Assembly: GCA_017412705.1 (NCBI GenBank)
Contig: JAFPWS010000078.1
Span: 1 to 47,183, forward strand
Origin: Prevotella sp.
Lineage (GTDB): Bacteria > Bacteroidota > Bacteroidia > Bacteroidales > Bacteroidaceae
Length of the DNA: 47,183 bases
Direction of reading: 5' to 3'
Under the pieces are notes generated by a model that ran no database searches, was not told the DNA's origin, and saw nothing but the letters and a program-made list of their open reading frames with translations. Position numbers and translations under genes: made by a program. Shown here piece by piece: positions 1 through 47,183 of the stretch. The stretch's first letter is position 1; each line of letters begins with the position of its first letter.

Positions 1-2139
1 ATACAAGCGGCCTGTCTGCTTCGAGTAGTCCATCAGCAACGGCTCCATCTGCAACGGTTCGGAGGTCAGGTTCCAGGTGGTGCGCAGACGGTGCTCCGTG
101 TTGGCCTGATAGTACTCAGTCATAGGCAACAGGTCGCTGCCTCGGCGGATGTTCAGCAGCATAATCTTGAAGCGGTTGGAGGACCGCCATGCCGCCATGT
201 CTTTCTGGTCGCTCATGAACAGTCCCTGCGAGGTGGCCACCCACAGGTGTCCATCAGTATCTACACCCATGTCGTTGATGAAGTCGCCGCGCAACCCCTC
301 GCCGTAGCCGAAATGCTGCATCTCCTTCAAGTCGTAGCTGAAGCGGAACACACCGCGCTCGGAGGCCAACACATAGTAACTGTGCATGTCGTCCACCATA
401 TTGCGACACCACTTGTCGTTAAACCGGATAGGCAACTGCAACTCGCCGAAGTCGGTCATCTGCTCGTTCGTGTAGAAGGTCTGCGGTCCTGTGCGCATAA
501 ACACCAGACCGTCGTGGCCGTTATAGGCCTTCATCCACGTCTCGCGGTTGAAGAAACCTTTGGGAAAGTTGGTATCCACGATGTCATGGCTGCGCACGCT
601 GTAGAGCGAGCAGCCTGTAGCTCCCGTCAACCAGGCATTGCCACTACGGTCGAAGGCAATGCTTAGGATGAGTCCGCCCACGATGTGGGAGTTCTGTTCG
701 GTGAAGTGCTCTTGCAGCTTGCCGTCGCCGACAATCATCAGCCCGTGTCCACAGCCTATCCACAGCCGTCCGTCAGGACCAGTCTTCAGGTCGCCTATCG
801 AGGTGTCGTCAAGCAGTGGGGAGAATGTCTGAGGGCTGAGCTGCAACGTCTGTGGGTCGAAGACGTGCAGACCGCCGTCGAAGGTGCCGACATAGAAGCG
901 GCCCTCCCACCAGACAATGGTGGTGACGATATGTCCGCCGCCCAGCTCCTGTGGCGAGTAGTAGCGATGCTGGCCGGTCTGCGTGTTGACATAGTGAAAG
1001 CCGTTCTGCGTACCGATGAGCGCATCGTCGCCATGCCGACAGAAGGTGCGCACATTCATGCCCTCCGTGGTGAAAGCCCTCTCAGTGCTCCCACTCCTAC
1101 GGGAGGGGGCTGGGGGGAGGCTGAACACGCGGAACACGTCACCGCTATAGTAGGTATAGGCCAGCCCGTGGCGCACGAAGCCAAACCAGTTGACACCGTT
1201 TGCATCGCGGTAGTAGCAGTAGACACCATTGCTCATCAGCCGGTGCGAAACGTCGCCCTCGGTGTCGAAGTGCTCCCTCACCTCTAACCTTATTGTTCCC
1301 CTCTCTTTGGGAGAGGGGTTAGGGGTGAGGCTTAATCGATACGCCCCCGCTCCGTCGGTCGCCACACAGATGCTGCCGTCGGCAGCACGCTGCACCGACA
1401 TGACGATATTGCCCACGCCTTCCACTGGCTTCATCTCATTGGTATGGATGTCGAAGGTAAAGAGTCCGTTACCTCGCGTACCTATTATATATAAACCGTC
1501 ACCGATAGGAGCAAACTGTGTCAGGATGAGCTGCCGCCCCAGAGGGTAGGGGGTCATCTTTCCGCTGCGAGGATTGTAGCTGTTCAGGTCGAAGCGGCTG
1601 AGGAACCATACCAGCCCGTCGTCACCCAAGACGTACTGGCGCACGATGTTATCCAAGCCCTTGCCGCTCGGACTGACATCGACGTGCTTCAGCTGTCGGC
1701 CGTCGTAGGCCATCAGTCCCTGCTGGCCGCCGATATAGAGCGTGTCGCCAACAGCTAACAGGCTGCTGCATTGTTGTATTTCGGGAAGTACGCGCTCAAA
1801 GCGGCCAGAACCATGCGGCAAGCGGTAAAGTCCCTCTAACGTGGCGGCATAGATGCCTGAGTTCCCCACCTCGCACAGGCTCTCCACCGACACATAGCGC
1901 CCCCGCTCGTTCTCTATACGGAAGCTGTCCATCGACTTGCCATTATAGACGTTGATGCCGCTGTTCGTCGCTATCCATGTCATGCCATTGTGGTCGGTCA
2001 TCACGCAATGGGCTGTCTCGCCCGTCAGCCCGTCGTTCAGCGTCAGGCTGACGATGCGCTCCTCACCAATAGTGGCCGCAAAGAGCAACTGCCCCATCAG
2101 CAATAAACATGCAAAAATCCCTGTCCTTGTTCGTCTCAT
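1..2139 (-). CDS. Propeller sensor of a hybrid two-component (HTCS-type) regulator, 3' end missing
   Basis: An open frame of exactly 713 codons runs from the ATG at 2139 to the window edge, so the C-terminal half is not visible. It starts with a signal peptide (MRRTRTGIFACLLLMGQLLFA), followed by repeated two-component-regulator propeller blades with motifs such as GLTGETAH, GNSGIYAATLEGLY, DGLVWFLSRF, DGRLWIGCGHGL and DGHLWVATSQGL. The last visible residues (LTSEPLQMEPLLMDY) look like the start of a Y_Y_Y domain. In this family the periplasmic propeller binds an oligosaccharide and signals to a cytoplasmic kinase and/or AraC domain, activating a PUL. Which output domains follow here cannot be seen. 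Two C-rich palindromic elements (1088-1122, 1276-1330) are carried in frame inside the propeller. A clear promoter and palindromes lie upstream. Confidence 0.88.
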   Translation of the reverse strand, partial: MRRTRTGIFACLLLMGQLLFAATIGEERIVSLTLNDGLTGETAHCVMTDHNGMTWIATNSGINVYNGKSMDSFRIENERGRYVSVESLCEVGNSGIYAATLEGLYRLPHGSGRFERVLPEIQQCSSLLAVGDTLYIGGQQGLMAYDGRQLKHVDVSPSGKGLDNIVRQYVLGDDGLVWFLSRFDLNSYNPRSGKMTPYPLGRQLILTQFAPIGDGLYIIGTRGNGLFTFDIHTNEMKPVEGVGNIVMSVQRAADGSICVATDGAGAYRLSLTPNPSPKERGTIRLEVREHFDTEGDVSHRLMSNGVYCYYRDANGVNWFGFVRHGLAYTYYSGDVFRVFSLPPAPSRRSGSTERAFTTEGMNVRTFCRHGDDALIGTQNGFHYVNTQTGQHRYYSPQELGGGHIVTTIVWWEGRFYVGTFDGGLHVFDPQTLQLSPQTFSPLLDDTSIGDLKTGPDGRLWIGCGHGLMIVGDGKLQEHFTEQNSHIVGGLILSIAFDRSGNAWLTGATGCSLYSVRSHDIVDTNFPKGFFNRETWMKAYNGHDGLVFMRTGPQTFYTNEQMTDFGELQLPIRFNDKWCRNMVDDMHSYYVLASERGVFRFSYDLKEMQHFGYGEGLRGDFINDMGVDTDGHLWVATSQGLFMSDQKDMAAWRSSNRFKIMLLNIRRGSDLLPMTEYYQANTEHRLRTTWNLTSEPLQMEPLLMDYSKQTGRLY
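1088..1122. repeat. In-frame C-rich palindromic element, copy A1
   Basis: C-rich arm, short loop and G-rich arm followed by a GGGGGGAGGCT tail. It is read in frame by the sensor gene as roughly SLPPAPSRRSGS, between two propeller blades. Same family as the other A copies but more diverged. Confidence 0.6.
1276..1330. repeat. In-frame C-rich palindromic element, copy A2
   Basis: Nested inverted repeat. The outer arms 1276-1288 and 1318-1330 match at 12 of 13 positions; the inner arms CCCCTCTC (1298-1305) and GAGAGGGG (1311-1318) are perfect. The sensor gene reads it as SLTPNPSPKERGT. It is nearly identical in core to copies A4 and A8 more than 11 kb away. Confidence 0.85.
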
Positions 2140-2165
2140 TACAGCTAATTAACCGTTTTCAACGA

Positions 2166-2197
2166 CAAAAGTAGAAAATATTTGGCAAATATCCAAA
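2166..2197 (-). promoter_or_regulatory. Promoter of the propeller sensor gene
   Basis: On the minus strand, TTTG (2197-2194), 20 bases, then TACTTTTG (2173-2166) match the Bacteroidota housekeeping promoter (-33 TTTG, -7 TAnnTTTG). This predicts a leader of about 20 bases before the ATG at 2139. Confidence 0.75.
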
Positions 2198-2208
2198 TAT
2201 ATTTGGAT
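2178..2208. promoter_or_regulatory. Two adjacent palindromes over the sensor promoter (operator candidate)
   Basis: A 15-bp palindrome ATATTTGGCAAATAT (2178-2192) abuts an 18-bp perfect palindrome ATCCAAATATATTTGGAT (2191-2208). Together they repeat the half-site ATTTGG/CCAAAT and cover the -33 box and the spacer. This could be an operator. AT-rich palindromes do arise by chance, so the role is inferred. Confidence 0.45.
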
Positions 2209-2248
2209 TTTTCTGAGCGAGGCAGCCACTTGCTTCCGTGTTGCCTGC

Positions 2249-4393
2249 CTACTTGAGCTTCACCCAGTATAGGACGCCCTCTTGGCTGTGCCTGCTCTTG
2301 AACTTGTATTCAGGACGGTTCAGGTAGCTGCCCATCTTGCGGAAGGTGGCGTCATCCTCCTTGTAGCCTCGGAAGTGCTTCTTCATCAGGGCTGAGAGGG
2401 TTTTCAGCGACATCCACACACCCTCGTCATCTGGTCGGGGCTTCTGGATGAGCGACAGCATCATCTCGCCCAATCCGTTCAGACGCTGGTATTGCAGGTT
2501 GTGCTCCATCAGGTTGTGCTCCTCGTCCTTCGTCAGCCAGTAGCGCTCGCCATGATTGATTTCGTGGAGCAGCTGGGCATATAGCTGGTCGTGCTTGACG
2601 GGTGTCTGGAAGTCGATGTCGCCGTCAATACTGACACACACGAACCGACGGCTGCCGCTGGGGTCGACGAGGGGTGTCTGCTCGTTGGTAGTACCAATGA
2701 ACGAGGCGTAGCGCCGGTTGGTGGTATAGGCCTTGCCGTAGGGCGGACGGTATTTCAGGTCGGCAGTCGACACGAGGTACTTCAAGACGATTTGCTGGCG
2801 CTGGGTGACGCGGTCGAACTCGTCGAGGTTGATGAGGCCGAACGAGGTAAGCCCCAGGTTCAGGTCTTGCTCGTTCTTGAAGTTGATGCGGTCGTTGTAG
2901 TAGTCCAACAGGTCGCGAGGCAGCAGGATGCGACAGAAGCTGGACTTGCCACAGCCCTGCCGGCCTATCAACAGCGGTACGAGGGCATTGCCCGTGAGCT
3001 GACCCTTGCCCAGCCACATGGCCACCATCGAGCGCATCCAGATATGGAACAGGTAGGTCCATTCCGCCCACTCCGTAGGCACTCGTCCGGCAAGCTCCGT
3101 TACGCGGTCCTTGCCGTCCCACCGTGGCAGGTGGTCGAGATAGTCGTTCATGGGGTCGTAGCGCTGTATGTCGTCAGAGTTGACATAGCGGCGGATGTCC
3201 TTGTCCCAACAGCGAATGCCCTGTTCCAGGGCGCGCATGGTGATGGAGTTGCGGGCCTCTTCCGTCAGGTCCTGGAACGAGAAGCCGACGCCCGTCCTCA
3301 CACGATACTCCGCCACCCCTCGCATCACGTTCTTACGCAGCTCGTAGTGGGTATTGAGGAAGATGTTGACCTTCATCGTCAGCAGCGTCTCCGGCGGTAT
3401 GTTCTTCTGGCGCCGGAGGCCTTTGCGCTCCATGTATTTCCTGACATGTTCGTCACGATAGGCATTCTCGAAGACTTTCTTCACCAGCTCGCCATCTTTC
3501 CAGAAGGCAGAGTGCATCAGGGCCTGACGCATGGCGGGCCCCATGGCAAGCCCCGTCTCCTGACAATATTGGGCCAACCGGACGAGGCGGGCATGCAGGC
3601 GTTCGTCAGCATCGGCAATACCCTCCGTGTCGTCACAGGCCTTCGACAGGTTGAACTCGAACACGGTATGCAGACTGCGATAGCGGTCGTAGCCTAGCTC
3701 GTCGTCGGTCTGTTCGAGCGTTGAAGGCTGGCGGTTCAGCGCGTCGGTGGCCTTCTCGGCCTTGGCATAGATGGCTGTCGCCAACGGGTTGAAGACCAGC
3801 TGGGGGTCGTAGCTCATATAGCAGATGCGCTGAGGCAGGGGCTCCAGCTTCTCTACCGTCACACCTAACTGACCATTATATATCATGCGGGCGCGCTCAT
3901 ACAGATTCTCATGGAACAGCCCCATATCGCCATCCCCTGAGGGAAGACGGAATCCCTGGCCAGGAAACAGCTCGCCCCGACAGATAATCTTCACGGATTG
4001 TCCGTCGGCACCCACAAAGGCCATCAGCGTCTGGGGCATCTCGGCAGCACCGCGACGCACGGCACTGGCCTCATCGTGGCCGGTCAGGTTGTTCACCTCC
4101 AGCAGCACCAGTCCGTTGTAGCCTCTGACAACACGCTCGCCCTTGCGGTTCTCCTGCTCCAGTGCAAAGCAGATGCGAGGCAGCTCCTTGGGCCATTTCA
4201 CATAGCCGTTCAACGTCCCGTCGCTCTTGCGGCTGGCCAGCGTCATCAGCGGGAACTCCCGACGAAACTCGCTCACCTCTTCCTGATATTCACCCGTGCG
4301 GATGGCTTCTGCCACAGCCTGCAACCCATCGAGTCGCAGCGTCTCCCTGTTACGGTAGTTCTTGATAATCGTTACTCTTGTATCCATCGTCAT
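2249..4393 (-). CDS. VapE/VirE-family P-loop protein (BT4734-like N-terminus, DUF3874-like C-terminus)
   Basis: A 714-residue protein with three recognisable parts. The N-terminal third (about 50-200; KWPKELPRICFALEQ, GYNGLVLLEVNNL) resembles the VirE N-terminal/BT4734-like domain, thought to be primase-like. The middle is a VapE-type ATPase with Walker A GRQGCGKSS near residue 480 and Walker B LINLDEFD near 520, then a sensor-like FIGTTNEQTPL. The C-terminal 100 residues (from about YWLTKDEEHNLMEHN) resemble DUF3874. Such proteins are common in Bacteroidota genomic islands and phage satellites and are usually interpreted as replication helicase-primases; the function here is inferred. The ATG at 4393 has another ATG two codons in. 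The gene stands alone, with its own promoter, and diverges from a DUF6078-like gene across a repeat-rich region. Confidence 0.88.
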   Translation of the reverse strand: MTMDTRVTIIKNYRNRETLRLDGLQAVAEAIRTGEYQEEVSEFRREFPLMTLASRKSDGTLNGYVKWPKELPRICFALEQENRKGERVVRGYNGLVLLEVNNLTGHDEASAVRRGAAEMPQTLMAFVGADGQSVKIICRGELFPGQGFRLPSGDGDMGLFHENLYERARMIYNGQLGVTVEKLEPLPQRICYMSYDPQLVFNPLATAIYAKAEKATDALNRQPSTLEQTDDELGYDRYRSLHTVFEFNLSKACDDTEGIADADERLHARLVRLAQYCQETGLAMGPAMRQALMHSAFWKDGELVKKVFENAYRDEHVRKYMERKGLRRQKNIPPETLLTMKVNIFLNTHYELRKNVMRGVAEYRVRTGVGFSFQDLTEEARNSITMRALEQGIRCWDKDIRRYVNSDDIQRYDPMNDYLDHLPRWDGKDRVTELAGRVPTEWAEWTYLFHIWMRSMVAMWLGKGQLTGNALVPLLIGRQGCGKSSFCRILLPRDLLDYYNDRINFKNEQDLNLGLTSFGLINLDEFDRVTQRQQIVLKYLVSTADLKYRPPYGKAYTTNRRYASFIGTTNEQTPLVDPSGSRRFVCVSIDGDIDFQTPVKHDQLYAQLLHEINHGERYWLTKDEEHNLMEHNLQYQRLNGLGEMMLSLIQKPRPDDEGVWMSLKTLSALMKKHFRGYKEDDATFRKMGSYLNRPEYKFKSRHSQEGVLYWVKLK

Positions 4394-4406
4394 ACATTGT
4401 TTTCTG

Positions 4407-4438
4407 CAAAGTTATTAAAAAATTTCTTGTTATCCAAA
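4407..4438 (-). promoter_or_regulatory. Promoter of the vapE-like gene
   Basis: On the minus strand, TTTG (4438-4435), 20 bases, then TAACTTTG (4414-4407). The ATG at 4393 follows after 13 bases, giving a leader of under 10 bases. Confidence 0.75.
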
Positions 4439-4521
4439 AATTTTATCATTAAATCATCATCAAAATTAGATTTTATCGTCATTTTATCACTTAAGCCACT
4501 AACATACACTGATTTAACTCA

Positions 4522-4898
4522 TGACGTTAAGCCATTATTATCGTCATGCTAACATCATTTTAACGTCATTTCTATCGTTTCAGCCTAGTTCTCATGCCCG
4601 TTCAGGTTCGGCCTAACACCTTTTCACGCTCGGCCTGAAGGCCGTTCAGCCTCGGCCTGTGACATAGTTTCTCGGTAGGAAACTGGCAGTTTCCTACCGA
4701 GAAACTAACAGTTTCCTTATTGGAAACTATATATCTACCTAAGACAAAATGAACCATAAACCATTGGAAATAAACCTTTTAAGAGCTATAGAAAGACGAT
4801 TCGCCATTGAATAATGACGTTATACTGATGTTATACAATTGTTACCGTCAGCACTTAACCTTCTGATATAAAGCAATATAAGTCATGAAGTGACGTTA
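4522..4898. repeat. Four copies of the octamer TGACGTTA
   Basis: Exact copies at 4522-4529 (+), 4561-4568 (-, as TAACGTCA), 4815-4822 (+) and 4891-4898 (+). Near-copies TCGTCAT occur at 4476 and 4541. A given octamer is expected far less than once in this length, so this looks like a protein-binding motif or a dispersed repeat. Confidence 0.55.
4534..4731. repeat. 22-bp-phased repeat array
   Basis: Nine successive 22-bp windows keep register. 4534 and 4556 share (T/A)CGTCAT at the same offset. 4600, 4622 and 4644 share TTCA followed by TCGGCCT (TCGGCCT starts at 4608, 4630 and 4652), and 4578 is a weaker match. 4666, 4688 and 4710 each read AGTTTC-N7-GAAACT-N3, so every unit contains a 6-bp inverted repeat. 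The array looks like iterons or a regulatory protein array; there are no unique spacers of CRISPR type. Confidence 0.65.
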
Positions 4899-4959
4899 AT
4901 ACCTATTTTTAATAGATTTTTTAATTGGAAAATATTTCGTACCTTTGAGGCAAGACTCG

Positions 4960-5033
4960 AAGATACTTTCGCTCGGCAATAAAAACAAAAAAATTGGTTT
5001 TTGTTTTGTATTGCGCTCGCTTATTCGTATCTT
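4960..5033. repeat. Long imperfect inverted repeat upstream of the DUF6078-like gene
   Basis: The left arm begins AAGATAC (4960-4966) and runs through CGCTCGGCAATAAAAACAAAAA. The right arm ends GTATCTT (5027-5033) and, reverse-complemented, reads AAGATACGAATAAGCGAGCG followed by CAATACAAAACAAAAA. The arms are similar, with small gaps. The right arm supplies the -7 promoter box of the gene. The structure is MITE-like, but no target duplication was identified. Confidence 0.5.
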
Positions 5034-5035
5034 TG
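5005..5035 (+). promoter_or_regulatory. Promoter of the DUF6078-like gene
   Basis: TTTG (5005-5008), 19 bases, then TATCTTTG (5028-5035). Only five bases separate the -7 box from the ATG at 5041, predicting a leaderless or nearly leaderless transcript. This decides the start: the upstream in-frame TTG at 4945 would lie before the promoter. A second TACCTTTG at 4940-4947 has no good -33 partner. Confidence 0.7.
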
Positions 5036-5040
5036 CAGGG

Positions 5041-5502
5041 ATGAATACGACAAAACCTGTTTTGACTAAAGAAGAAGAAAAAGCGTTTCGCGAAAAGGCC
5101 GGCCACTACCTGGTATGTTTCAACGACCAATGTCCGCTGCACGAGGAGTGCCTGCGCTGGCTGGTAGGTCTGTATGTCGATACCACACTGCCTGCATATA
5201 CAGGCGTTAACCCACGTAATCCGCAGAATGGTGGCGAGCAGTGCGCGCTGTTCCGCAAGAAGGAGCGCGTCATGATGAAGCGTGGCATGACCCAGCTTTA
5301 TCAAGAGATGCCTCGGTACAAGGAGCACCGTATTCGCCTGCTGCTCCAACTGATATGGGGCAGGAAGCGCTACTTCGAGATGCGAAAAGGCGAGCGCCTG
5401 ATCAACCCCCAACAGCAAGAGGATGTCATCTACGCCTGTCGGCATCATGGCTGGACAGGTCCTATTGTCTACGATGGCGAGGTAGAAGACTGGAATTGGT
5501 AA
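5041..5502 (+). CDS. DUF6078-like small protein
   Basis: A 153-residue protein starting at the ATG right after the promoter. The sequence is hydrophilic, without signal peptide or membrane segment. Cysteines occur in a spaced pattern (VCFNDQCPLHEEC near the N-terminus, a later QCALF and YACRHHG), which could suggest a structural or metal-binding role. It resembles a family of Prevotella/Bacteroides proteins of unknown function that I recall as DUF6078; the family name is given with moderate confidence. It diverges from the vapE-like gene and is followed by a hairpin terminator. Function unknown. Confidence 0.75.
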   Translation: MNTTKPVLTKEEEKAFREKAGHYLVCFNDQCPLHEECLRWLVGLYVDTTLPAYTGVNPRNPQNGGEQCALFRKKERVMMKRGMTQLYQEMPRYKEHRIRLLLQLIWGRKRYFEMRKGERLINPQQQEDVIYACRHHGWTGPIVYDGEVEDWNW

Positions 5503-5507
5503 GCGAC

Positions 5508-5540
5508 AAAAAAACCGGGTGCTTCACGCATCCGGCTTTT
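5508..5540. terminator. Bidirectional rho-independent terminator
   Basis: CCGGGTGC (5515-5522) and GCATCCGG (5528-5535) pair around a 5-base loop, with a run of A before and CTTTT after. It can act for the DUF6078-like gene on the plus strand and also for the convergent MFS operon. Confidence 0.65.
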
Positions 5541-5599
5541 ACCTTAAAAAATACTAACCTAATCTGAAAACTACTAACTACATTACTAACATAAACTAT

Positions 5600-5650
5600 A
5601 TGAAGCTAATTTTTACTTTATGTTTGTTATCTATAATACGGATGAGGTGA
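5600..5650 (+). pseudogene. Possible remnant: leader and signal-peptide start of a lost gene
   Basis: After an A-rich leader with repeated ACTAAC motifs, an ATG at 5600 opens a 16-codon frame, MKLIFTLCLLSIIRMR, then stop. This looks like the first half of a signal peptide cut off just before the convergent MFS gene. The leader reminds me of those before secreted or outer-membrane PUL genes. It is short, so this is a suggestion only. Confidence 0.3.
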
Positions 5651-5668
5651 CACTACTACGCAATGTGC

Positions 5669-6850
5669 TCAGGCTTTTTTTACGAAAAAGGCACAATAGG
5701 TCAGATAGGCTATCTCCAGTGCGATGACCAGTGCGCCGCCCATGATGCCCGCCTGCTCGTTGGCAGCACCTACGAGGAACGACACCGTACCGCCAGCCAC
5801 GGCCATAATCATCAGACCGCTGATCTCGTTGCCCTTGTCGGGACGGCTCTTCAAGGCCAGACCATAGACAATGGGGAACACGCACGAACAGCAGAAGCCG
5901 ATGCCGCCGATGCAGATGAAGTCGAGCCACTCGTGGCTGACCAGGGCCAGCACCACGGCAAACAGCAGACAGGCGACGATGTTCAGGCGGAAATAGCGGA
6001 CCTCCGACATCTTTGTCATGAGGAACATGCCGATGAAGGCGCCGATGGTGCGGCAGACGAAATACACCTGCGGAGCCATGCCGGCAGCCTCCTTCGAGTA
6101 GTCGAAGCGCGTTATCATGACTTTCGAGGAGAGGAAGTTGGTCGATACGTCAGTACCCACGGCGAAGAAGATGCCGAAGAAGAGCAGCAGGATGGTCTTG
6201 TCACCTAACAATCCTAATGTCTTGCCGATACCTGACGAAGATCCGTCGGGAACGGTGGCCTCACGCGGGATGGGGGTCAACAAGAGCCATAGGCCCGACA
6301 CCAGTGTGATGGCTCCCATCAGCGGGAAGCACAGATACCACTTGCCCTCGTCGCCACCGCCTAACCAGTTGACGGCAGCCAGCACGATGAAGGGTCCGAC
6401 AAAGGACGAGATAGCCTTGACCACTTGACCGGCTGTCAGGCTCGAAGTGAGCAGCTTCTCATCGGTAATGACGTTCTGCAGCAGCGGATTGACTGACACC
6501 TGCAGGATGGCATTGCCGATACCCAGCAGGGCGTAGGCCAGAAGGGTCATCGCGCTGTCGTAGTGGATGAGGGGTAGCGCCATGCCGATGACAGTCACGA
6601 GCATCGACAGCAGCACCGTGTTCTTGCGCCCGATGCGGTTCATCATCAGACCGACGGGTACACCCAACAGGAAGAACCACACGAACACCACGGAGGGAAT
6701 CAGTCCCGCCATGGTCTGGCTCCAGCCAAAGGCCGACGCGGCATAGTCAGAAGAAATGCCCACGATGTCGCAGAAGCCCATCACGAAGAAGCCGAACAGG
6801 ACGGGCAACGCCGCCCAAACATTATTTTTCTTTTCCATAGTCACTTTCAT
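5669..6850 (-). CDS. Sugar transporter, major facilitator superfamily
   Basis: 393 residues with about twelve hydrophobic segments across the whole length. It has the MFS loop motif between helices 2 and 3 (GLMMNRIGRKN) and a FucP/glucose-galactose-type stretch in the next helices (LLGIGNAILQVSVNPL). It is an inner-membrane proton- or ion-driven sugar importer by family. It is the last gene of a minus-strand run with a KduD-like dehydrogenase, DUF4861 protein and GH43 enzyme, so a uronate or other pectin-derived sugar is the likely substrate (inference from context). The start may be the ATG at 6850 or, four codons on, MEKKNN at 6838. Its 3' end faces the terminator at 5515-5535. Confidence 0.85.
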   Translation of the reverse strand: MKVTMEKKNNVWAALPVLFGFFVMGFCDIVGISSDYAASAFGWSQTMAGLIPSVVFVWFFLLGVPVGLMMNRIGRKNTVLLSMLVTVIGMALPLIHYDSAMTLLAYALLGIGNAILQVSVNPLLQNVITDEKLLTSSLTAGQVVKAISSFVGPFIVLAAVNWLGGGDEGKWYLCFPLMGAITLVSGLWLLLTPIPREATVPDGSSSGIGKTLGLLGDKTILLLFFGIFFAVGTDVSTNFLSSKVMITRFDYSKEAAGMAPQVYFVCRTIGAFIGMFLMTKMSEVRYFRLNIVACLLFAVVLALVSHEWLDFICIGGIGFCCSCVFPIVYGLALKSRPDKGNEISGLMIMAVAGGTVSFLVGAANEQAGIMGGALVIALEIAYLTYCAFFVKKA

Positions 6851-6887
6851 TTTGCAGTTAGCAATTAGCTGTTAACTAATAGCCAAA

Positions 6888-7688
6888 TCAGGGCTGCTTG
6901 CCGATGTAGGCCAGGATGCCACCGTCTACATAGAGGATATGACCGTTGACGGCATCAGAAGCCTTCGATGCCAAGAACACGGCCGGACCTCCCAACTCTG
7001 AAGGATCGAGCCAACGACCTGCAGGAGTCTTGGCGCAGATAAAGCTGTCGAACGGATGACGGCTGCCGTCGGGCTGACGCTCACGGAGGGGAGCGGTCTG
7101 CGGGGTGGCGATGTAGCCCGGACCAATACCGTTGCACTGGATGTTGTACTCACCATACTCCGAACAGATGTTGCGGGTCAGCATCTTCAGGCCACCCTTG
7201 GCGGCAGCGTAGGCAGAGACGGTCTCACGACCCAGCTCTGACATCATCGAGCAGATGTTGATGATCTTACCCTCACGACGCTCCATCATCTCAGGGATGA
7301 CAGCTGAGGCGCAGATGAACGGACCCACAAGGTCGATATCGATGACCTGCTGGAACTCCTCGCGCTTCATCTCGTGCATGGGGATGCGCTTGATGATGCC
7401 GGCATTGTTGACGAGGATGTCGATGTTGCCCACCTCCTGGTGAATCTGCTCGACGACAGCCTTCACGCCAGCTTCGTCAGTAACGTCGCACACATAGCCC
7501 TTGACATTCTCAATACCAGCCTCCTTGTAGTTCTGAAGTCCGCGCTCCAGAGCCTCCTCGTTGCGGTCGTTGAAGATGATGGTTTTGATACCTGCGGCCA
7601 CAAAAGCCTTTGCAATGTTGAAACCAATGCCATAAGAGGCACCCGTAATCCAGGCATTCTTGCCCTCTAATGAAAAAATGTTTGCCAT
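6888..7688 (-). CDS. SDR-family gluconate 5-dehydrogenase / KduD-like oxidoreductase
   Basis: 266 residues forming a classical short-chain dehydrogenase: cofactor motif TGASYGIG at the N-terminus, NNAG near residue 90, and the catalytic Ser/Tyr/Lys set in CSMMSELG and YAAAK. The C-terminal ILYVDGGILAY is typical of the group. Homologues are annotated as gluconate 5-dehydrogenase or 2-deoxy-D-gluconate 3-dehydrogenase (KduD), which in pectin pathways reduces or interconverts the keto-deoxyuronate made from unsaturated galacturonate. Its place between an uptake transporter and secreted pectin-type enzymes supports that role; substrate choice is inferred. Cytoplasmic, no signal peptide. Confidence 0.85.
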   Translation of the reverse strand: MANIFSLEGKNAWITGASYGIGFNIAKAFVAAGIKTIIFNDRNEEALERGLQNYKEAGIENVKGYVCDVTDEAGVKAVVEQIHQEVGNIDILVNNAGIIKRIPMHEMKREEFQQVIDIDLVGPFICASAVIPEMMERREGKIINICSMMSELGRETVSAYAAAKGGLKMLTRNICSEYGEYNIQCNGIGPGYIATPQTAPLRERQPDGSRHPFDSFICAKTPAGRWLDPSELGGPAVFLASKASDAVNGHILYVDGGILAYIGKQP

Positions 7689-7739
7689 AACAATATCTTT
7701 TAATGAATGTTTTCTGTCAATACGAACGATGCTGCGACT

Positions 7740-8837
7740 TTACTTAACAACAACCACTTGTAAAGGAGCCTGTCGGGCTTGCATGAATCCGTCGATGCGC
7801 GACTGCCACTCCTGCTGCGAGCGCACGTCGAACTCGCTCCAGGCGGCACCGATATAATAATGGAAACGCTGATTGGAGGTGTAGCCTCGAAGGATGCCCA
7901 CGCCATGCTGCTGCACGACGTCGATGTCAACCTGCTGGTCGGGGAACAGCAAGGCGACATATACCTGCGACTGATAGCGGTCCGGCTCGATGGTGGGGTC
8001 GGCATACTGGATGTAGCCACCGCCCTTGACCAGCGTCTCTGCCCCTGCCGGGCGGATAGGGAAGCCAGCCAGCACGTCGGTGGGCTGTTTCAAACCGTCG
8101 AACCATACGGTGCTCTCGACAAAGTTCGAACCCTTGTCAATAGACAGGATGCGATGCTCGGTGATGCCGTCGTCCGTTGTGGGGAAATCTATCTGTACGG
8201 TGAAGCGCAGCGGTCCCTTGTCCAGTATCTTGTACGTCTCGTAGCACCATGGGAAGCGTATCTCTCCATGCTGTAACATGGCTGGCGTGCCGCAACCTAA
8301 CGTAGGACCTACGGCAAAGCAGTCGACGCCCTTGCCATAGTCCAGATGGAACGACAGGCGCGGGTCGTTGCGGTAGAGTTCACCAAGGACGAGCTCTGTG
8401 GTACGCTTCACCCACAGGTCGTAGCCGTAGCCTTTCTCGCCCTTGCGCTGTAAGGCCGGACCATAGATGCGGAAGCCTATGCGGTCGTTCTCGAAAGCGA
8501 TGTCGTCGAGACGCTCAGGATACTGTCTGCCATCCACCCACGAGCGGAATGCAGCAGGGGTTCCTGACTGCAGGGTAAACACGGCCTTGCTGTGAGGACG
8601 CGCATGCACCTCCATCAACAGCTTGCCGTCATACGTCCACTGGGTAGGGCGTTCTATGTTGGACACGTCGCGCACCACGACATCGGTGCCGCTCTTTATA
8701 CCCAGCTCATCGGCACTGACAGCCACCAGTTCCGAACGTTGCAGACTGGTTGTGTTCTCTATCGTAATGGTCTGTGCCTGCGATATCATTACAGAACACA
8801 AAGAAACAAAGACACAAAGGATTATTTTCTTCATCAT
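7740..8837 (-). CDS. DUF4861 family secreted protein
   Basis: 365 residues with a signal peptide (KKIILCVFVSLCSVMISQAQ, cleaved after SQA). The body matches what I recognise as the DUF4861 family: an N-terminal beta-domain (NTTSLQRSELVAVS), WVDGRQYPERLDDIAFENDR, and a C-terminal VALLFPDQ...FHYYIGAAWSEFDV. DUF4861 genes are repeatedly found in rhamnogalacturonan PULs next to GH105/GH43 enzymes, but their reaction is not established to my knowledge. It is separated from the GH43 gene by 7 bases and from the KduD-like gene by 51, so it is probably co-transcribed. The start may be either of two adjacent ATGs. Confidence 0.82.
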   Translation of the reverse strand: MMKKIILCVFVSLCSVMISQAQTITIENTTSLQRSELVAVSADELGIKSGTDVVVRDVSNIERPTQWTYDGKLLMEVHARPHSKAVFTLQSGTPAAFRSWVDGRQYPERLDDIAFENDRIGFRIYGPALQRKGEKGYGYDLWVKRTTELVLGELYRNDPRLSFHLDYGKGVDCFAVGPTLGCGTPAMLQHGEIRFPWCYETYKILDKGPLRFTVQIDFPTTDDGITEHRILSIDKGSNFVESTVWFDGLKQPTDVLAGFPIRPAGAETLVKGGGYIQYADPTIEPDRYQSQVYVALLFPDQQVDIDVVQQHGVGILRGYTSNQRFHYYIGAAWSEFDVRSQQEWQSRIDGFMQARQAPLQVVVVK

Positions 8838-8844
8838 TCTTCTA

Positions 8845-10509
8845 TTATTTGGTAATTCTCATCCAGTCAACATCTAACCAGCCGCGTGAGTCCTTATGGT
8901 TGCGGCACTCGGCCACGAAGCCGAACTTGGCACCAATCCACTTGCCCTCGCGCATCTTGAAGGATTCACCCGCGTCCTTAAAACGCTTGCCGTCGGTGCT
9001 GTAGCTAAAGGTACAAAGGCCGTCGTTGACGGTCATACGCAGGTACAAGTCTAAATAGATGGCAGGCGAATAAGGGATGGTGTCGCGGTCGGTAGGCGGT
9101 AGCGTGGCGAGTGACTGCTCCGTCTCCGTCTTACCCTCGTCGGCTCCCATGCAGGTGTGACGCTGGAGCAGGAACGTGTCGCCTTGTCGATAGATGACCA
9201 ATGCGCTGTAGTCGCGACCCATCATCACCACACCACCATATTGGTTATCCTCTTTTGAGGCAAAGCGCACCTTGGCCGTAGCGGTGAAACGGGGAGCCGT
9301 AGCCTTCTGTAGCAGCAGGTTAGGGGCATCCCATAAAGAGCCTACCCCCTGCCCCTCCCCAAGGGAGGGGAGATCATAAGTGTAAAGACGCATGGTGCCG
9401 TCAGCGGTTGGCATGCCGTAGAACTGATGATAGTTGGCGTGCCACTGCCACTGTTTACCCAAGATGCCGTCGTTGAACTCGTCACTCTCCTGCGGATTGA
9501 CGATGGTATTGGAGGAAGACTTTGGCTTGCGATATTTGGTATAGGGTTCACCATGATTTCCCATCATGGGCCAACCTGATGACCAGTCGACAGGCTGCAA
9601 GTAGACCACTCGCCCGTATGCACCTTTGTCGTTGAAGTGCAGGAACCAGTCTTCACCGAAAGCGGTATGAACCCATGCCCCTTGATGCGGGCCGTTGATG
9701 TCGGTCTTACCCTGCCACATCACCCGCTTCCATTCGTAGGGACCGTAGGGCGACTTCGACCGCATGGCCAACTGCCACCCCATCGCTACGCCACCAGCAG
9801 GATTCATAATCCAGTAGTAGCCGTCGCGCTTGTAGAACTTAGGACCTTCTGAGGTGTGGTTCACCTGACCGCCGTCGAAGACGATGCGCGGCTGACCAAT
9901 CTGCTTGGTGCCATCTTTGGAAAGTTCACGAACCGTCAGCACGGAATTGAAACCACAGCGACTGTTGGCCCAGCCGTTAACGAGATAGCAACGCTCGTCA
10001 TCATCCCACAGCGGACAGGGGTCTATCATGCCCTTGCCAGGGATGATGCAGACGGGCTTCTCCCACGCTCCCGCAGGGTCTTTCGTCTTGACCATAAAGA
10101 TTCCCAAGTCAGGGTCGCCCCAGTAGATATAGAATTCGCCATTATGATAGCGGATGGACGGTGCCCACACCCCCTTGCCGTGCTGTGGCTTGTCGAAGAC
10201 CTCCTTTGGCTCCAATTCCTGTAGGGCATGGCCGATAATCGTCCAGTTTACCAAGTCCTTAGAATGCAGAATAGGTAACCCAGGAATACAATTAAAGGAA
10301 CTTGCCGTCAGATAGTAGTCTTCACCAACAGCACACACGTCAGGGTCGCTATAGTCGGCATACAACACGGGATTAGTGTATGTCCCGTCACCATTGTCTG
10401 GGCACCACACACTCTCTCTCACCTGAAGGTATGAGTGTGGCACGCAATGAGCTCCTGCGGTGTTCAATAATAAAGAAAAAGCAATAAATAACAAATAGGT
10501 CTTTCGCAT
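8845..10509 (-). CDS. Glycoside hydrolase family 43 enzyme with C-terminal beta-sandwich
   Basis: 554 residues, signal peptide (LLFIAFSLLLNTAGAHC). The five-bladed GH43 catalytic domain covers about 30-330, with the three expected acids in YADYSDPDVC, GMIDPCPLW and HTSEGPKFY. The C-terminal 200 residues form a DUF1349/GH43-C2-like sandwich (FTATAKVRFASKEDNQYGGVVMMGRDY). The family contains beta-xylosidases and alpha-L-arabinofuranosidases; with its neighbours, arabinose release from pectic side chains is most likely. Palindromic copy A3 (9340-9371) lies in frame at the boundary between the domains and reads PSLGEGQGVGS. First gene of the minus-strand set; it diverges from hipB. Confidence 0.9.
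   Translation of the reverse strand: MRKTYLLFIAFSLLLNTAGAHCVPHSYLQVRESVWCPDNGDGTYTNPVLYADYSDPDVCAVGEDYYLTASSFNCIPGLPILHSKDLVNWTIIGHALQELEPKEVFDKPQHGKGVWAPSIRYHNGEFYIYWGDPDLGIFMVKTKDPAGAWEKPVCIIPGKGMIDPCPLWDDDERCYLVNGWANSRCGFNSVLTVRELSKDGTKQIGQPRIVFDGGQVNHTSEGPKFYKRDGYYWIMNPAGGVAMGWQLAMRSKSPYGPYEWKRVMWQGKTDINGPHQGAWVHTAFGEDWFLHFNDKGAYGRVVYLQPVDWSSGWPMMGNHGEPYTKYRKPKSSSNTIVNPQESDEFNDGILGKQWQWHANYHQFYGMPTADGTMRLYTYDLPSLGEGQGVGSLWDAPNLLLQKATAPRFTATAKVRFASKEDNQYGGVVMMGRDYSALVIYRQGDTFLLQRHTCMGADEGKTETEQSLATLPPTDRDTIPYSPAIYLDLYLRMTVNDGLCTFSYSTDGKRFKDAGESFKMREGKWIGAKFGFVAECRNHKDSRGWLDVDWMRITK
9340..9371. repeat. In-frame C-rich palindromic element, copy A3 (reverse orientation)
   Basis: GCCTACCCCCTGCCCCTCCC followed by a G-rich arm. 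It is inserted opposite in orientation to most copies and read by the GH43 gene as LPSLGEGQGVGSL, exactly in the linker between catalytic and C-terminal domains. Confidence 0.8.
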
Positions 10510-10610
10510 CTCTTACCTTTTATATTTAATACGAATCGGCAGGGAATAATACTTAAAACCCTTTTCTTTGTTAATTTTAACCGTAAATTTATTATCTTTT
10601 ACCTAATATA

Positions 10611-10642
10611 TTTGCATATAAGCGAAATTATGTTTACCTTTG
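10611..10642 (+). promoter_or_regulatory. Promoter of hipB
   Basis: TTTG (10611-10614), 20 bases, TACCTTTG (10635-10642). The ATG at 10647 follows after four bases, so the transcript is predicted to be leaderless or nearly so. Confidence 0.75.
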
Positions 10643-10646
10643 CAGT

Positions 10647-10955
10647 ATGAACATATCGCAAATGTACACCATTGAGATTGTGTCGATGCTGGGCAAACGC
10701 TTCAAGGACTACCGCATCGGTACGGACATGACGCAGCGGGAGGTATCCGACAAGTCGGGAGTCAACATCGTAACCATCCGGAAGTTTGAGAACGGCCAGC
10801 TGCATAACATCACGATGGCTACCTTCATTGAACTGCTGCGAGCCATCGACTTTATGCAGGGACTGGATGATGTATTGCCAGAGATACCCATTTCGCCATA
10901 CGAGTTAGAGAAGATACAACAAGGAAAACGTAAAAGAGTGAGACATGCAAAATAA
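10647..10955 (+). CDS. hipB: XRE-family HTH antitoxin, HipB-like
   Basis: 102 residues. A helix-turn-helix of the Xre/Cro type covers about residues 12-65 (LGKRFKDYRIGTDMTQREV, GVNIVTIRKFENGQ), and the C-terminal tail is basic (QQGKRKRVRHAK). It overlaps the start of hipA by 11 bases, the usual arrangement of hipBA operons, where HipB represses the operon and neutralises the HipA kinase. Here the partner is broken, so hipB is likely an orphan repressor. The locus sits as a plus-strand island between two minus-strand PUL segments, consistent with insertion. Confidence 0.82.
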   Translation: MNISQMYTIEIVSMLGKRFKDYRIGTDMTQREVSDKSGVNIVTIRKFENGQLHNITMATFIELLRAIDFMQGLDDVLPEIPISPYELEKIQQGKRKRVRHAK

Positions 10956-12086
10956 TATTGTACGCGTAATGCTCTGGGGCAAAGAGGTGGGCAGCCTCTT
11001 TTGGGAAGAGCGGCGCAAGCGAGCTGTGTTCAGTTATCATCCCGACTTCCTGAAGGGCGGACTGGACATCGCGCCCCTGTCGGCAACCACTCGAAGGCCG
11101 TCATCGCCATCAACCGTGAGACAGGTGAGATACGCAGCGGACAGGTCATGCTGCCAGAGGGCTTCACCTACTATCTTCTGAAGTTCGCCGAGAGCAAGTA
11201 TTATCCGCTGACAACGGTGGAGATGGTATATGCCGACATGGCCCGAGAGGCCGGCATTACGATGATGCCTTCTGAGTTGATAGAGATAGACGGAGAGCGT
11301 CATTTCCTGACGGAACGTTACGACCGTCGGGGACAACATAAAGTGCATACCCTCTCGTTGGCAGCGATGAATCCCGAAGCCACTTCCTACGAACAGCTGA
11401 TGGAAGTGTGTATTAGGTTGGGACTACCCTATAAGGAGCGCGAAGAGACATACCGCAGGGCCATCTTCAACATCCTGACCTGCAATGTGGACGCCCATAT
11501 ACGCAACTTCGAGTTTATGATGGAGCCAAGCGGACAGTGGCATATCACCCCAGCCTTCGACCTCACCTTCTCATGCTTCAACCCAAACAACAAGCTCGAC
11601 GAATACCACTATCTCAGCATGAACGGCAAGCGCACCGCTATCAGCCATGATGACATGATCAGCTTTGCCCGAATGTCTAACATCGACAAGCCCGATAGCA
11701 TCATCCGCCAGTGCGTGGACACTATTCTGAACTTCCGCCAATACGCTACGCAATACGGAGTTAGCGATTATTGGCAGGACGTTATCGAGCGCCACTTCGC
11801 CGAGATGTCACCCGATCTGCTGTCGGGGCTGCACGGCTACAATCCGCATGTGTTCAGCTTCATCTTGCAGGGTGTACATGTGGAGGATGCACAATGGGAG
11901 GAGATGGGCAACAGAGCCATGCGACTGACTGCCAAGCTCAATGGACAGGAATACAAGGTAACTTTCAGTGCCAAGTCGCCCAAAGGTCGCCTCGCTATCG
12001 AACAAGGCGGCACGAAGATGAGCGAGGCGCACGTCCGCCAGTTCGTGTAAGAGTTGTTCCTGCCCCGTTATCTGGAACGGCATTAA
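10945..12086 (+). pseudogene. hipA: HipA-like serine kinase toxin, broken by deletion/frameshift and a nonsense codon
   Basis: The first frame (10945 to about 11080) encodes a normal HipA N-terminus (NNIVRVMLWGKEVGSLFWEE ... GLDIAPLS). At about 11079-11084 homology jumps into another frame at GNHSKAVIAIN, the glycine-rich ATP loop, so roughly 100 residues of the N-terminal domain are missing and the frame changes. The kinase core then runs intact (YYLLKF, NVDAHIRNFEF with the catalytic Asp, PAFDLTFS). A TAA at 12048-12050 interrupts it before ELFLPRYLERH and a second stop at 12084-12086, which looks like the ancestral C-terminus. Two independent lesions support loss of function. A downstream non-ATG start could in principle give a core-only kinase, but no good start is seen. 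Confidence 0.8.
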
Positions 12087-12100
12087 ATTTGCCCTCTGCA

Positions 12101-13933
12101 TTATAGCCGCCTCCCGCTTGTCGGGAGGCTCTTAATCCAATATACCACATAGCGGCAGTGCTGGAGGTCGTAGAAGGGCTGAATCGGTGTGCCGTCGCTA
12201 TTCGCAAAGCGGAGACCGCCGAGGTGTTTGACATCACCCAACTTAACATCAGGGTGCTTGCCGTAGTCGAAAGTGTAATAGTCGTTATGCTTCGTGGGGT
12301 CGCTGAAGGGCTTTTCCACATCTGTCAGGCGACCGCCGAGAACAATGGGCCCATAGAGTAGGGCGACACGCGTGGGGTCGTCCTTGGTAGCCTCCTCGTG
12401 CAGATTCATGCCAAATTCTATTTCTGACTTTTTGACGTTCTTAACCAACACATAGCCATCGGCTCCAGCCTTCACTTTCTTGCCATTCACCTTCATGTAT
12501 GTTGCCCAATACGGGTATCTGACTTTCATATTTACCTTCGATGAAGCCGTGATGACGGTCTTGTTTGACTCAGGGAATGATGTCTCTTGACGGACAATCG
12601 TACCGTCCCAATTCAGTTCAGACGGAATAAAGAGATTTACATACAGGACTTTACTCCCCTCTCCCTTTGGAAAGGGGCCGGGGGTGAGGCTTCTATAATA
12701 GATGCCTGCCTGGAACTTGGCGTTGGTCTCGAAACCAGAGCCCACACAGCACCACCAGCTGCTGTCAGGAGTGCTGTAAAGCCGATAACCGCCCGTCATC
12801 AGGGGCGTGAAGTAGCACACCATCGACGAGAGCGTGTCCTGCTGACCTAACAGGTGGTTGTAGAGTCCGCGCTCGTAGTAGTCGGCAATCTTGCTATTCG
12901 GTTCGTAGCAGAACAGACGGTCTGCCAACTTCAGCAGATTATAGGTGCAACAGCTCTCACCATCATAGCCCGTCAGATGCTTCGACTGTGTCTCTGGCTT
13001 GAACAGATGTTCCTTGTCTGATACCTCGCCCGTTACAAAGGCGTGGTCGTTGACCAGCGTCCAAAACAATGTCTCGGCAGCATGGCGACTGTCCTCCTGG
13101 CCGAACAGCTCATAGTTGCGGCATTCGCCCAACAGCTTGGGGATAAACGTATTGGCATGATTCGTACCCAGATCCGGTTTCCCCCTTTCTTCGGAGGGGG
13201 ACAGGGGGAGGCTCTTCAGCGGGTCTATCTTGTCGTTATGATAGAAGAAACGGGCCACCCAGAGATATTTATCGTCGCGGGTGATGCTGTACAGGTTATA
13301 CATGGCCTCATTGAAGCCACCGAACTCGTTACGAATCATCTTCAGACGGGTTTCTTCTGACAATGGCTTCAGTTTGTTGTATGCCCAGTCACCCATACCT
13401 TTAGCCACTTCTAATGCCTTCTCATTACCACACATCGTGTATTGGTCTATCAAACCCTGCAGGATTTTATGCAACGTATAAAACGGTGCCCAAACCGACT
13501 TGCCTTGGATATTACGGTCTATAAGCCCTTCGCCGAAGGCTGAGAGATAGCCCGTACCATACTGACGCTGCACCTCGGCCAAACCCTGCACCAGCGAGTC
13601 GGCTTTCTCCTTCATCTGCAGATAGGCCATTGCCGAAAGCAGATGACCGGTGATATGCCCGCGCAGGTCGCAGTCGGGCGACTCCCAGCCACCGAGCCTC
13701 AGCCCTGCGTCATAGCCGCCCTCCAAAGCAGAATACACGCCCGCCGTATTGCGGAACGAGTGCAACAGCCGGTTTACGGGAATCGAGGCTATCCATGCCG
13801 AGTCGCGCTGCATGTTACGCTGAAAGCGACTGTGTAGCAGTTTTACATCTTTCAATGCAAACGGCTGACATAACGTTTGTGCCGTCATCGACAGCGAAGC
13901 AAACGCGAATACTGTTAATAGCATCTTTTTCAT
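12101..13933 (-). CDS. GH127-type beta-L-arabinofuranosidase (DUF1680 family)
   Basis: 610 residues from the ATG at 13933, chosen because it begins the signal peptide MKKMLLTVFAFASLSMTAQ and overlaps the GH97 stop as ATGA; the open frame extends 28 codons further up inside GH97. The (alpha/alpha)6 domain is recognisable from SVWAPFYTLHKILQGLID, EFGGFNEAMYNLY and ESCCTYNLLKLADRLF, the last holding the paired cysteines typical of GH127. Secreted or periplasmic, removing beta-linked arabinofuranose. Palindromic copies A4 (12654-12691) and A5 (13178-13213) lie in frame. The C-terminus after RYVVYW is made by a separate hairpin sequence (12109-12129). Last gene of the three-gene overlapping operon; convergent with broken hipA. 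Confidence 0.88.
   Translation of the reverse strand: MKKMLLTVFAFASLSMTAQTLCQPFALKDVKLLHSRFQRNMQRDSAWIASIPVNRLLHSFRNTAGVYSALEGGYDAGLRLGGWESPDCDLRGHITGHLLSAMAYLQMKEKADSLVQGLAEVQRQYGTGYLSAFGEGLIDRNIQGKSVWAPFYTLHKILQGLIDQYTMCGNEKALEVAKGMGDWAYNKLKPLSEETRLKMIRNEFGGFNEAMYNLYSITRDDKYLWVARFFYHNDKIDPLKSLPLSPSEERGKPDLGTNHANTFIPKLLGECRNYELFGQEDSRHAAETLFWTLVNDHAFVTGEVSDKEHLFKPETQSKHLTGYDGESCCTYNLLKLADRLFCYEPNSKIADYYERGLYNHLLGQQDTLSSMVCYFTPLMTGGYRLYSTPDSSWWCCVGSGFETNAKFQAGIYYRSLTPGPFPKGEGSKVLYVNLFIPSELNWDGTIVRQETSFPESNKTVITASSKVNMKVRYPYWATYMKVNGKKVKAGADGYVLVKNVKKSEIEFGMNLHEEATKDDPTRVALLYGPIVLGGRLTDVEKPFSDPTKHNDYYTFDYGKHPDVKLGDVKHLGGLRFANSDGTPIQPFYDLQHCRYVVYWIKSLPTSGRRL
12109..12129. repeat. Hairpin forming the GH127 C-terminal tail
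   Basis: GCCTCCCG (12109-12116) and CGGGAGGC (12122-12129) form a perfect 8-bp stem with a 5-base loop. GH127 reads it as PTSGRRL before its stop. No T-run follows on either side, so it is a poor terminator; it looks like another short palindromic insertion. Confidence 0.6.
12654..12691. repeat. In-frame C-rich palindromic element, copy A4
   Basis: CTCCCCTCTCCCTTTGGAAA followed by GGGGCCGGGGGTGAGGCT. GH127 reads it as SLTPGPFPKGEGS. Core nearly identical to A8 in GH97. Confidence 0.85.
13178..13213. repeat. In-frame C-rich palindromic element, copy A5
   Basis: TTTCCCCCTTTCTTCGGAGG followed by a GGGACAGGGGGAGGCT tail. GH127 reads it as SLPLSPSEERGK, in a loop between helices of the barrel. 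Confidence 0.8.
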
Positions 13934-15885
13934 TTGATGACGGGTTTTATGTGCAGGGCGGCTCCACCGCTGGGTTGGAGTTGAAGGGTGATGGAGCCTC
14001 CCCCCTGCCCCCTCCAACGGGAGGGGGTGCCTACTTTGATAGTTTTCCTCATGGTGCTGACCTTGGTCTGGGTGTCAAGCGTGGGGTCGTCGTTATAGAT
14101 TTCCACTTCATATTTACCTGCGGGCAGGAAGTCGGTGGGGATGCTAACGGTGCGGGCCTCAGTATTAGTCATGCAGCCCATGAACCAGTCCTGACCGCTG
14201 CGGCGGGCCTGGATGATGTACTCACCAGGCTGACCATCGAGGGCGATACTCTCATCGAAGACGGTAGGAATATCTTTCCAGAACTTCAACTCAGCATTGT
14301 TCCATCCCTTCATATATGGATTATCATACCAGAAGTAGAACTGCAGGGGAGAGTAATAGACGGCCGCCATCGCCAACTGATGGCCCTTGGTATTCTTCAC
14401 CCGTGAGTTGAAGTAGCACAGCGTATAATCGCCAGGGCCGCAGAGGTAGCGGGTGAAAGGCAGCGTCACGTTGTGCGTGGCGTCGGGCATTTCCTCGTTG
14501 CCACGAATACCCTCCTGGGTCAGTAGATGAGGATAGGTGCGGGAGAGACCCGTGGGACGGTACTCGTCGTGGATATCAACCATGATGTGATACTTGGCGC
14601 ACTTCTCCACAGCGTCATGCAGCCATGTGCTCCACTGTTGGTTGCCGATATGCACAAAGCCGAACTTGATGCCGCTGATTCCCCACTGCTGATAGAGCGG
14701 AAGCAGTTCGTCGAGCTGACGATAGAGGGCACGCTGGTTGACATATACCCACACGCCAATGCCTTTCGACTTGGCATAAGCACAGACCTCGGGCATGGTA
14801 AAGTCGCGCGTCTCGATGACCTTGCGGGCATCGCTCGCCACCTTACCTTCAGGACCGTACCAGCCAGCATCCAACTCCACATACGGAATACCAAACTCTG
14901 CACAGAAATCGATGCTCTTCATAATGGCATCCTTAGCCAACTTGCCACTACGGAAAGCCTTGCCGGGACGTACCCACGACCAGTCTTCCTGAGCGCGCTC
15001 TTCATTCAGGTTCAGCACCAAGTCTTTATGATTGATGAGGTCGACGGCGCGGTCGCCCGCCATGATGACACGCCATGGAGTATCATAGGGCGAGATGATG
15101 TCGGCACATGAGTACATGGCTATCTGCAAAACATTGTCTTTTGCCAACTTGAACTTGCCTCGGGTATAGTCTTTCATCGCTGCTTCAAGCAGGGCGACAT
15201 AGGTGGCCTCCCCCGTCCCCTCCGAAGGAGGGGGGACAAGCAGCAACAGCGGTCGTTCACTCTCAAACCATTCACTCCCCTCTCCCTTTGGAGAGGGGCT
15301 GGGGGTGAGGCTTCTTTTCTCGTATGCTCCCTGTGCCCATTCCTCATACCAGGCCATTGTCCCTGTCGGCATGGCAAACGACGTCTGCTCTCCCGTGATG
15401 TGCAGGAAGAGGCTATTGGCCGTTTCGGGGAAATGGTAGCGAAAAGCAATGCCCTCGTTGTAGGCACGAACCACGATGTCCATGGCATAGTACTTGCGTT
15501 TGTCGTAGCCTTCAGTGACGGTGCCCTGACCATTGCTGCCCTTCTCATAATGCAGCACCAACTGGTTGTAGTGGTCGCGAATGCGGGTGTTCTCACCATA
15601 CAGCGGAGTCCATGTGGTGTCTACTGACAGGCGTTCCTCGCCCTTCAATTGCAAATCGGCGCACCAGTTTTCGTGAACGCCACGAGGCACGGCAAGAGCC
15701 GACTCAAAGAGCCGGTTGTCAATGTCGACGCCCAGCTGGCTCTTCTCGATAATCACCTTATTATTATAAGTCACACTATAGGTCATGCCGTCGACGCTGA
15801 TAGTGTACTTGCCGTCAGGTGACGACAACTGCTGTGCCATAGACAGCAGGGGCAGGAATGCCAAAAGAAACAGGCTCTTTCTCAT
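13930..15885 (-). CDS. Glycoside hydrolase family 97 enzyme
   Basis: 651 residues from the ATG at 15885, which starts the signal peptide MRKSLFLLAFLPLLSMAQ and overlaps the upstream stop by one base (TAATG). Domain order is that of GH97: N-terminal beta-sandwich (about 20-270), a TIM barrel (about 280-560; YVELDAGWYG, GVWVYVNQR, GISGIKFGFVH, HIMVDIHDEYRPTGLSRTYP, TQEGIRGNEE), and a C-terminal beta-domain. The family contains alpha-glucosidases and retaining alpha-galactosidases; the second fits the pectin-type context, but substrate is not settled by sequence reading. It carries three in-frame palindromic elements (A6, A7, A8), the most in the window. Its stop overlaps the GH127 start by 4 bases, so translation is probably coupled. 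Confidence 0.9.
   Translation of the reverse strand: MRKSLFLLAFLPLLSMAQQLSSPDGKYTISVDGMTYSVTYNNKVIIEKSQLGVDIDNRLFESALAVPRGVHENWCADLQLKGEERLSVDTTWTPLYGENTRIRDHYNQLVLHYEKGSNGQGTVTEGYDKRKYYAMDIVVRAYNEGIAFRYHFPETANSLFLHITGEQTSFAMPTGTMAWYEEWAQGAYEKRSLTPSPSPKGEGSEWFESERPLLLLVPPPSEGTGEATYVALLEAAMKDYTRGKFKLAKDNVLQIAMYSCADIISPYDTPWRVIMAGDRAVDLINHKDLVLNLNEERAQEDWSWVRPGKAFRSGKLAKDAIMKSIDFCAEFGIPYVELDAGWYGPEGKVASDARKVIETRDFTMPEVCAYAKSKGIGVWVYVNQRALYRQLDELLPLYQQWGISGIKFGFVHIGNQQWSTWLHDAVEKCAKYHIMVDIHDEYRPTGLSRTYPHLLTQEGIRGNEEMPDATHNVTLPFTRYLCGPGDYTLCYFNSRVKNTKGHQLAMAAVYYSPLQFYFWYDNPYMKGWNNAELKFWKDIPTVFDESIALDGQPGEYIIQARRSGQDWFMGCMTNTEARTVSIPTDFLPAGKYEVEIYNDDPTLDTQTKVSTMRKTIKVGTPSRWRGQGGGSITLQLQPSGGAALHIKPVIK
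13996..14031. repeat. In-frame C-rich palindromic element, copy A6 (reverse orientation)
   Basis: GCCTCCCCCCTGCCCCCTCC, a short loop, then GGGAGGGGGTGCC. GH97 reads it as GTPSRWRGQGGGS within its last beta-domain. Confidence 0.8.
15205..15237. repeat. In-frame C-rich palindromic element, copy A7 (reverse orientation)
   Basis: GGCCTCCCCCGTCCCCTCCG followed by AAGGAGGGGGGAC. GH97 reads it as VPPPSEGTGEAT, only 37 bases from copy A8. Confidence 0.8.
15275..15312. repeat. In-frame C-rich palindromic element, copy A8
   Basis: CTCCCCTCTCCCTTTGGAGA followed by GGGGCTGGGGGTGAGGCT; the cleanest copy and close to a family consensus. GH97 reads it as SLTPSPSPKGEGS in the N-terminal sandwich. Confidence 0.85.
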
Positions 15886-18296
15886 TATTTCTTGAATATT
15901 AGGTTTTCTACATGGGAACCGACGAACATCGGCACGTAGTCGGCAGTCTGATGCCACCTGGGCTTGCCTGGCATGTCATCGTAAATCTTCTTACCGTTTA
16001 TCTTCAGTCCTTCGAAGGTGACGTTCTTCACCTTGTGCTGACCGTCATAACCCATGATGACCGACATGTTGGGATGCGCACCGTAGTAACGGATGTTTCG
16101 GAAGAGGACATTCTCCACACCTCCACCGGCTGCCGTGCAGTATTTCTGGTTCCAGCCCACTTTCACCTGCAGGATACTGCCCTGTGGAGCCACCTGGGCA
16201 GGCAGTTCGATACGGATATTGTCGAACACGACATCCTTCACGTAGTTACCGTCACCGCAGTTGATGGCCAAGCAGCCTTGGTAGTCCACCTGCGGCTCGT
16301 TCTGACAGATGATGTCGATGTTGTCGTACTTCAGTCCCACGATGCTATCGCCCACCTGCGGATTACCATGCAGACCGATGAAGATGGGGTGTGCCACGTC
16401 GGCCCACAGCGTCGAGTTCGTCATGCGGACATTACGAACACTGCCTTTGAAGCCTTTGACCTGTCGGTCGAGTTCAGGCTGCGCCTCGGCAGAATTCAAG
16501 CCTGCTTGGTTCTGCTCTCGGCTTGCACTGAACTTGCGGGTAGCGTATACAGTGGTACAGTCGTCACTATTACGACAGAATACACGGTCGAAGAGAATAT
16601 CGCTGCTGCCACCGAAGACATTCAGACCGTCGCCCCACTGGGGATGGGAAATACTTCGCACATCGTGCAGCGTCACCTGCGAGGACTCGCCAATAGGACA
16701 GGTATTCACGATGAGTCCGTCAATCAGCACATTCTTCGAGCGATATACATGACAGCCCTCATAGCCATTCTGCGGACGAGCAATGCCACGCCCCAGTATG
16801 CTAACGTTCTCAGCATCTTCCACAGCGAAGGTGCCGGAGAAATAACTGCCACCGTCGAGATAGACCGTAGTATTCGACGGCACCTTGATTATGTCTTCCG
16901 TGTACATGCCGGGGGCATAGTAGCGGAAGTCACGGCCCTGTGCCTTGGCTGCTTTCTCGGCTTCTTCCTTGCTGATGGTTGGCTTCGAGGTAAAGACTAA
17001 CAAATTATCGGTGATATTCCCGTCAAACTCCACACTGACATTTTCGGGCTGGAACAACAAGAACTGCACCGTCGAGTCGTTCTGCACATTGGCAATCGTT
17101 CCGCGATAGTCGGGACGGATACATGCTGACTTAAATTTCTTGTTTTTCGTGATGACACGCACAAACACGTCGCCTGTAAAGTTGAAGAAGGCATAGCTGA
17201 TCTCGCCTCCCTTGACTTTCGCCATATAGGTATCTATCTTCGTCCACTCCTTTTGTCCGCGTGGCTGGATGTAGACGTCGTAGTCAGCTTTGAGCGGAGC
17301 ACCTTCTGGCGCAGCATAAGTATAGATGCTGTGCAACTTGGCACCCTCCTTCACGCCCTTTACGCGGAATTGGTCGGCCTCGGGATTGCGCTTGATTTCA
17401 CCATGTTTCTCGGCCTTGGCCTGCAAATCGAGCAACTTCTTGGTATAAGGCATCTTCAATCCCTTGCGTCCCACATAGTGCTGATAAGGCAAATCGTAGA
17501 TGCAGCGAATGTTGCCGCGTCCCATCGCGCCTGGCTCTGTCCAGTCGTTATAGAGACCTGTGCAGTCGGTCCACGTCTCGAAGGGCACGTCGTAGCCCAG
17601 GTTGTACTTCGCTGTATATTCGATACCTTTCATCAGGCGGTTGTCCAAGGCTCCCCAAAGGTCATCCCCTTGTTCCCACGCCATCTCGCAAATTTCACAC
17701 ATGGCACCCAGTCCAAGCTGGGCATGTCCCTGGTCGCGCCCAGTCTCCTGACACTGACCCGTCTCGCTGACATAATTGGGCAGGGAGCCATTGTCGTTGG
17801 CATATAAATAGGTGTCAATAGCATGCTGATAGAGCTCTTTGTCTTCCAGGAAGATAGCTGCGGCCATGCGACAGCGGTTCACGATGTGTCCCCAGTTGCC
17901 GTTGGCATACGGGCTGTCAGCCTCAAACTTATCAAGAACAGGCAGTATGGCCCGACGAACCATCGCTGTCCACTCTGGTGTCTGATGCGCCTTGGACAGT
18001 ATCATCGCACGCAGCAACCAGTAGGCCTGAATGGTACACAACGGTGCATCATGACCGTCGAAGTGCTGTAGCGTCTTGGCGTAAGCATTAATAATATATA
18101 ATGTAGTGGCCGTGTCACCCTTCTGGACCCGCTGCCACGCCTGCCACATATCACGCTCGCTACCGCCTTTCGACTTCCGGTACTCACCGTCACGCGCCAC
18201 CACCTCGTAGGGTCCCGCCAGCTTATAGTTGTCCTGTGCATAGCCTTGCAACAATGGGCAGATAACCAACGATAAAACTATAATCAGTCGTTTCAT
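15885..18296 (-). CDS. Alginate-lyase-like domain fused to a GH28-like beta-helix enzyme
   Basis: 803 residues with a signal peptide (MKRLIIVLSLVICPLLQGYAQ). The N-terminal 40-330 is helical and resembles the alginate-lyase-type (alpha/alpha) toroid (ILPVLDKFEADSPYANGNWG, CQETGRDQGHAQLGLGAMCE). A middle beta-domain follows (about 340-470). From about 490 the sequence is a right-handed beta-helix like GH28 (VYLDGGSYFSGTFAVEDAEN, VSILGRGIARPQNG, GDGLNVFGGS, RNSDDCTTVYATR with an acidic pair). Likely a periplasmic enzyme acting on a uronate-containing glycan; the exact reaction and whether both domains are active are unknown. First gene of the overlapping operon with GH97 and GH127. No in-frame palindromes were seen in it. 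Confidence 0.8.
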   Translation of the reverse strand: MKRLIIVLSLVICPLLQGYAQDNYKLAGPYEVVARDGEYRKSKGGSERDMWQAWQRVQKGDTATTLYIINAYAKTLQHFDGHDAPLCTIQAYWLLRAMILSKAHQTPEWTAMVRRAILPVLDKFEADSPYANGNWGHIVNRCRMAAAIFLEDKELYQHAIDTYLYANDNGSLPNYVSETGQCQETGRDQGHAQLGLGAMCEICEMAWEQGDDLWGALDNRLMKGIEYTAKYNLGYDVPFETWTDCTGLYNDWTEPGAMGRGNIRCIYDLPYQHYVGRKGLKMPYTKKLLDLQAKAEKHGEIKRNPEADQFRVKGVKEGAKLHSIYTYAAPEGAPLKADYDVYIQPRGQKEWTKIDTYMAKVKGGEISYAFFNFTGDVFVRVITKNKKFKSACIRPDYRGTIANVQNDSTVQFLLFQPENVSVEFDGNITDNLLVFTSKPTISKEEAEKAAKAQGRDFRYYAPGMYTEDIIKVPSNTTVYLDGGSYFSGTFAVEDAENVSILGRGIARPQNGYEGCHVYRSKNVLIDGLIVNTCPIGESSQVTLHDVRSISHPQWGDGLNVFGGSSDILFDRVFCRNSDDCTTVYATRKFSASREQNQAGLNSAEAQPELDRQVKGFKGSVRNVRMTNSTLWADVAHPIFIGLHGNPQVGDSIVGLKYDNIDIICQNEPQVDYQGCLAINCGDGNYVKDVVFDNIRIELPAQVAPQGSILQVKVGWNQKYCTAAGGGVENVLFRNIRYYGAHPNMSVIMGYDGQHKVKNVTFEGLKINGKKIYDDMPGKPRWHQTADYVPMFVGSHVENLIFKK

Positions 18297-18332
18297 ATAA
18301 TAATAATGTTTCTAATAATACGCTTGAGAGTG

Positions 18333-18340
18333 CAAAGATA
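18333..18340 (-). promoter_or_regulatory. -7 box upstream of the beta-helix/GH97/GH127 operon
   Basis: TATCTTTG on the minus strand, 37 bases before the ATG at 18296. No TTTG lies at the expected -33 position, so an activator, such as a PUL regulator, may be needed (inference). The 117-bp gap is shared with the divergent GH88 gene. Confidence 0.5.
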
Positions 18341-18413
18341 CGTAAAAAGATTGTTTTTTTAAGTAATAAAAGAAGATGAATCGTAGTTAATAATAAAGAA
18401 TGCATAAAACGAT

Positions 18414-19628
18414 ATGAAAAAGGTAGTTTTAGGAATGATGCTCTGTGGGCTGGTGGCCTGTCAAGCCCCAAAGGCAGAGTCATTTGATGTTAACAAGGCA
18501 CTGGACTATTGCACATCACAGGTTAGCAAGGCTTTGGATGCTTTGCACGATGTCGAAGGCGGTTACGACTTCACCATGGAGCCTCGTAACATTCTGGAGG
18601 GAGATACGGTATGGAACTGTCGCAAAGCCAGTGCCGAGGAGTGGTGCTCAGGCTTCTGGCCGGGCGTGCTGTGGATGGATTACACATATACCAAGGATGA
18701 CAGCATCCGAAAGGTTGCCGAGGGATATACCGCGTCGCTCAACTTCTTAGCTGAACGGCCTGTATATGACCACGACTTAGGGTTCTTGGTCATCAACTCA
18801 TTCTTGAAAGGATACGAGGCTACGGGTAATGAGGAATACAAGCGCATCGCACTGGCTGCTGCCGATACACTGGCCACATTATATAATAATAAGGTGGGTA
18901 CCATCCTCTCGTGGCCTCGCCACGTCAAGGACTATGGTGGTCACAACACCATCATGGACAACATGATTAACCTGGAGCTGCTGTTCTGGGCCAGTGAGAA
19001 TGGTGGGAGTCAGCGGTTGCGCGACATTGCCGTCAGCCATGCCGACACCACCATGCGCTATCACTTCCGCGAGGATGGCAGTTGTTATCACGTCGCCGTC
19101 TACGACACACTGACAGGCAATTTCATCAAGGGCGTCACCCATCAGGGCTATGCCGACTCGTCAATGTGGGCACGAGGTCAGTCGTGGGCTATCTACGGCT
19201 ATACCATGGTCTACCGCTTTACCAAGGAACAGCGCTTCCTCGACCATGCCCAGAAGGTGACTGACATCTACCTGAAGCGACTCCATGAGACCAGCGACGA
19301 CTGGGTGCCCATCTGGGATATGGATGACCCGCGGGGTCAGCAGGCTCCCAAGGACGCCTCTGCCGCCTGTGTTGTAGCCTCAGCCCTATTGGAGCTACAA
19401 CAGTATGTTGATGCAGAAAAAGGCAAGGTCTACGCACAAGCAGCAGAAGACATGTTGCGCGACCTGAGCAGCGACCGCTACCAGAGCCGTGACCGCAACG
19501 TCGCCTTCCTGATGCACTCCACAGGGCATCACCCCGCCGGCTCGGAGATAGACGCCAGCATCATCTATGCTGACTACTATTATATCGAGGCCTTACTGAG
19601 ATACGCTCAGAAAAATTTGAAGAACTAA
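18414..19628 (+). CDS. GH88 family unsaturated glucuronyl hydrolase, lipoprotein
   Basis: 404 residues. The N-terminus MKKVVLGMMLCGLVACQ has a lipobox (LVAC), so the enzyme is probably a membrane-anchored lipoprotein. The (alpha/alpha)6 body matches GH88: EEWCSGFWPGVLWMDY, the catalytic-type Asp residues in DHDLGFLVINSF and MDNMINLELLFWAS, HQGYADSSMWARGQSWAIYG, and a C-terminal GSEIDASIIYADYYYIEAL. The family hydrolyses the unsaturated uronic acid left by polysaccharide lyases on chondroitin, heparin or similar disaccharides by hydration of the double bond. It diverges from the beta-helix operon and ends 7 bases from the convergent pepP. Confidence 0.9.
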   Translation: MKKVVLGMMLCGLVACQAPKAESFDVNKALDYCTSQVSKALDALHDVEGGYDFTMEPRNILEGDTVWNCRKASAEEWCSGFWPGVLWMDYTYTKDDSIRKVAEGYTASLNFLAERPVYDHDLGFLVINSFLKGYEATGNEEYKRIALAAADTLATLYNNKVGTILSWPRHVKDYGGHNTIMDNMINLELLFWASENGGSQRLRDIAVSHADTTMRYHFREDGSCYHVAVYDTLTGNFIKGVTHQGYADSSMWARGQSWAIYGYTMVYRFTKEQRFLDHAQKVTDIYLKRLHETSDDWVPIWDMDDPRGQQAPKDASAACVVASALLELQQYVDAEKGKVYAQAAEDMLRDLSSDRYQSRDRNVAFLMHSTGHHPAGSEIDASIIYADYYYIEALLRYAQKNLKN

Positions 19629-19635
19629 CTTATAG

Positions 19636-21423
19636 TCATGAGAGGGGGTTGCAAGCCTCACGAAGCCACTCCGTTTCCTCAGCACTGAGGTGAGGGGAGA
19701 GCATGTCGAAGACGTGCTGGTGGTAGTCGTTCAGCCATCCTGTCTCCTCGTCTGTCAGCAGTTCCTTCATAATTGGCGACTTGTCGATAGGGCAAAGCGT
19801 TAGTGGCTCCATCTGCAGGAAATGCCCAAATTCCGTTTCCTTGTAAGGAACGATAAGCAGCGTGTTCTCAATGCGTACACCAAACTTTTCCTCTATATAG
19901 ATGCCAGGCTCGTCGGTGACGGTCATGCCTGCATGGAGGGGGGCAGGACGATACTCCATGCGAATCTGGTGAGGACCTTCGTGGACGCTTAGGTAGGAGC
20001 CTACCCCATGGCCTGTGCCATGCAGGAAGTTAAGGCCTTCGCTCCACAAGTCGCGACGAGCAATGGCGTCAATCTGGGTACCGATGGCGCCATCGGGGAA
20101 GTAGAGCATTTGCAGCTGGATGTGCCCTTTGAGCACCAGCGTATAGATACGTCGCTGTTCTTCGGTGACAGGACCGAGGGCAATGGTTCGGGTGATGTCC
20201 GTCGTACCGTCCTGATACTGTGCCCCACTGTCGAGCAGGAGCAGACCTTCAGGCTTCAAAGGTGCATCTGTGGCTGGCGTAGCTTCGTAATGGACAATAG
20301 CGCCATGAGCTTGATAGGCGGCAATGGTGTCGAAGGAGGGACCTCGATAGAGCGGTTGTTCAGCACGTAGGGCCGTGAGTTTCTGGTCGATAGACATCTC
20401 GGTCTGGCCTCCCGCCTCGACAGCAGGCTTGAGCCAACAGAGGAACTTCGTCATCGCGATGCCGTCACGCAACATGGCTTGCCGAAAGCCCTGTTGTTCT
20501 GCTTCCGTCTTGATGGCCTTGAGGGCTGGGACTGGTGAGGACTCCTTGACAATCTGCTGAGCATGGATGGCCTGCATGAGCGTATAGCTGACCTCATCAG
20601 GATCGGCCAGAATGTTGTACTCTGGGTAGCGGGCCAAAGCATCCTTGACTGCTGGGTAAGGAGCGGTGGCAACGCCAAAATGTGAGAGCTGGCTAAGCGC
20701 CTCTGGAGACAGCTTCTCCTCCTGGACGAAGAGCGTTACCGTCTGGGTAGTGATGAGCAGGTAGCTGACAAAGACCGGATTGCAATGGACATCAGCGCCA
20801 CGAAGGTTGAGGGTCCATGCGATATCATCGAGTGAGGCCATCAGCATGCCGTCAGCATGCTGTTGGCGCAGGGCCTTGCGGATGCGGGTGAGCTTGGAAG
20901 AGGTGTCCTCACCCGTATATTCCAAAGGCTGGGGCACGATGGGAGCCATGGGAATAGAAGGACGACCCGTCCAGATGCGCTGCAAGATATCGAGATTGGT
21001 ACGTAGGGTGATGCCTCCCTGACGTCGCAGGCTGCTGACGAGTTCTTCGATGGTATTGGCTGTCGAGCACATGCCATCGATGCCGACATCCTTGTCGTCT
21101 ACATCGGCCAATTCCTTGCCCAGCCATTCGTCAATGGCGGGCGTGCCTTCCATCTTTAGTTTCATCAGCAGGAACTCCGTACCCTTCAGCTGTTCGGCAG
21201 CAGCGATGAAGTAGCGCGAGTCTGTCCAAAGAGCAGCACTATGGAGGGTCACCACAGCGGTTCCTGCAGAGCCGTTGAAGCCACTAATCCACTCGCGTCC
21301 CTTCCAATGGTCGGCAGTGAACTCTGAGTTATGAGGGTCGGTAGTTGGGAAGATGAAGGCCCCCAAGTGTTCGCGCCGCAGCTCGTCACGCAAAAGTGCT
21401 AATTTTTCGTTAACTGACATCAT
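19636..21423 (-). CDS. Aminopeptidase P family metallopeptidase (M24)
   Basis: 595 residues with the three-domain layout of eukaryote-like X-Pro aminopeptidases: two creatinase-type N-terminal domains and a pita-bread M24 domain in the last 280 residues. Metal ligands are visible in LLLDSGAQYQDGTTDITRTI (two Asp), LHGTGHGVGSYLSVHEGP (His), TVTDEPGIYIEE (Glu) and FGVRIENTLLI (Glu). It removes an N-terminal residue preceding proline, in the cytoplasm (no signal peptide). It is a core-metabolism gene, divergent from the T9SS operon across 51 bases; a TAACTTCG box (21450-21443, minus) may be its -7 element. No in-frame repeats. Confidence 0.92.
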   Translation of the reverse strand: MMSVNEKLALLRDELRREHLGAFIFPTTDPHNSEFTADHWKGREWISGFNGSAGTAVVTLHSAALWTDSRYFIAAAEQLKGTEFLLMKLKMEGTPAIDEWLGKELADVDDKDVGIDGMCSTANTIEELVSSLRRQGGITLRTNLDILQRIWTGRPSIPMAPIVPQPLEYTGEDTSSKLTRIRKALRQQHADGMLMASLDDIAWTLNLRGADVHCNPVFVSYLLITTQTVTLFVQEEKLSPEALSQLSHFGVATAPYPAVKDALARYPEYNILADPDEVSYTLMQAIHAQQIVKESSPVPALKAIKTEAEQQGFRQAMLRDGIAMTKFLCWLKPAVEAGGQTEMSIDQKLTALRAEQPLYRGPSFDTIAAYQAHGAIVHYEATPATDAPLKPEGLLLLDSGAQYQDGTTDITRTIALGPVTEEQRRIYTLVLKGHIQLQMLYFPDGAIGTQIDAIARRDLWSEGLNFLHGTGHGVGSYLSVHEGPHQIRMEYRPAPLHAGMTVTDEPGIYIEEKFGVRIENTLLIVPYKETEFGHFLQMEPLTLCPIDKSPIMKELLTDEETGWLNDYHQHVFDMLSPHLSAEETEWLREACNPLS

Positions 21424-21474
21424 ATAATTAACTATTTGGGTGCGAAGTTACGAAAAAAAATGCAATAATCCTTC

Positions 21475-22437
21475 ATGCTTTGCGTTATTTTAAACGTGTT
21501 CGAACGCAAATTATTCATCACAGGTCTCATGCTCATGGCCTTTACAAAGGTTTCTGCACAGCAAGATGCCTCCTTTGCCCATTATTGGGCAATGGAGCCA
21601 TCGTTCAATCCCGCTGCTGCAGGTAAGCGGTCTGTCATCAACGTGACAGGAGCCTATGCCATGAGCATGACTGGTTTTGAGCATCATCCCAAGACGATGT
21701 ACCTGGCAGGCGACATGCCGTTCTACGTGCTGAATGCCTATCATGGTGTGGGTCTTCAGCTGATGAACGACGACATAGGCCTGTTTACCCATCAGCGTCT
21801 GGCTGTGCAGTATGCCAACAAGCAACGCCTTTTTGGCGGCACCCTCAGCATAGGAATCCAGGTGGGCATGCTGAGCGAGAAGTTCAGAGGTTCAGAGCTG
21901 GATCTGGAGACGTCAGGCGACCCGGCCTTCACCACGACAGATGCCACAGGAACGGCGCTGGACTTGGCAGCAGGCCTCTACTACCAACACCGACAGTGGT
22001 ATGCTGGTCTGTCCGTTATGCATGCCACAGCACCCTCTATAGATTTAGGCGAAAAGTCAATCTTGGAAGTCAGCAGAACGTATTATTTGACAGGCGGATA
22101 CAATATTCAACTAAGAAATCCGTTGTTATCAATACACCCCTCTGTGTTGGGACGTACTGACGGCACAGCCTACAGAGTGGATGTGACAGCCCGTCTGAAA
22201 TACGAGCATGAGAAGAAGATGTTCTATGCCGGTGTAGCCTATAGCCCCACCAATTCGGTGACGGCACTCATTGGAGGCAACTTCCACGGCATCAGCGTGG
22301 GTTACAGCTACGAGGCCTATACCAATTCGGCCATTGGCATCGGTAAGGGAAGTCACGAGCTGTTCGTGGGTTACCAGACAGAGCTGAACTTCGGCAAGAA
22401 GGGACGCAACAGGCATCAGAGTGTGAGAATACTTTAG
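21475..22437 (+). CDS. porP: PorP/SprF family T9SS outer-membrane protein
   Basis: 320 residues. After the signal segment (FITGLMLMAFTKVSAQ) comes the family hallmark QQDASFAHYWAMEPSFNPAAAGK, here in part, and a beta-barrel with alternating strands ending KGSHELFVGYQTELNF. PorP/SprF proteins are outer-membrane barrels of the type IX secretion system linked to the PorK/PorN ring. The start is uncertain: the ATG at 21475 gives seven extra residues before a possible GTG at 21496. First gene of the por operon, in the same gene order as in Porphyromonas gingivalis. Confidence 0.9.
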   Translation: MLCVILNVFERKLFITGLMLMAFTKVSAQQDASFAHYWAMEPSFNPAAAGKRSVINVTGAYAMSMTGFEHHPKTMYLAGDMPFYVLNAYHGVGLQLMNDDIGLFTHQRLAVQYANKQRLFGGTLSIGIQVGMLSEKFRGSELDLETSGDPAFTTTDATGTALDLAAGLYYQHRQWYAGLSVMHATAPSIDLGEKSILEVSRTYYLTGGYNIQLRNPLLSIHPSVLGRTDGTAYRVDVTARLKYEHEKKMFYAGVAYSPTNSVTALIGGNFHGISVGYSYEAYTNSAIGIGKGSHELFVGYQTELNFGKKGRNRHQSVRIL

Positions 22438-22462
22438 CTAAGAGTTTAGAGAATAACGACAT

Positions 22463-23911
22463 ATGAAAAAAAGTATCATAGCGCTTAGCGCATTAGCAGT
22501 GCTCTCGCTGGCAAGTTGTCTTGGCAGCAAGGTAGCATCAGCGTCAGGCGGTGAGGTGACTGGTGTGAGCGGACGTGCATTCACAGAGCCCACGCCTCAT
22601 GGTATGACGCTCATCAAGCGAGGCCATCTGAAGATGGGTATCGAAAAGCAAGACTCGCTGTGGGGCAAGCAGACTCCTGTGAGAGACATCTCGGTAGAGG
22701 GATTCTGGATGGACGAGCACGAGGTGACCAACTCAATGTATCGTCAGTTCGTCAAATATGTCCGCGACTCCATTCTGCGTGAACGTCTGGCTGACCCTGC
22801 CTATGGTGGCGATGAGAGTTACAAGATAGAGGAAGACAAGAACGGTGACCCCGTCACGCCTCACCTGAACTGGAAGAAGGCACTGCCCAAGAAGCCCAAC
22901 GAGGACGAGCAGCGTGCCTTCGAGAGCCTTTATGTCACTAATCCTGTGACGGGTGAGAAGATGCTCGACTGGCGTCAGATGAACTACCGCTACGAGATTT
23001 ACGACTACACCGAGGCTGCCAAGCGCAAGTATCGCATTCGTCATGAGGAGCGTGTGCTGAATACGGATATCCGTCCCAATCCCAACGAGCAGATATGGAT
23101 ATCGAAAGATACGGCCTACATCAACGACGAGGGGCAGATTGTGCGTGAGACTATCAATCGCCAGTATACGGGCGAATGGGACTTCCTGAATACATACATT
23201 GTTAATATATACCCTGACACCACTTGTTGGGTAAACGACTTCCCCAATGCGGAGAATGAGACCTACATGCGCTACTATTTCACAGGTGCAGCCTACAACG
23301 ACTATCCGGTAGTGGGTGTCACCTGGGAACAGGCCAACGCCTTCTGTGCCTGGCGTACGGAGTATCTGCTGCGTGGCCTGGGTCCTGCTGCCCGTTATGT
23401 GCAGCGCTACCGTCTGCCGACAGAGGCTGAGTGGGAGTATGCAGCACGAGGCAAGGACCAGAACGAGTTCCCCTGGGACAATGCTGACGTCATGAGTGGC
23501 AATGGCTGTTTCTATGCCAACTTTAAGCCCGACAACGGCAACTACACCAAGGATGGCAACCTGATTACCAGTAGGGTAGGCATCTACTCGTCGAACTCAA
23601 ACGGTCTCTACGACATGGCAGGCAACGTGGCAGAGTGGTGTAGCACCATCTATACGGAGGCTGGCGTGGAGTCAATGAACGACATCAACCCGCAGCTGAG
23701 GTATAATGCCGCCAAGGAAGACCCCTACCGACTGAAGAAGAAGAGCGTGCGTGGCGGCTCGTGGAAAGACCCTGAGTCTTACATCCGTTCCGCATGGCGC
23801 TCCTACGAATACCAGAACCAGCCTCGCTCGTACATCGGATTCCGTTGTGTGCGCAGTCTGGCCAATACCACCAGTGACAAGATTAAAGTAAAGAAAGGAA
23901 AGAAAAGATGA
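22463..23911 (+). CDS. porK: T9SS ring lipoprotein PorK/GldK
   Basis: 482 residues with a lipoprotein signal (KKSIIALSALAVLSLASC, Cys at 19). The rest is a formylglycine-generating-enzyme-type fold: TLIKRGHLKMG, GFWMDEHEVTNSMYRQF, VVGVTWEQANAFCAWR, RLPTEAEWEYAARG, GNVAEWCSTIY and VRGGSWKDPESYIRSAWR. GldK/PorK proteins use this fold structurally and form, with PorN, a large periplasmic ring under the outer membrane. It overlaps porL by four bases (ATGA). Confidence 0.94.
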   Translation: MKKSIIALSALAVLSLASCLGSKVASASGGEVTGVSGRAFTEPTPHGMTLIKRGHLKMGIEKQDSLWGKQTPVRDISVEGFWMDEHEVTNSMYRQFVKYVRDSILRERLADPAYGGDESYKIEEDKNGDPVTPHLNWKKALPKKPNEDEQRAFESLYVTNPVTGEKMLDWRQMNYRYEIYDYTEAAKRKYRIRHEERVLNTDIRPNPNEQIWISKDTAYINDEGQIVRETINRQYTGEWDFLNTYIVNIYPDTTCWVNDFPNAENETYMRYYFTGAAYNDYPVVGVTWEQANAFCAWRTEYLLRGLGPAARYVQRYRLPTEAEWEYAARGKDQNEFPWDNADVMSGNGCFYANFKPDNGNYTKDGNLITSRVGIYSSNSNGLYDMAGNVAEWCSTIYTEAGVESMNDINPQLRYNAAKEDPYRLKKKSVRGGSWKDPESYIRSAWRSYEYQNQPRSYIGFRCVRSLANTTSDKIKVKKGKKR

Positions 23912-24687
23912 CCAGATATAGCAAACTGAATTTCATCTACCGCTTGCAGAAGTGGATGGACAGCGTGCCAGGACAGACGTTCTTGAACTACGCTTACAGC
24001 TGGGGTGCCTCTATCGTTATCTTGGGTACACTCTTCAAACTGACTCACCTGCCAGGAGCGAACTTCTTCCTTTTCCTGGGTATGGGTACGGAGGTCGTTG
24101 TATTCTTCCTCGCAGCCTTCGATCGTCCGTTCGACAAGACAACGGATGGCATGGACCTCGACCTGCATGTAGGCGAGGAAGGCGTCCTGTCAACTCCCGA
24201 GGGGAGCACCATGGCAGCAGCCGTGGGTCAAAGCGCCGGTGGAGGTACGGTCATCATCAATGGTGGTGGCGGAGCTGTAGGCGGCGTTGTGGGCAATGGT
24301 GACGAAGCAGCCCGCTGGGAAGGCAAGCCTATCAGCATAGCAGGTGGTGGCGTGATAGCCCAGCAGCCTGAGACCCTGCCTATGGGCGAGGAGCTGAAGG
24401 ACGCTACGTCCAACTATATTGAGGAGCTGAACCGTCTGACGGAGATGCTCACTCAGGTATCAGAGCAGAGCCAGCGCCTGACACGCGACTCAGAGGAGAT
24501 GGAGAACCTGAACCGTACGCTGACAGGCATCAGCCGTGTCTACGAGATGCAGCTGAAGAGTGCCTCGGCACAGATTAGCACCATCGACGAGATTAACGAG
24601 CAGACCCGCCACATGGCCGAGCAGATAGTAGAGCTGAACAAGATTTATGCCCGCATGATTGAAGCTATGCAGGCTAAAGTCAGTTAA
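23908..24687 (+). CDS. porL: T9SS inner-membrane motor protein PorL/GldL
   Basis: 259 residues. Two membrane helices near the N-terminus (FLNYAYSWGASIVILGTLFK and FFLFLGMGTEVVVFFLAAF) are followed by a cytoplasmic part ending in a long heptad-rich helix (from about residue 165). GldL forms the pentameric stator-like motor with GldM and uses the proton-motive force. An unusual glycine-rich stretch (GGGTVIINGGGGAVGGVVGNG) lies between the membrane part and the coiled coil. Confidence 0.94.
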   Translation: MTRYSKLNFIYRLQKWMDSVPGQTFLNYAYSWGASIVILGTLFKLTHLPGANFFLFLGMGTEVVVFFLAAFDRPFDKTTDGMDLDLHVGEEGVLSTPEGSTMAAAVGQSAGGGTVIINGGGGAVGGVVGNGDEAARWEGKPISIAGGGVIAQQPETLPMGEELKDATSNYIEELNRLTEMLTQVSEQSQRLTRDSEEMENLNRTLTGISRVYEMQLKSASAQISTIDEINEQTRHMAEQIVELNKIYARMIEAMQAKVS

Positions 24688-24702
24688 GAATAGAGAGAAT
24701 TC

Positions 24703-26268
24703 ATGGCAATAAAGAAAAGACCCGTTTCTCCGCGTCAGAAGATGATTAACCTGATGTACGTCGTACTGATGGCTATGCTGGCGTTGAACGTCTCGACAGA
24801 GGTGCTCAACGGTTTCTCCATCGTGGAGGAAAGTCTGAAGCGTACCACCATCAATGCCGCCAACGAGAATCTGGCTATCTACGACGACTTTGCCGTACAG
24901 ATGAAGAAGAATCCACAGAAAGTAAAGCAGTGGTACGACAAGTCGCAGCATGTGAAGCACATGAGCGACTCGCTCTTCAATCTGGCTGACGAGCTGAAGC
25001 AGGCTATCGTCAAGGAGGCCGACGGCGAGGACGGAGATGTGCAGAACATCCGCAACAAGGAAGACTTGGAAGCTGCCAATCAGGTGATGCTGGCTCCTGG
25101 TCGTGGACGCGGCAAGGAACTGTTTGATGCTATCAATGCCTATCGTACGCAAATGCTGAAGATGGTAGCGGGCTATCGTCAGAAGAAGATGATAGCCTCG
25201 AACCTGACAACAGATATTCCCAAGGATGCTCAGGCCATGGGCAAGAACTGGCAGGAATACATGTTCGAGTCGATGCCAGCAGCAGCTGCTGTGACACTGC
25301 TTTCCAAGTTGCAGAACGATGTCCGCTATGCGGAAGGCGAGGTGCTGCACACGCTGGTATCGAACATCGACGTGAAGGATATCCGTGTCAATGCCTTGAA
25401 CGCCTTCGTCATTCCCAACTCACAAACCATCGTACGCGGTGATAAGTTCTCAGCCCGCATCGTGATGGCTGCTGTCGATACGACACAGAAGCCCCAGATA
25501 TTCATTGGTGGCAAGGAGATGGATCTGCCCGGTGGACTTTACGAGACGGTGACAGGCCGAACAGGCGACTTCACACTTGCCGGCTATATACAAGTAGAGA
25601 ATGGTAATGGCGAGCTGCTGAAGCGCGACTTCGAGCAGAAGTATACGGTGGTAGACCCATCGGCTACTGTCAGTGCTGACCTCATGAACGTACTCTATGC
25701 AGGCTATAACAACCCGCTAAGCGTATCGGTACCAGGCGTTCCTGTCAATAAGGTACAGGCCACGATGACCGGTGGTTCCCTACAGCCCGTAGGACCAGGT
25801 CGCTATATAGCCCGCCCGACAGCAGTAGGACAGAACGTTACCATCACCGTGACCTCCACCAATACAGGACGTGCACAGCAGATGGGGCAGTTTACGTTCC
25901 GTGTGCGCCGTCTGCCAGACCCCACACCCTATATTGATATGAAGGACGAGAGTGGCAGTCCCATCCGTTACAAGGGTGGTGGCCTGTCGAAGGCTCAGCT
26001 GATGGGTGTTGACGGCATTGGCGCTGCCATTGACGATGGCATCCTTGACATAGCCTTCAAGGTGCAGAGCTTCGAGACGGTATTCTTCGACAACATGGGT
26101 AATGCCGTGCCGATGGTCTCTGACGGAGCCAGCTTCTCTGCCCGTCAGAAGGATACATTCCGCAAGCTGCAGCGTAACCGTCGCTTCTACATCTCTCGTG
26201 TGACGGCTGTCGGACCAGATGGCATCCAGCGTAAGCTGAACGCCTCGATGGAGGTTATTGTGAAATAG
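24703..26268 (+). CDS. porM: T9SS motor protein PorM/GldM
   Basis: 521 residues. One N-terminal membrane helix (QKMINLMYVVLMAMLALNVS, which includes the polar residues typical of GldM), a helical first periplasmic domain (about 40-220), then beta-domains to the C-terminus ending SRVTAVGPDGIQRKLNASME. GldM dimers span the periplasm from the GldL motor to the GldK/GldN ring. It starts 15 bases after porL. Confidence 0.95.
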   Translation: MAIKKRPVSPRQKMINLMYVVLMAMLALNVSTEVLNGFSIVEESLKRTTINAANENLAIYDDFAVQMKKNPQKVKQWYDKSQHVKHMSDSLFNLADELKQAIVKEADGEDGDVQNIRNKEDLEAANQVMLAPGRGRGKELFDAINAYRTQMLKMVAGYRQKKMIASNLTTDIPKDAQAMGKNWQEYMFESMPAAAAVTLLSKLQNDVRYAEGEVLHTLVSNIDVKDIRVNALNAFVIPNSQTIVRGDKFSARIVMAAVDTTQKPQIFIGGKEMDLPGGLYETVTGRTGDFTLAGYIQVENGNGELLKRDFEQKYTVVDPSATVSADLMNVLYAGYNNPLSVSVPGVPVNKVQATMTGGSLQPVGPGRYIARPTAVGQNVTITVTSTNTGRAQQMGQFTFRVRRLPDPTPYIDMKDESGSPIRYKGGGLSKAQLMGVDGIGAAIDDGILDIAFKVQSFETVFFDNMGNAVPMVSDGASFSARQKDTFRKLQRNRRFYISRVTAVGPDGIQRKLNASMEVIVK

Positions 26269-26302
26269 TTTAGAGTTTCGTGTTTATAAGTTTAAGAGAA
26301 AT

Positions 26303-27340
26303 ATGAAGAGATTATTGTTCTTATTGATGATAGCGCTGGTGTGTGGAACGGTGATGGCTCAGCCTAAAGCCCGCCGACAGCAAGCTCAGCAGCAGGCTCA
26401 GCAGAAGACTCAGCAGCAGACGCAGAATCAAGGCATGACCATGCGTGCCCGCCTGATGTTCCCAACGGCGACAGAGATGCCCGAGAATGTAGTATGGCGT
26501 CGTGACATCTATCGTGAGTTAGACCTTAACAAAGATGCCAACGCCGGCCTCTACTATCCTGTTGAGCCCATCAACAGGCAGCTGAACCTGTTTACCTATG
26601 TCTTCAAGTTGGCCTTGAACGGCTATATTCCTGTCTATGAGTATCGTCTGGATGGTAATGAGGTCTTTACAGACTCTGCCAAGGTGCAGATGAAGACCGT
26701 GTTGGACAACTACCACATCTTCTACGAGGAGAAGGATGGAAAGCTGCGTGTGGACAATAGCGACATTCCCTCTGCTGAAGTCAAGATGTACTATCTGAAA
26801 GAGAGTGCCTATTTCGATGATGCCAACTCGACCTTCCATCGTAAGGTGCAAAGCATCTGCCCTGTGATGATGCGTGAGGATGACTTTGGCGGAGAGACAT
26901 CGAAGTATCCCCTGTTCTGGGTGAAATATTCAGACTTGGAGCCCTTCCTCAGTCGTCAGACGGTGATGACTTCCAATCTGAACAATGCTGCCACCATGTC
27001 AATGGAGGACTTCTTTACTCTGAACCATTACGAGGGAAAGATTTACAAGACCAACAATATGCTGGGCAAGACGCTGGCTCAGTATTGTCCCAACGACTCT
27101 GCATTGGCCAAGGAGCAGAAAAAGATTGAAGCTGAGCTGAAGGCTTTCGAGGAGAATATCTTTGGTGACAAGGCCAAGAAAGACTCGCTCGACTCCATTG
27201 CCAAACTTGACCCCAAACTGTTGAAAGCCACCAAGTCGAAGCGTTCTGCCCGCTCTTCCAAAGTCAAGGGCAGCAAGGTCAAGAGCAGTGGCTCAGCCTC
27301 CAGTGGAGCACGCATAACGGTTCGTCGTCAGAGACACTAA
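26303..27340 (+). CDS. porN: T9SS ring protein PorN/GldN
   Basis: 345 residues, signal peptide (LLFLLMIALVCGTVMAQ). A glutamine-rich low-complexity stretch (about 22-45) precedes the GldN domain (WRRDIYRELDLNKDANAGLY, QSICPVMMREDDFGGETSKYP, LFWVKYSDLEPFLSR). The last 35 residues are a Lys/Arg/Ser-rich tail (KSKRSARSSKVKGSKVKSS). PorN complexes with PorK in the periplasmic ring. Both low-complexity ends are probably unstructured; the tail varies between species as far as I know. Confidence 0.93.
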   Translation: MKRLLFLLMIALVCGTVMAQPKARRQQAQQQAQQKTQQQTQNQGMTMRARLMFPTATEMPENVVWRRDIYRELDLNKDANAGLYYPVEPINRQLNLFTYVFKLALNGYIPVYEYRLDGNEVFTDSAKVQMKTVLDNYHIFYEEKDGKLRVDNSDIPSAEVKMYYLKESAYFDDANSTFHRKVQSICPVMMREDDFGGETSKYPLFWVKYSDLEPFLSRQTVMTSNLNNAATMSMEDFFTLNHYEGKIYKTNNMLGKTLAQYCPNDSALAKEQKKIEAELKAFEENIFGDKAKKDSLDSIAKLDPKLLKATKSKRSARSSKVKGSKVKSSGSASSGARITVRRQRH

Positions 27341-27357
27341 ACATCAGTAATAACCAT

Positions 27358-27963
27358 ATGAAGAAGATTTGTGTAACGCTGCTGATGGCGCTTGCCTTGG
27401 CACTGCCCTCACAAGCTCAGGTAAACTTTGGTCTGAAAGGTGGTCTTAACCTAACCAGTATGTCGCTCAACCAAAGCGATCTGCAGAATGCCATTTCCAA
27501 TAAGTCGGGCTTCTTTATCGGTCCGACGGTGAAATTCACGCTGCCCATCGTAAGCCTTGGCATAGATGCCTCGGTGCTCTACGACCAGCGCGAGGCTGAG
27601 ATCAAGTCGACAGGCGAGAAGCTGAAACAGAAGTCTATCCAGATTCCCGTCAATGCCCGTTTTGGCTTAGGGCTGGGCGACTTAGCAAACGTATTCATCT
27701 TTGTCGGTCCGCAGTTTGGCTTTAACGTAGGTGGTGATACTGAGAAGCAAAGCATCAAAGACTGGTCTTTAAAGACGGCCAATATCAGTGGTAACGCAGG
27801 TCTTGGCTTTGTGTTCATCAACCATTTGCAGGTAAGCGTCAACTATAACTTCGCCCTGAGCAACAGCGCGGAATATAAGGTCTACAAGGATAATAGCAAT
27901 ACAACTGAAAACGTCAAGGTGAAGAATAATGCCTGGCAAATAGCCCTGGCCTACTATTTCTAA
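27358..27963 (+). CDS. Outer-membrane beta-barrel protein (porin/PorT-like family)
   Basis: 201 residues, signal peptide (KKICVTLLMALALALPSQAQ), then the start typical of the outer-membrane barrel family (VNFGLKGGLNLTSMS), alternating strands and a C-terminal aromatic YYF. It is eight-stranded-barrel sized. It follows porN by 17 bases and is probably the last gene of the T9SS operon, so a role in T9SS assembly is plausible (inferred; similar small barrels such as PorT are T9SS components). Its stop overlaps the stop of the convergent regulator gene by four bases. Confidence 0.85.
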   Translation: MKKICVTLLMALALALPSQAQVNFGLKGGLNLTSMSLNQSDLQNAISNKSGFFIGPTVKFTLPIVSLGIDASVLYDQREAEIKSTGEKLKQKSIQIPVNARFGLGLGDLANVFIFVGPQFGFNVGGDTEKQSIKDWSLKTANISGNAGLGFVFINHLQVSVNYNFALSNSAEYKVYKDNSNTTENVKVKNNAWQIALAYYF

Positions 27964-30578
27964 GACTCTTGCTGTAGATACTCTCTCGGCGACATGCCAT
28001 AGCGCTTGCGGAAGCACTTGCCAAAGTAGCTGGAGTCAGCAAAACCTGAACGGAAAGCTATCTCGGCTATGCTGAGGTTCGTCGTTTGCAAGAGTTCAGT
28101 GGCATGACTAAGACGGAATTCCTTTATAAGGTCTATCGGAGCAAAGCCCGTTAGGCCTTTTACCTTTTTATAGAAGGCCGAACGCGACAGGCCCATCTCA
28201 GAGGCAATGGCATCCACGTTGAACTCCGTATTCGGGATGTTCTTGCGAATGATGCGGTGTAGCTTGTCGATGAACTCATCGCTCTCGTCGGGCTTTGAAG
28301 TGAGCTTGGCCAAACGCTGGCTGATATATATCTCGTTACGCATGCGGTTCATCTGGAGCACCGTACGGATTACGAGCCAGGCTATCAAGGCTGCAATAAC
28401 TATATAAATAAGGTATGCCCACCACGTGGCCCACCATGGGGGCAGTATGCGGATGGCCAGCTGCGCCTTTGACTGCAGGACAGGATTGACGTCGTCAAGC
28501 GTCTCGACAATGAAGGTATAGCTGCCTGGAGGCACCTCGTTGTAGGAAGCGATGCGGTGAGGACCCGAGTAGCGCCAATCGCGGTCGTAGCCTTCCAACC
28601 GATAACGATAGCTGATGCTGGTCAGATTAGGGAAGTTCAGTGCAGCGAACTCTATGCTAAACGAGTTTTGGGCATGGGCATATTCCACATAGTCAGTATA
28701 GGGCATCGCCGTGGAGCCGATATAAGGCTGTCCGTCAGCCATCACATCTATAATAAAGGTACGATAATCTGACTTGCTCGTCTGCAACTGCTGAGGGCTA
28801 AAGGTCAGGATGCCCTGCTTGCAGCCTATCCACAGATGCCCGTCCGAGCTGCAGAGAGCTGAGGCTTCCTCTATCTTCACGTTGGGAATGCCGTCATACT
28901 GGTCGAAGTTCCGGATGCGCCCCGTCTGCTGGTTATAGCAAGACAGGCCTGCCTCAGTGGCAAACCAGAGATGTCCCTGCAGGTCTTCCACTATTGAGAA
29001 GATGACATCGTTACGCAATCCCTCCCGAGGACCAAGCGGACCGGCACCCAGCTTCTGCAGGCCACCTCCAAAGGCACCTATCCATATCTGCCCTGTCTGG
29101 TCGCGATAGAGCGTATAGATATCGTTGTTGGCAAACGAGGCTTCAGGCTGGTCGCGATAGGTCTTGAACTGTATCTGTTCAGGACGCTTGAAGTCGCCGT
29201 CAATGCTCATCAAGCCATCGATAGTACCTATCCAGAGATGTCCCTCCTTGTCTTCCACCATATTGCGTACCTCGGTGTAAAGGCCATAGGCCGGATAATG
29301 CTTCAGCCCGTGCTGCTTGTTGTAGAACGACAGCTGGCCTTTCTGCTCATTGACCAGATTCAGGCCACCGTCAAGCGTGCAAACCCAGATATGCTGGTGC
29401 GAGTCACAGAAGGTCATATAGACATTATTGCCACTCAGACTGGCGGGGTCATCAGTCTGATGACGATAATGCGTCATCCGGTAGCCTATGGGTTGCGAGG
29501 CATCAGGAACAGCCACAACGAGTCCGTCGCCCTTGGTAGAGAGCCATAAGCGGCCTTGGCCATCTTCCATGGCATGATAGATGGCTCCGATGCCGTATTG
29601 CTCATATGACAGCGTTTGTCGTAGCTTCCCGTCTGTTCCGTAAATATAGACATTACGACTACGCGTTCCTACGATGATATTCCCCTGGCGGGTTTGGTAA
29701 AGACAGCGTACACCCGTCTGGTCATTATCAGGCAGGGTAATCAGGTCAAACTGTTGGCGAGGCATGTTAAGGCAATAGACGCCATCCGAGGAGGTCGTCA
29801 CCCATAGCAGGCTGTCTTTGTCCAGATACAGCTGTGTATGCTTCGCTATTCCTGCCTGCTTGGCCAGCTGTTCCATATGGCCTGTCAACTGCTGCCTGCC
29901 AGCCTCCTCCTTCTCCATGGCCATCTGTAGCGACTGTACCTTCTTCTTGGGAACGACAAAGATGCGGAAGTCGCGCCCGATATAGATATGATAGCCTTGG
30001 CTTTCCGTCACTATATCTTCCTTAAGCTGTAATGTCTGCGGGTCAATCTGACCCTGTGGCTCAAAAAGCTTGGTAAGATGTATACCCTTCGAGTCGCTAT
30101 ACGCCATGAGTAGCGTCTTGTCCTTGGTGAGCAGCAAGATGCGTCCTTCCTCTGTTCGTTGAATCTTGATGACCTGTAGGTTGTGGGTAAGCTTCTTTAA
30201 TTCATCATTGATGGCATGGAAACACTCCGTCTGACGGTCGAAGGTATAAAGCTTCCAGTCTACCGTCTTCAGCCAGAGCCTTCCCTGGCCGTCTTCCAGC
30301 ATGCTTTCTATCTTGCGAGGTGGAATGTCAGATCCTGACTTCATCGGTTTGTTGAAGGTCATGAACTTCTCGCCATCAAAGCGGCAAAGGCCATACCATG
30401 TGCCAAACCACATAAAGCCATCGTGGTCTTTCAGGATACACATGACATTGTTGGAGGGCAGACCTTCTGCGGTGGTATAATGCTGGGTAATGACAACAGG
30501 CACCACCTGAGCATAGCCCGCTGTCAGTGATGCAACAAGGCATACCAATATAAAAAAGTGTCTCCGTACTCTTGCCAT
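27960..30578 (-). CDS. Propeller sensor fused to an AraC-type DNA-binding domain, no kinase
   Basis: 872 residues from the ATG at 30578, chosen because the upstream ATG lies before the promoter and this one begins the signal segment (MARVRRHFFILVCLVASLTA). Periplasmic part: two seven-bladed-propeller-like sets (GLPSNNVMCILKDHDGFMWF, GQIWIGAFGGGLQKL and others), then a Y_Y_Y domain (about 660-740). One membrane helix follows (WWAYLIYIVIAALIAWLVIR, near 760). The C-terminus is an AraC HTH (about 780-872; MGLSRSAFYKKVKGLTGFAP, RSGFADSSYFGKCFRKRYGM). No histidine kinase or receiver is present between helix and HTH. It lies immediately downstream of the GH2/GH106 operon on the same strand and is the obvious regulator for it. 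Confidence 0.88.
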   Translation of the reverse strand: MARVRRHFFILVCLVASLTAGYAQVVPVVITQHYTTAEGLPSNNVMCILKDHDGFMWFGTWYGLCRFDGEKFMTFNKPMKSGSDIPPRKIESMLEDGQGRLWLKTVDWKLYTFDRQTECFHAINDELKKLTHNLQVIKIQRTEEGRILLLTKDKTLLMAYSDSKGIHLTKLFEPQGQIDPQTLQLKEDIVTESQGYHIYIGRDFRIFVVPKKKVQSLQMAMEKEEAGRQQLTGHMEQLAKQAGIAKHTQLYLDKDSLLWVTTSSDGVYCLNMPRQQFDLITLPDNDQTGVRCLYQTRQGNIIVGTRSRNVYIYGTDGKLRQTLSYEQYGIGAIYHAMEDGQGRLWLSTKGDGLVVAVPDASQPIGYRMTHYRHQTDDPASLSGNNVYMTFCDSHQHIWVCTLDGGLNLVNEQKGQLSFYNKQHGLKHYPAYGLYTEVRNMVEDKEGHLWIGTIDGLMSIDGDFKRPEQIQFKTYRDQPEASFANNDIYTLYRDQTGQIWIGAFGGGLQKLGAGPLGPREGLRNDVIFSIVEDLQGHLWFATEAGLSCYNQQTGRIRNFDQYDGIPNVKIEEASALCSSDGHLWIGCKQGILTFSPQQLQTSKSDYRTFIIDVMADGQPYIGSTAMPYTDYVEYAHAQNSFSIEFAALNFPNLTSISYRYRLEGYDRDWRYSGPHRIASYNEVPPGSYTFIVETLDDVNPVLQSKAQLAIRILPPWWATWWAYLIYIVIAALIAWLVIRTVLQMNRMRNEIYISQRLAKLTSKPDESDEFIDKLHRIIRKNIPNTEFNVDAIASEMGLSRSAFYKKVKGLTGFAPIDLIKEFRLSHATELLQTTNLSIAEIAFRSGFADSSYFGKCFRKRYGMSPREYLQQES

Positions 30579-30583
30579 GGGGA

Positions 30584-30615
30584 CAAAAGTACGAAGATTT
30601 TCTGAAAGCAGCAAA
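30584..30615 (-). promoter_or_regulatory. Promoter of the propeller-AraC gene
   Basis: On the minus strand, TTTG (30615-30612), 20 bases, TACTTTTG (30591-30584), then five bases to the ATG at 30578. This gives the regulator its own near-leaderless promoter, overlapping the end of the GH2 operon region. Confidence 0.75.
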
Positions 30616-30624
30616 AAGATTTAC

Positions 30625-33234
30625 TTATTTTTGCAATCCGAAGTCAGCCTGCTGGGCTTCCACCTCTTGCAGCATCTTGGCTTTCTCTGCCTCGTTGAGG
30701 GTAACTGACGGCTGATGGCTGACGGCTGATGGCTGTTCTCTCTTTGAGAGTGTGGCGTTGCAATGGGTCTTAGCAACTTCCCTGACATCATAGCACATCG
30801 GCAAACTATAGGGTACGCTCTCTATCTCCAGCTCAGCAGGTGTTGGGGCGTGCGTGCCAGGGAACTGTACCTCGGCCTTGACCTTAATCTTTCCCGCCTG
30901 TCTGGTGGAACGGACCAATACTGGTGCAGAGCCCCACTCCACGGCCCTTGGGTTGGCATTGATGCTGGCATCGCCAATAATCTCTCCCTCACCTTCAACG
31001 GTAAACCGGATATTCTCCTTGGCCAGCCGGCGTACATGTCCCAGGTCGTCAGTAACCTCACAGATGACGACGATAAAGTCGCTACCGTCAGCCACCAGCT
31101 GTTTGCCCATCTCGTCAGCACGAAGACGCAACTTGGTAGAACGGCGTGAGGGCATCTTCTCCTCACTGCAGACCACCTTGCCGTTGACTATTCCTTCTGC
31201 CACCATCTTCACGTTCTGCCAGTTGCGCTGGGTGTAGCTCCAGTTGCGGGCCTCGAAGAAGTCCCAACCATCCTTGAAGACTACGCAACCATTGTCGACG
31301 GGCAACGTCCAGCAGTGCTCACCACCATACATCGTCAGGCGTACACTGTCGCAGTTGCTGAAGACGGTGATGTCTTTCTCAGAGAACTGCGTCATCTCAT
31401 GGGCTATGGCGACAATGGGTTTCTCAGTGGGCTCTGTCAGTTTGGCGGAAAACATCGAGAATGCTGTCTTAGGCTGACGGAATGCATCGTAGATACCGCC
31501 CCAATAGGGGTCGGGATGATAGCCACGCTGGTGGTCGAAGGGATGCCATTGGCAACCACCAATAAACTGACCGGTGGTTTTGTAAAGCTCATTGGTGCTG
31601 TTAAGTAATGAGAGAGCCTGTGTCAGCATGGGGCGTTCACCCCAAGAGCGAGAGGCACGGTTCAGGTTGTTATGGGCATACCAGTCGTCTACCAGTTCGC
31701 CAAACTCACGGGTAAAGATGCACTGCTTAGGCTTGTCTGCCTTGAAGTCATCGCCAGGCCAGCCATAGACTACGTCATAATGGTCTGCCACACCAGCCGA
31801 ATGGACATCGGCAGCCGCCACTGGACGATAGGGATAGGGATATTCGTCCTTGGTAATCTGCAGGGCTTGCAGGGCAAACTCTTCCGGATAGCGTGTTTCG
31901 TTGAGGATGGGTTCCCACATCAGGACACAAGGATGATTGCGGTCTCGTCGGATGATGGAGCGGGTGTTCTGGTGTACCTTCTCGTCCCAGCCCTTGTCCT
32001 TGTTCCAATATTGCCAGCCAGGGGTAGCCACAATGATAAACAGTCCCAGCTCGTCGCAAGCATCCATGAATGATGGGTCTTGCGGATAGTGAGCTGTTCG
32101 GATGATGGTGAAGCCTGCATCACGAAGCCGCTTGGCATCGCGCCACTGCTGAGCATTGGGCAGGGCATTGCCTACATAGGCAAAGTCCTGATGGCGGTTG
32201 GCACCCACCAGCTGGTGATAGCGCTTACCGTTTAGCCAGAAGCCTTCCTGCCCTTTGAACTCGAAGGAACGGATGCCTATCTTGGTGATGCCTCCGTCGA
32301 GCGGCTGCCTGCCCTCCTTAATGCGGGTAGCTATACTATATAAATAAGGTGTCTCGGGCGACCAGAGCTGAGGATTCTTGACGGTGAACTTCTGGGAGAC
32401 TGTCTTCACCTCGCCAGCCTTCAGCCGCAGCTTGGTGCTGACGGTCTTGTCCAGCGTGTTCTCAACGGTGACGGTATGTGCCTTGCTGTCGTTGTTACGT
32501 ACCTCGGTGTTGACATAGACCTCGGCACGCTTGTCGCTGATGTCGGCATAATGGACGAAGATGCCCCCTCCTGCCACTTTGTTTTCCTCCACGGCATCGG
32601 TGACAGCCACCTTAGACTTGGCAATGAGCCAGACATCACGATAGATGCCGCCATGGTAGGCAAAGTCGAGTGTCATCTGCTTCTTGCCTGGGGGATAGGT
32701 CTTGTCGTCGCTGTTGTCAGCCTTGACAGCAACAACCACCTTGTCACCAGCTGAACAGCCAAGGGCGGAGAGGTTCAGGTTGACAGGCAGGTAACCACCC
32801 TCATGGTACTTGACCTGCCGGCCATTGACAAAGAACGTCTGCTTGCCCATGACGGCCTCGAAATGCAGGATGACATCACGACCCTGAGTCTCTTTCGGCA
32901 TGGTGAAGTGCTTACGATACCAGGAAATGCCCTGATAGTTACGGCAGCCACTGGCCTCGGCAGGCATCAGCTGCACGGTATGAGGCGTTGATACCACCTC
33001 CCAAGCCCGGTCGTCGAAGTCTTTAGCCTCGGCACCAGCAGCGTCGCCCAGGTGGAAGCACCATCCGGCATTGAAGTTCCAAACCAGCCGGCCACTGTCA
33101 TCCAAGGGGAAGAGGCCGGCGACAGAAGGCCTGTCTCCATCCCCTGTCAAAATGGAGGGGAGTGCGGATGCATAGACGGCAAATAGAAGGGATATACAGG
33201 TAAAAAGCGTTCTTTTAATCATAAGGCACTTCAT
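30625..33234 (-). CDS. Glycoside hydrolase family 2 enzyme (beta-galactosidase-like)
   Basis: 869 residues, signal peptide (LFTCISLLFAVYASA). Sugar-binding jelly roll (about 40-210), immunoglobulin-like domain (to about 320), TIM barrel (about 320-600) with acid/base Glu in LNETRYPEEF and nucleophile-type Glu in FTREFGELVDDW, then C-terminal beta-domains. The family covers beta-galactosidases, glucuronidases and mannosidases. The last 45 residues are a low-homology tail built from repeats: a 14-bp tandem duplication (30705-30732) and the 29-bp family B element (30737-30765) both lie in frame there. Its start overlaps the esterase stop by four bases. Confidence 0.9.
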   Translation of the reverse strand: MKCLMIKRTLFTCISLLFAVYASALPSILTGDGDRPSVAGLFPLDDSGRLVWNFNAGWCFHLGDAAGAEAKDFDDRAWEVVSTPHTVQLMPAEASGCRNYQGISWYRKHFTMPKETQGRDVILHFEAVMGKQTFFVNGRQVKYHEGGYLPVNLNLSALGCSAGDKVVVAVKADNSDDKTYPPGKKQMTLDFAYHGGIYRDVWLIAKSKVAVTDAVEENKVAGGGIFVHYADISDKRAEVYVNTEVRNNDSKAHTVTVENTLDKTVSTKLRLKAGEVKTVSQKFTVKNPQLWSPETPYLYSIATRIKEGRQPLDGGITKIGIRSFEFKGQEGFWLNGKRYHQLVGANRHQDFAYVGNALPNAQQWRDAKRLRDAGFTIIRTAHYPQDPSFMDACDELGLFIIVATPGWQYWNKDKGWDEKVHQNTRSIIRRDRNHPCVLMWEPILNETRYPEEFALQALQITKDEYPYPYRPVAAADVHSAGVADHYDVVYGWPGDDFKADKPKQCIFTREFGELVDDWYAHNNLNRASRSWGERPMLTQALSLLNSTNELYKTTGQFIGGCQWHPFDHQRGYHPDPYWGGIYDAFRQPKTAFSMFSAKLTEPTEKPIVAIAHEMTQFSEKDITVFSNCDSVRLTMYGGEHCWTLPVDNGCVVFKDGWDFFEARNWSYTQRNWQNVKMVAEGIVNGKVVCSEEKMPSRRSTKLRLRADEMGKQLVADGSDFIVVICEVTDDLGHVRRLAKENIRFTVEGEGEIIGDASINANPRAVEWGSAPVLVRSTRQAGKIKVKAEVQFPGTHAPTPAELEIESVPYSLPMCYDVREVAKTHCNATLSKREQPSAVSHQPSVTLNEAEKAKMLQEVEAQQADFGLQK
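30705..30732. repeat. 14-bp tandem duplication in the GH2 C-terminal tail
   Basis: CTGACGGCTGATGG occurs twice in a row (30705-30718 and 30719-30732). It is read as part of SAVSHQPSV. Directly next to the family B element. Confidence 0.75.
30737..30765. repeat. Family B coding repeat, copy B1
   Basis: 29 bases identical to copy B2 (36562-36590), containing TCTCTTTGAGAG as a hairpin core. Read in frame by GH2 as HCNATLSKRE. Confidence 0.85.
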
Positions 33235-34688
33235 TTTGGTTCATTATAGTCCCCCTTCCCTTTGGAAGGGGTTAGGGGCAGGCTGTCCCAATTGTCTGTC
33301 CTAAACGACGATACCGGCAGGCCATCATGCATCAGGTCGCCCTCTGTCCAGTCTTTAAAGGCATAGCGGACGGCAGCAGGCTGCTTGACATCGTCACACT
33401 TGACATAGACACGGTTACGACTGACCCATACCTTCGAAGCAGGGTAGAACACTTTATCGCTGCCAGCCACCTCGAAGTTGTTGGAGGTTGTGCCGTGCTC
33501 AAAGTATACCCACTCCTTGGAACGGTCGAAGCTAATGACACAGGTGTCGTTCTTGAACTCCACCTCTTTATATTTGGCAAACTCCGGCAGGCCCTTGACG
33601 TCGTAGGTGTTGGCAAGTGCCAGCAAGGCCAGACGCTCACCAGCCTGGCGTTTCTTCCTGGGATGGATGCCATACTCCAGGCCGGCATCCATCAGCACAG
33701 CCATGCGGGCATTAGGAATCATCTCCTCTACCTTTGCCTGTTGCTCGCGAAGATACTGGCTGTCTTTCCACTGGATGAGCGAGTAGTCGTAGGGAGCTAT
33801 CTGGCAATAGTAGAAGGGGAAATCGCCCTGTTGCCACTCAGCGCGCCACCCTTCGACCATCCGGGCCATCAGGGGAGCATAGTAGTCATAACGGGGAATG
33901 TTGTCCTCCCCCTGATACCAGATGGCGCCCCGCATGGTATAGCCGATCAGCGGTTTGAGCTGACCATTATAGAGGGCCGTAGGACAACGCTGCTGCAGCT
34001 TCTTGACGTCAGCCTCCGTCACATGCTGGTTGACCTTAGGGAAGGCCTTGAGCCAGTCGGCCTTCATCCAGGCCTCGCAGGCTGAGCCACCCCACGATGT
34101 TGCAATCAGGCCTACGGGTACGCCCAGTGTCTGACGCAGCGCACGGCCAAAGTAGTAGGCAGTGGCCGAGAAGTCGCGAACGCTGGCTGCTATGGCCTCA
34201 TCCCAATGACCTGTGACATCCTGTTCAGGGGTCAGCGAGGCGTGGCGCTTAACGGTGAAGAGGCGTAGCTGCGAGTCCTTACAACGCAACAGCTCCTCCG
34301 TCGTGCCCTCGACAGGCTGCTGCTTGAAACCTTTCATCTGCATCTCCATGTTCGACTGGCCACTACATATCCATACCTCACCAATGAGGATGTTCTCCAG
34401 GGAGCAGATGCTGCCATCGTTGAACGTGATGCTGTAAGGTCCTCCAGCCTCGGGGGTCTGCACTTTCAGCTCGAAGCGTCCTGCCCGGTCAGCCTTTGTC
34501 GTATAGGTCTTCTGGTCCCAGGAGGTCGTAACGCTGACCGTCTTCCCTTTATCGGTCCAGCCCCACAGGTTACACTCCGTTTGTTGTTGCAACACCATGT
34601 TGTCACTGAAGAAGTTGGGCAAGGTGACATGTGCCACGACATGGCCAACTAAAAAATAACAAATAATCAATAAAGCGATGCGTCTCAT
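33231..34688 (-). CDS. Secreted sialate O-acetylesterase-like SGNH esterase
   Basis: 485 residues, signal peptide (MRRIALLIICYFLVGHVVA). The SGNH/sialate O-acetylesterase family is shown by the leading beta-domain (LPNFFSDNMVLQQQTECNLW), the nucleophile block GEVWICSGQSNMEMQM, WGGSACEAWM and GAIWYQGEDN. In PULs these enzymes remove acetyl groups from pectin or other glycans before glycosidases act. The gene sits between GH106 and GH2. The family's usual end (SSFRTDNW) is extended by palindromic copy A9 (33250-33284), which supplies SLPLTPSKGKGDY and the final residues. Confidence 0.9.
   Translation of the reverse strand: MRRIALLIICYFLVGHVVAHVTLPNFFSDNMVLQQQTECNLWGWTDKGKTVSVTTSWDQKTYTTKADRAGRFELKVQTPEAGGPYSITFNDGSICSLENILIGEVWICSGQSNMEMQMKGFKQQPVEGTTEELLRCKDSQLRLFTVKRHASLTPEQDVTGHWDEAIAASVRDFSATAYYFGRALRQTLGVPVGLIATSWGGSACEAWMKADWLKAFPKVNQHVTEADVKKLQQRCPTALYNGQLKPLIGYTMRGAIWYQGEDNIPRYDYYAPLMARMVEGWRAEWQQGDFPFYYCQIAPYDYSLIQWKDSQYLREQQAKVEEMIPNARMAVLMDAGLEYGIHPRKKRQAGERLALLALANTYDVKGLPEFAKYKEVEFKNDTCVISFDRSKEWVYFEHGTTSNNFEVAGSDKVFYPASKVWVSRNRVYVKCDDVKQPAAVRYAFKDWTEGDLMHDGLPVSSFRTDNWDSLPLTPSKGKGDYNEPK
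33250..33284. repeat. In-frame C-rich palindromic element, copy A9
   Basis: TCCCCCTTCCCTTTGGAAGG followed by GGTTAGGGGCAGGCT. Read as SLPLTPSKGKG at the extreme C-terminus of the esterase, 16 bases before the GH2 start. Confidence 0.82.
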
Positions 34689-34691
34689 ATG

Positions 34692-37600
34692 CTATTGTTC
34701 TGTTTTGATTTCAGGTGGTGCCAAGAGACCTGCTGGCAGCAGGGCGTCGCCCTTGGTGCGATATTTGGCATTGGTCCAGATGCCTTCGTAGGGAGCCTTG
34801 CCTTGGCCGAGCCCGCGCAGGGCATTGTGCCAGGTGTTGACAACCTCTATCTCTATCACGTTCTTGCCCTTCTGCAGTACTCCTGTAATCTCTACCTCAT
34901 AGGGGGCCGTCCAGGCGATGCCGCAATCCTTGCCGTTTATCCACACGTGGGCGATGTCCTTCACATTAGGGAAGGTCATCCAAGTGCGACCTTGAGGCAC
35001 CTCCTTGCCCTTTAGCTTGAAGGTGGTGGAGTAGCGGGCATGACCACTGAAGTAGCGAATGCGGTCGTCCTGATGCTGACTCCAGTCAAATAACTGTTTG
35101 TCAGTGAGTTGCACGCCGCTCTCGACAAAACGGACATCCCATTGCTGCAAAGCGGGAGTTTCATGCCGAGAAACTGGTAGTTTCCTACCGAGAAACTGGT
35201 GGTTTCCTACCGAGAAACTATCAGTTTCCTGGGTGATGACGAAAACGGACTCATAAGGAGCCAGCGTCAGGGTTCCCTCGTAAGGGCTGTATTCGTCCGT
35301 CACAGGGTTGTAAAGCACCGTTGTTTTTCTGTTGCTGCGGAAGATGGGGGTCAACGTCTGCTCCCGGTCTTTCTGGTTCGACAGGAAATAGATGTCCCTG
35401 TCTGCCAACTGACGATGGGCATAGGTTATGCCTTCAGGCAGTTCGGCGTCGCGAGGCAGATCTTTCAGGACAGCCTGCTGGTAGGGCTTGTCGATGATGG
35501 TGACCCCTTTGCGCCTCAACTCGGCCACCTTTTCCCTGACCTCTTTCGATACGGGTACGCCCACAGGAATGACCAACACTTTATAATGGAAGGGCAGGGT
35601 GAGCAAGGCATCCTTGTTCATCGAGTCGTACTGATAGCCGTGCAGGGGATTGATCCAGTTCTTCAGGTCGAAGATATTTGAAGAGTGGCGCACCCCGACG
35701 GGCGACTCCTCCATAGGCTGGCCCACATTGGCAAGACGCATGCGCTCGGACGCGACGCGCTCTGGCCCAAACAATCCTGGCAGCATGGGTACCAGTTTGT
35801 CAGGGGTAAATGCACGACGTGGCATCTCCTCGCCTGTAAAGACGGCGATGTCAACCACAGGTTTACCTTGCTGCAACAGCGTCTGGCAGCGGGTGATGTA
35901 GTCGACAAAACCCTTCGCTTCAGGGAACCATGTCTGGTCGCGCTGGAAGAAGAGTCCTATGCCATCGAGCGTCATGCCAGGTTTTCTGTCCATCCAAGGG
36001 TTGTGAGTATTGACATGGAAGAACAGGCGATTCATGCCTAAGCAGAAATTGTTGTCTAACAAAGGCTTAACCATAGCCGGCGTCTCGTCCCATACACCTC
36101 GCACCTCGGTAAAGCCCTCGGCCTGCACGATATTCTTGCCATAGACGTGCGCCCCGCTGATAGCATCGAGCATGTCGTTGGGTTTGTCGTGGGTAGGCGA
36201 GTTGAGCCAGAACTCACCCATCGGCACGTCCACATATTTATAGTGTGTCATACCATCAGATACCATAGTAGGGGCGACACTCTCTGACGAAAGTTGAACA
36301 CCATATTCCTTTGCCTTTTGGGCAACAGTGGCGAAAAAGACCTCGTTGACTAATTCGTCGATAGTCTTACGAACGTCGCGCAACACTTTATCACTTTGGG
36401 CTGCCGACTCTATGGGGATGCCAATCATAACAGGCAACCAAGGAATAAGGTCGTAGCCACGGCGCGACTTGAACTCCTGGGCAAAGTTCTTTCCCCAGTT
36501 CTGCGAACCACACTCCCATGAGTCAACGTGCAGGTATTTCACTACATTGGCATGAGGACGCTCTCTCTTTGAGAGTGTGGCGTTGCAATGTTTGAACTGT
36601 CCGAACCACGAGTCCACTTGCTTGCTGACAGCCTCACGGGAAAACTTGTCGCATTCCAGTCCTTTAGCTCCACCTGCCGTTGCATTGGTATGGCCTGTCG
36701 AGGTGTGGCCGATGCGGATGATACGGTAAATATAGGTGGAGTTATCTATGTCCTGCAGTGTATAGCCTGTTACGCTGTCTCCATCCAGAGTTAGCCGGGC
36801 TATCTCCTGCTGTCGCCAGCAGATACTGTCAGGCAATTCACGTGCATTGCCATCTGGGGCAATGCGCCACACATAGCCGGCTTTGCCCTCCCAGTTGTCG
36901 ATTTGTGGTTGGGCACGGAAGATAGCATTCTTTAGTCCCAGACGAGGGTTCCACTTGGCTGCATCCAGGTCCTCACTGCCTGGCTCCGTTCGCTTGGGCG
37001 TCCACGACAGTCGCCAGAAACGGGCTTTTGTTCGCGGAAAGGCAAAGGTGGTATTGTAGTCGTAGTTCTGCCATCCCTGGCGCGGTGGGACGAGTTGTTT
37101 GACCGGTCGGAAGTCAACACCATCGTCACTCACCTCGACCACCATGCGTTGGGCTTGCATGTTGGTGCCGTTGGCAGCTATCTCTATATTGGTATATTCG
37201 TGTTCACCTCCCATGTCGAATGCTATCCAAGCCGGTTCGGAGGCAGTAAAGATGCCCTTGGCATTGCGTGTCATCGTAGGCGACATCATGACAGGTACCT
37301 TCTCTACGTCACGCTGCAGATTAAAGTTATCGGGAAAAGGATGGAAGTATCGTCGCGTCAGCGGAATAGCAAAGGTGGCAATGTCCTCGTAATAGCCTTC
37401 GACACCCTCTGGACGTGGCAAGACAAGACCGCCCTTACGATGAAGCATCTCCTCCACACTGCCCACAAAGAAGTCTTCACTATAGACGATTTTCTGCATC
37501 GACTCCTCGGGCTTAATCCAAGGCCCGCCAGCCAAGGCGAAGCCGTCGCAGACGTGAATGCCCATCCCCAAGCCGAGGGAATCGGCTTGCGCCAATGCTA

Positions 37601-37859
37601 CATCCACCATTCGCCAGAAGTTGGGAGTTAGCGCATCGGCCTTGCCTTCGTATTCAGGCCGCTCTGCCGCCCCACGGATAGGCATCAGATAGCAGCCGCC
37701 CAGTCCTACGTCCTTCATGGCTTGCAAGTCGGCCTTGATACCTTCTTCCGATACGGCGCCGTACATCCAGTACCAGAAGGTCCAGGGGCGCGAGGTGTCG
37801 TTACCTCGCGACAAGATCGCGAGGCACAGTAACAGCGTGAGTATACTTAGCCGTTTCAT
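34692..37859 (-). CDS. GH106 alpha-L-rhamnosidase
   Basis: 1055 residues with a signal peptide (RLSILTLLLCLAILSRG). The N-terminus has the GH106 signature (RPWTFWYWMYGAVSEEGIKADLQAM, in part; GLGGCYLMP), and a barrel segment follows (GMGIHVCDGFALAGGPWIKP, HVDSWECGSQNWGKNF, NEVFFATVAQKAKEYG). The C-terminus is a beta-sandwich of GH2 type (WMTFPNVKDIAHVWINGKDC). GH106 enzymes remove alpha-linked rhamnose from rhamnogalacturonan. Two foreign repeats lie in frame: family B (36562-36590; HCNATLSKRERP) and three tandem 22-bp family C units (35166-35231; SFSVGNHQFLGRKLPVSR). It starts one base after the GH2 stop upstream and ends three bases before the esterase start. Confidence 0.9.
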   Translation of the reverse strand: MKRLSILTLLLCLAILSRGNDTSRPWTFWYWMYGAVSEEGIKADLQAMKDVGLGGCYLMPIRGAAERPEYEGKADALTPNFWRMVDVALAQADSLGLGMGIHVCDGFALAGGPWIKPEESMQKIVYSEDFFVGSVEEMLHRKGGLVLPRPEGVEGYYEDIATFAIPLTRRYFHPFPDNFNLQRDVEKVPVMMSPTMTRNAKGIFTASEPAWIAFDMGGEHEYTNIEIAANGTNMQAQRMVVEVSDDGVDFRPVKQLVPPRQGWQNYDYNTTFAFPRTKARFWRLSWTPKRTEPGSEDLDAAKWNPRLGLKNAIFRAQPQIDNWEGKAGYVWRIAPDGNARELPDSICWRQQEIARLTLDGDSVTGYTLQDIDNSTYIYRIIRIGHTSTGHTNATAGGAKGLECDKFSREAVSKQVDSWFGQFKHCNATLSKRERPHANVVKYLHVDSWECGSQNWGKNFAQEFKSRRGYDLIPWLPVMIGIPIESAAQSDKVLRDVRKTIDELVNEVFFATVAQKAKEYGVQLSSESVAPTMVSDGMTHYKYVDVPMGEFWLNSPTHDKPNDMLDAISGAHVYGKNIVQAEGFTEVRGVWDETPAMVKPLLDNNFCLGMNRLFFHVNTHNPWMDRKPGMTLDGIGLFFQRDQTWFPEAKGFVDYITRCQTLLQQGKPVVDIAVFTGEEMPRRAFTPDKLVPMLPGLFGPERVASERMRLANVGQPMEESPVGVRHSSNIFDLKNWINPLHGYQYDSMNKDALLTLPFHYKVLVIPVGVPVSKEVREKVAELRRKGVTIIDKPYQQAVLKDLPRDAELPEGITYAHRQLADRDIYFLSNQKDREQTLTPIFRSNRKTTVLYNPVTDEYSPYEGTLTLAPYESVFVITQETDSFSVGNHQFLGRKLPVSRHETPALQQWDVRFVESGVQLTDKQLFDWSQHQDDRIRYFSGHARYSTTFKLKGKEVPQGRTWMTFPNVKDIAHVWINGKDCGIAWTAPYEVEITGVLQKGKNVIEIEVVNTWHNALRGLGQGKAPYEGIWTNAKYRTKGDALLPAGLLAPPEIKTEQ
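35166..35231. repeat. Three tandem 22-bp family C units inside GH106
   Basis: Units at 35166, 35188 and 35210 follow CCGAGAAACTGGTAGTTTCC plus two bases. 22 is not a multiple of three but 66 is, so three units keep the frame while each unit is read in a different frame. The units match AGTTTC-N7-GAAACT-N3 in the intergenic array at 4666-4731. Confidence 0.85.
36562..36590. repeat. Family B coding repeat, copy B2
   Basis: 29 bases identical to copy B1 in the GH2 gene 5.8 kb away and read in the same frame, giving HCNATLSKRE. Confidence 0.85.
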
Positions 37860-37860
37860 G

Positions 37861-40692
37861 TTACTCGAATCTTAAAATGGCATTGAGGTGTCCTTTGCCC
37901 TTCGACCAGTAGGGTTGTGCCGACGGGCCGTTGAGGTCGGTGGTGTTCACCTTGTTGCGCACAGCGGGGATAGCCTTGAGGATAGAGATGCCCGTCTCTG
38001 GCAGGGTGTAGAGGATATGGTCGCGACCATCGCGAGGGGTATAGACGCCCACCTTTAGGCTGATGCCCTCGATGCCGATGTTGCCTTCTGTCGTCTGCAA
38101 CTGCATCCACGACACGTTGGCGAAGTATCCCTTGAACTCAGGATATTCCCACGACTCACCAGGAATGGGGTCGTTGTAGTCGTTGCTCCACAGACCATAC
38201 TGCGGACCCTCCATGCGGTTCTGCCACACGCGGTAGGGACCCTTGCCCACCCACGTCTTCGACTCCACCATCTGTTCAGGATAGTCGAACGCGATGCCCA
38301 ACAGGTCGACGACACCGTTGAAGTAATAATCGACGTTCATATACACGCCGCCGTCGGCAAGGAAGCGCCACGTCACCTTCTCTATCGAACCATGCAAGTA
38401 GTTGGCCACGAGTGTACTGTCGCTGAAGGCGAAGCCAGCGAAAGTCCCTTGGTCGGCATATTCCGTGTACTCCGTCTTCTTCTGGAAGGCCTCCTTGTCG
38501 TCATGGTTATAAAAACCATCCTGTGAACGGTCGCTGCGTTTGGCAGCCACGAAGCGCGGGCCATTGCCGAATGACAGCTGCCTAGCATCCACCGCGACCT
38601 GCATCAGCATACCTGTCTTCTTGCTGAAAGTAAACTGGCGGTTGGCGTTTTTGACCACCAGGCGGTCGCCATCCTCGGTGTAGGTGTACTGTCGGGTATT
38701 GTCGTGCAGGACATACTTATTCAGATTGCCTGCTTTCGTCACATGTTTACAGTTCCAAGTGAAGATTTCCTGTCCGTAAGGGTCGATGGCTGTCAACTGC
38801 ATCACCTCAGCCATAGAGCGGGGAATCTCCAGTTGCGCCTTCTGGCCTGGCGCTACATCAGGAGAAGCCAACTTACCCTCCTTGACGACCTTGACCTCCT
38901 TCTCGCCATAAGCAGGCATCTGCAATAGTTTGTAGCTGAACTGGCAGTCTTTCAGGTTGATGAAGTTGTAGCAGTTCTGAATGGTGTAGGCGAATGTGAT
39001 GTTGCTAAACCCCAAGAACCGCACAGGACTCCACACTTCGCGAATGGTATAGAACGAACCTTCCTTCTCCATGTGAGGCCCCACGATGCCATCAGCACCG
39101 AAGTTGCCTACAGGGTCGAGGATGCCGTTCTGGTCGGTACGCACCACCGCCTGGTCCATCAGGTCCCAGAGGAATCCGCCCGCACAACGGGGATTCGACA
39201 TCATCAGCTTCCAATAGTCCTTCAAGCCTGCTCCGTGTCCGCCGTCATACAAGCCGTGCAGGAACTCCGTGGGCATGAAGATTTCCTTCTGACGCATATA
39301 TTCCGCCGTCTCGCCCCACGAACGATAATGCTTCGTCTCGAAGCCGTTACGGTTTGCCCAGGGGTAGAGCACCACACGCTGCTGAGGGTCAAACTGGTGG
39401 AAGACAGGCTCCAGTTCGTAATTGAAACCACCCTCATTGCCATTGCTCCAGAAGATGATGCTGGGATGGTTGACGTCGCGTGCCACCATCTCCTCGACTA
39501 TCTTTGAGCCAGTGATGGTCTCATGTGCCCAGTGCCAGCCAGGCTGTTCACACTCGACGTAGAGTCCTAACGAGTCGCAGGCATCCAGGAACTCCGGGTC
39601 GGCAGGGTAGTGAGAGAGACGCACGGCATTCATGTTCATCGACTTGATAAGCAGTACGTCCTCGATATTCTTCTGTTTCGACAACGTTCGACCCGTCTCA
39701 GGACGGAATGAGTGCCGGTTTGCACCCTTGACTATGACCTTCTTTCCATTGATGAAGAGGCCGTCCTCCTTGTCGCCGGCATACTGGTGGCGATACTCGA
39801 TGGTGCGGAAGCCAAACTTCTGGCGCTCTATATGCAGCGGTTTTCCCGCTGCATTCTTCAACGTAAAGACGGCAGTATAGAGATGAGGCTGTTCTGCATT
39901 CCACGACTTGATGTCCTTCACACTGAAGTCCACCTTGGCCTGGTCGCTGGCGATAGCAAAAGGCGTACTTGCGGTAACCTTCTTTCCCTTGGCATCGACG
40001 ATATCGACACTTACTGAACTGTTAGGCAAAGCCCTGTTCAGGAAGACATCTGCCATGAAGTGTCCATCGCCTTTGGCATCGATGGCCACACGCTGAATGT
40101 TGTTGGCTGGCTTTGATATGATGAATACAGGACGCCAGATGCCACCAAAGTTCCAGTAGTCGGCACGACGCTCAGCCAGGTTGACCTGCGGATTGGTGCT
40201 TTCCTTCAGTACCTCCACCTCCAAGCGGTTCTTCTTTGAACCGAAGAAGACACGATCCGAGACATCGATGGTATGACGGGTGAAGCCACCCTGATAGGTG
40301 CCATTGCCTGCCTTGCGGCCATTAATCTGGACACGAATCTCAGTAAAGGCCGCCTCGAACACCAGTAGTATCTGTCGACCCTGCCAGTCCTGAGGCAGGG
40401 TAAACTCATGCTTATACAAACCTTTCTCGTCAGCAATACCCTCAGGGGTAGCCTTGCCATAGAAGCGCATGCCATACTGATAGGTGCCAAACCCCTGCAA
40501 CTCCCAGCAGGAGGGAACGCCTATCTTGGTCCACTTACCACTATTGCGACCATCCGTGCACTGGAAGTCCCACTCGACCATGTCGTCACATCCATGGCCA
40601 CTCAGATACTGTCGCCCTGTCTCTACTGATGGCTGTGCCTGCACCACTGAGGTCATCAGCCCTAGTAATGCCATAAGAAAAGTTCGTCTCAT
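37861..40692 (-). CDS. Glycoside hydrolase family 2 beta-galactosidase-like enzyme
   Basis: 943 residues, signal peptide (RRTFLMALLGLMTSVVQA). Domains: jelly roll (WTKIGVPSCWELQGFGTYQY), Ig-like, TIM barrel (about 320-600) with acid/base in IIFWSNGNEGG and the nucleophile-type Glu in MPTEFLHGLYDGGHG, then Ig-like and a large C-terminal beta-sandwich as in LacZ-type enzymes (GKGPYRVWQNRMEGPQYG). First gene of the GH2-GH106-esterase-GH2 operon. Together with GH106 this points to rhamnogalacturonan with galactose side chains. No in-frame repeats were seen in it. Its 5' leader can form an inverted repeat across the start codon. Confidence 0.92.
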   Translation of the reverse strand: MRRTFLMALLGLMTSVVQAQPSVETGRQYLSGHGCDDMVEWDFQCTDGRNSGKWTKIGVPSCWELQGFGTYQYGMRFYGKATPEGIADEKGLYKHEFTLPQDWQGRQILLVFEAAFTEIRVQINGRKAGNGTYQGGFTRHTIDVSDRVFFGSKKNRLEVEVLKESTNPQVNLAERRADYWNFGGIWRPVFIISKPANNIQRVAIDAKGDGHFMADVFLNRALPNSSVSVDIVDAKGKKVTASTPFAIASDQAKVDFSVKDIKSWNAEQPHLYTAVFTLKNAAGKPLHIERQKFGFRTIEYRHQYAGDKEDGLFINGKKVIVKGANRHSFRPETGRTLSKQKNIEDVLLIKSMNMNAVRLSHYPADPEFLDACDSLGLYVECEQPGWHWAHETITGSKIVEEMVARDVNHPSIIFWSNGNEGGFNYELEPVFHQFDPQQRVVLYPWANRNGFETKHYRSWGETAEYMRQKEIFMPTEFLHGLYDGGHGAGLKDYWKLMMSNPRCAGGFLWDLMDQAVVRTDQNGILDPVGNFGADGIVGPHMEKEGSFYTIREVWSPVRFLGFSNITFAYTIQNCYNFINLKDCQFSYKLLQMPAYGEKEVKVVKEGKLASPDVAPGQKAQLEIPRSMAEVMQLTAIDPYGQEIFTWNCKHVTKAGNLNKYVLHDNTRQYTYTEDGDRLVVKNANRQFTFSKKTGMLMQVAVDARQLSFGNGPRFVAAKRSDRSQDGFYNHDDKEAFQKKTEYTEYADQGTFAGFAFSDSTLVANYLHGSIEKVTWRFLADGGVYMNVDYYFNGVVDLLGIAFDYPEQMVESKTWVGKGPYRVWQNRMEGPQYGLWSNDYNDPIPGESWEYPEFKGYFANVSWMQLQTTEGNIGIEGISLKVGVYTPRDGRDHILYTLPETGISILKAIPAVRNKVNTTDLNGPSAQPYWSKGKGHLNAILRFE

Positions 40693-40727
40693 ATATAGCT
40701 ATACATTATTTATATACAAGACGAACT
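40681..40727 (-). promoter_or_regulatory. Inverted repeat across the start codon of the GH2 operon
   Basis: AGTTCGTCT (40681-40689) and AGACGAACT (40719-40727) are perfect 9-bp arms separated by 29 bases that include the ATG at 40692. In the mRNA the second to fourth codons would pair with the leader. No TAnnTTTG box is evident upstream, so this operon probably depends on an activator. Role inferred. Confidence 0.4.
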
Positions 40728-40782
40728 GATAGGCGAAATGTCGCCATTGACTTTAACGACCCGGCTTTTCTCCCTGAAATGG

Positions 40783-42357
40783 CTATTTAATCAGTTCTAA
40801 TGCCTTGCGCAACAAGTCGTTTGTCTCGTTGATAATGGCAAAGTATTCATCCATTCCCCAAAGGTCACGAGCCACCAGCGCCTTCAGCTGGAGGCGCAGA
40901 TAAGGCAATGTCTGCAATCGCTCAGCCTCACTCTTGGGAAGGACCTTCTGTCTTTCGCCTTCAGCGAAGATGCTGTCGACAAGCTCCTGCGGAATGTCAA
41001 AGCGGGCACGGAAGTCAGCAAAGTCCTTATACTCTTGCTGGAGTGCTTTACGATGCTGGTCAACGTAGTGCAGGTTGCCATTGATAATCATGCCTTTGGC
41101 TGAAAGTTCCCGATGGAATCGGGTATATTTGGTGGTATCCAGGGGGACGAACTCGTCAGGCATGATGCCTCCGCCACCATAGACCACACGGTGTTTCTTG
41201 AGCGTATAGTACTTCAGCGAGTCAGCGAAGTGGACGCTGTCAGCACTCATCAGCTCGCCACTCTTCAGCCTGTTCACCACATCCATCGCATAGTCACGAC
41301 CATGTCCTTTCTCGTAAGGTTTCTGGATGCAACGACCTGAAGGGGTGAAGTAGTGGGCGATGGTCAGGCGTATCATAGAACCGTCAGGCAGGTCGATAGG
41401 ACGCTGGACAAGTCCCTTTCCAAAGGTACGACGACCAACCACTAAGCCCCTGTCATGGTCTTGGATGGCTCCTGAGACGATTTCAGCAGCAGAGGCCGTA
41501 TAGCTATCGACCAGTACGACGACCTGCCCCTTGGTAAAGAGTCCTCCCCCCTTGGCCCTATATTCTGTACGCTGGGCCTGACGCCCCTTGGTATAGACAA
41601 TCAGGTCGTTATTGTCCAGGAACTCATTGGCTATCTGGACAGCAGCATGCAAGAAGCCTCCACCATTCTCCTGCAGGTCGAGGACGAGTGTCTTCATGCC
41701 CTTTCCCAGCAGCTCTCTCATACGTTCGCAGAACTCATCGTGAGTGGTGGCGCTGAAGCTGCCTATACGGATATAGCCCACCTTGGAACTGAGCATATAG
41801 GATGCGTCAATAGACTTGACGGGTATCTTGTCGCGAACGACAGTAAACGACAGCGTATCGGCAATGCCTCGACGGACAATGCCCATATTGACCTTCGTGC
41901 CCTTGGGACCACGCAGACGACGCATGATTTCCTCCTTCGACATCTTGACGCCTGCTATGATGGTGTCGTTGACCTTGACAATACGATCGCCTGCCAGGAT
42001 GCCTACCTTCTCAGAAGGTCCGTTGGTGACAGGCTGGATGACCAGAAGGGTGTCCTCCACCATGTTGAACTGCACGCCAATGCCCTCGAAGTTACCTTGC
42101 AGGGGCTCGTTGGCTTCCTTGACCTCCTTGGCAGTCAGGTAGCTGCTGTGGGGGTCCAGCTTCTCCAACATGCCGCGAATGCCATCTTCCACCAGCTTCT
42201 CCTCGCTGACACTATCGACATAGAGGCTGTTGACTGCCATCTCTGCTATCTGCAGCTTGCGCAAAGGAGCCTCAGGTCCCAGACGCACAGTCATCTGGGC
42301 ATTGCTGACAAAGGGTATCAGCAATAATATCGCTACATATAGGGTTCTCTTAATCAT
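40783..42357 (-). CDS. S41 C-terminal processing peptidase (CtpA-like)
   Basis: 524 residues, signal peptide ([20 protein letters not shown]). A PDZ domain (about 90-175; [35 protein letters not shown]) precedes the S41 protease with the Ser in [15 protein letters not shown] and the Lys in [11 protein letters not shown] periplasmic serine protease that trims or degrades envelope proteins. It is the last gene of the GNAT-parE-S41 run and overlaps the parE stop by eight bases. Confidence 0.92.
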
Positions 42358-44287
42358 AAGCCTCCTCTTCTTCCGGGCGGTCTTCCTCTATGACGAGGTT
42401 GTCGATGATGAAGTTCTGGCGCTCCATCGTATTCTTGCCCATATAATACTCCAATAGTTTCTGCACCTGGTCGTTCTTGTTCAGCGTGACCTGCTCCAGA
42501 CGGATGTCAGGACCGATGAAACCTGCAAACTCCTCGGGTGATATCTCGCCAAGACCCTTGAATCGGGTGATTTCAGGGTCAGGACCCAAATCGTGAATAG
42601 CCTTCAGACGCTCGTCCTCGCTGTAGCAGTAGCGAGTGATGAAGTCGCCCTTCTTGCCATCCTCCAGGGCCTTCTTGTTTTTAATCTTCGTCCTTCGGTT
42701 ACGAACGCGGAACAAGGGTGTCTGCAAGACATAGACGTGTCCCTTCTTAATGAGCTCTGGGAAGAACTGCAGGAAAAAGGTGATGATGAGCAAGCGGATG
42801 TGCATGCCGTCGACATCGGCATCCGTAGCCACAATTACCTTATTATATCTGAGGGTGTCCAGACCTTCCTCTATATCGAGTGCGGCTTGCAACAGGTTGA
42901 ACTCCTCGTTTTCGTAAACCACCTTCTTGGTAAGGCCAAAGCTGTTGAGGGGCTTGCCTCGCAGCGAGAAGACGGCCTGAGTATTGACATCGCGGCTCTT
43001 GGTGATGCTTCCGCTGGCTGAGTCGCCCTCTGTAATGAAGATGCACGACTCTTCCTTGCGCTCGTTCTTGGCATCAGAGAAATGGATGCGACAGTCGCGG
43101 AGTTTCCGATTGTGCAGGTTGGCCTTCTTGGCACGCTCACGAGCCAGCTTGGTGACACCGGCCATTGCCTTGCGCTCGCGCTCGCTCTCCTTGACCTTAT
43201 TCTCGATGACCTCAGCCACATCCTGGTGAATGTGCAGGTAGTTGTCTACCTGTTGCTTGATGAAGTCGCCCACATATTTATTAATGGTGTCGCCGTCGGG
43301 GGCCATCTGGGTGGAGCCCAGCTTAATCTTTGTCTGGCTTTCGAAGACGGGTTCCTCCACGTTGATGGCAATGGCGGCTACGATACCTGTTCGGATGTCG
43401 CCATACTCATACTTGCCAAAGAACTCCTTGATGGTCTTGGCGATATGCTCCTTGAAGGCGCTCTGATGGGTGCCGCCCTGCGTGGTATGCTGTCCGTTGA
43501 CGAACGAGTAGTATTCCTCGCCATACTGGTTGGCATGGGTGAAGGCCACCTCGATGTCGTCACCCTTCAGATGGATGATGGGGTAGAGGGGGTCGTTGGT
43601 CATACGGTCTTTCAACAGGTCCTCCAAGCCATGACGGCTCAAGATGCGCCGGTTGTTGTACATGATGGCCAGACCTGTATTCAGGTAGGTGTAGTTGCGC
43701 AGCATGTTCTCCACAATGTCGTCGTGGAACAGGTAGTCCTTGAAGAGGGTGTTGTCTGGCTCGAAGTAGATATAGGTACCATTCTCGTCCTGCGAGTTCT
43801 CTGTCACATCGCTTTGCAGGATGCCTCGCTCAAAGACGGCCTTGCGCACCTTGCCCTCACGATAGCTGGCCACCTCGAAGTGGGCGCTCAGGGCATTGAC
43901 AGCCTTGACGCCCACGCCATTCAGACCTACCGACTTCTTGAAAGCCTTCGAGTCGTACTTGCCACCTGTGTTCAGCACAGAGACAGCCTCGATGAGCTTG
44001 CCTTGAGGAATGCCGCGTCCATAGTCGCGTACTGAGACGCGCAGGTTGTCGTCGATATTAATCTCAATGCGGTCGCCCGCCTTCATCTTAAACTCGTCGA
44101 TGGAGTTGTCGATGACCTCCTTCAGCAGCACATAGATGCCGTCCTCAGGCAGCGAGCCATCGCCCAGACGTCCTATATACATACCGGGACGTGTCCTGAC
44201 GTGTTCCATATCCGACAGGTGTCGGATGTTATCATCGGTGTACTCTACGGGTTGGTTTTGTTCGATTATGTTATTGTCTTCGTTCAT
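42350..44287 (-). CDS. parE: DNA topoisomerase IV subunit B / GyrB-type ATPase
   Basis: 645 residues. GHKL ATPase: [40 protein letters not shown]. The transducer domain follows, then [39 protein letters not shown], and [13 protein letters not shown]. With ParA/ParC-type subunits it decatenates chromosomes. At 645 residues it fits the shorter GyrB/ParE layout. parE rather than gyrB is chosen from the family look and the lack of insertions; a second gyrB elsewhere would confirm it. Its 5' end overlaps the GNAT gene by four bases. Confidence 0.9.
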
Positions 44288-45450
44288 AAGCTTTTCTTAT
44301 AGCACCTGCGGCGCTTGTGTTGTACATGTTCCAGGTATTGCCATTGGCTTTGCACTTTCTCGTTGGTTTCCATCTCCACGTTGGTCTCGCCCCACTTGAA
44401 GCCATACTTCTGGTAGATGGGTATGAGGTCGTAGAACAGCAGGGCGTTGGCTCCCTTCTGCTGATACTCGGGCAGGATGCCTATGAGCATCAGGTCAAGG
44501 CACTCTGCCTTGTGGAACTTCAGGGCCATCAGACAGTGCCACCAGCCAAAGGGCCATAGCTTTCCGTTGCGACACTTCTGCAGGGCTCGCGTCATGTTCG
44601 TGATGCTGATGCCCACACCTATCAGCTTGTGGTCAGGTGTGTTCCAGTCTTCTATCAGACAGAGCATCGACATGTCGAGCATGGGGAAGTACATCTTCAG
44701 GTATTCGTCTATCTGACGCTCCGTCATCTGCGAGTAGCCGTAGAGATGACTAAACGACTTGTTGACGACCTCCAGCACCTTGCGCCCGTACTGTTCCTTG
44801 CCGAACACCTGGCTGCGCTTGGGGTGGAAGGTGTGCAGGTTGTAACGCTTCTGCACCATCTGCGCCACCTTCTGGTACTTCTCGGGCATGCCGCCCTTGG
44901 GCACGATGAGCTTGTACTCCACGTAGTCGTTGTCTTTCTCCCAGCCACCTAACTGTTCCATGTGCTTGGGGTAGTAGGGATAGTTATAGATGGTGGCCAT
45001 CGTTCCCAGCTGGTCGAAGCCCTCGATGAGCATGCCCTCAGGATCCATATCGGTAAAGCCCAAAGGCCCCACTATCTCCGTCATTCCCTTGGAGCGCCCC
45101 CATTGTTCGACAGCCTCGAACAGGGCTCGGCTTACCTCTATGTCGTCCACGAAGTCAACCCATCCGAAGCGCACGCTGTTGCTGTCCCAGCGCTCATTGG
45201 CCCTGTGGTTGATGATGCCGGCAATACGCCCCACCACCTTGTTGTCCTTATAGGCCAGGAAGTATTCAGCCTCGCAGAACTCAAAGGCGGCATTGCGGTC
45301 CTTCCTCAAGGTGTGCAACTCGTCTGTATACAGGTTGGGGGCGTCGTACTGGTTTCCACGATACAAGTCATAGTGGAGCTGGATGAAGGCATCAAGCTCC
45401 TTTCTGGTGGTTACTTTCCGAATCTCTACTGATGGCATGACTTCGTACAT
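44284..45450 (-). CDS. GNAT-like acetyltransferase family protein of unknown substrate
   Basis: 388 residues without signal peptide. An N-terminal GNAT-like fold is suggested by [20 protein letters not shown] and a second half by [20 protein letters not shown] (an acetyl-CoA-binding-loop-like QQKGANA). I do not recognise a substrate; homologues are typically annotated as hypothetical or N-acetyltransferase. It heads the GNAT-parE-S41 operon. The start at 45450 is 11 bases from its promoter box; MPSVEIRK at 45438 is an alternative. Confidence 0.78.
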
Positions 45451-45461
45451 TATTTAATGTG

Positions 45462-45493
45462 CAAAGATATGGAAAAACCATGAATTGCGCAAA
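45462..45493 (-). promoter_or_regulatory. Promoter of the GNAT-parE-S41 operon
   Basis: On the minus strand, TTTG (45493-45490), 20 bases, TATCTTTG (45469-45462). Confidence 0.75.
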
Positions 45494-45496
45494 TCT

Positions 45497-46699
45497 TTAA
45501 CTAATTTTACGGCAAATAAAGAGCTTGTGCTCACCATTCAGCACCGTCGTGGCGAAGATATAGGCGTTGCCTCCGTCTTTCAGCTTCAGCTTCTTGCGCA
45601 GCTGGTCGGCAGTAAGCGGGAAGTTTCGGACGCTGATATTTGCCGATTTCAACGCGGATACTTTTTGGCTTGTCTCTTGCTTGTTCATCGATGAAATGGC
45701 CTCAATCCGAAAGCTGCGACCAGGAAAATCGTCGATTTCAACGGAAGAGAGGAAGAGATGCGAGTTCTGCGCCACCTGCTCCACAGGGTAGCGTTCACAT
45801 AGCTCGGCAAAGCATCCGGCCTTCATGATGCTGGCGTTGGGTTCATAGAGAAAAGCAGCCTCTTCCCAGTTGGCCGAAAATCGTATTACGACTGAAGACC
45901 CTTCAGTCGTAATACGAAGGCTGCTCGCATTACGATTGAGCACCTCGAAGGTACCCCCATTGTTGACACAACATAGGCGCAACCCCTCCGCAGGCTCCTT
46001 GCCGAGCACCAGCAGGAGCTCCTTGCACTCGTTGTCAACGCTGATGATATGGACCTCGCTGACGTGCTGAAGGTCAGCTACCGCCTTGCGCCAGTCGAGC
46101 ATAGGCGAGAGTTTCAGCATCACCCTGTCAGCCTTCTCCATCAACAGGGGCAGGAGCTCTAACACGTTAGGGTTACAGTCTTCTATAGAATAGGTGCGTC
46201 CTCCATGCTCATTGCGACGAGCAGGGTCGAGGTACACGAGGCTCACACGGGGCATCTCTTTCAGGTAGTCGGAGGCTGAACCGCAAACGACATCGCAGTC
46301 GTGACCTAAGAGACGAAAATTCTCCGATGAAATGGCGCAAATTTGCTCATCCTGCTCGATGTAGCTGCGATGCCTATAGCCCTGCGACATCCAGTAGAAG
46401 TCGACGCCAAAGCCGCCAGTCAGGTCCACCATACTCTCGCCCTCGCCAGCCAGCTGTGCCTTGTAGCAGGCTGTCTGCTCCGAGGAGCATTGTTCCATAT
46501 TCAGATGGGGAGGATAGACGATGCCCTCTACCGCTGCCCATGAGGGCAGCTTCTTGCGAGCTGCCTGCCTGCCGGCAATCTGCTGCAAGGCTATAGTAAG
46601 GTCCACCTCAGGGTCTTTCGCACCCTGCAATGCCACCTTCCGTACATCCTCGTCGGCATGCTGTAGCACATAATTCCAAGTAGCCTCATTCAGTAACAC
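45497..46699 (-). CDS. Class I SAM-dependent methyltransferase with THUMP-like domain
   Basis: 400 residues from a GTG at 46699, chosen because the promoter -7 box lies at 46711-46704 and homology begins at LLNEATWNYV; the open frame extends farther up but into the promoter. The methyltransferase core has VDLTGGFGVDFYW (SAM loop), SYIEQDEQICA and LVYLDPARRNEHG. The C-terminal part (from about 280) fits a THUMP-like fold. Homologues are usually annotated as RNA-modifying-type methyltransferases; the target is unknown. A perfect 16-bp-arm palindrome (45882-45916) is read in frame as RITTEGSSVVIR, between the two domains. Confidence 0.82.
   Translation of the reverse strand: MLLNEATWNYVLQHADEDVRKVALQGAKDPEVDLTIALQQIAGRQAARKKLPSWAAVEGIVYPPHLNMEQCSSEQTACYKAQLAGEGESMVDLTGGFGVDFYWMSQGYRHRSYIEQDEQICAISSENFRLLGHDCDVVCGSASDYLKEMPRVSLVYLDPARRNEHGGRTYSIEDCNPNVLELLPLLMEKADRVMLKLSPMLDWRKAVADLQHVSEVHIISVDNECKELLLVLGKEPAEGLRLCCVNNGGTFEVLNRNASSLRITTEGSSVVIRFSANWEEAAFLYEPNASIMKAGCFAELCERYPVEQVAQNSHLFLSSVEIDDFPGRSFRIEAISSMNKQETSQKVSALKSANISVRNFPLTADQLRKKLKLKDGGNAYIFATTVLNGEHKLFICRKIS
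45882..45916. repeat. Perfect palindrome in the methyltransferase gene (family D)
   Basis: CGTATTACGACTGAAG, loop ACC, CTTCAGTCGTAATACG: 16-bp perfect arms. It is read in frame. A partial echo, CATTACGATTGAG, follows at 45928. Only one copy is in the window. Confidence 0.8.
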
Positions 46700-46703
46700 T
46701 CGG

Positions 46704-46711
46704 CAAAGATA
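46704..46711 (-). promoter_or_regulatory. -7 promoter box of the methyltransferase gene
   Basis: TATCTTTG on the minus strand, four bases before the GTG at 46699; TTTC replaces TTTG at the -33 position. Predicts a near-leaderless transcript and fixes the start. Confidence 0.6.
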
Positions 46712-46732
46712 GTGCAAAATTTCGATTAAGCG

Positions 46733-46762
46733 AAAGGAATGAGAATATATTTTCATTCCTTT
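46733..46762. promoter_or_regulatory. Inverted repeat between the methyltransferase gene and the lipoprotein fragment
   Basis: AAAGGAATGA (46733-46742) and TCATTCCTTT (46753-46762) are perfect 10-bp arms with a 10-base AT-rich loop, just upstream of the methyltransferase -33 region. Operator or small hairpin; role unknown. Confidence 0.4.
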
Positions 46763-46788
46763 TGCCAAAAAAATAGATTGAAAACTAT

Positions 46789-46863
46789 ATGAGACGAATT
46801 GTACACCTTATTAATTTATGCACTGCCCTGCTGATGTTGGTGCGTTGTAGTGGTGGTAATTAA
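46789..46863 (+). pseudogene. Lipoprotein signal-peptide fragment
   Basis: 24 codons, MRRIVHLINLCTALLMLVRC followed by SGGN and a stop. This is a complete lipoprotein leader (hydrophobic core, lipobox-like LVRC, then Ser-Gly-Gly) with nothing after it. It probably is the 5' end of a lipoprotein gene disrupted by the nearby insertion sequence or a frameshift. No convincing continuation was found in other frames up to 46968. Confidence 0.45.
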
Positions 46864-46968
46864 CATCAGCGACTACCGTGGGCAGGTCATCCGTGCCAGG
46901 ATCTATAGCAAGTCGCTCACGGAACAGCGGCTTGACTCTGCCATCATTTCACTAATCTCTCGAATACA

Positions 46969-47183
46969 TCAAATAAAAGGAGGGCAACCGTGCCTTCCGC
47001 AGGCGTTTTCGGAGATTCCGTTCTCGCTTAATCGCAATTTTGTGGTTCTGCGTCTATTTAGGTGATAATTCCAGCCCCATTTCATGCCACTGTAGAGTAT
47101 TTTCGCCCTGAGTACATCAGGATTAGCCCTATTGAACATGCTTCTCTTGATAGCCTTGGCCTTGTTGACCGTTCCCTCCAGCA
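46969..47183 (-). mobile_element. Insertion sequence, C-terminal end of an ISL3-like transposase
   Basis: On the minus strand an open frame of 70 residues runs from the window edge to a TGA at 46969-46971. It begins LEGTVNKAKAIKRSMFNRAN and continues PDVLRAKILYSG. The VNKAKAIKRSMFNRAN block matches the conserved C-terminal end of ISL3-type DDE transposases (VN(R/K)LKxLKRSMYGRAN). A 35-residue extension with a run of Arg follows. The element's end and target duplication should lie in 46864-46968, but no terminal repeat could be identified because the other end is outside the window. Confidence 0.7.

What the first reader, a model, noticed from the sequence alone, without database searches (positions are those of the whole stretch)
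1088..33284. A family of C-rich palindromic elements inserted in frame in PUL genes
Nine copies (1088-1122, 1276-1330, 9340-9371, 12654-12691, 13178-13213, 13996-14031, 15205-15237, 15275-15312, 33250-33284) share a C-rich arm, a TTTGG or similar loop, a G-rich arm and a GGGG(T/A)GAGGC-like tail. Every copy lies inside a coding gene, in frame, and adds about 10-18 residues. Hosts are the propeller sensor (2), GH43 (1), GH127 (2), GH97 (3) and the esterase (1). None was found in the T9SS operon, pepP, parE, the S41 protease or vapE. Rickettsia palindromic elements are the known precedent for coding palindromes; I am not aware of this family being described in Bacteroidota.
Basis: partly seen in the sequence, partly recalled or inferred. 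Interest (0 to 1): 0.78.

Follow-up and report, generated by a model that had tools for sequence, protein, structure and literature searches.

The report
Gene-invading palindromes tied to a nuclease
Short hairpin-forming DNA repeats have slipped in frame into bacterial genes here, and relatives show that the same kind of repeat brackets a small DNA-cutting enzyme gene that itself often sits inside essential proteins, which points to a little-known kind of mobile DNA.

Summary
The nine C-rich palindromes are real insertions: homologues lack them in GH43, GH127 and GH97 (the sensor and esterase copies were not tested). They are not confined to PUL genes: the genome also has them in leuS, hemW-like and radA-like genes. 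In three relatives the family is mainly intergenic, often as inverted pairs.

A gene goes with them: DUF559, a small Vsr-like nuclease. Of 80 same-genus DUF559 elements, 63 have matching inverted palindromic ends (shifted control 1/133); where a genome has several, an element's own two ends match best in 38 of 43 cases. Over 150 genomes element counts follow DUF559 (median 21 versus 0). Whole DUF559 elements sit in frame in LeuRS, ValRS, RecG, PriA, guanylate kinase and other proteins of Bacteroidota. The flanking pattern recurs in 14 of 22 plasmid loci of three other phyla. The DUF559 profile matches a PDB chain named 'Mobile intron protein'.

Best reading: the window copies are non-autonomous derivatives of DUF559 mobile elements. 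Mobility is inferred, not shown.

The parts
1087..1122 (-). palindromic element, copy 1, in the propeller sensor ORF (1-2139, minus, cut by the window edge)
1276..1332 (-). palindromic element, copy 2 (core 1295-1332; a longer outer palindrome from 1276), in the same sensor ORF; encodes SLTPNPSPKERGT
9339..9374 (+). palindromic element, copy 3, in the GH43 gene (8848-10509, minus); faces a gap in BoGH43B 5joz
12654..12691 (-). palindromic element, copy 4, in the GH127 gene (12104-about 13945, minus); faces a gap in 5opj
13178..13213 (-). palindromic element, copy 5, in the GH127 gene; faces gaps in 5opj
13995..14030 (+). palindromic element, copy 6, near the C-terminus of the GH97 gene (13933-15891, minus); +30 nt against L337 and L338
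15205..15238 (+). palindromic element, copy 7, in the GH97 gene; +21 nt net against L335-L338
15275..15312 (-). palindromic element, copy 8, in the GH97 gene; +18 to +27 nt net against L335-L338; encodes SLTPSPSPKGEGS
33249..33284 (-). palindromic element, copy 9, at the C-terminus of the SASA-type esterase gene (33234-34691, minus)

Best explanation
The window copies are short, non-autonomous derivatives of a mobile element whose complete form is one small gene, DUF559 (a Vsr-like, PD-(D/E)XK-type nuclease), between two inverted copies of the palindrome. SHOWN by sequence: the tested inserts are absent from homologues; many DUF559 genes lie between matching inverted palindromes, in four phyla; end sequence goes with DUF559 lineage; element number goes with DUF559 presence in the genus; short and full elements occupy the same loop of LeuRS in different species; nearly all of this genome's copies in coding sequence are in frame. 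INFERRED: the nuclease recognises its own hairpin ends and cuts or nicks DNA, and the element is copied into a break by repair, which fits the lack of target-site duplications and the replacement of a few native bases; solo or paired palindromes spread in trans. The A-type copy at 15275 has no stop in five of six frames (read directly) and encodes a flexible Pro/Ser/Gly-rich linker, so insertions of a multiple of three into surface loops are tolerated; others in genes are lost by selection. Where the nuclease gene itself lands in frame it becomes an unspliced extra domain of the host protein and is inherited largely vertically. The DUF559 gene that served the window's A-type copies was not found in this incomplete assembly; the single DUF559 found, inside a GH31 gene on contig C73, has a B-type-like right end.
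For: Insertion. In frame: of 26 non-redundant own-genome copies 16 have coding sequence on both sides and 15 of these keep one frame. DUF559 between inverted palindromes: 63/80 same-genus elements (0/240 shuffled; 1/133 intervals shifted by 900 bases in loci L148-L223); 40/80 named loci, 30/36 for L224-L259 and 10/44 for the rest (largest shuffled score 13.5); 14/22 loci in other phyla (1/44 shifted, 0/110 shuffled). Cognate ends: own left and right ends are the best match among siblings in 38 of 43; DUF559 pairs share ends in 7% of cases at 35-45% identity, 47% at 55-65%, 91% at 65-75% and 84% above 75%; Mantel p 0.002. Co-occurrence: 79 DUF559+ genomes median 21 hits, 71 DUF559- median 0, p 5e-15; without the DUF559+ genomes that fed the model p 1.6e-7. 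In-frame nuclease in host proteins: 62/80 named loci, 33 of them LeuRS by motif; Pfam on 18 chosen examples. Same LeuRS loop holds an inverted pair (G000), a solo (G016) or the whole element (G105, G025). Kinship: PDB 3hrl E 3.7e-28, 3r3p 'Mobile intron protein' E 7.8e-7; 20 invariant columns in 40 DUF559s; core motif kept in 30/33 LeuRS-borne copies. No target-site duplication: 1/53.
Against: No movement was observed. 13 of 71 DUF559- genomes have at least 5 elements and 18 of 79 DUF559+ genomes fewer than 5; many genomes are incomplete, counts saturate at about 45 and species are not independent. In G001 the end sequence of one of its two DUF559 elements occurs only at that locus (3 matches, all there), so it has no solo copies at 3 mismatches. 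17 of 80 same-genus elements, 40 of 80 named loci and 8 of 22 others fail the end-match threshold; in-frame copies and the Flavobacteriia fail most. LeuRS-borne DUF559 follows its host (Mantel r 0.595), so descent explains much of the same-site recurrence. R1 finds no strong element beside DUF559 genes of other subfamilies (L153, L159, L167, L169, L173). In G011 a palindrome that brackets its Y1 transposase (L134) also occurs just inside the left end of its DUF559 element (L160). The window has no DUF559 gene.
Confidence: 0.7

Rival explanations
1. The palindromes move by an unknown enzyme or by hairpin-driven recombination, and DUF559 genes are passengers caught between two copies.
For: Pairs of inverted palindromes without a gene are common; DUF559- genomes with many elements exist; no movement was shown.
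Against: End-gene pairing within a genome (38/43) and co-divergence of ends with the nuclease are not expected of random cargo. In the standalone elements the matching ends lie within about 300 bases of the domain (windows), which leaves little room for another gene; other enzymes elsewhere in the genome were not screened, except Y1_Tnp.
Confidence: 0.15
2. DUF559 with its palindromes is a repair or defence unit: the nuclease handles hairpins or methylated sites (Vsr-like), and the pattern reflects host benefit and not selfish spread.
For: A Caulobacter DUF559 protein is described as Vsr-like and linked to a solitary cytosine methyltransferase (PMC12907096, passages); the core motif is kept in 30 of 33 LeuRS-borne copies that largely follow their host.
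Against: Patchy presence (79/150 in the genus), up to 7 divergent copies per genome, mostly with different ends, and different positions within one operon in three Deinococcus species look like mobility.
Confidence: 0.08
3. They are ordinary REP elements moved by a RAYT (Y1 tyrosine transposase).
For: Size, hairpin, one-end tag and inverted pairs are REP-like (PMC3733652 passages); the genome has one Y1_Tnp gene; in G011 a palindrome of its Y1_Tnp locus lies beside a DUF559 end.
Against: No R1 element in the 3.4 kb around the own Y1_Tnp; G003, G008, G019, G020 and G023 have 10 to 44 hits and no Y1_Tnp; no correlation over 24 genomes (p 0.59 and 0.90); 8 of 16 Y1_Tnp loci tested (14 more were too short) have inverted ends, of other sequence.
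Confidence: 0.05
4. Native, low-complexity loops of the proteins.
For: The peptides are Pro/Gly-rich and lie in loops.
Against: Absent from homologues for the tested copies; the same DNA occurs in several frames, both orientations, and between genes.
Confidence: 0.02

Closest known systems
REP/REPIN elements with RAYT (REPtrons, TIRtrons)
   Same: 20-40 bp hairpin with an unpaired tag at one end, inverted dimers, a single enzyme gene between copies, repeat-specific enzyme, intragenic copies known (PMC3733652 and PMC6006769, passages).
   Different: Enzyme is DUF559 (Vsr kin), not a HUH Y1 transposase; no GTAG tag at the outer end; the complete element can sit in frame inside essential proteins. 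PMC3733652 states that its other superfamily, CGTC REPs, apparently lacks a dedicated transposase.
Rickettsia palindromic elements (RPE)
   Same: Palindromes inserted in unrelated genes and translated.
   Different: Other lineage, about 36 bp, and here an associated nuclease gene. No sequence comparison was made; RPE details beyond the passages in PMC3733652 are recalled.
Vsr-like (EDxHD) homing endonucleases
   Same: Profile match to 3r3p 'Mobile intron protein' (E 7.8e-7; recalled to be I-Bth0305I); recurrent sites in conserved genes. EDxHD/Vsr homing nucleases are described in PMC12350094 (passages).
   Different: No splicing domain in 18 fused proteins (Pfam); ends are palindromes; solo derivatives exist.
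MITEs
   Same: Short, apparently non-autonomous, with inverted ends.
   Different: No target-site duplication (1/53) and no transposase gene seen in the elements.

Membership tests
REP/RAYT (REPtron) | 20-40 bp palindrome with an unpaired tag at one end, often in inverted dimers | tested here: met
REP/RAYT (REPtron) | GTAG tag at the outer end | tested here: not met
   outer tag is mostly AGCCT or similar
REP/RAYT (REPtron) | bracketing of a Y1 tyrosine transposase by this family | tested here: not met
   (16 of 30 Y1_Tnp loci long enough to test)
Rickettsia palindromic elements | in-frame palindromic inserts absent from homologues | tested here: met
   (6 of the 9 window copies, and leuS)
Rickettsia palindromic elements | sequence kinship, CGTC tag | tested here: inconclusive
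   tag here holds CCTC, which PMC3733652 gives as a frequent variant of CGTC; no sequence comparison with RPE was made
DUF559 (PF04480) | profile match over the curated cut-off | tested here: met
Homing endonuclease element | nuclease related to a known homing endonuclease | tested here: met
   3r3p E 7.8e-7; that 3r3p is a homing endonuclease is taken from its name and from recall
Homing endonuclease element | self-splicing intein or intron around the nuclease | tested here: not met
   no intein domain in 18 fused proteins; RNA introns were not searched for, but the frames are continuous
Homing endonuclease element | cleavage of the empty allele and copying into it | not testable with these tools
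   needs biochemistry
MITE of a DDE transposon | target-site duplication | tested here: not met
   1 of 53 elements with 5 bp or more, null 1.0%

The most novel reading that the evidence does not exclude
A separate class of bacterial mobile element, present in at least four phyla, in which a Vsr-like DUF559 nuclease with its own cognate palindromic ends takes the place of a transposase, seeds genomes with solo palindromes, and persists by sitting, unspliced and in frame, as an extra domain of essential proteins such as LeuRS, ValRS, RecG, PriA and guanylate kinase. It would give an enzyme to families of C-rich repeats in Bacteroidota, sphingomonads, some rhizobia, Deinococcus and some cyanobacteria.
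Probability: 0.55. Interest if true: 0.93.

Novelty: new variant of a known kind. Interest (0 to 1): 0.87.

Why it matters
Palindromic repeats without an enzyme are an open problem: PMC3733652 (passages) says that CGTC REPs, which include Rickettsia coding palindromes, apparently lack a dedicated transposase. This work gives a concrete, testable enzyme for another large group of palindromes. It also shows a way in which new peptides, and a whole nuclease domain, enter essential proteins without splicing, and it suggests a role for DUF559, which Pfam still lists as of unknown function.

Tried and rejected
RAYT: searched in the own genome and 40 relatives and rejected. Restriction to PUL genes: rejected. 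Reading 15205/15275 as a doublet: rejected by alignment. A link to CGTC REPs: a limited motif scan of L224-L303, which printed only loci with three or more hits, showed none that brackets DUF559, so no link is claimed. Solo copies of a G001 end sequence: none found. Model R2 holds little information and was used only for a scan of loci. The ten paper searches listed no paper that ties DUF559 (14 papers hold the word), PF04480 or COG2852 (5 papers) or the five encoded peptides tried (none) to repeats or mobility; I saw listings with abstract starts and the passages cited, no whole paper, and most subscription journals are not held. Structure prediction of DUF559 was accepted but not finished; a solved relative, 3hrl, exists.

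Biases: R1 was trained on coding copies of this genome. The genomes were those with many hits. The 20 loci were picked for large open frames, L177-L203 were the best-scoring loci, and the 20 came from genomes with several copies or few contigs; the 80 elements are drawn from these. The 80 named loci are the best 80 of 124. The 22 plasmid loci are my choice from 43 matching records. In one search other subfamilies and unclear hosts were left out of the 55 rows. One search uses 31 of the 33 LeuRS loci (without L240 and L297) plus L154 and L207. In one search, C61 copies (duplicates of the window) were left out. G008 was also: 1 of 6 copies passed the strict frame test there.
Full report
WHAT IS IN THE WINDOW. 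The nine copies reported are all present. Most share an outer tag (AGCCT, then CA in the A type), a C-rich stretch, and a hairpin of about 8 bp with a short loop. Six copies read along the minus strand and three along the plus strand; the five host genes are on the minus strand. Pfam agrees with the hosts named: propeller sensor, GH43, GH127, GH97 and a SASA-type esterase. A hairpin pattern gives 5 matches in the window (4 of the 9 copies) and none in 100 shuffles.

THEY ARE INSERTIONS. In the alignment of the GH127 protein with 5opj both inserts face gaps of 9 and 11 residues; the GH43 insert faces a gap of 9 in 5joz. Four GH97 relatives from the genus (71-84% identity) were aligned on DNA: net +30 nt at 13995 (against L337 and L338; L335 and L336 carry other repeats there), +21 nt at 15205, and +18 to +27 nt at 15275, with replacement of a few native bases. 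The strand between 15205 and 15275 is native, so these are two events. The two sensor copies and the esterase copy were not tested.

NOT ONLY PUL GENES. In the whole assembly (3.42 Mb, 96 contigs, 86% complete) R1 gives 32 hits at E 0.01 (150 of 453 candidates scored). Eight are duplicates on contig C61, which mirrors the left part of the window. Other hosts are leuS (an inverted pair), a hemW-like and a radA-like gene, GH31 and more. Of 26 non-redundant copies examined, 16 have recognisable coding sequence on both sides and 15 of these stay in one frame (binomial p 8e-7 against one third); selection against frame breaks is the simplest reason. In three relatives (G011, G016, G019) only 1 of 89 copies passes the same test, and in G008 1 of 6: there most are next to or between genes, often as inverted pairs. 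Still, one G008 metH gene carries three model hits in one frame and keeps its Pfam domains.

THE NUCLEASE. Two in-frame copies led to DUF559: in G000 a GH31 gene, and in G008 an RNase H-like gene, each contain a DUF559 domain between palindrome-encoded peptides. DUF559 was then searched in 40 relatives (18 with a match) and 150 same-genus genomes: 79 have it at E 1e-10, up to 7 copies each. A search for inverted repeats across the gene, made without the element models, found long matching C-rich palindromes with the tag outward. Of 80 same-genus elements 63 reach a score of 15; shuffles give 0 of 240, and intervals shifted by 900 bases in loci L148-L223 give 1 of 133. Of 80 named loci, nearly all Bacteroidota, 40 reach it: 30 of the 36 nearest (L224-L259) and 10 of the other 44, which are mostly Flavobacteriia.

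COGNATE ENDS. In genomes with several DUF559 copies (35-70% identity to each other in the genomes), most copies have their own end sequence, and left and right ends match each other: the own right end is the best match among siblings in 38 of 43 cases. Over all pairs of the 80 elements, the share with similar ends is 7% at 35-45% DUF559 identity, 14% at 45-55%, 47% at 55-65%, 91% at 65-75% and 84% above (Spearman 0.231, Mantel p 0.002). This is how enzyme and ends behave in transposons.

NUMBERS FOLLOW THE NUCLEASE. A third model, R3, built from 133 elements and ends, was run on the 150 genomes. DUF559+ genomes have a median of 21 hits and 61 of 79 have at least 5; DUF559- genomes a median of 0 and 13 of 71 (Mann-Whitney p 5e-15). 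Leaving out the 42 DUF559+ genomes that fed the model, 37 remain with median 10, 23 of 37 with at least 5 (p 1.6e-7). The Y1 transposase, the usual REP enzyme, shows no relation over 24 genomes (p 0.59 and 0.90); 8 of 16 testable Y1 loci have inverted ends of other sequence. In G011 one such palindrome also lies just inside the left end of the DUF559 element (L134 and L160).

NUCLEASES INSIDE ESSENTIAL PROTEINS. Pfam on ten and eight chosen proteins shows DUF559 within or fused to guanylate kinase, RNase H, LeuRS, YgbB (IspF), an amino acid kinase (ArgB-like), DegT, an epimerase, an AAA helicase, an ABC protein, GH31, and PriA, ValRS-like and IleRS-like synthetases, RecG, UvrD, MazG, a CCA-adding-type enzyme and LeuRS. 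Of 80 named loci, 62 have DUF559 in a frame of at least 230 residues, 33 of them LeuRS by motif, including cultured Capnocytophaga, Gillisia, Maribacter, Zunongwangia, Salegentibacter and Flavobacterium; the other 18 are short standalone frames. In leuS of the genus, 22 of 29 copies read have the same 111-nt empty stretch; G000 has an inverted pair there, G016 a solo copy, four others different inserts, and outside these 29 G105 and G025 have the whole DUF559 element. DUF559 sequences cluster by insertion site (16 changes, shuffled mean 32). LeuRS-borne copies follow their host (Mantel r 0.595, n 33), so same-site recurrence is mainly descent there; guanylate kinase shows a weaker signal (r 0.475, n 9), RNase H (n 4) and IspF (n 3) none.

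OTHER PHYLA. Of 22 DUF559 loci that I fetched from the 43 matching plasmid records, in Pseudomonadota, Deinococcota and Cyanobacteriota, 14 have matching inverted ends (highest score 104, Sinorhizobium meliloti); shifted intervals give 1 of 44 and shuffles 0 of 110. The eight without are Azospirillum brasilense, Photobacterium, Sinorhizobium K101, Shinella, Methylobacterium, Picosynechococcus 7002 (14.5) and two Synechocystis plasmids. In three Deinococcus species the gene sits at different points between hpaB and hpaE, and in Sphingomonas between suf genes and between transhydrogenase genes.

WHAT THE ENZYME MAY BE. A profile of 40 DUF559s finds 3hrl, 'Endonuclease-Like Protein' (E 3.7e-28), and 3r3p, 'Mobile intron protein' (E 7.8e-7) in the PDB; I recall 3r3p as the Vsr-like homing endonuclease I-Bth0305I. 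Twenty columns are invariant, and 30 of 33 LeuRS-borne copies keep the core motif. No target-site duplications are seen (1 of 53, null 1.0%). A break-and-copy mechanism fits, but no step of it was observed.

LITERATURE. PMC3733652 (passages) describes GTAG and CGTC REPs, intragenic copies, and the apparent lack of a transposase for CGTC REPs. PMC6006769 (passages) describes Y1 subclasses with their REPs. PMC12907096 (passages) and PMC6712171 (one passage) mention DUF559 in repair contexts. PMC12350094 (passages) describes EDxHD/Vsr homing nucleases in phage introns. PMC7251935 (one passage) lists COG2852 as very short patch repair. The ten searches listed nothing that ties DUF559 to palindromic repeats; this covers open-access papers only.

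VERDICT. The stronger finding is the tie to DUF559. I give 0.7 to the reading that these palindromes are ends and derivatives of DUF559 mobile elements, and 0.55 to the bolder reading that this is a class of its own.

Noticed in passing
window 4666-4730 and 35135-35243: A second palindromic repeat, 22-nt units of the type AGTTTCCTACCGAGAAACTGG in tandem, at two places outside the reported family.
   Followed up: no
window 30737-30765 and 36562-36590: An exact 29-nt duplicate, TCTCTCTTTGAGAGTGTGGCGTTGCAATG, inside two different long ORFs.
   Followed up: no
G000 contig C61 (L059) against window 1-15.3 kb: Contig C61 repeats the left part of the window in reverse with the same eight elements; 100% identical over the 4,959 bases compared. 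An assembly duplicate or a real duplication.
   Followed up: partly
L335 and L336, GH97 loops: Relatives carry different AT-rich repeats (for example TGTAAATTGTAAATCGT) in the same GH97 loops that hold palindromes here, as if these loops accept several kinds of insert.
   Followed up: no
L318, L319, L322, L323 (leuS of G070, G075, G057, G069): The LeuRS loop hit in this genome holds other inserts in further species; those of L319 and L323 look palindromic but differ in sequence.
   Followed up: partly
L076 1234-5175 (G008 metH): One methionine synthase gene carries three model hits and further look-alike peptides in one frame and still has five MetH-type Pfam domains.
   Followed up: partly
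L134 and L160 (G011): A palindrome (GCGGCCCTTGTGGCCGTCCTA) of a Y1 transposase locus also lies next to the left end of the DUF559 element of the same genome.
   Followed up: no
L125, L126, L127, L131, L133, L138: Y1 transposase genes of relatives have inverted palindromes of their own, of other sequence, as expected of RAYTs.
   Followed up: no
L291, MAG titled Rhizobium sp. Q54: The DUF559 locus of this MAG has ends like those of L280 and L296, titled Bacteroidetes, so the contig is probably a contaminant.
   Followed up: no
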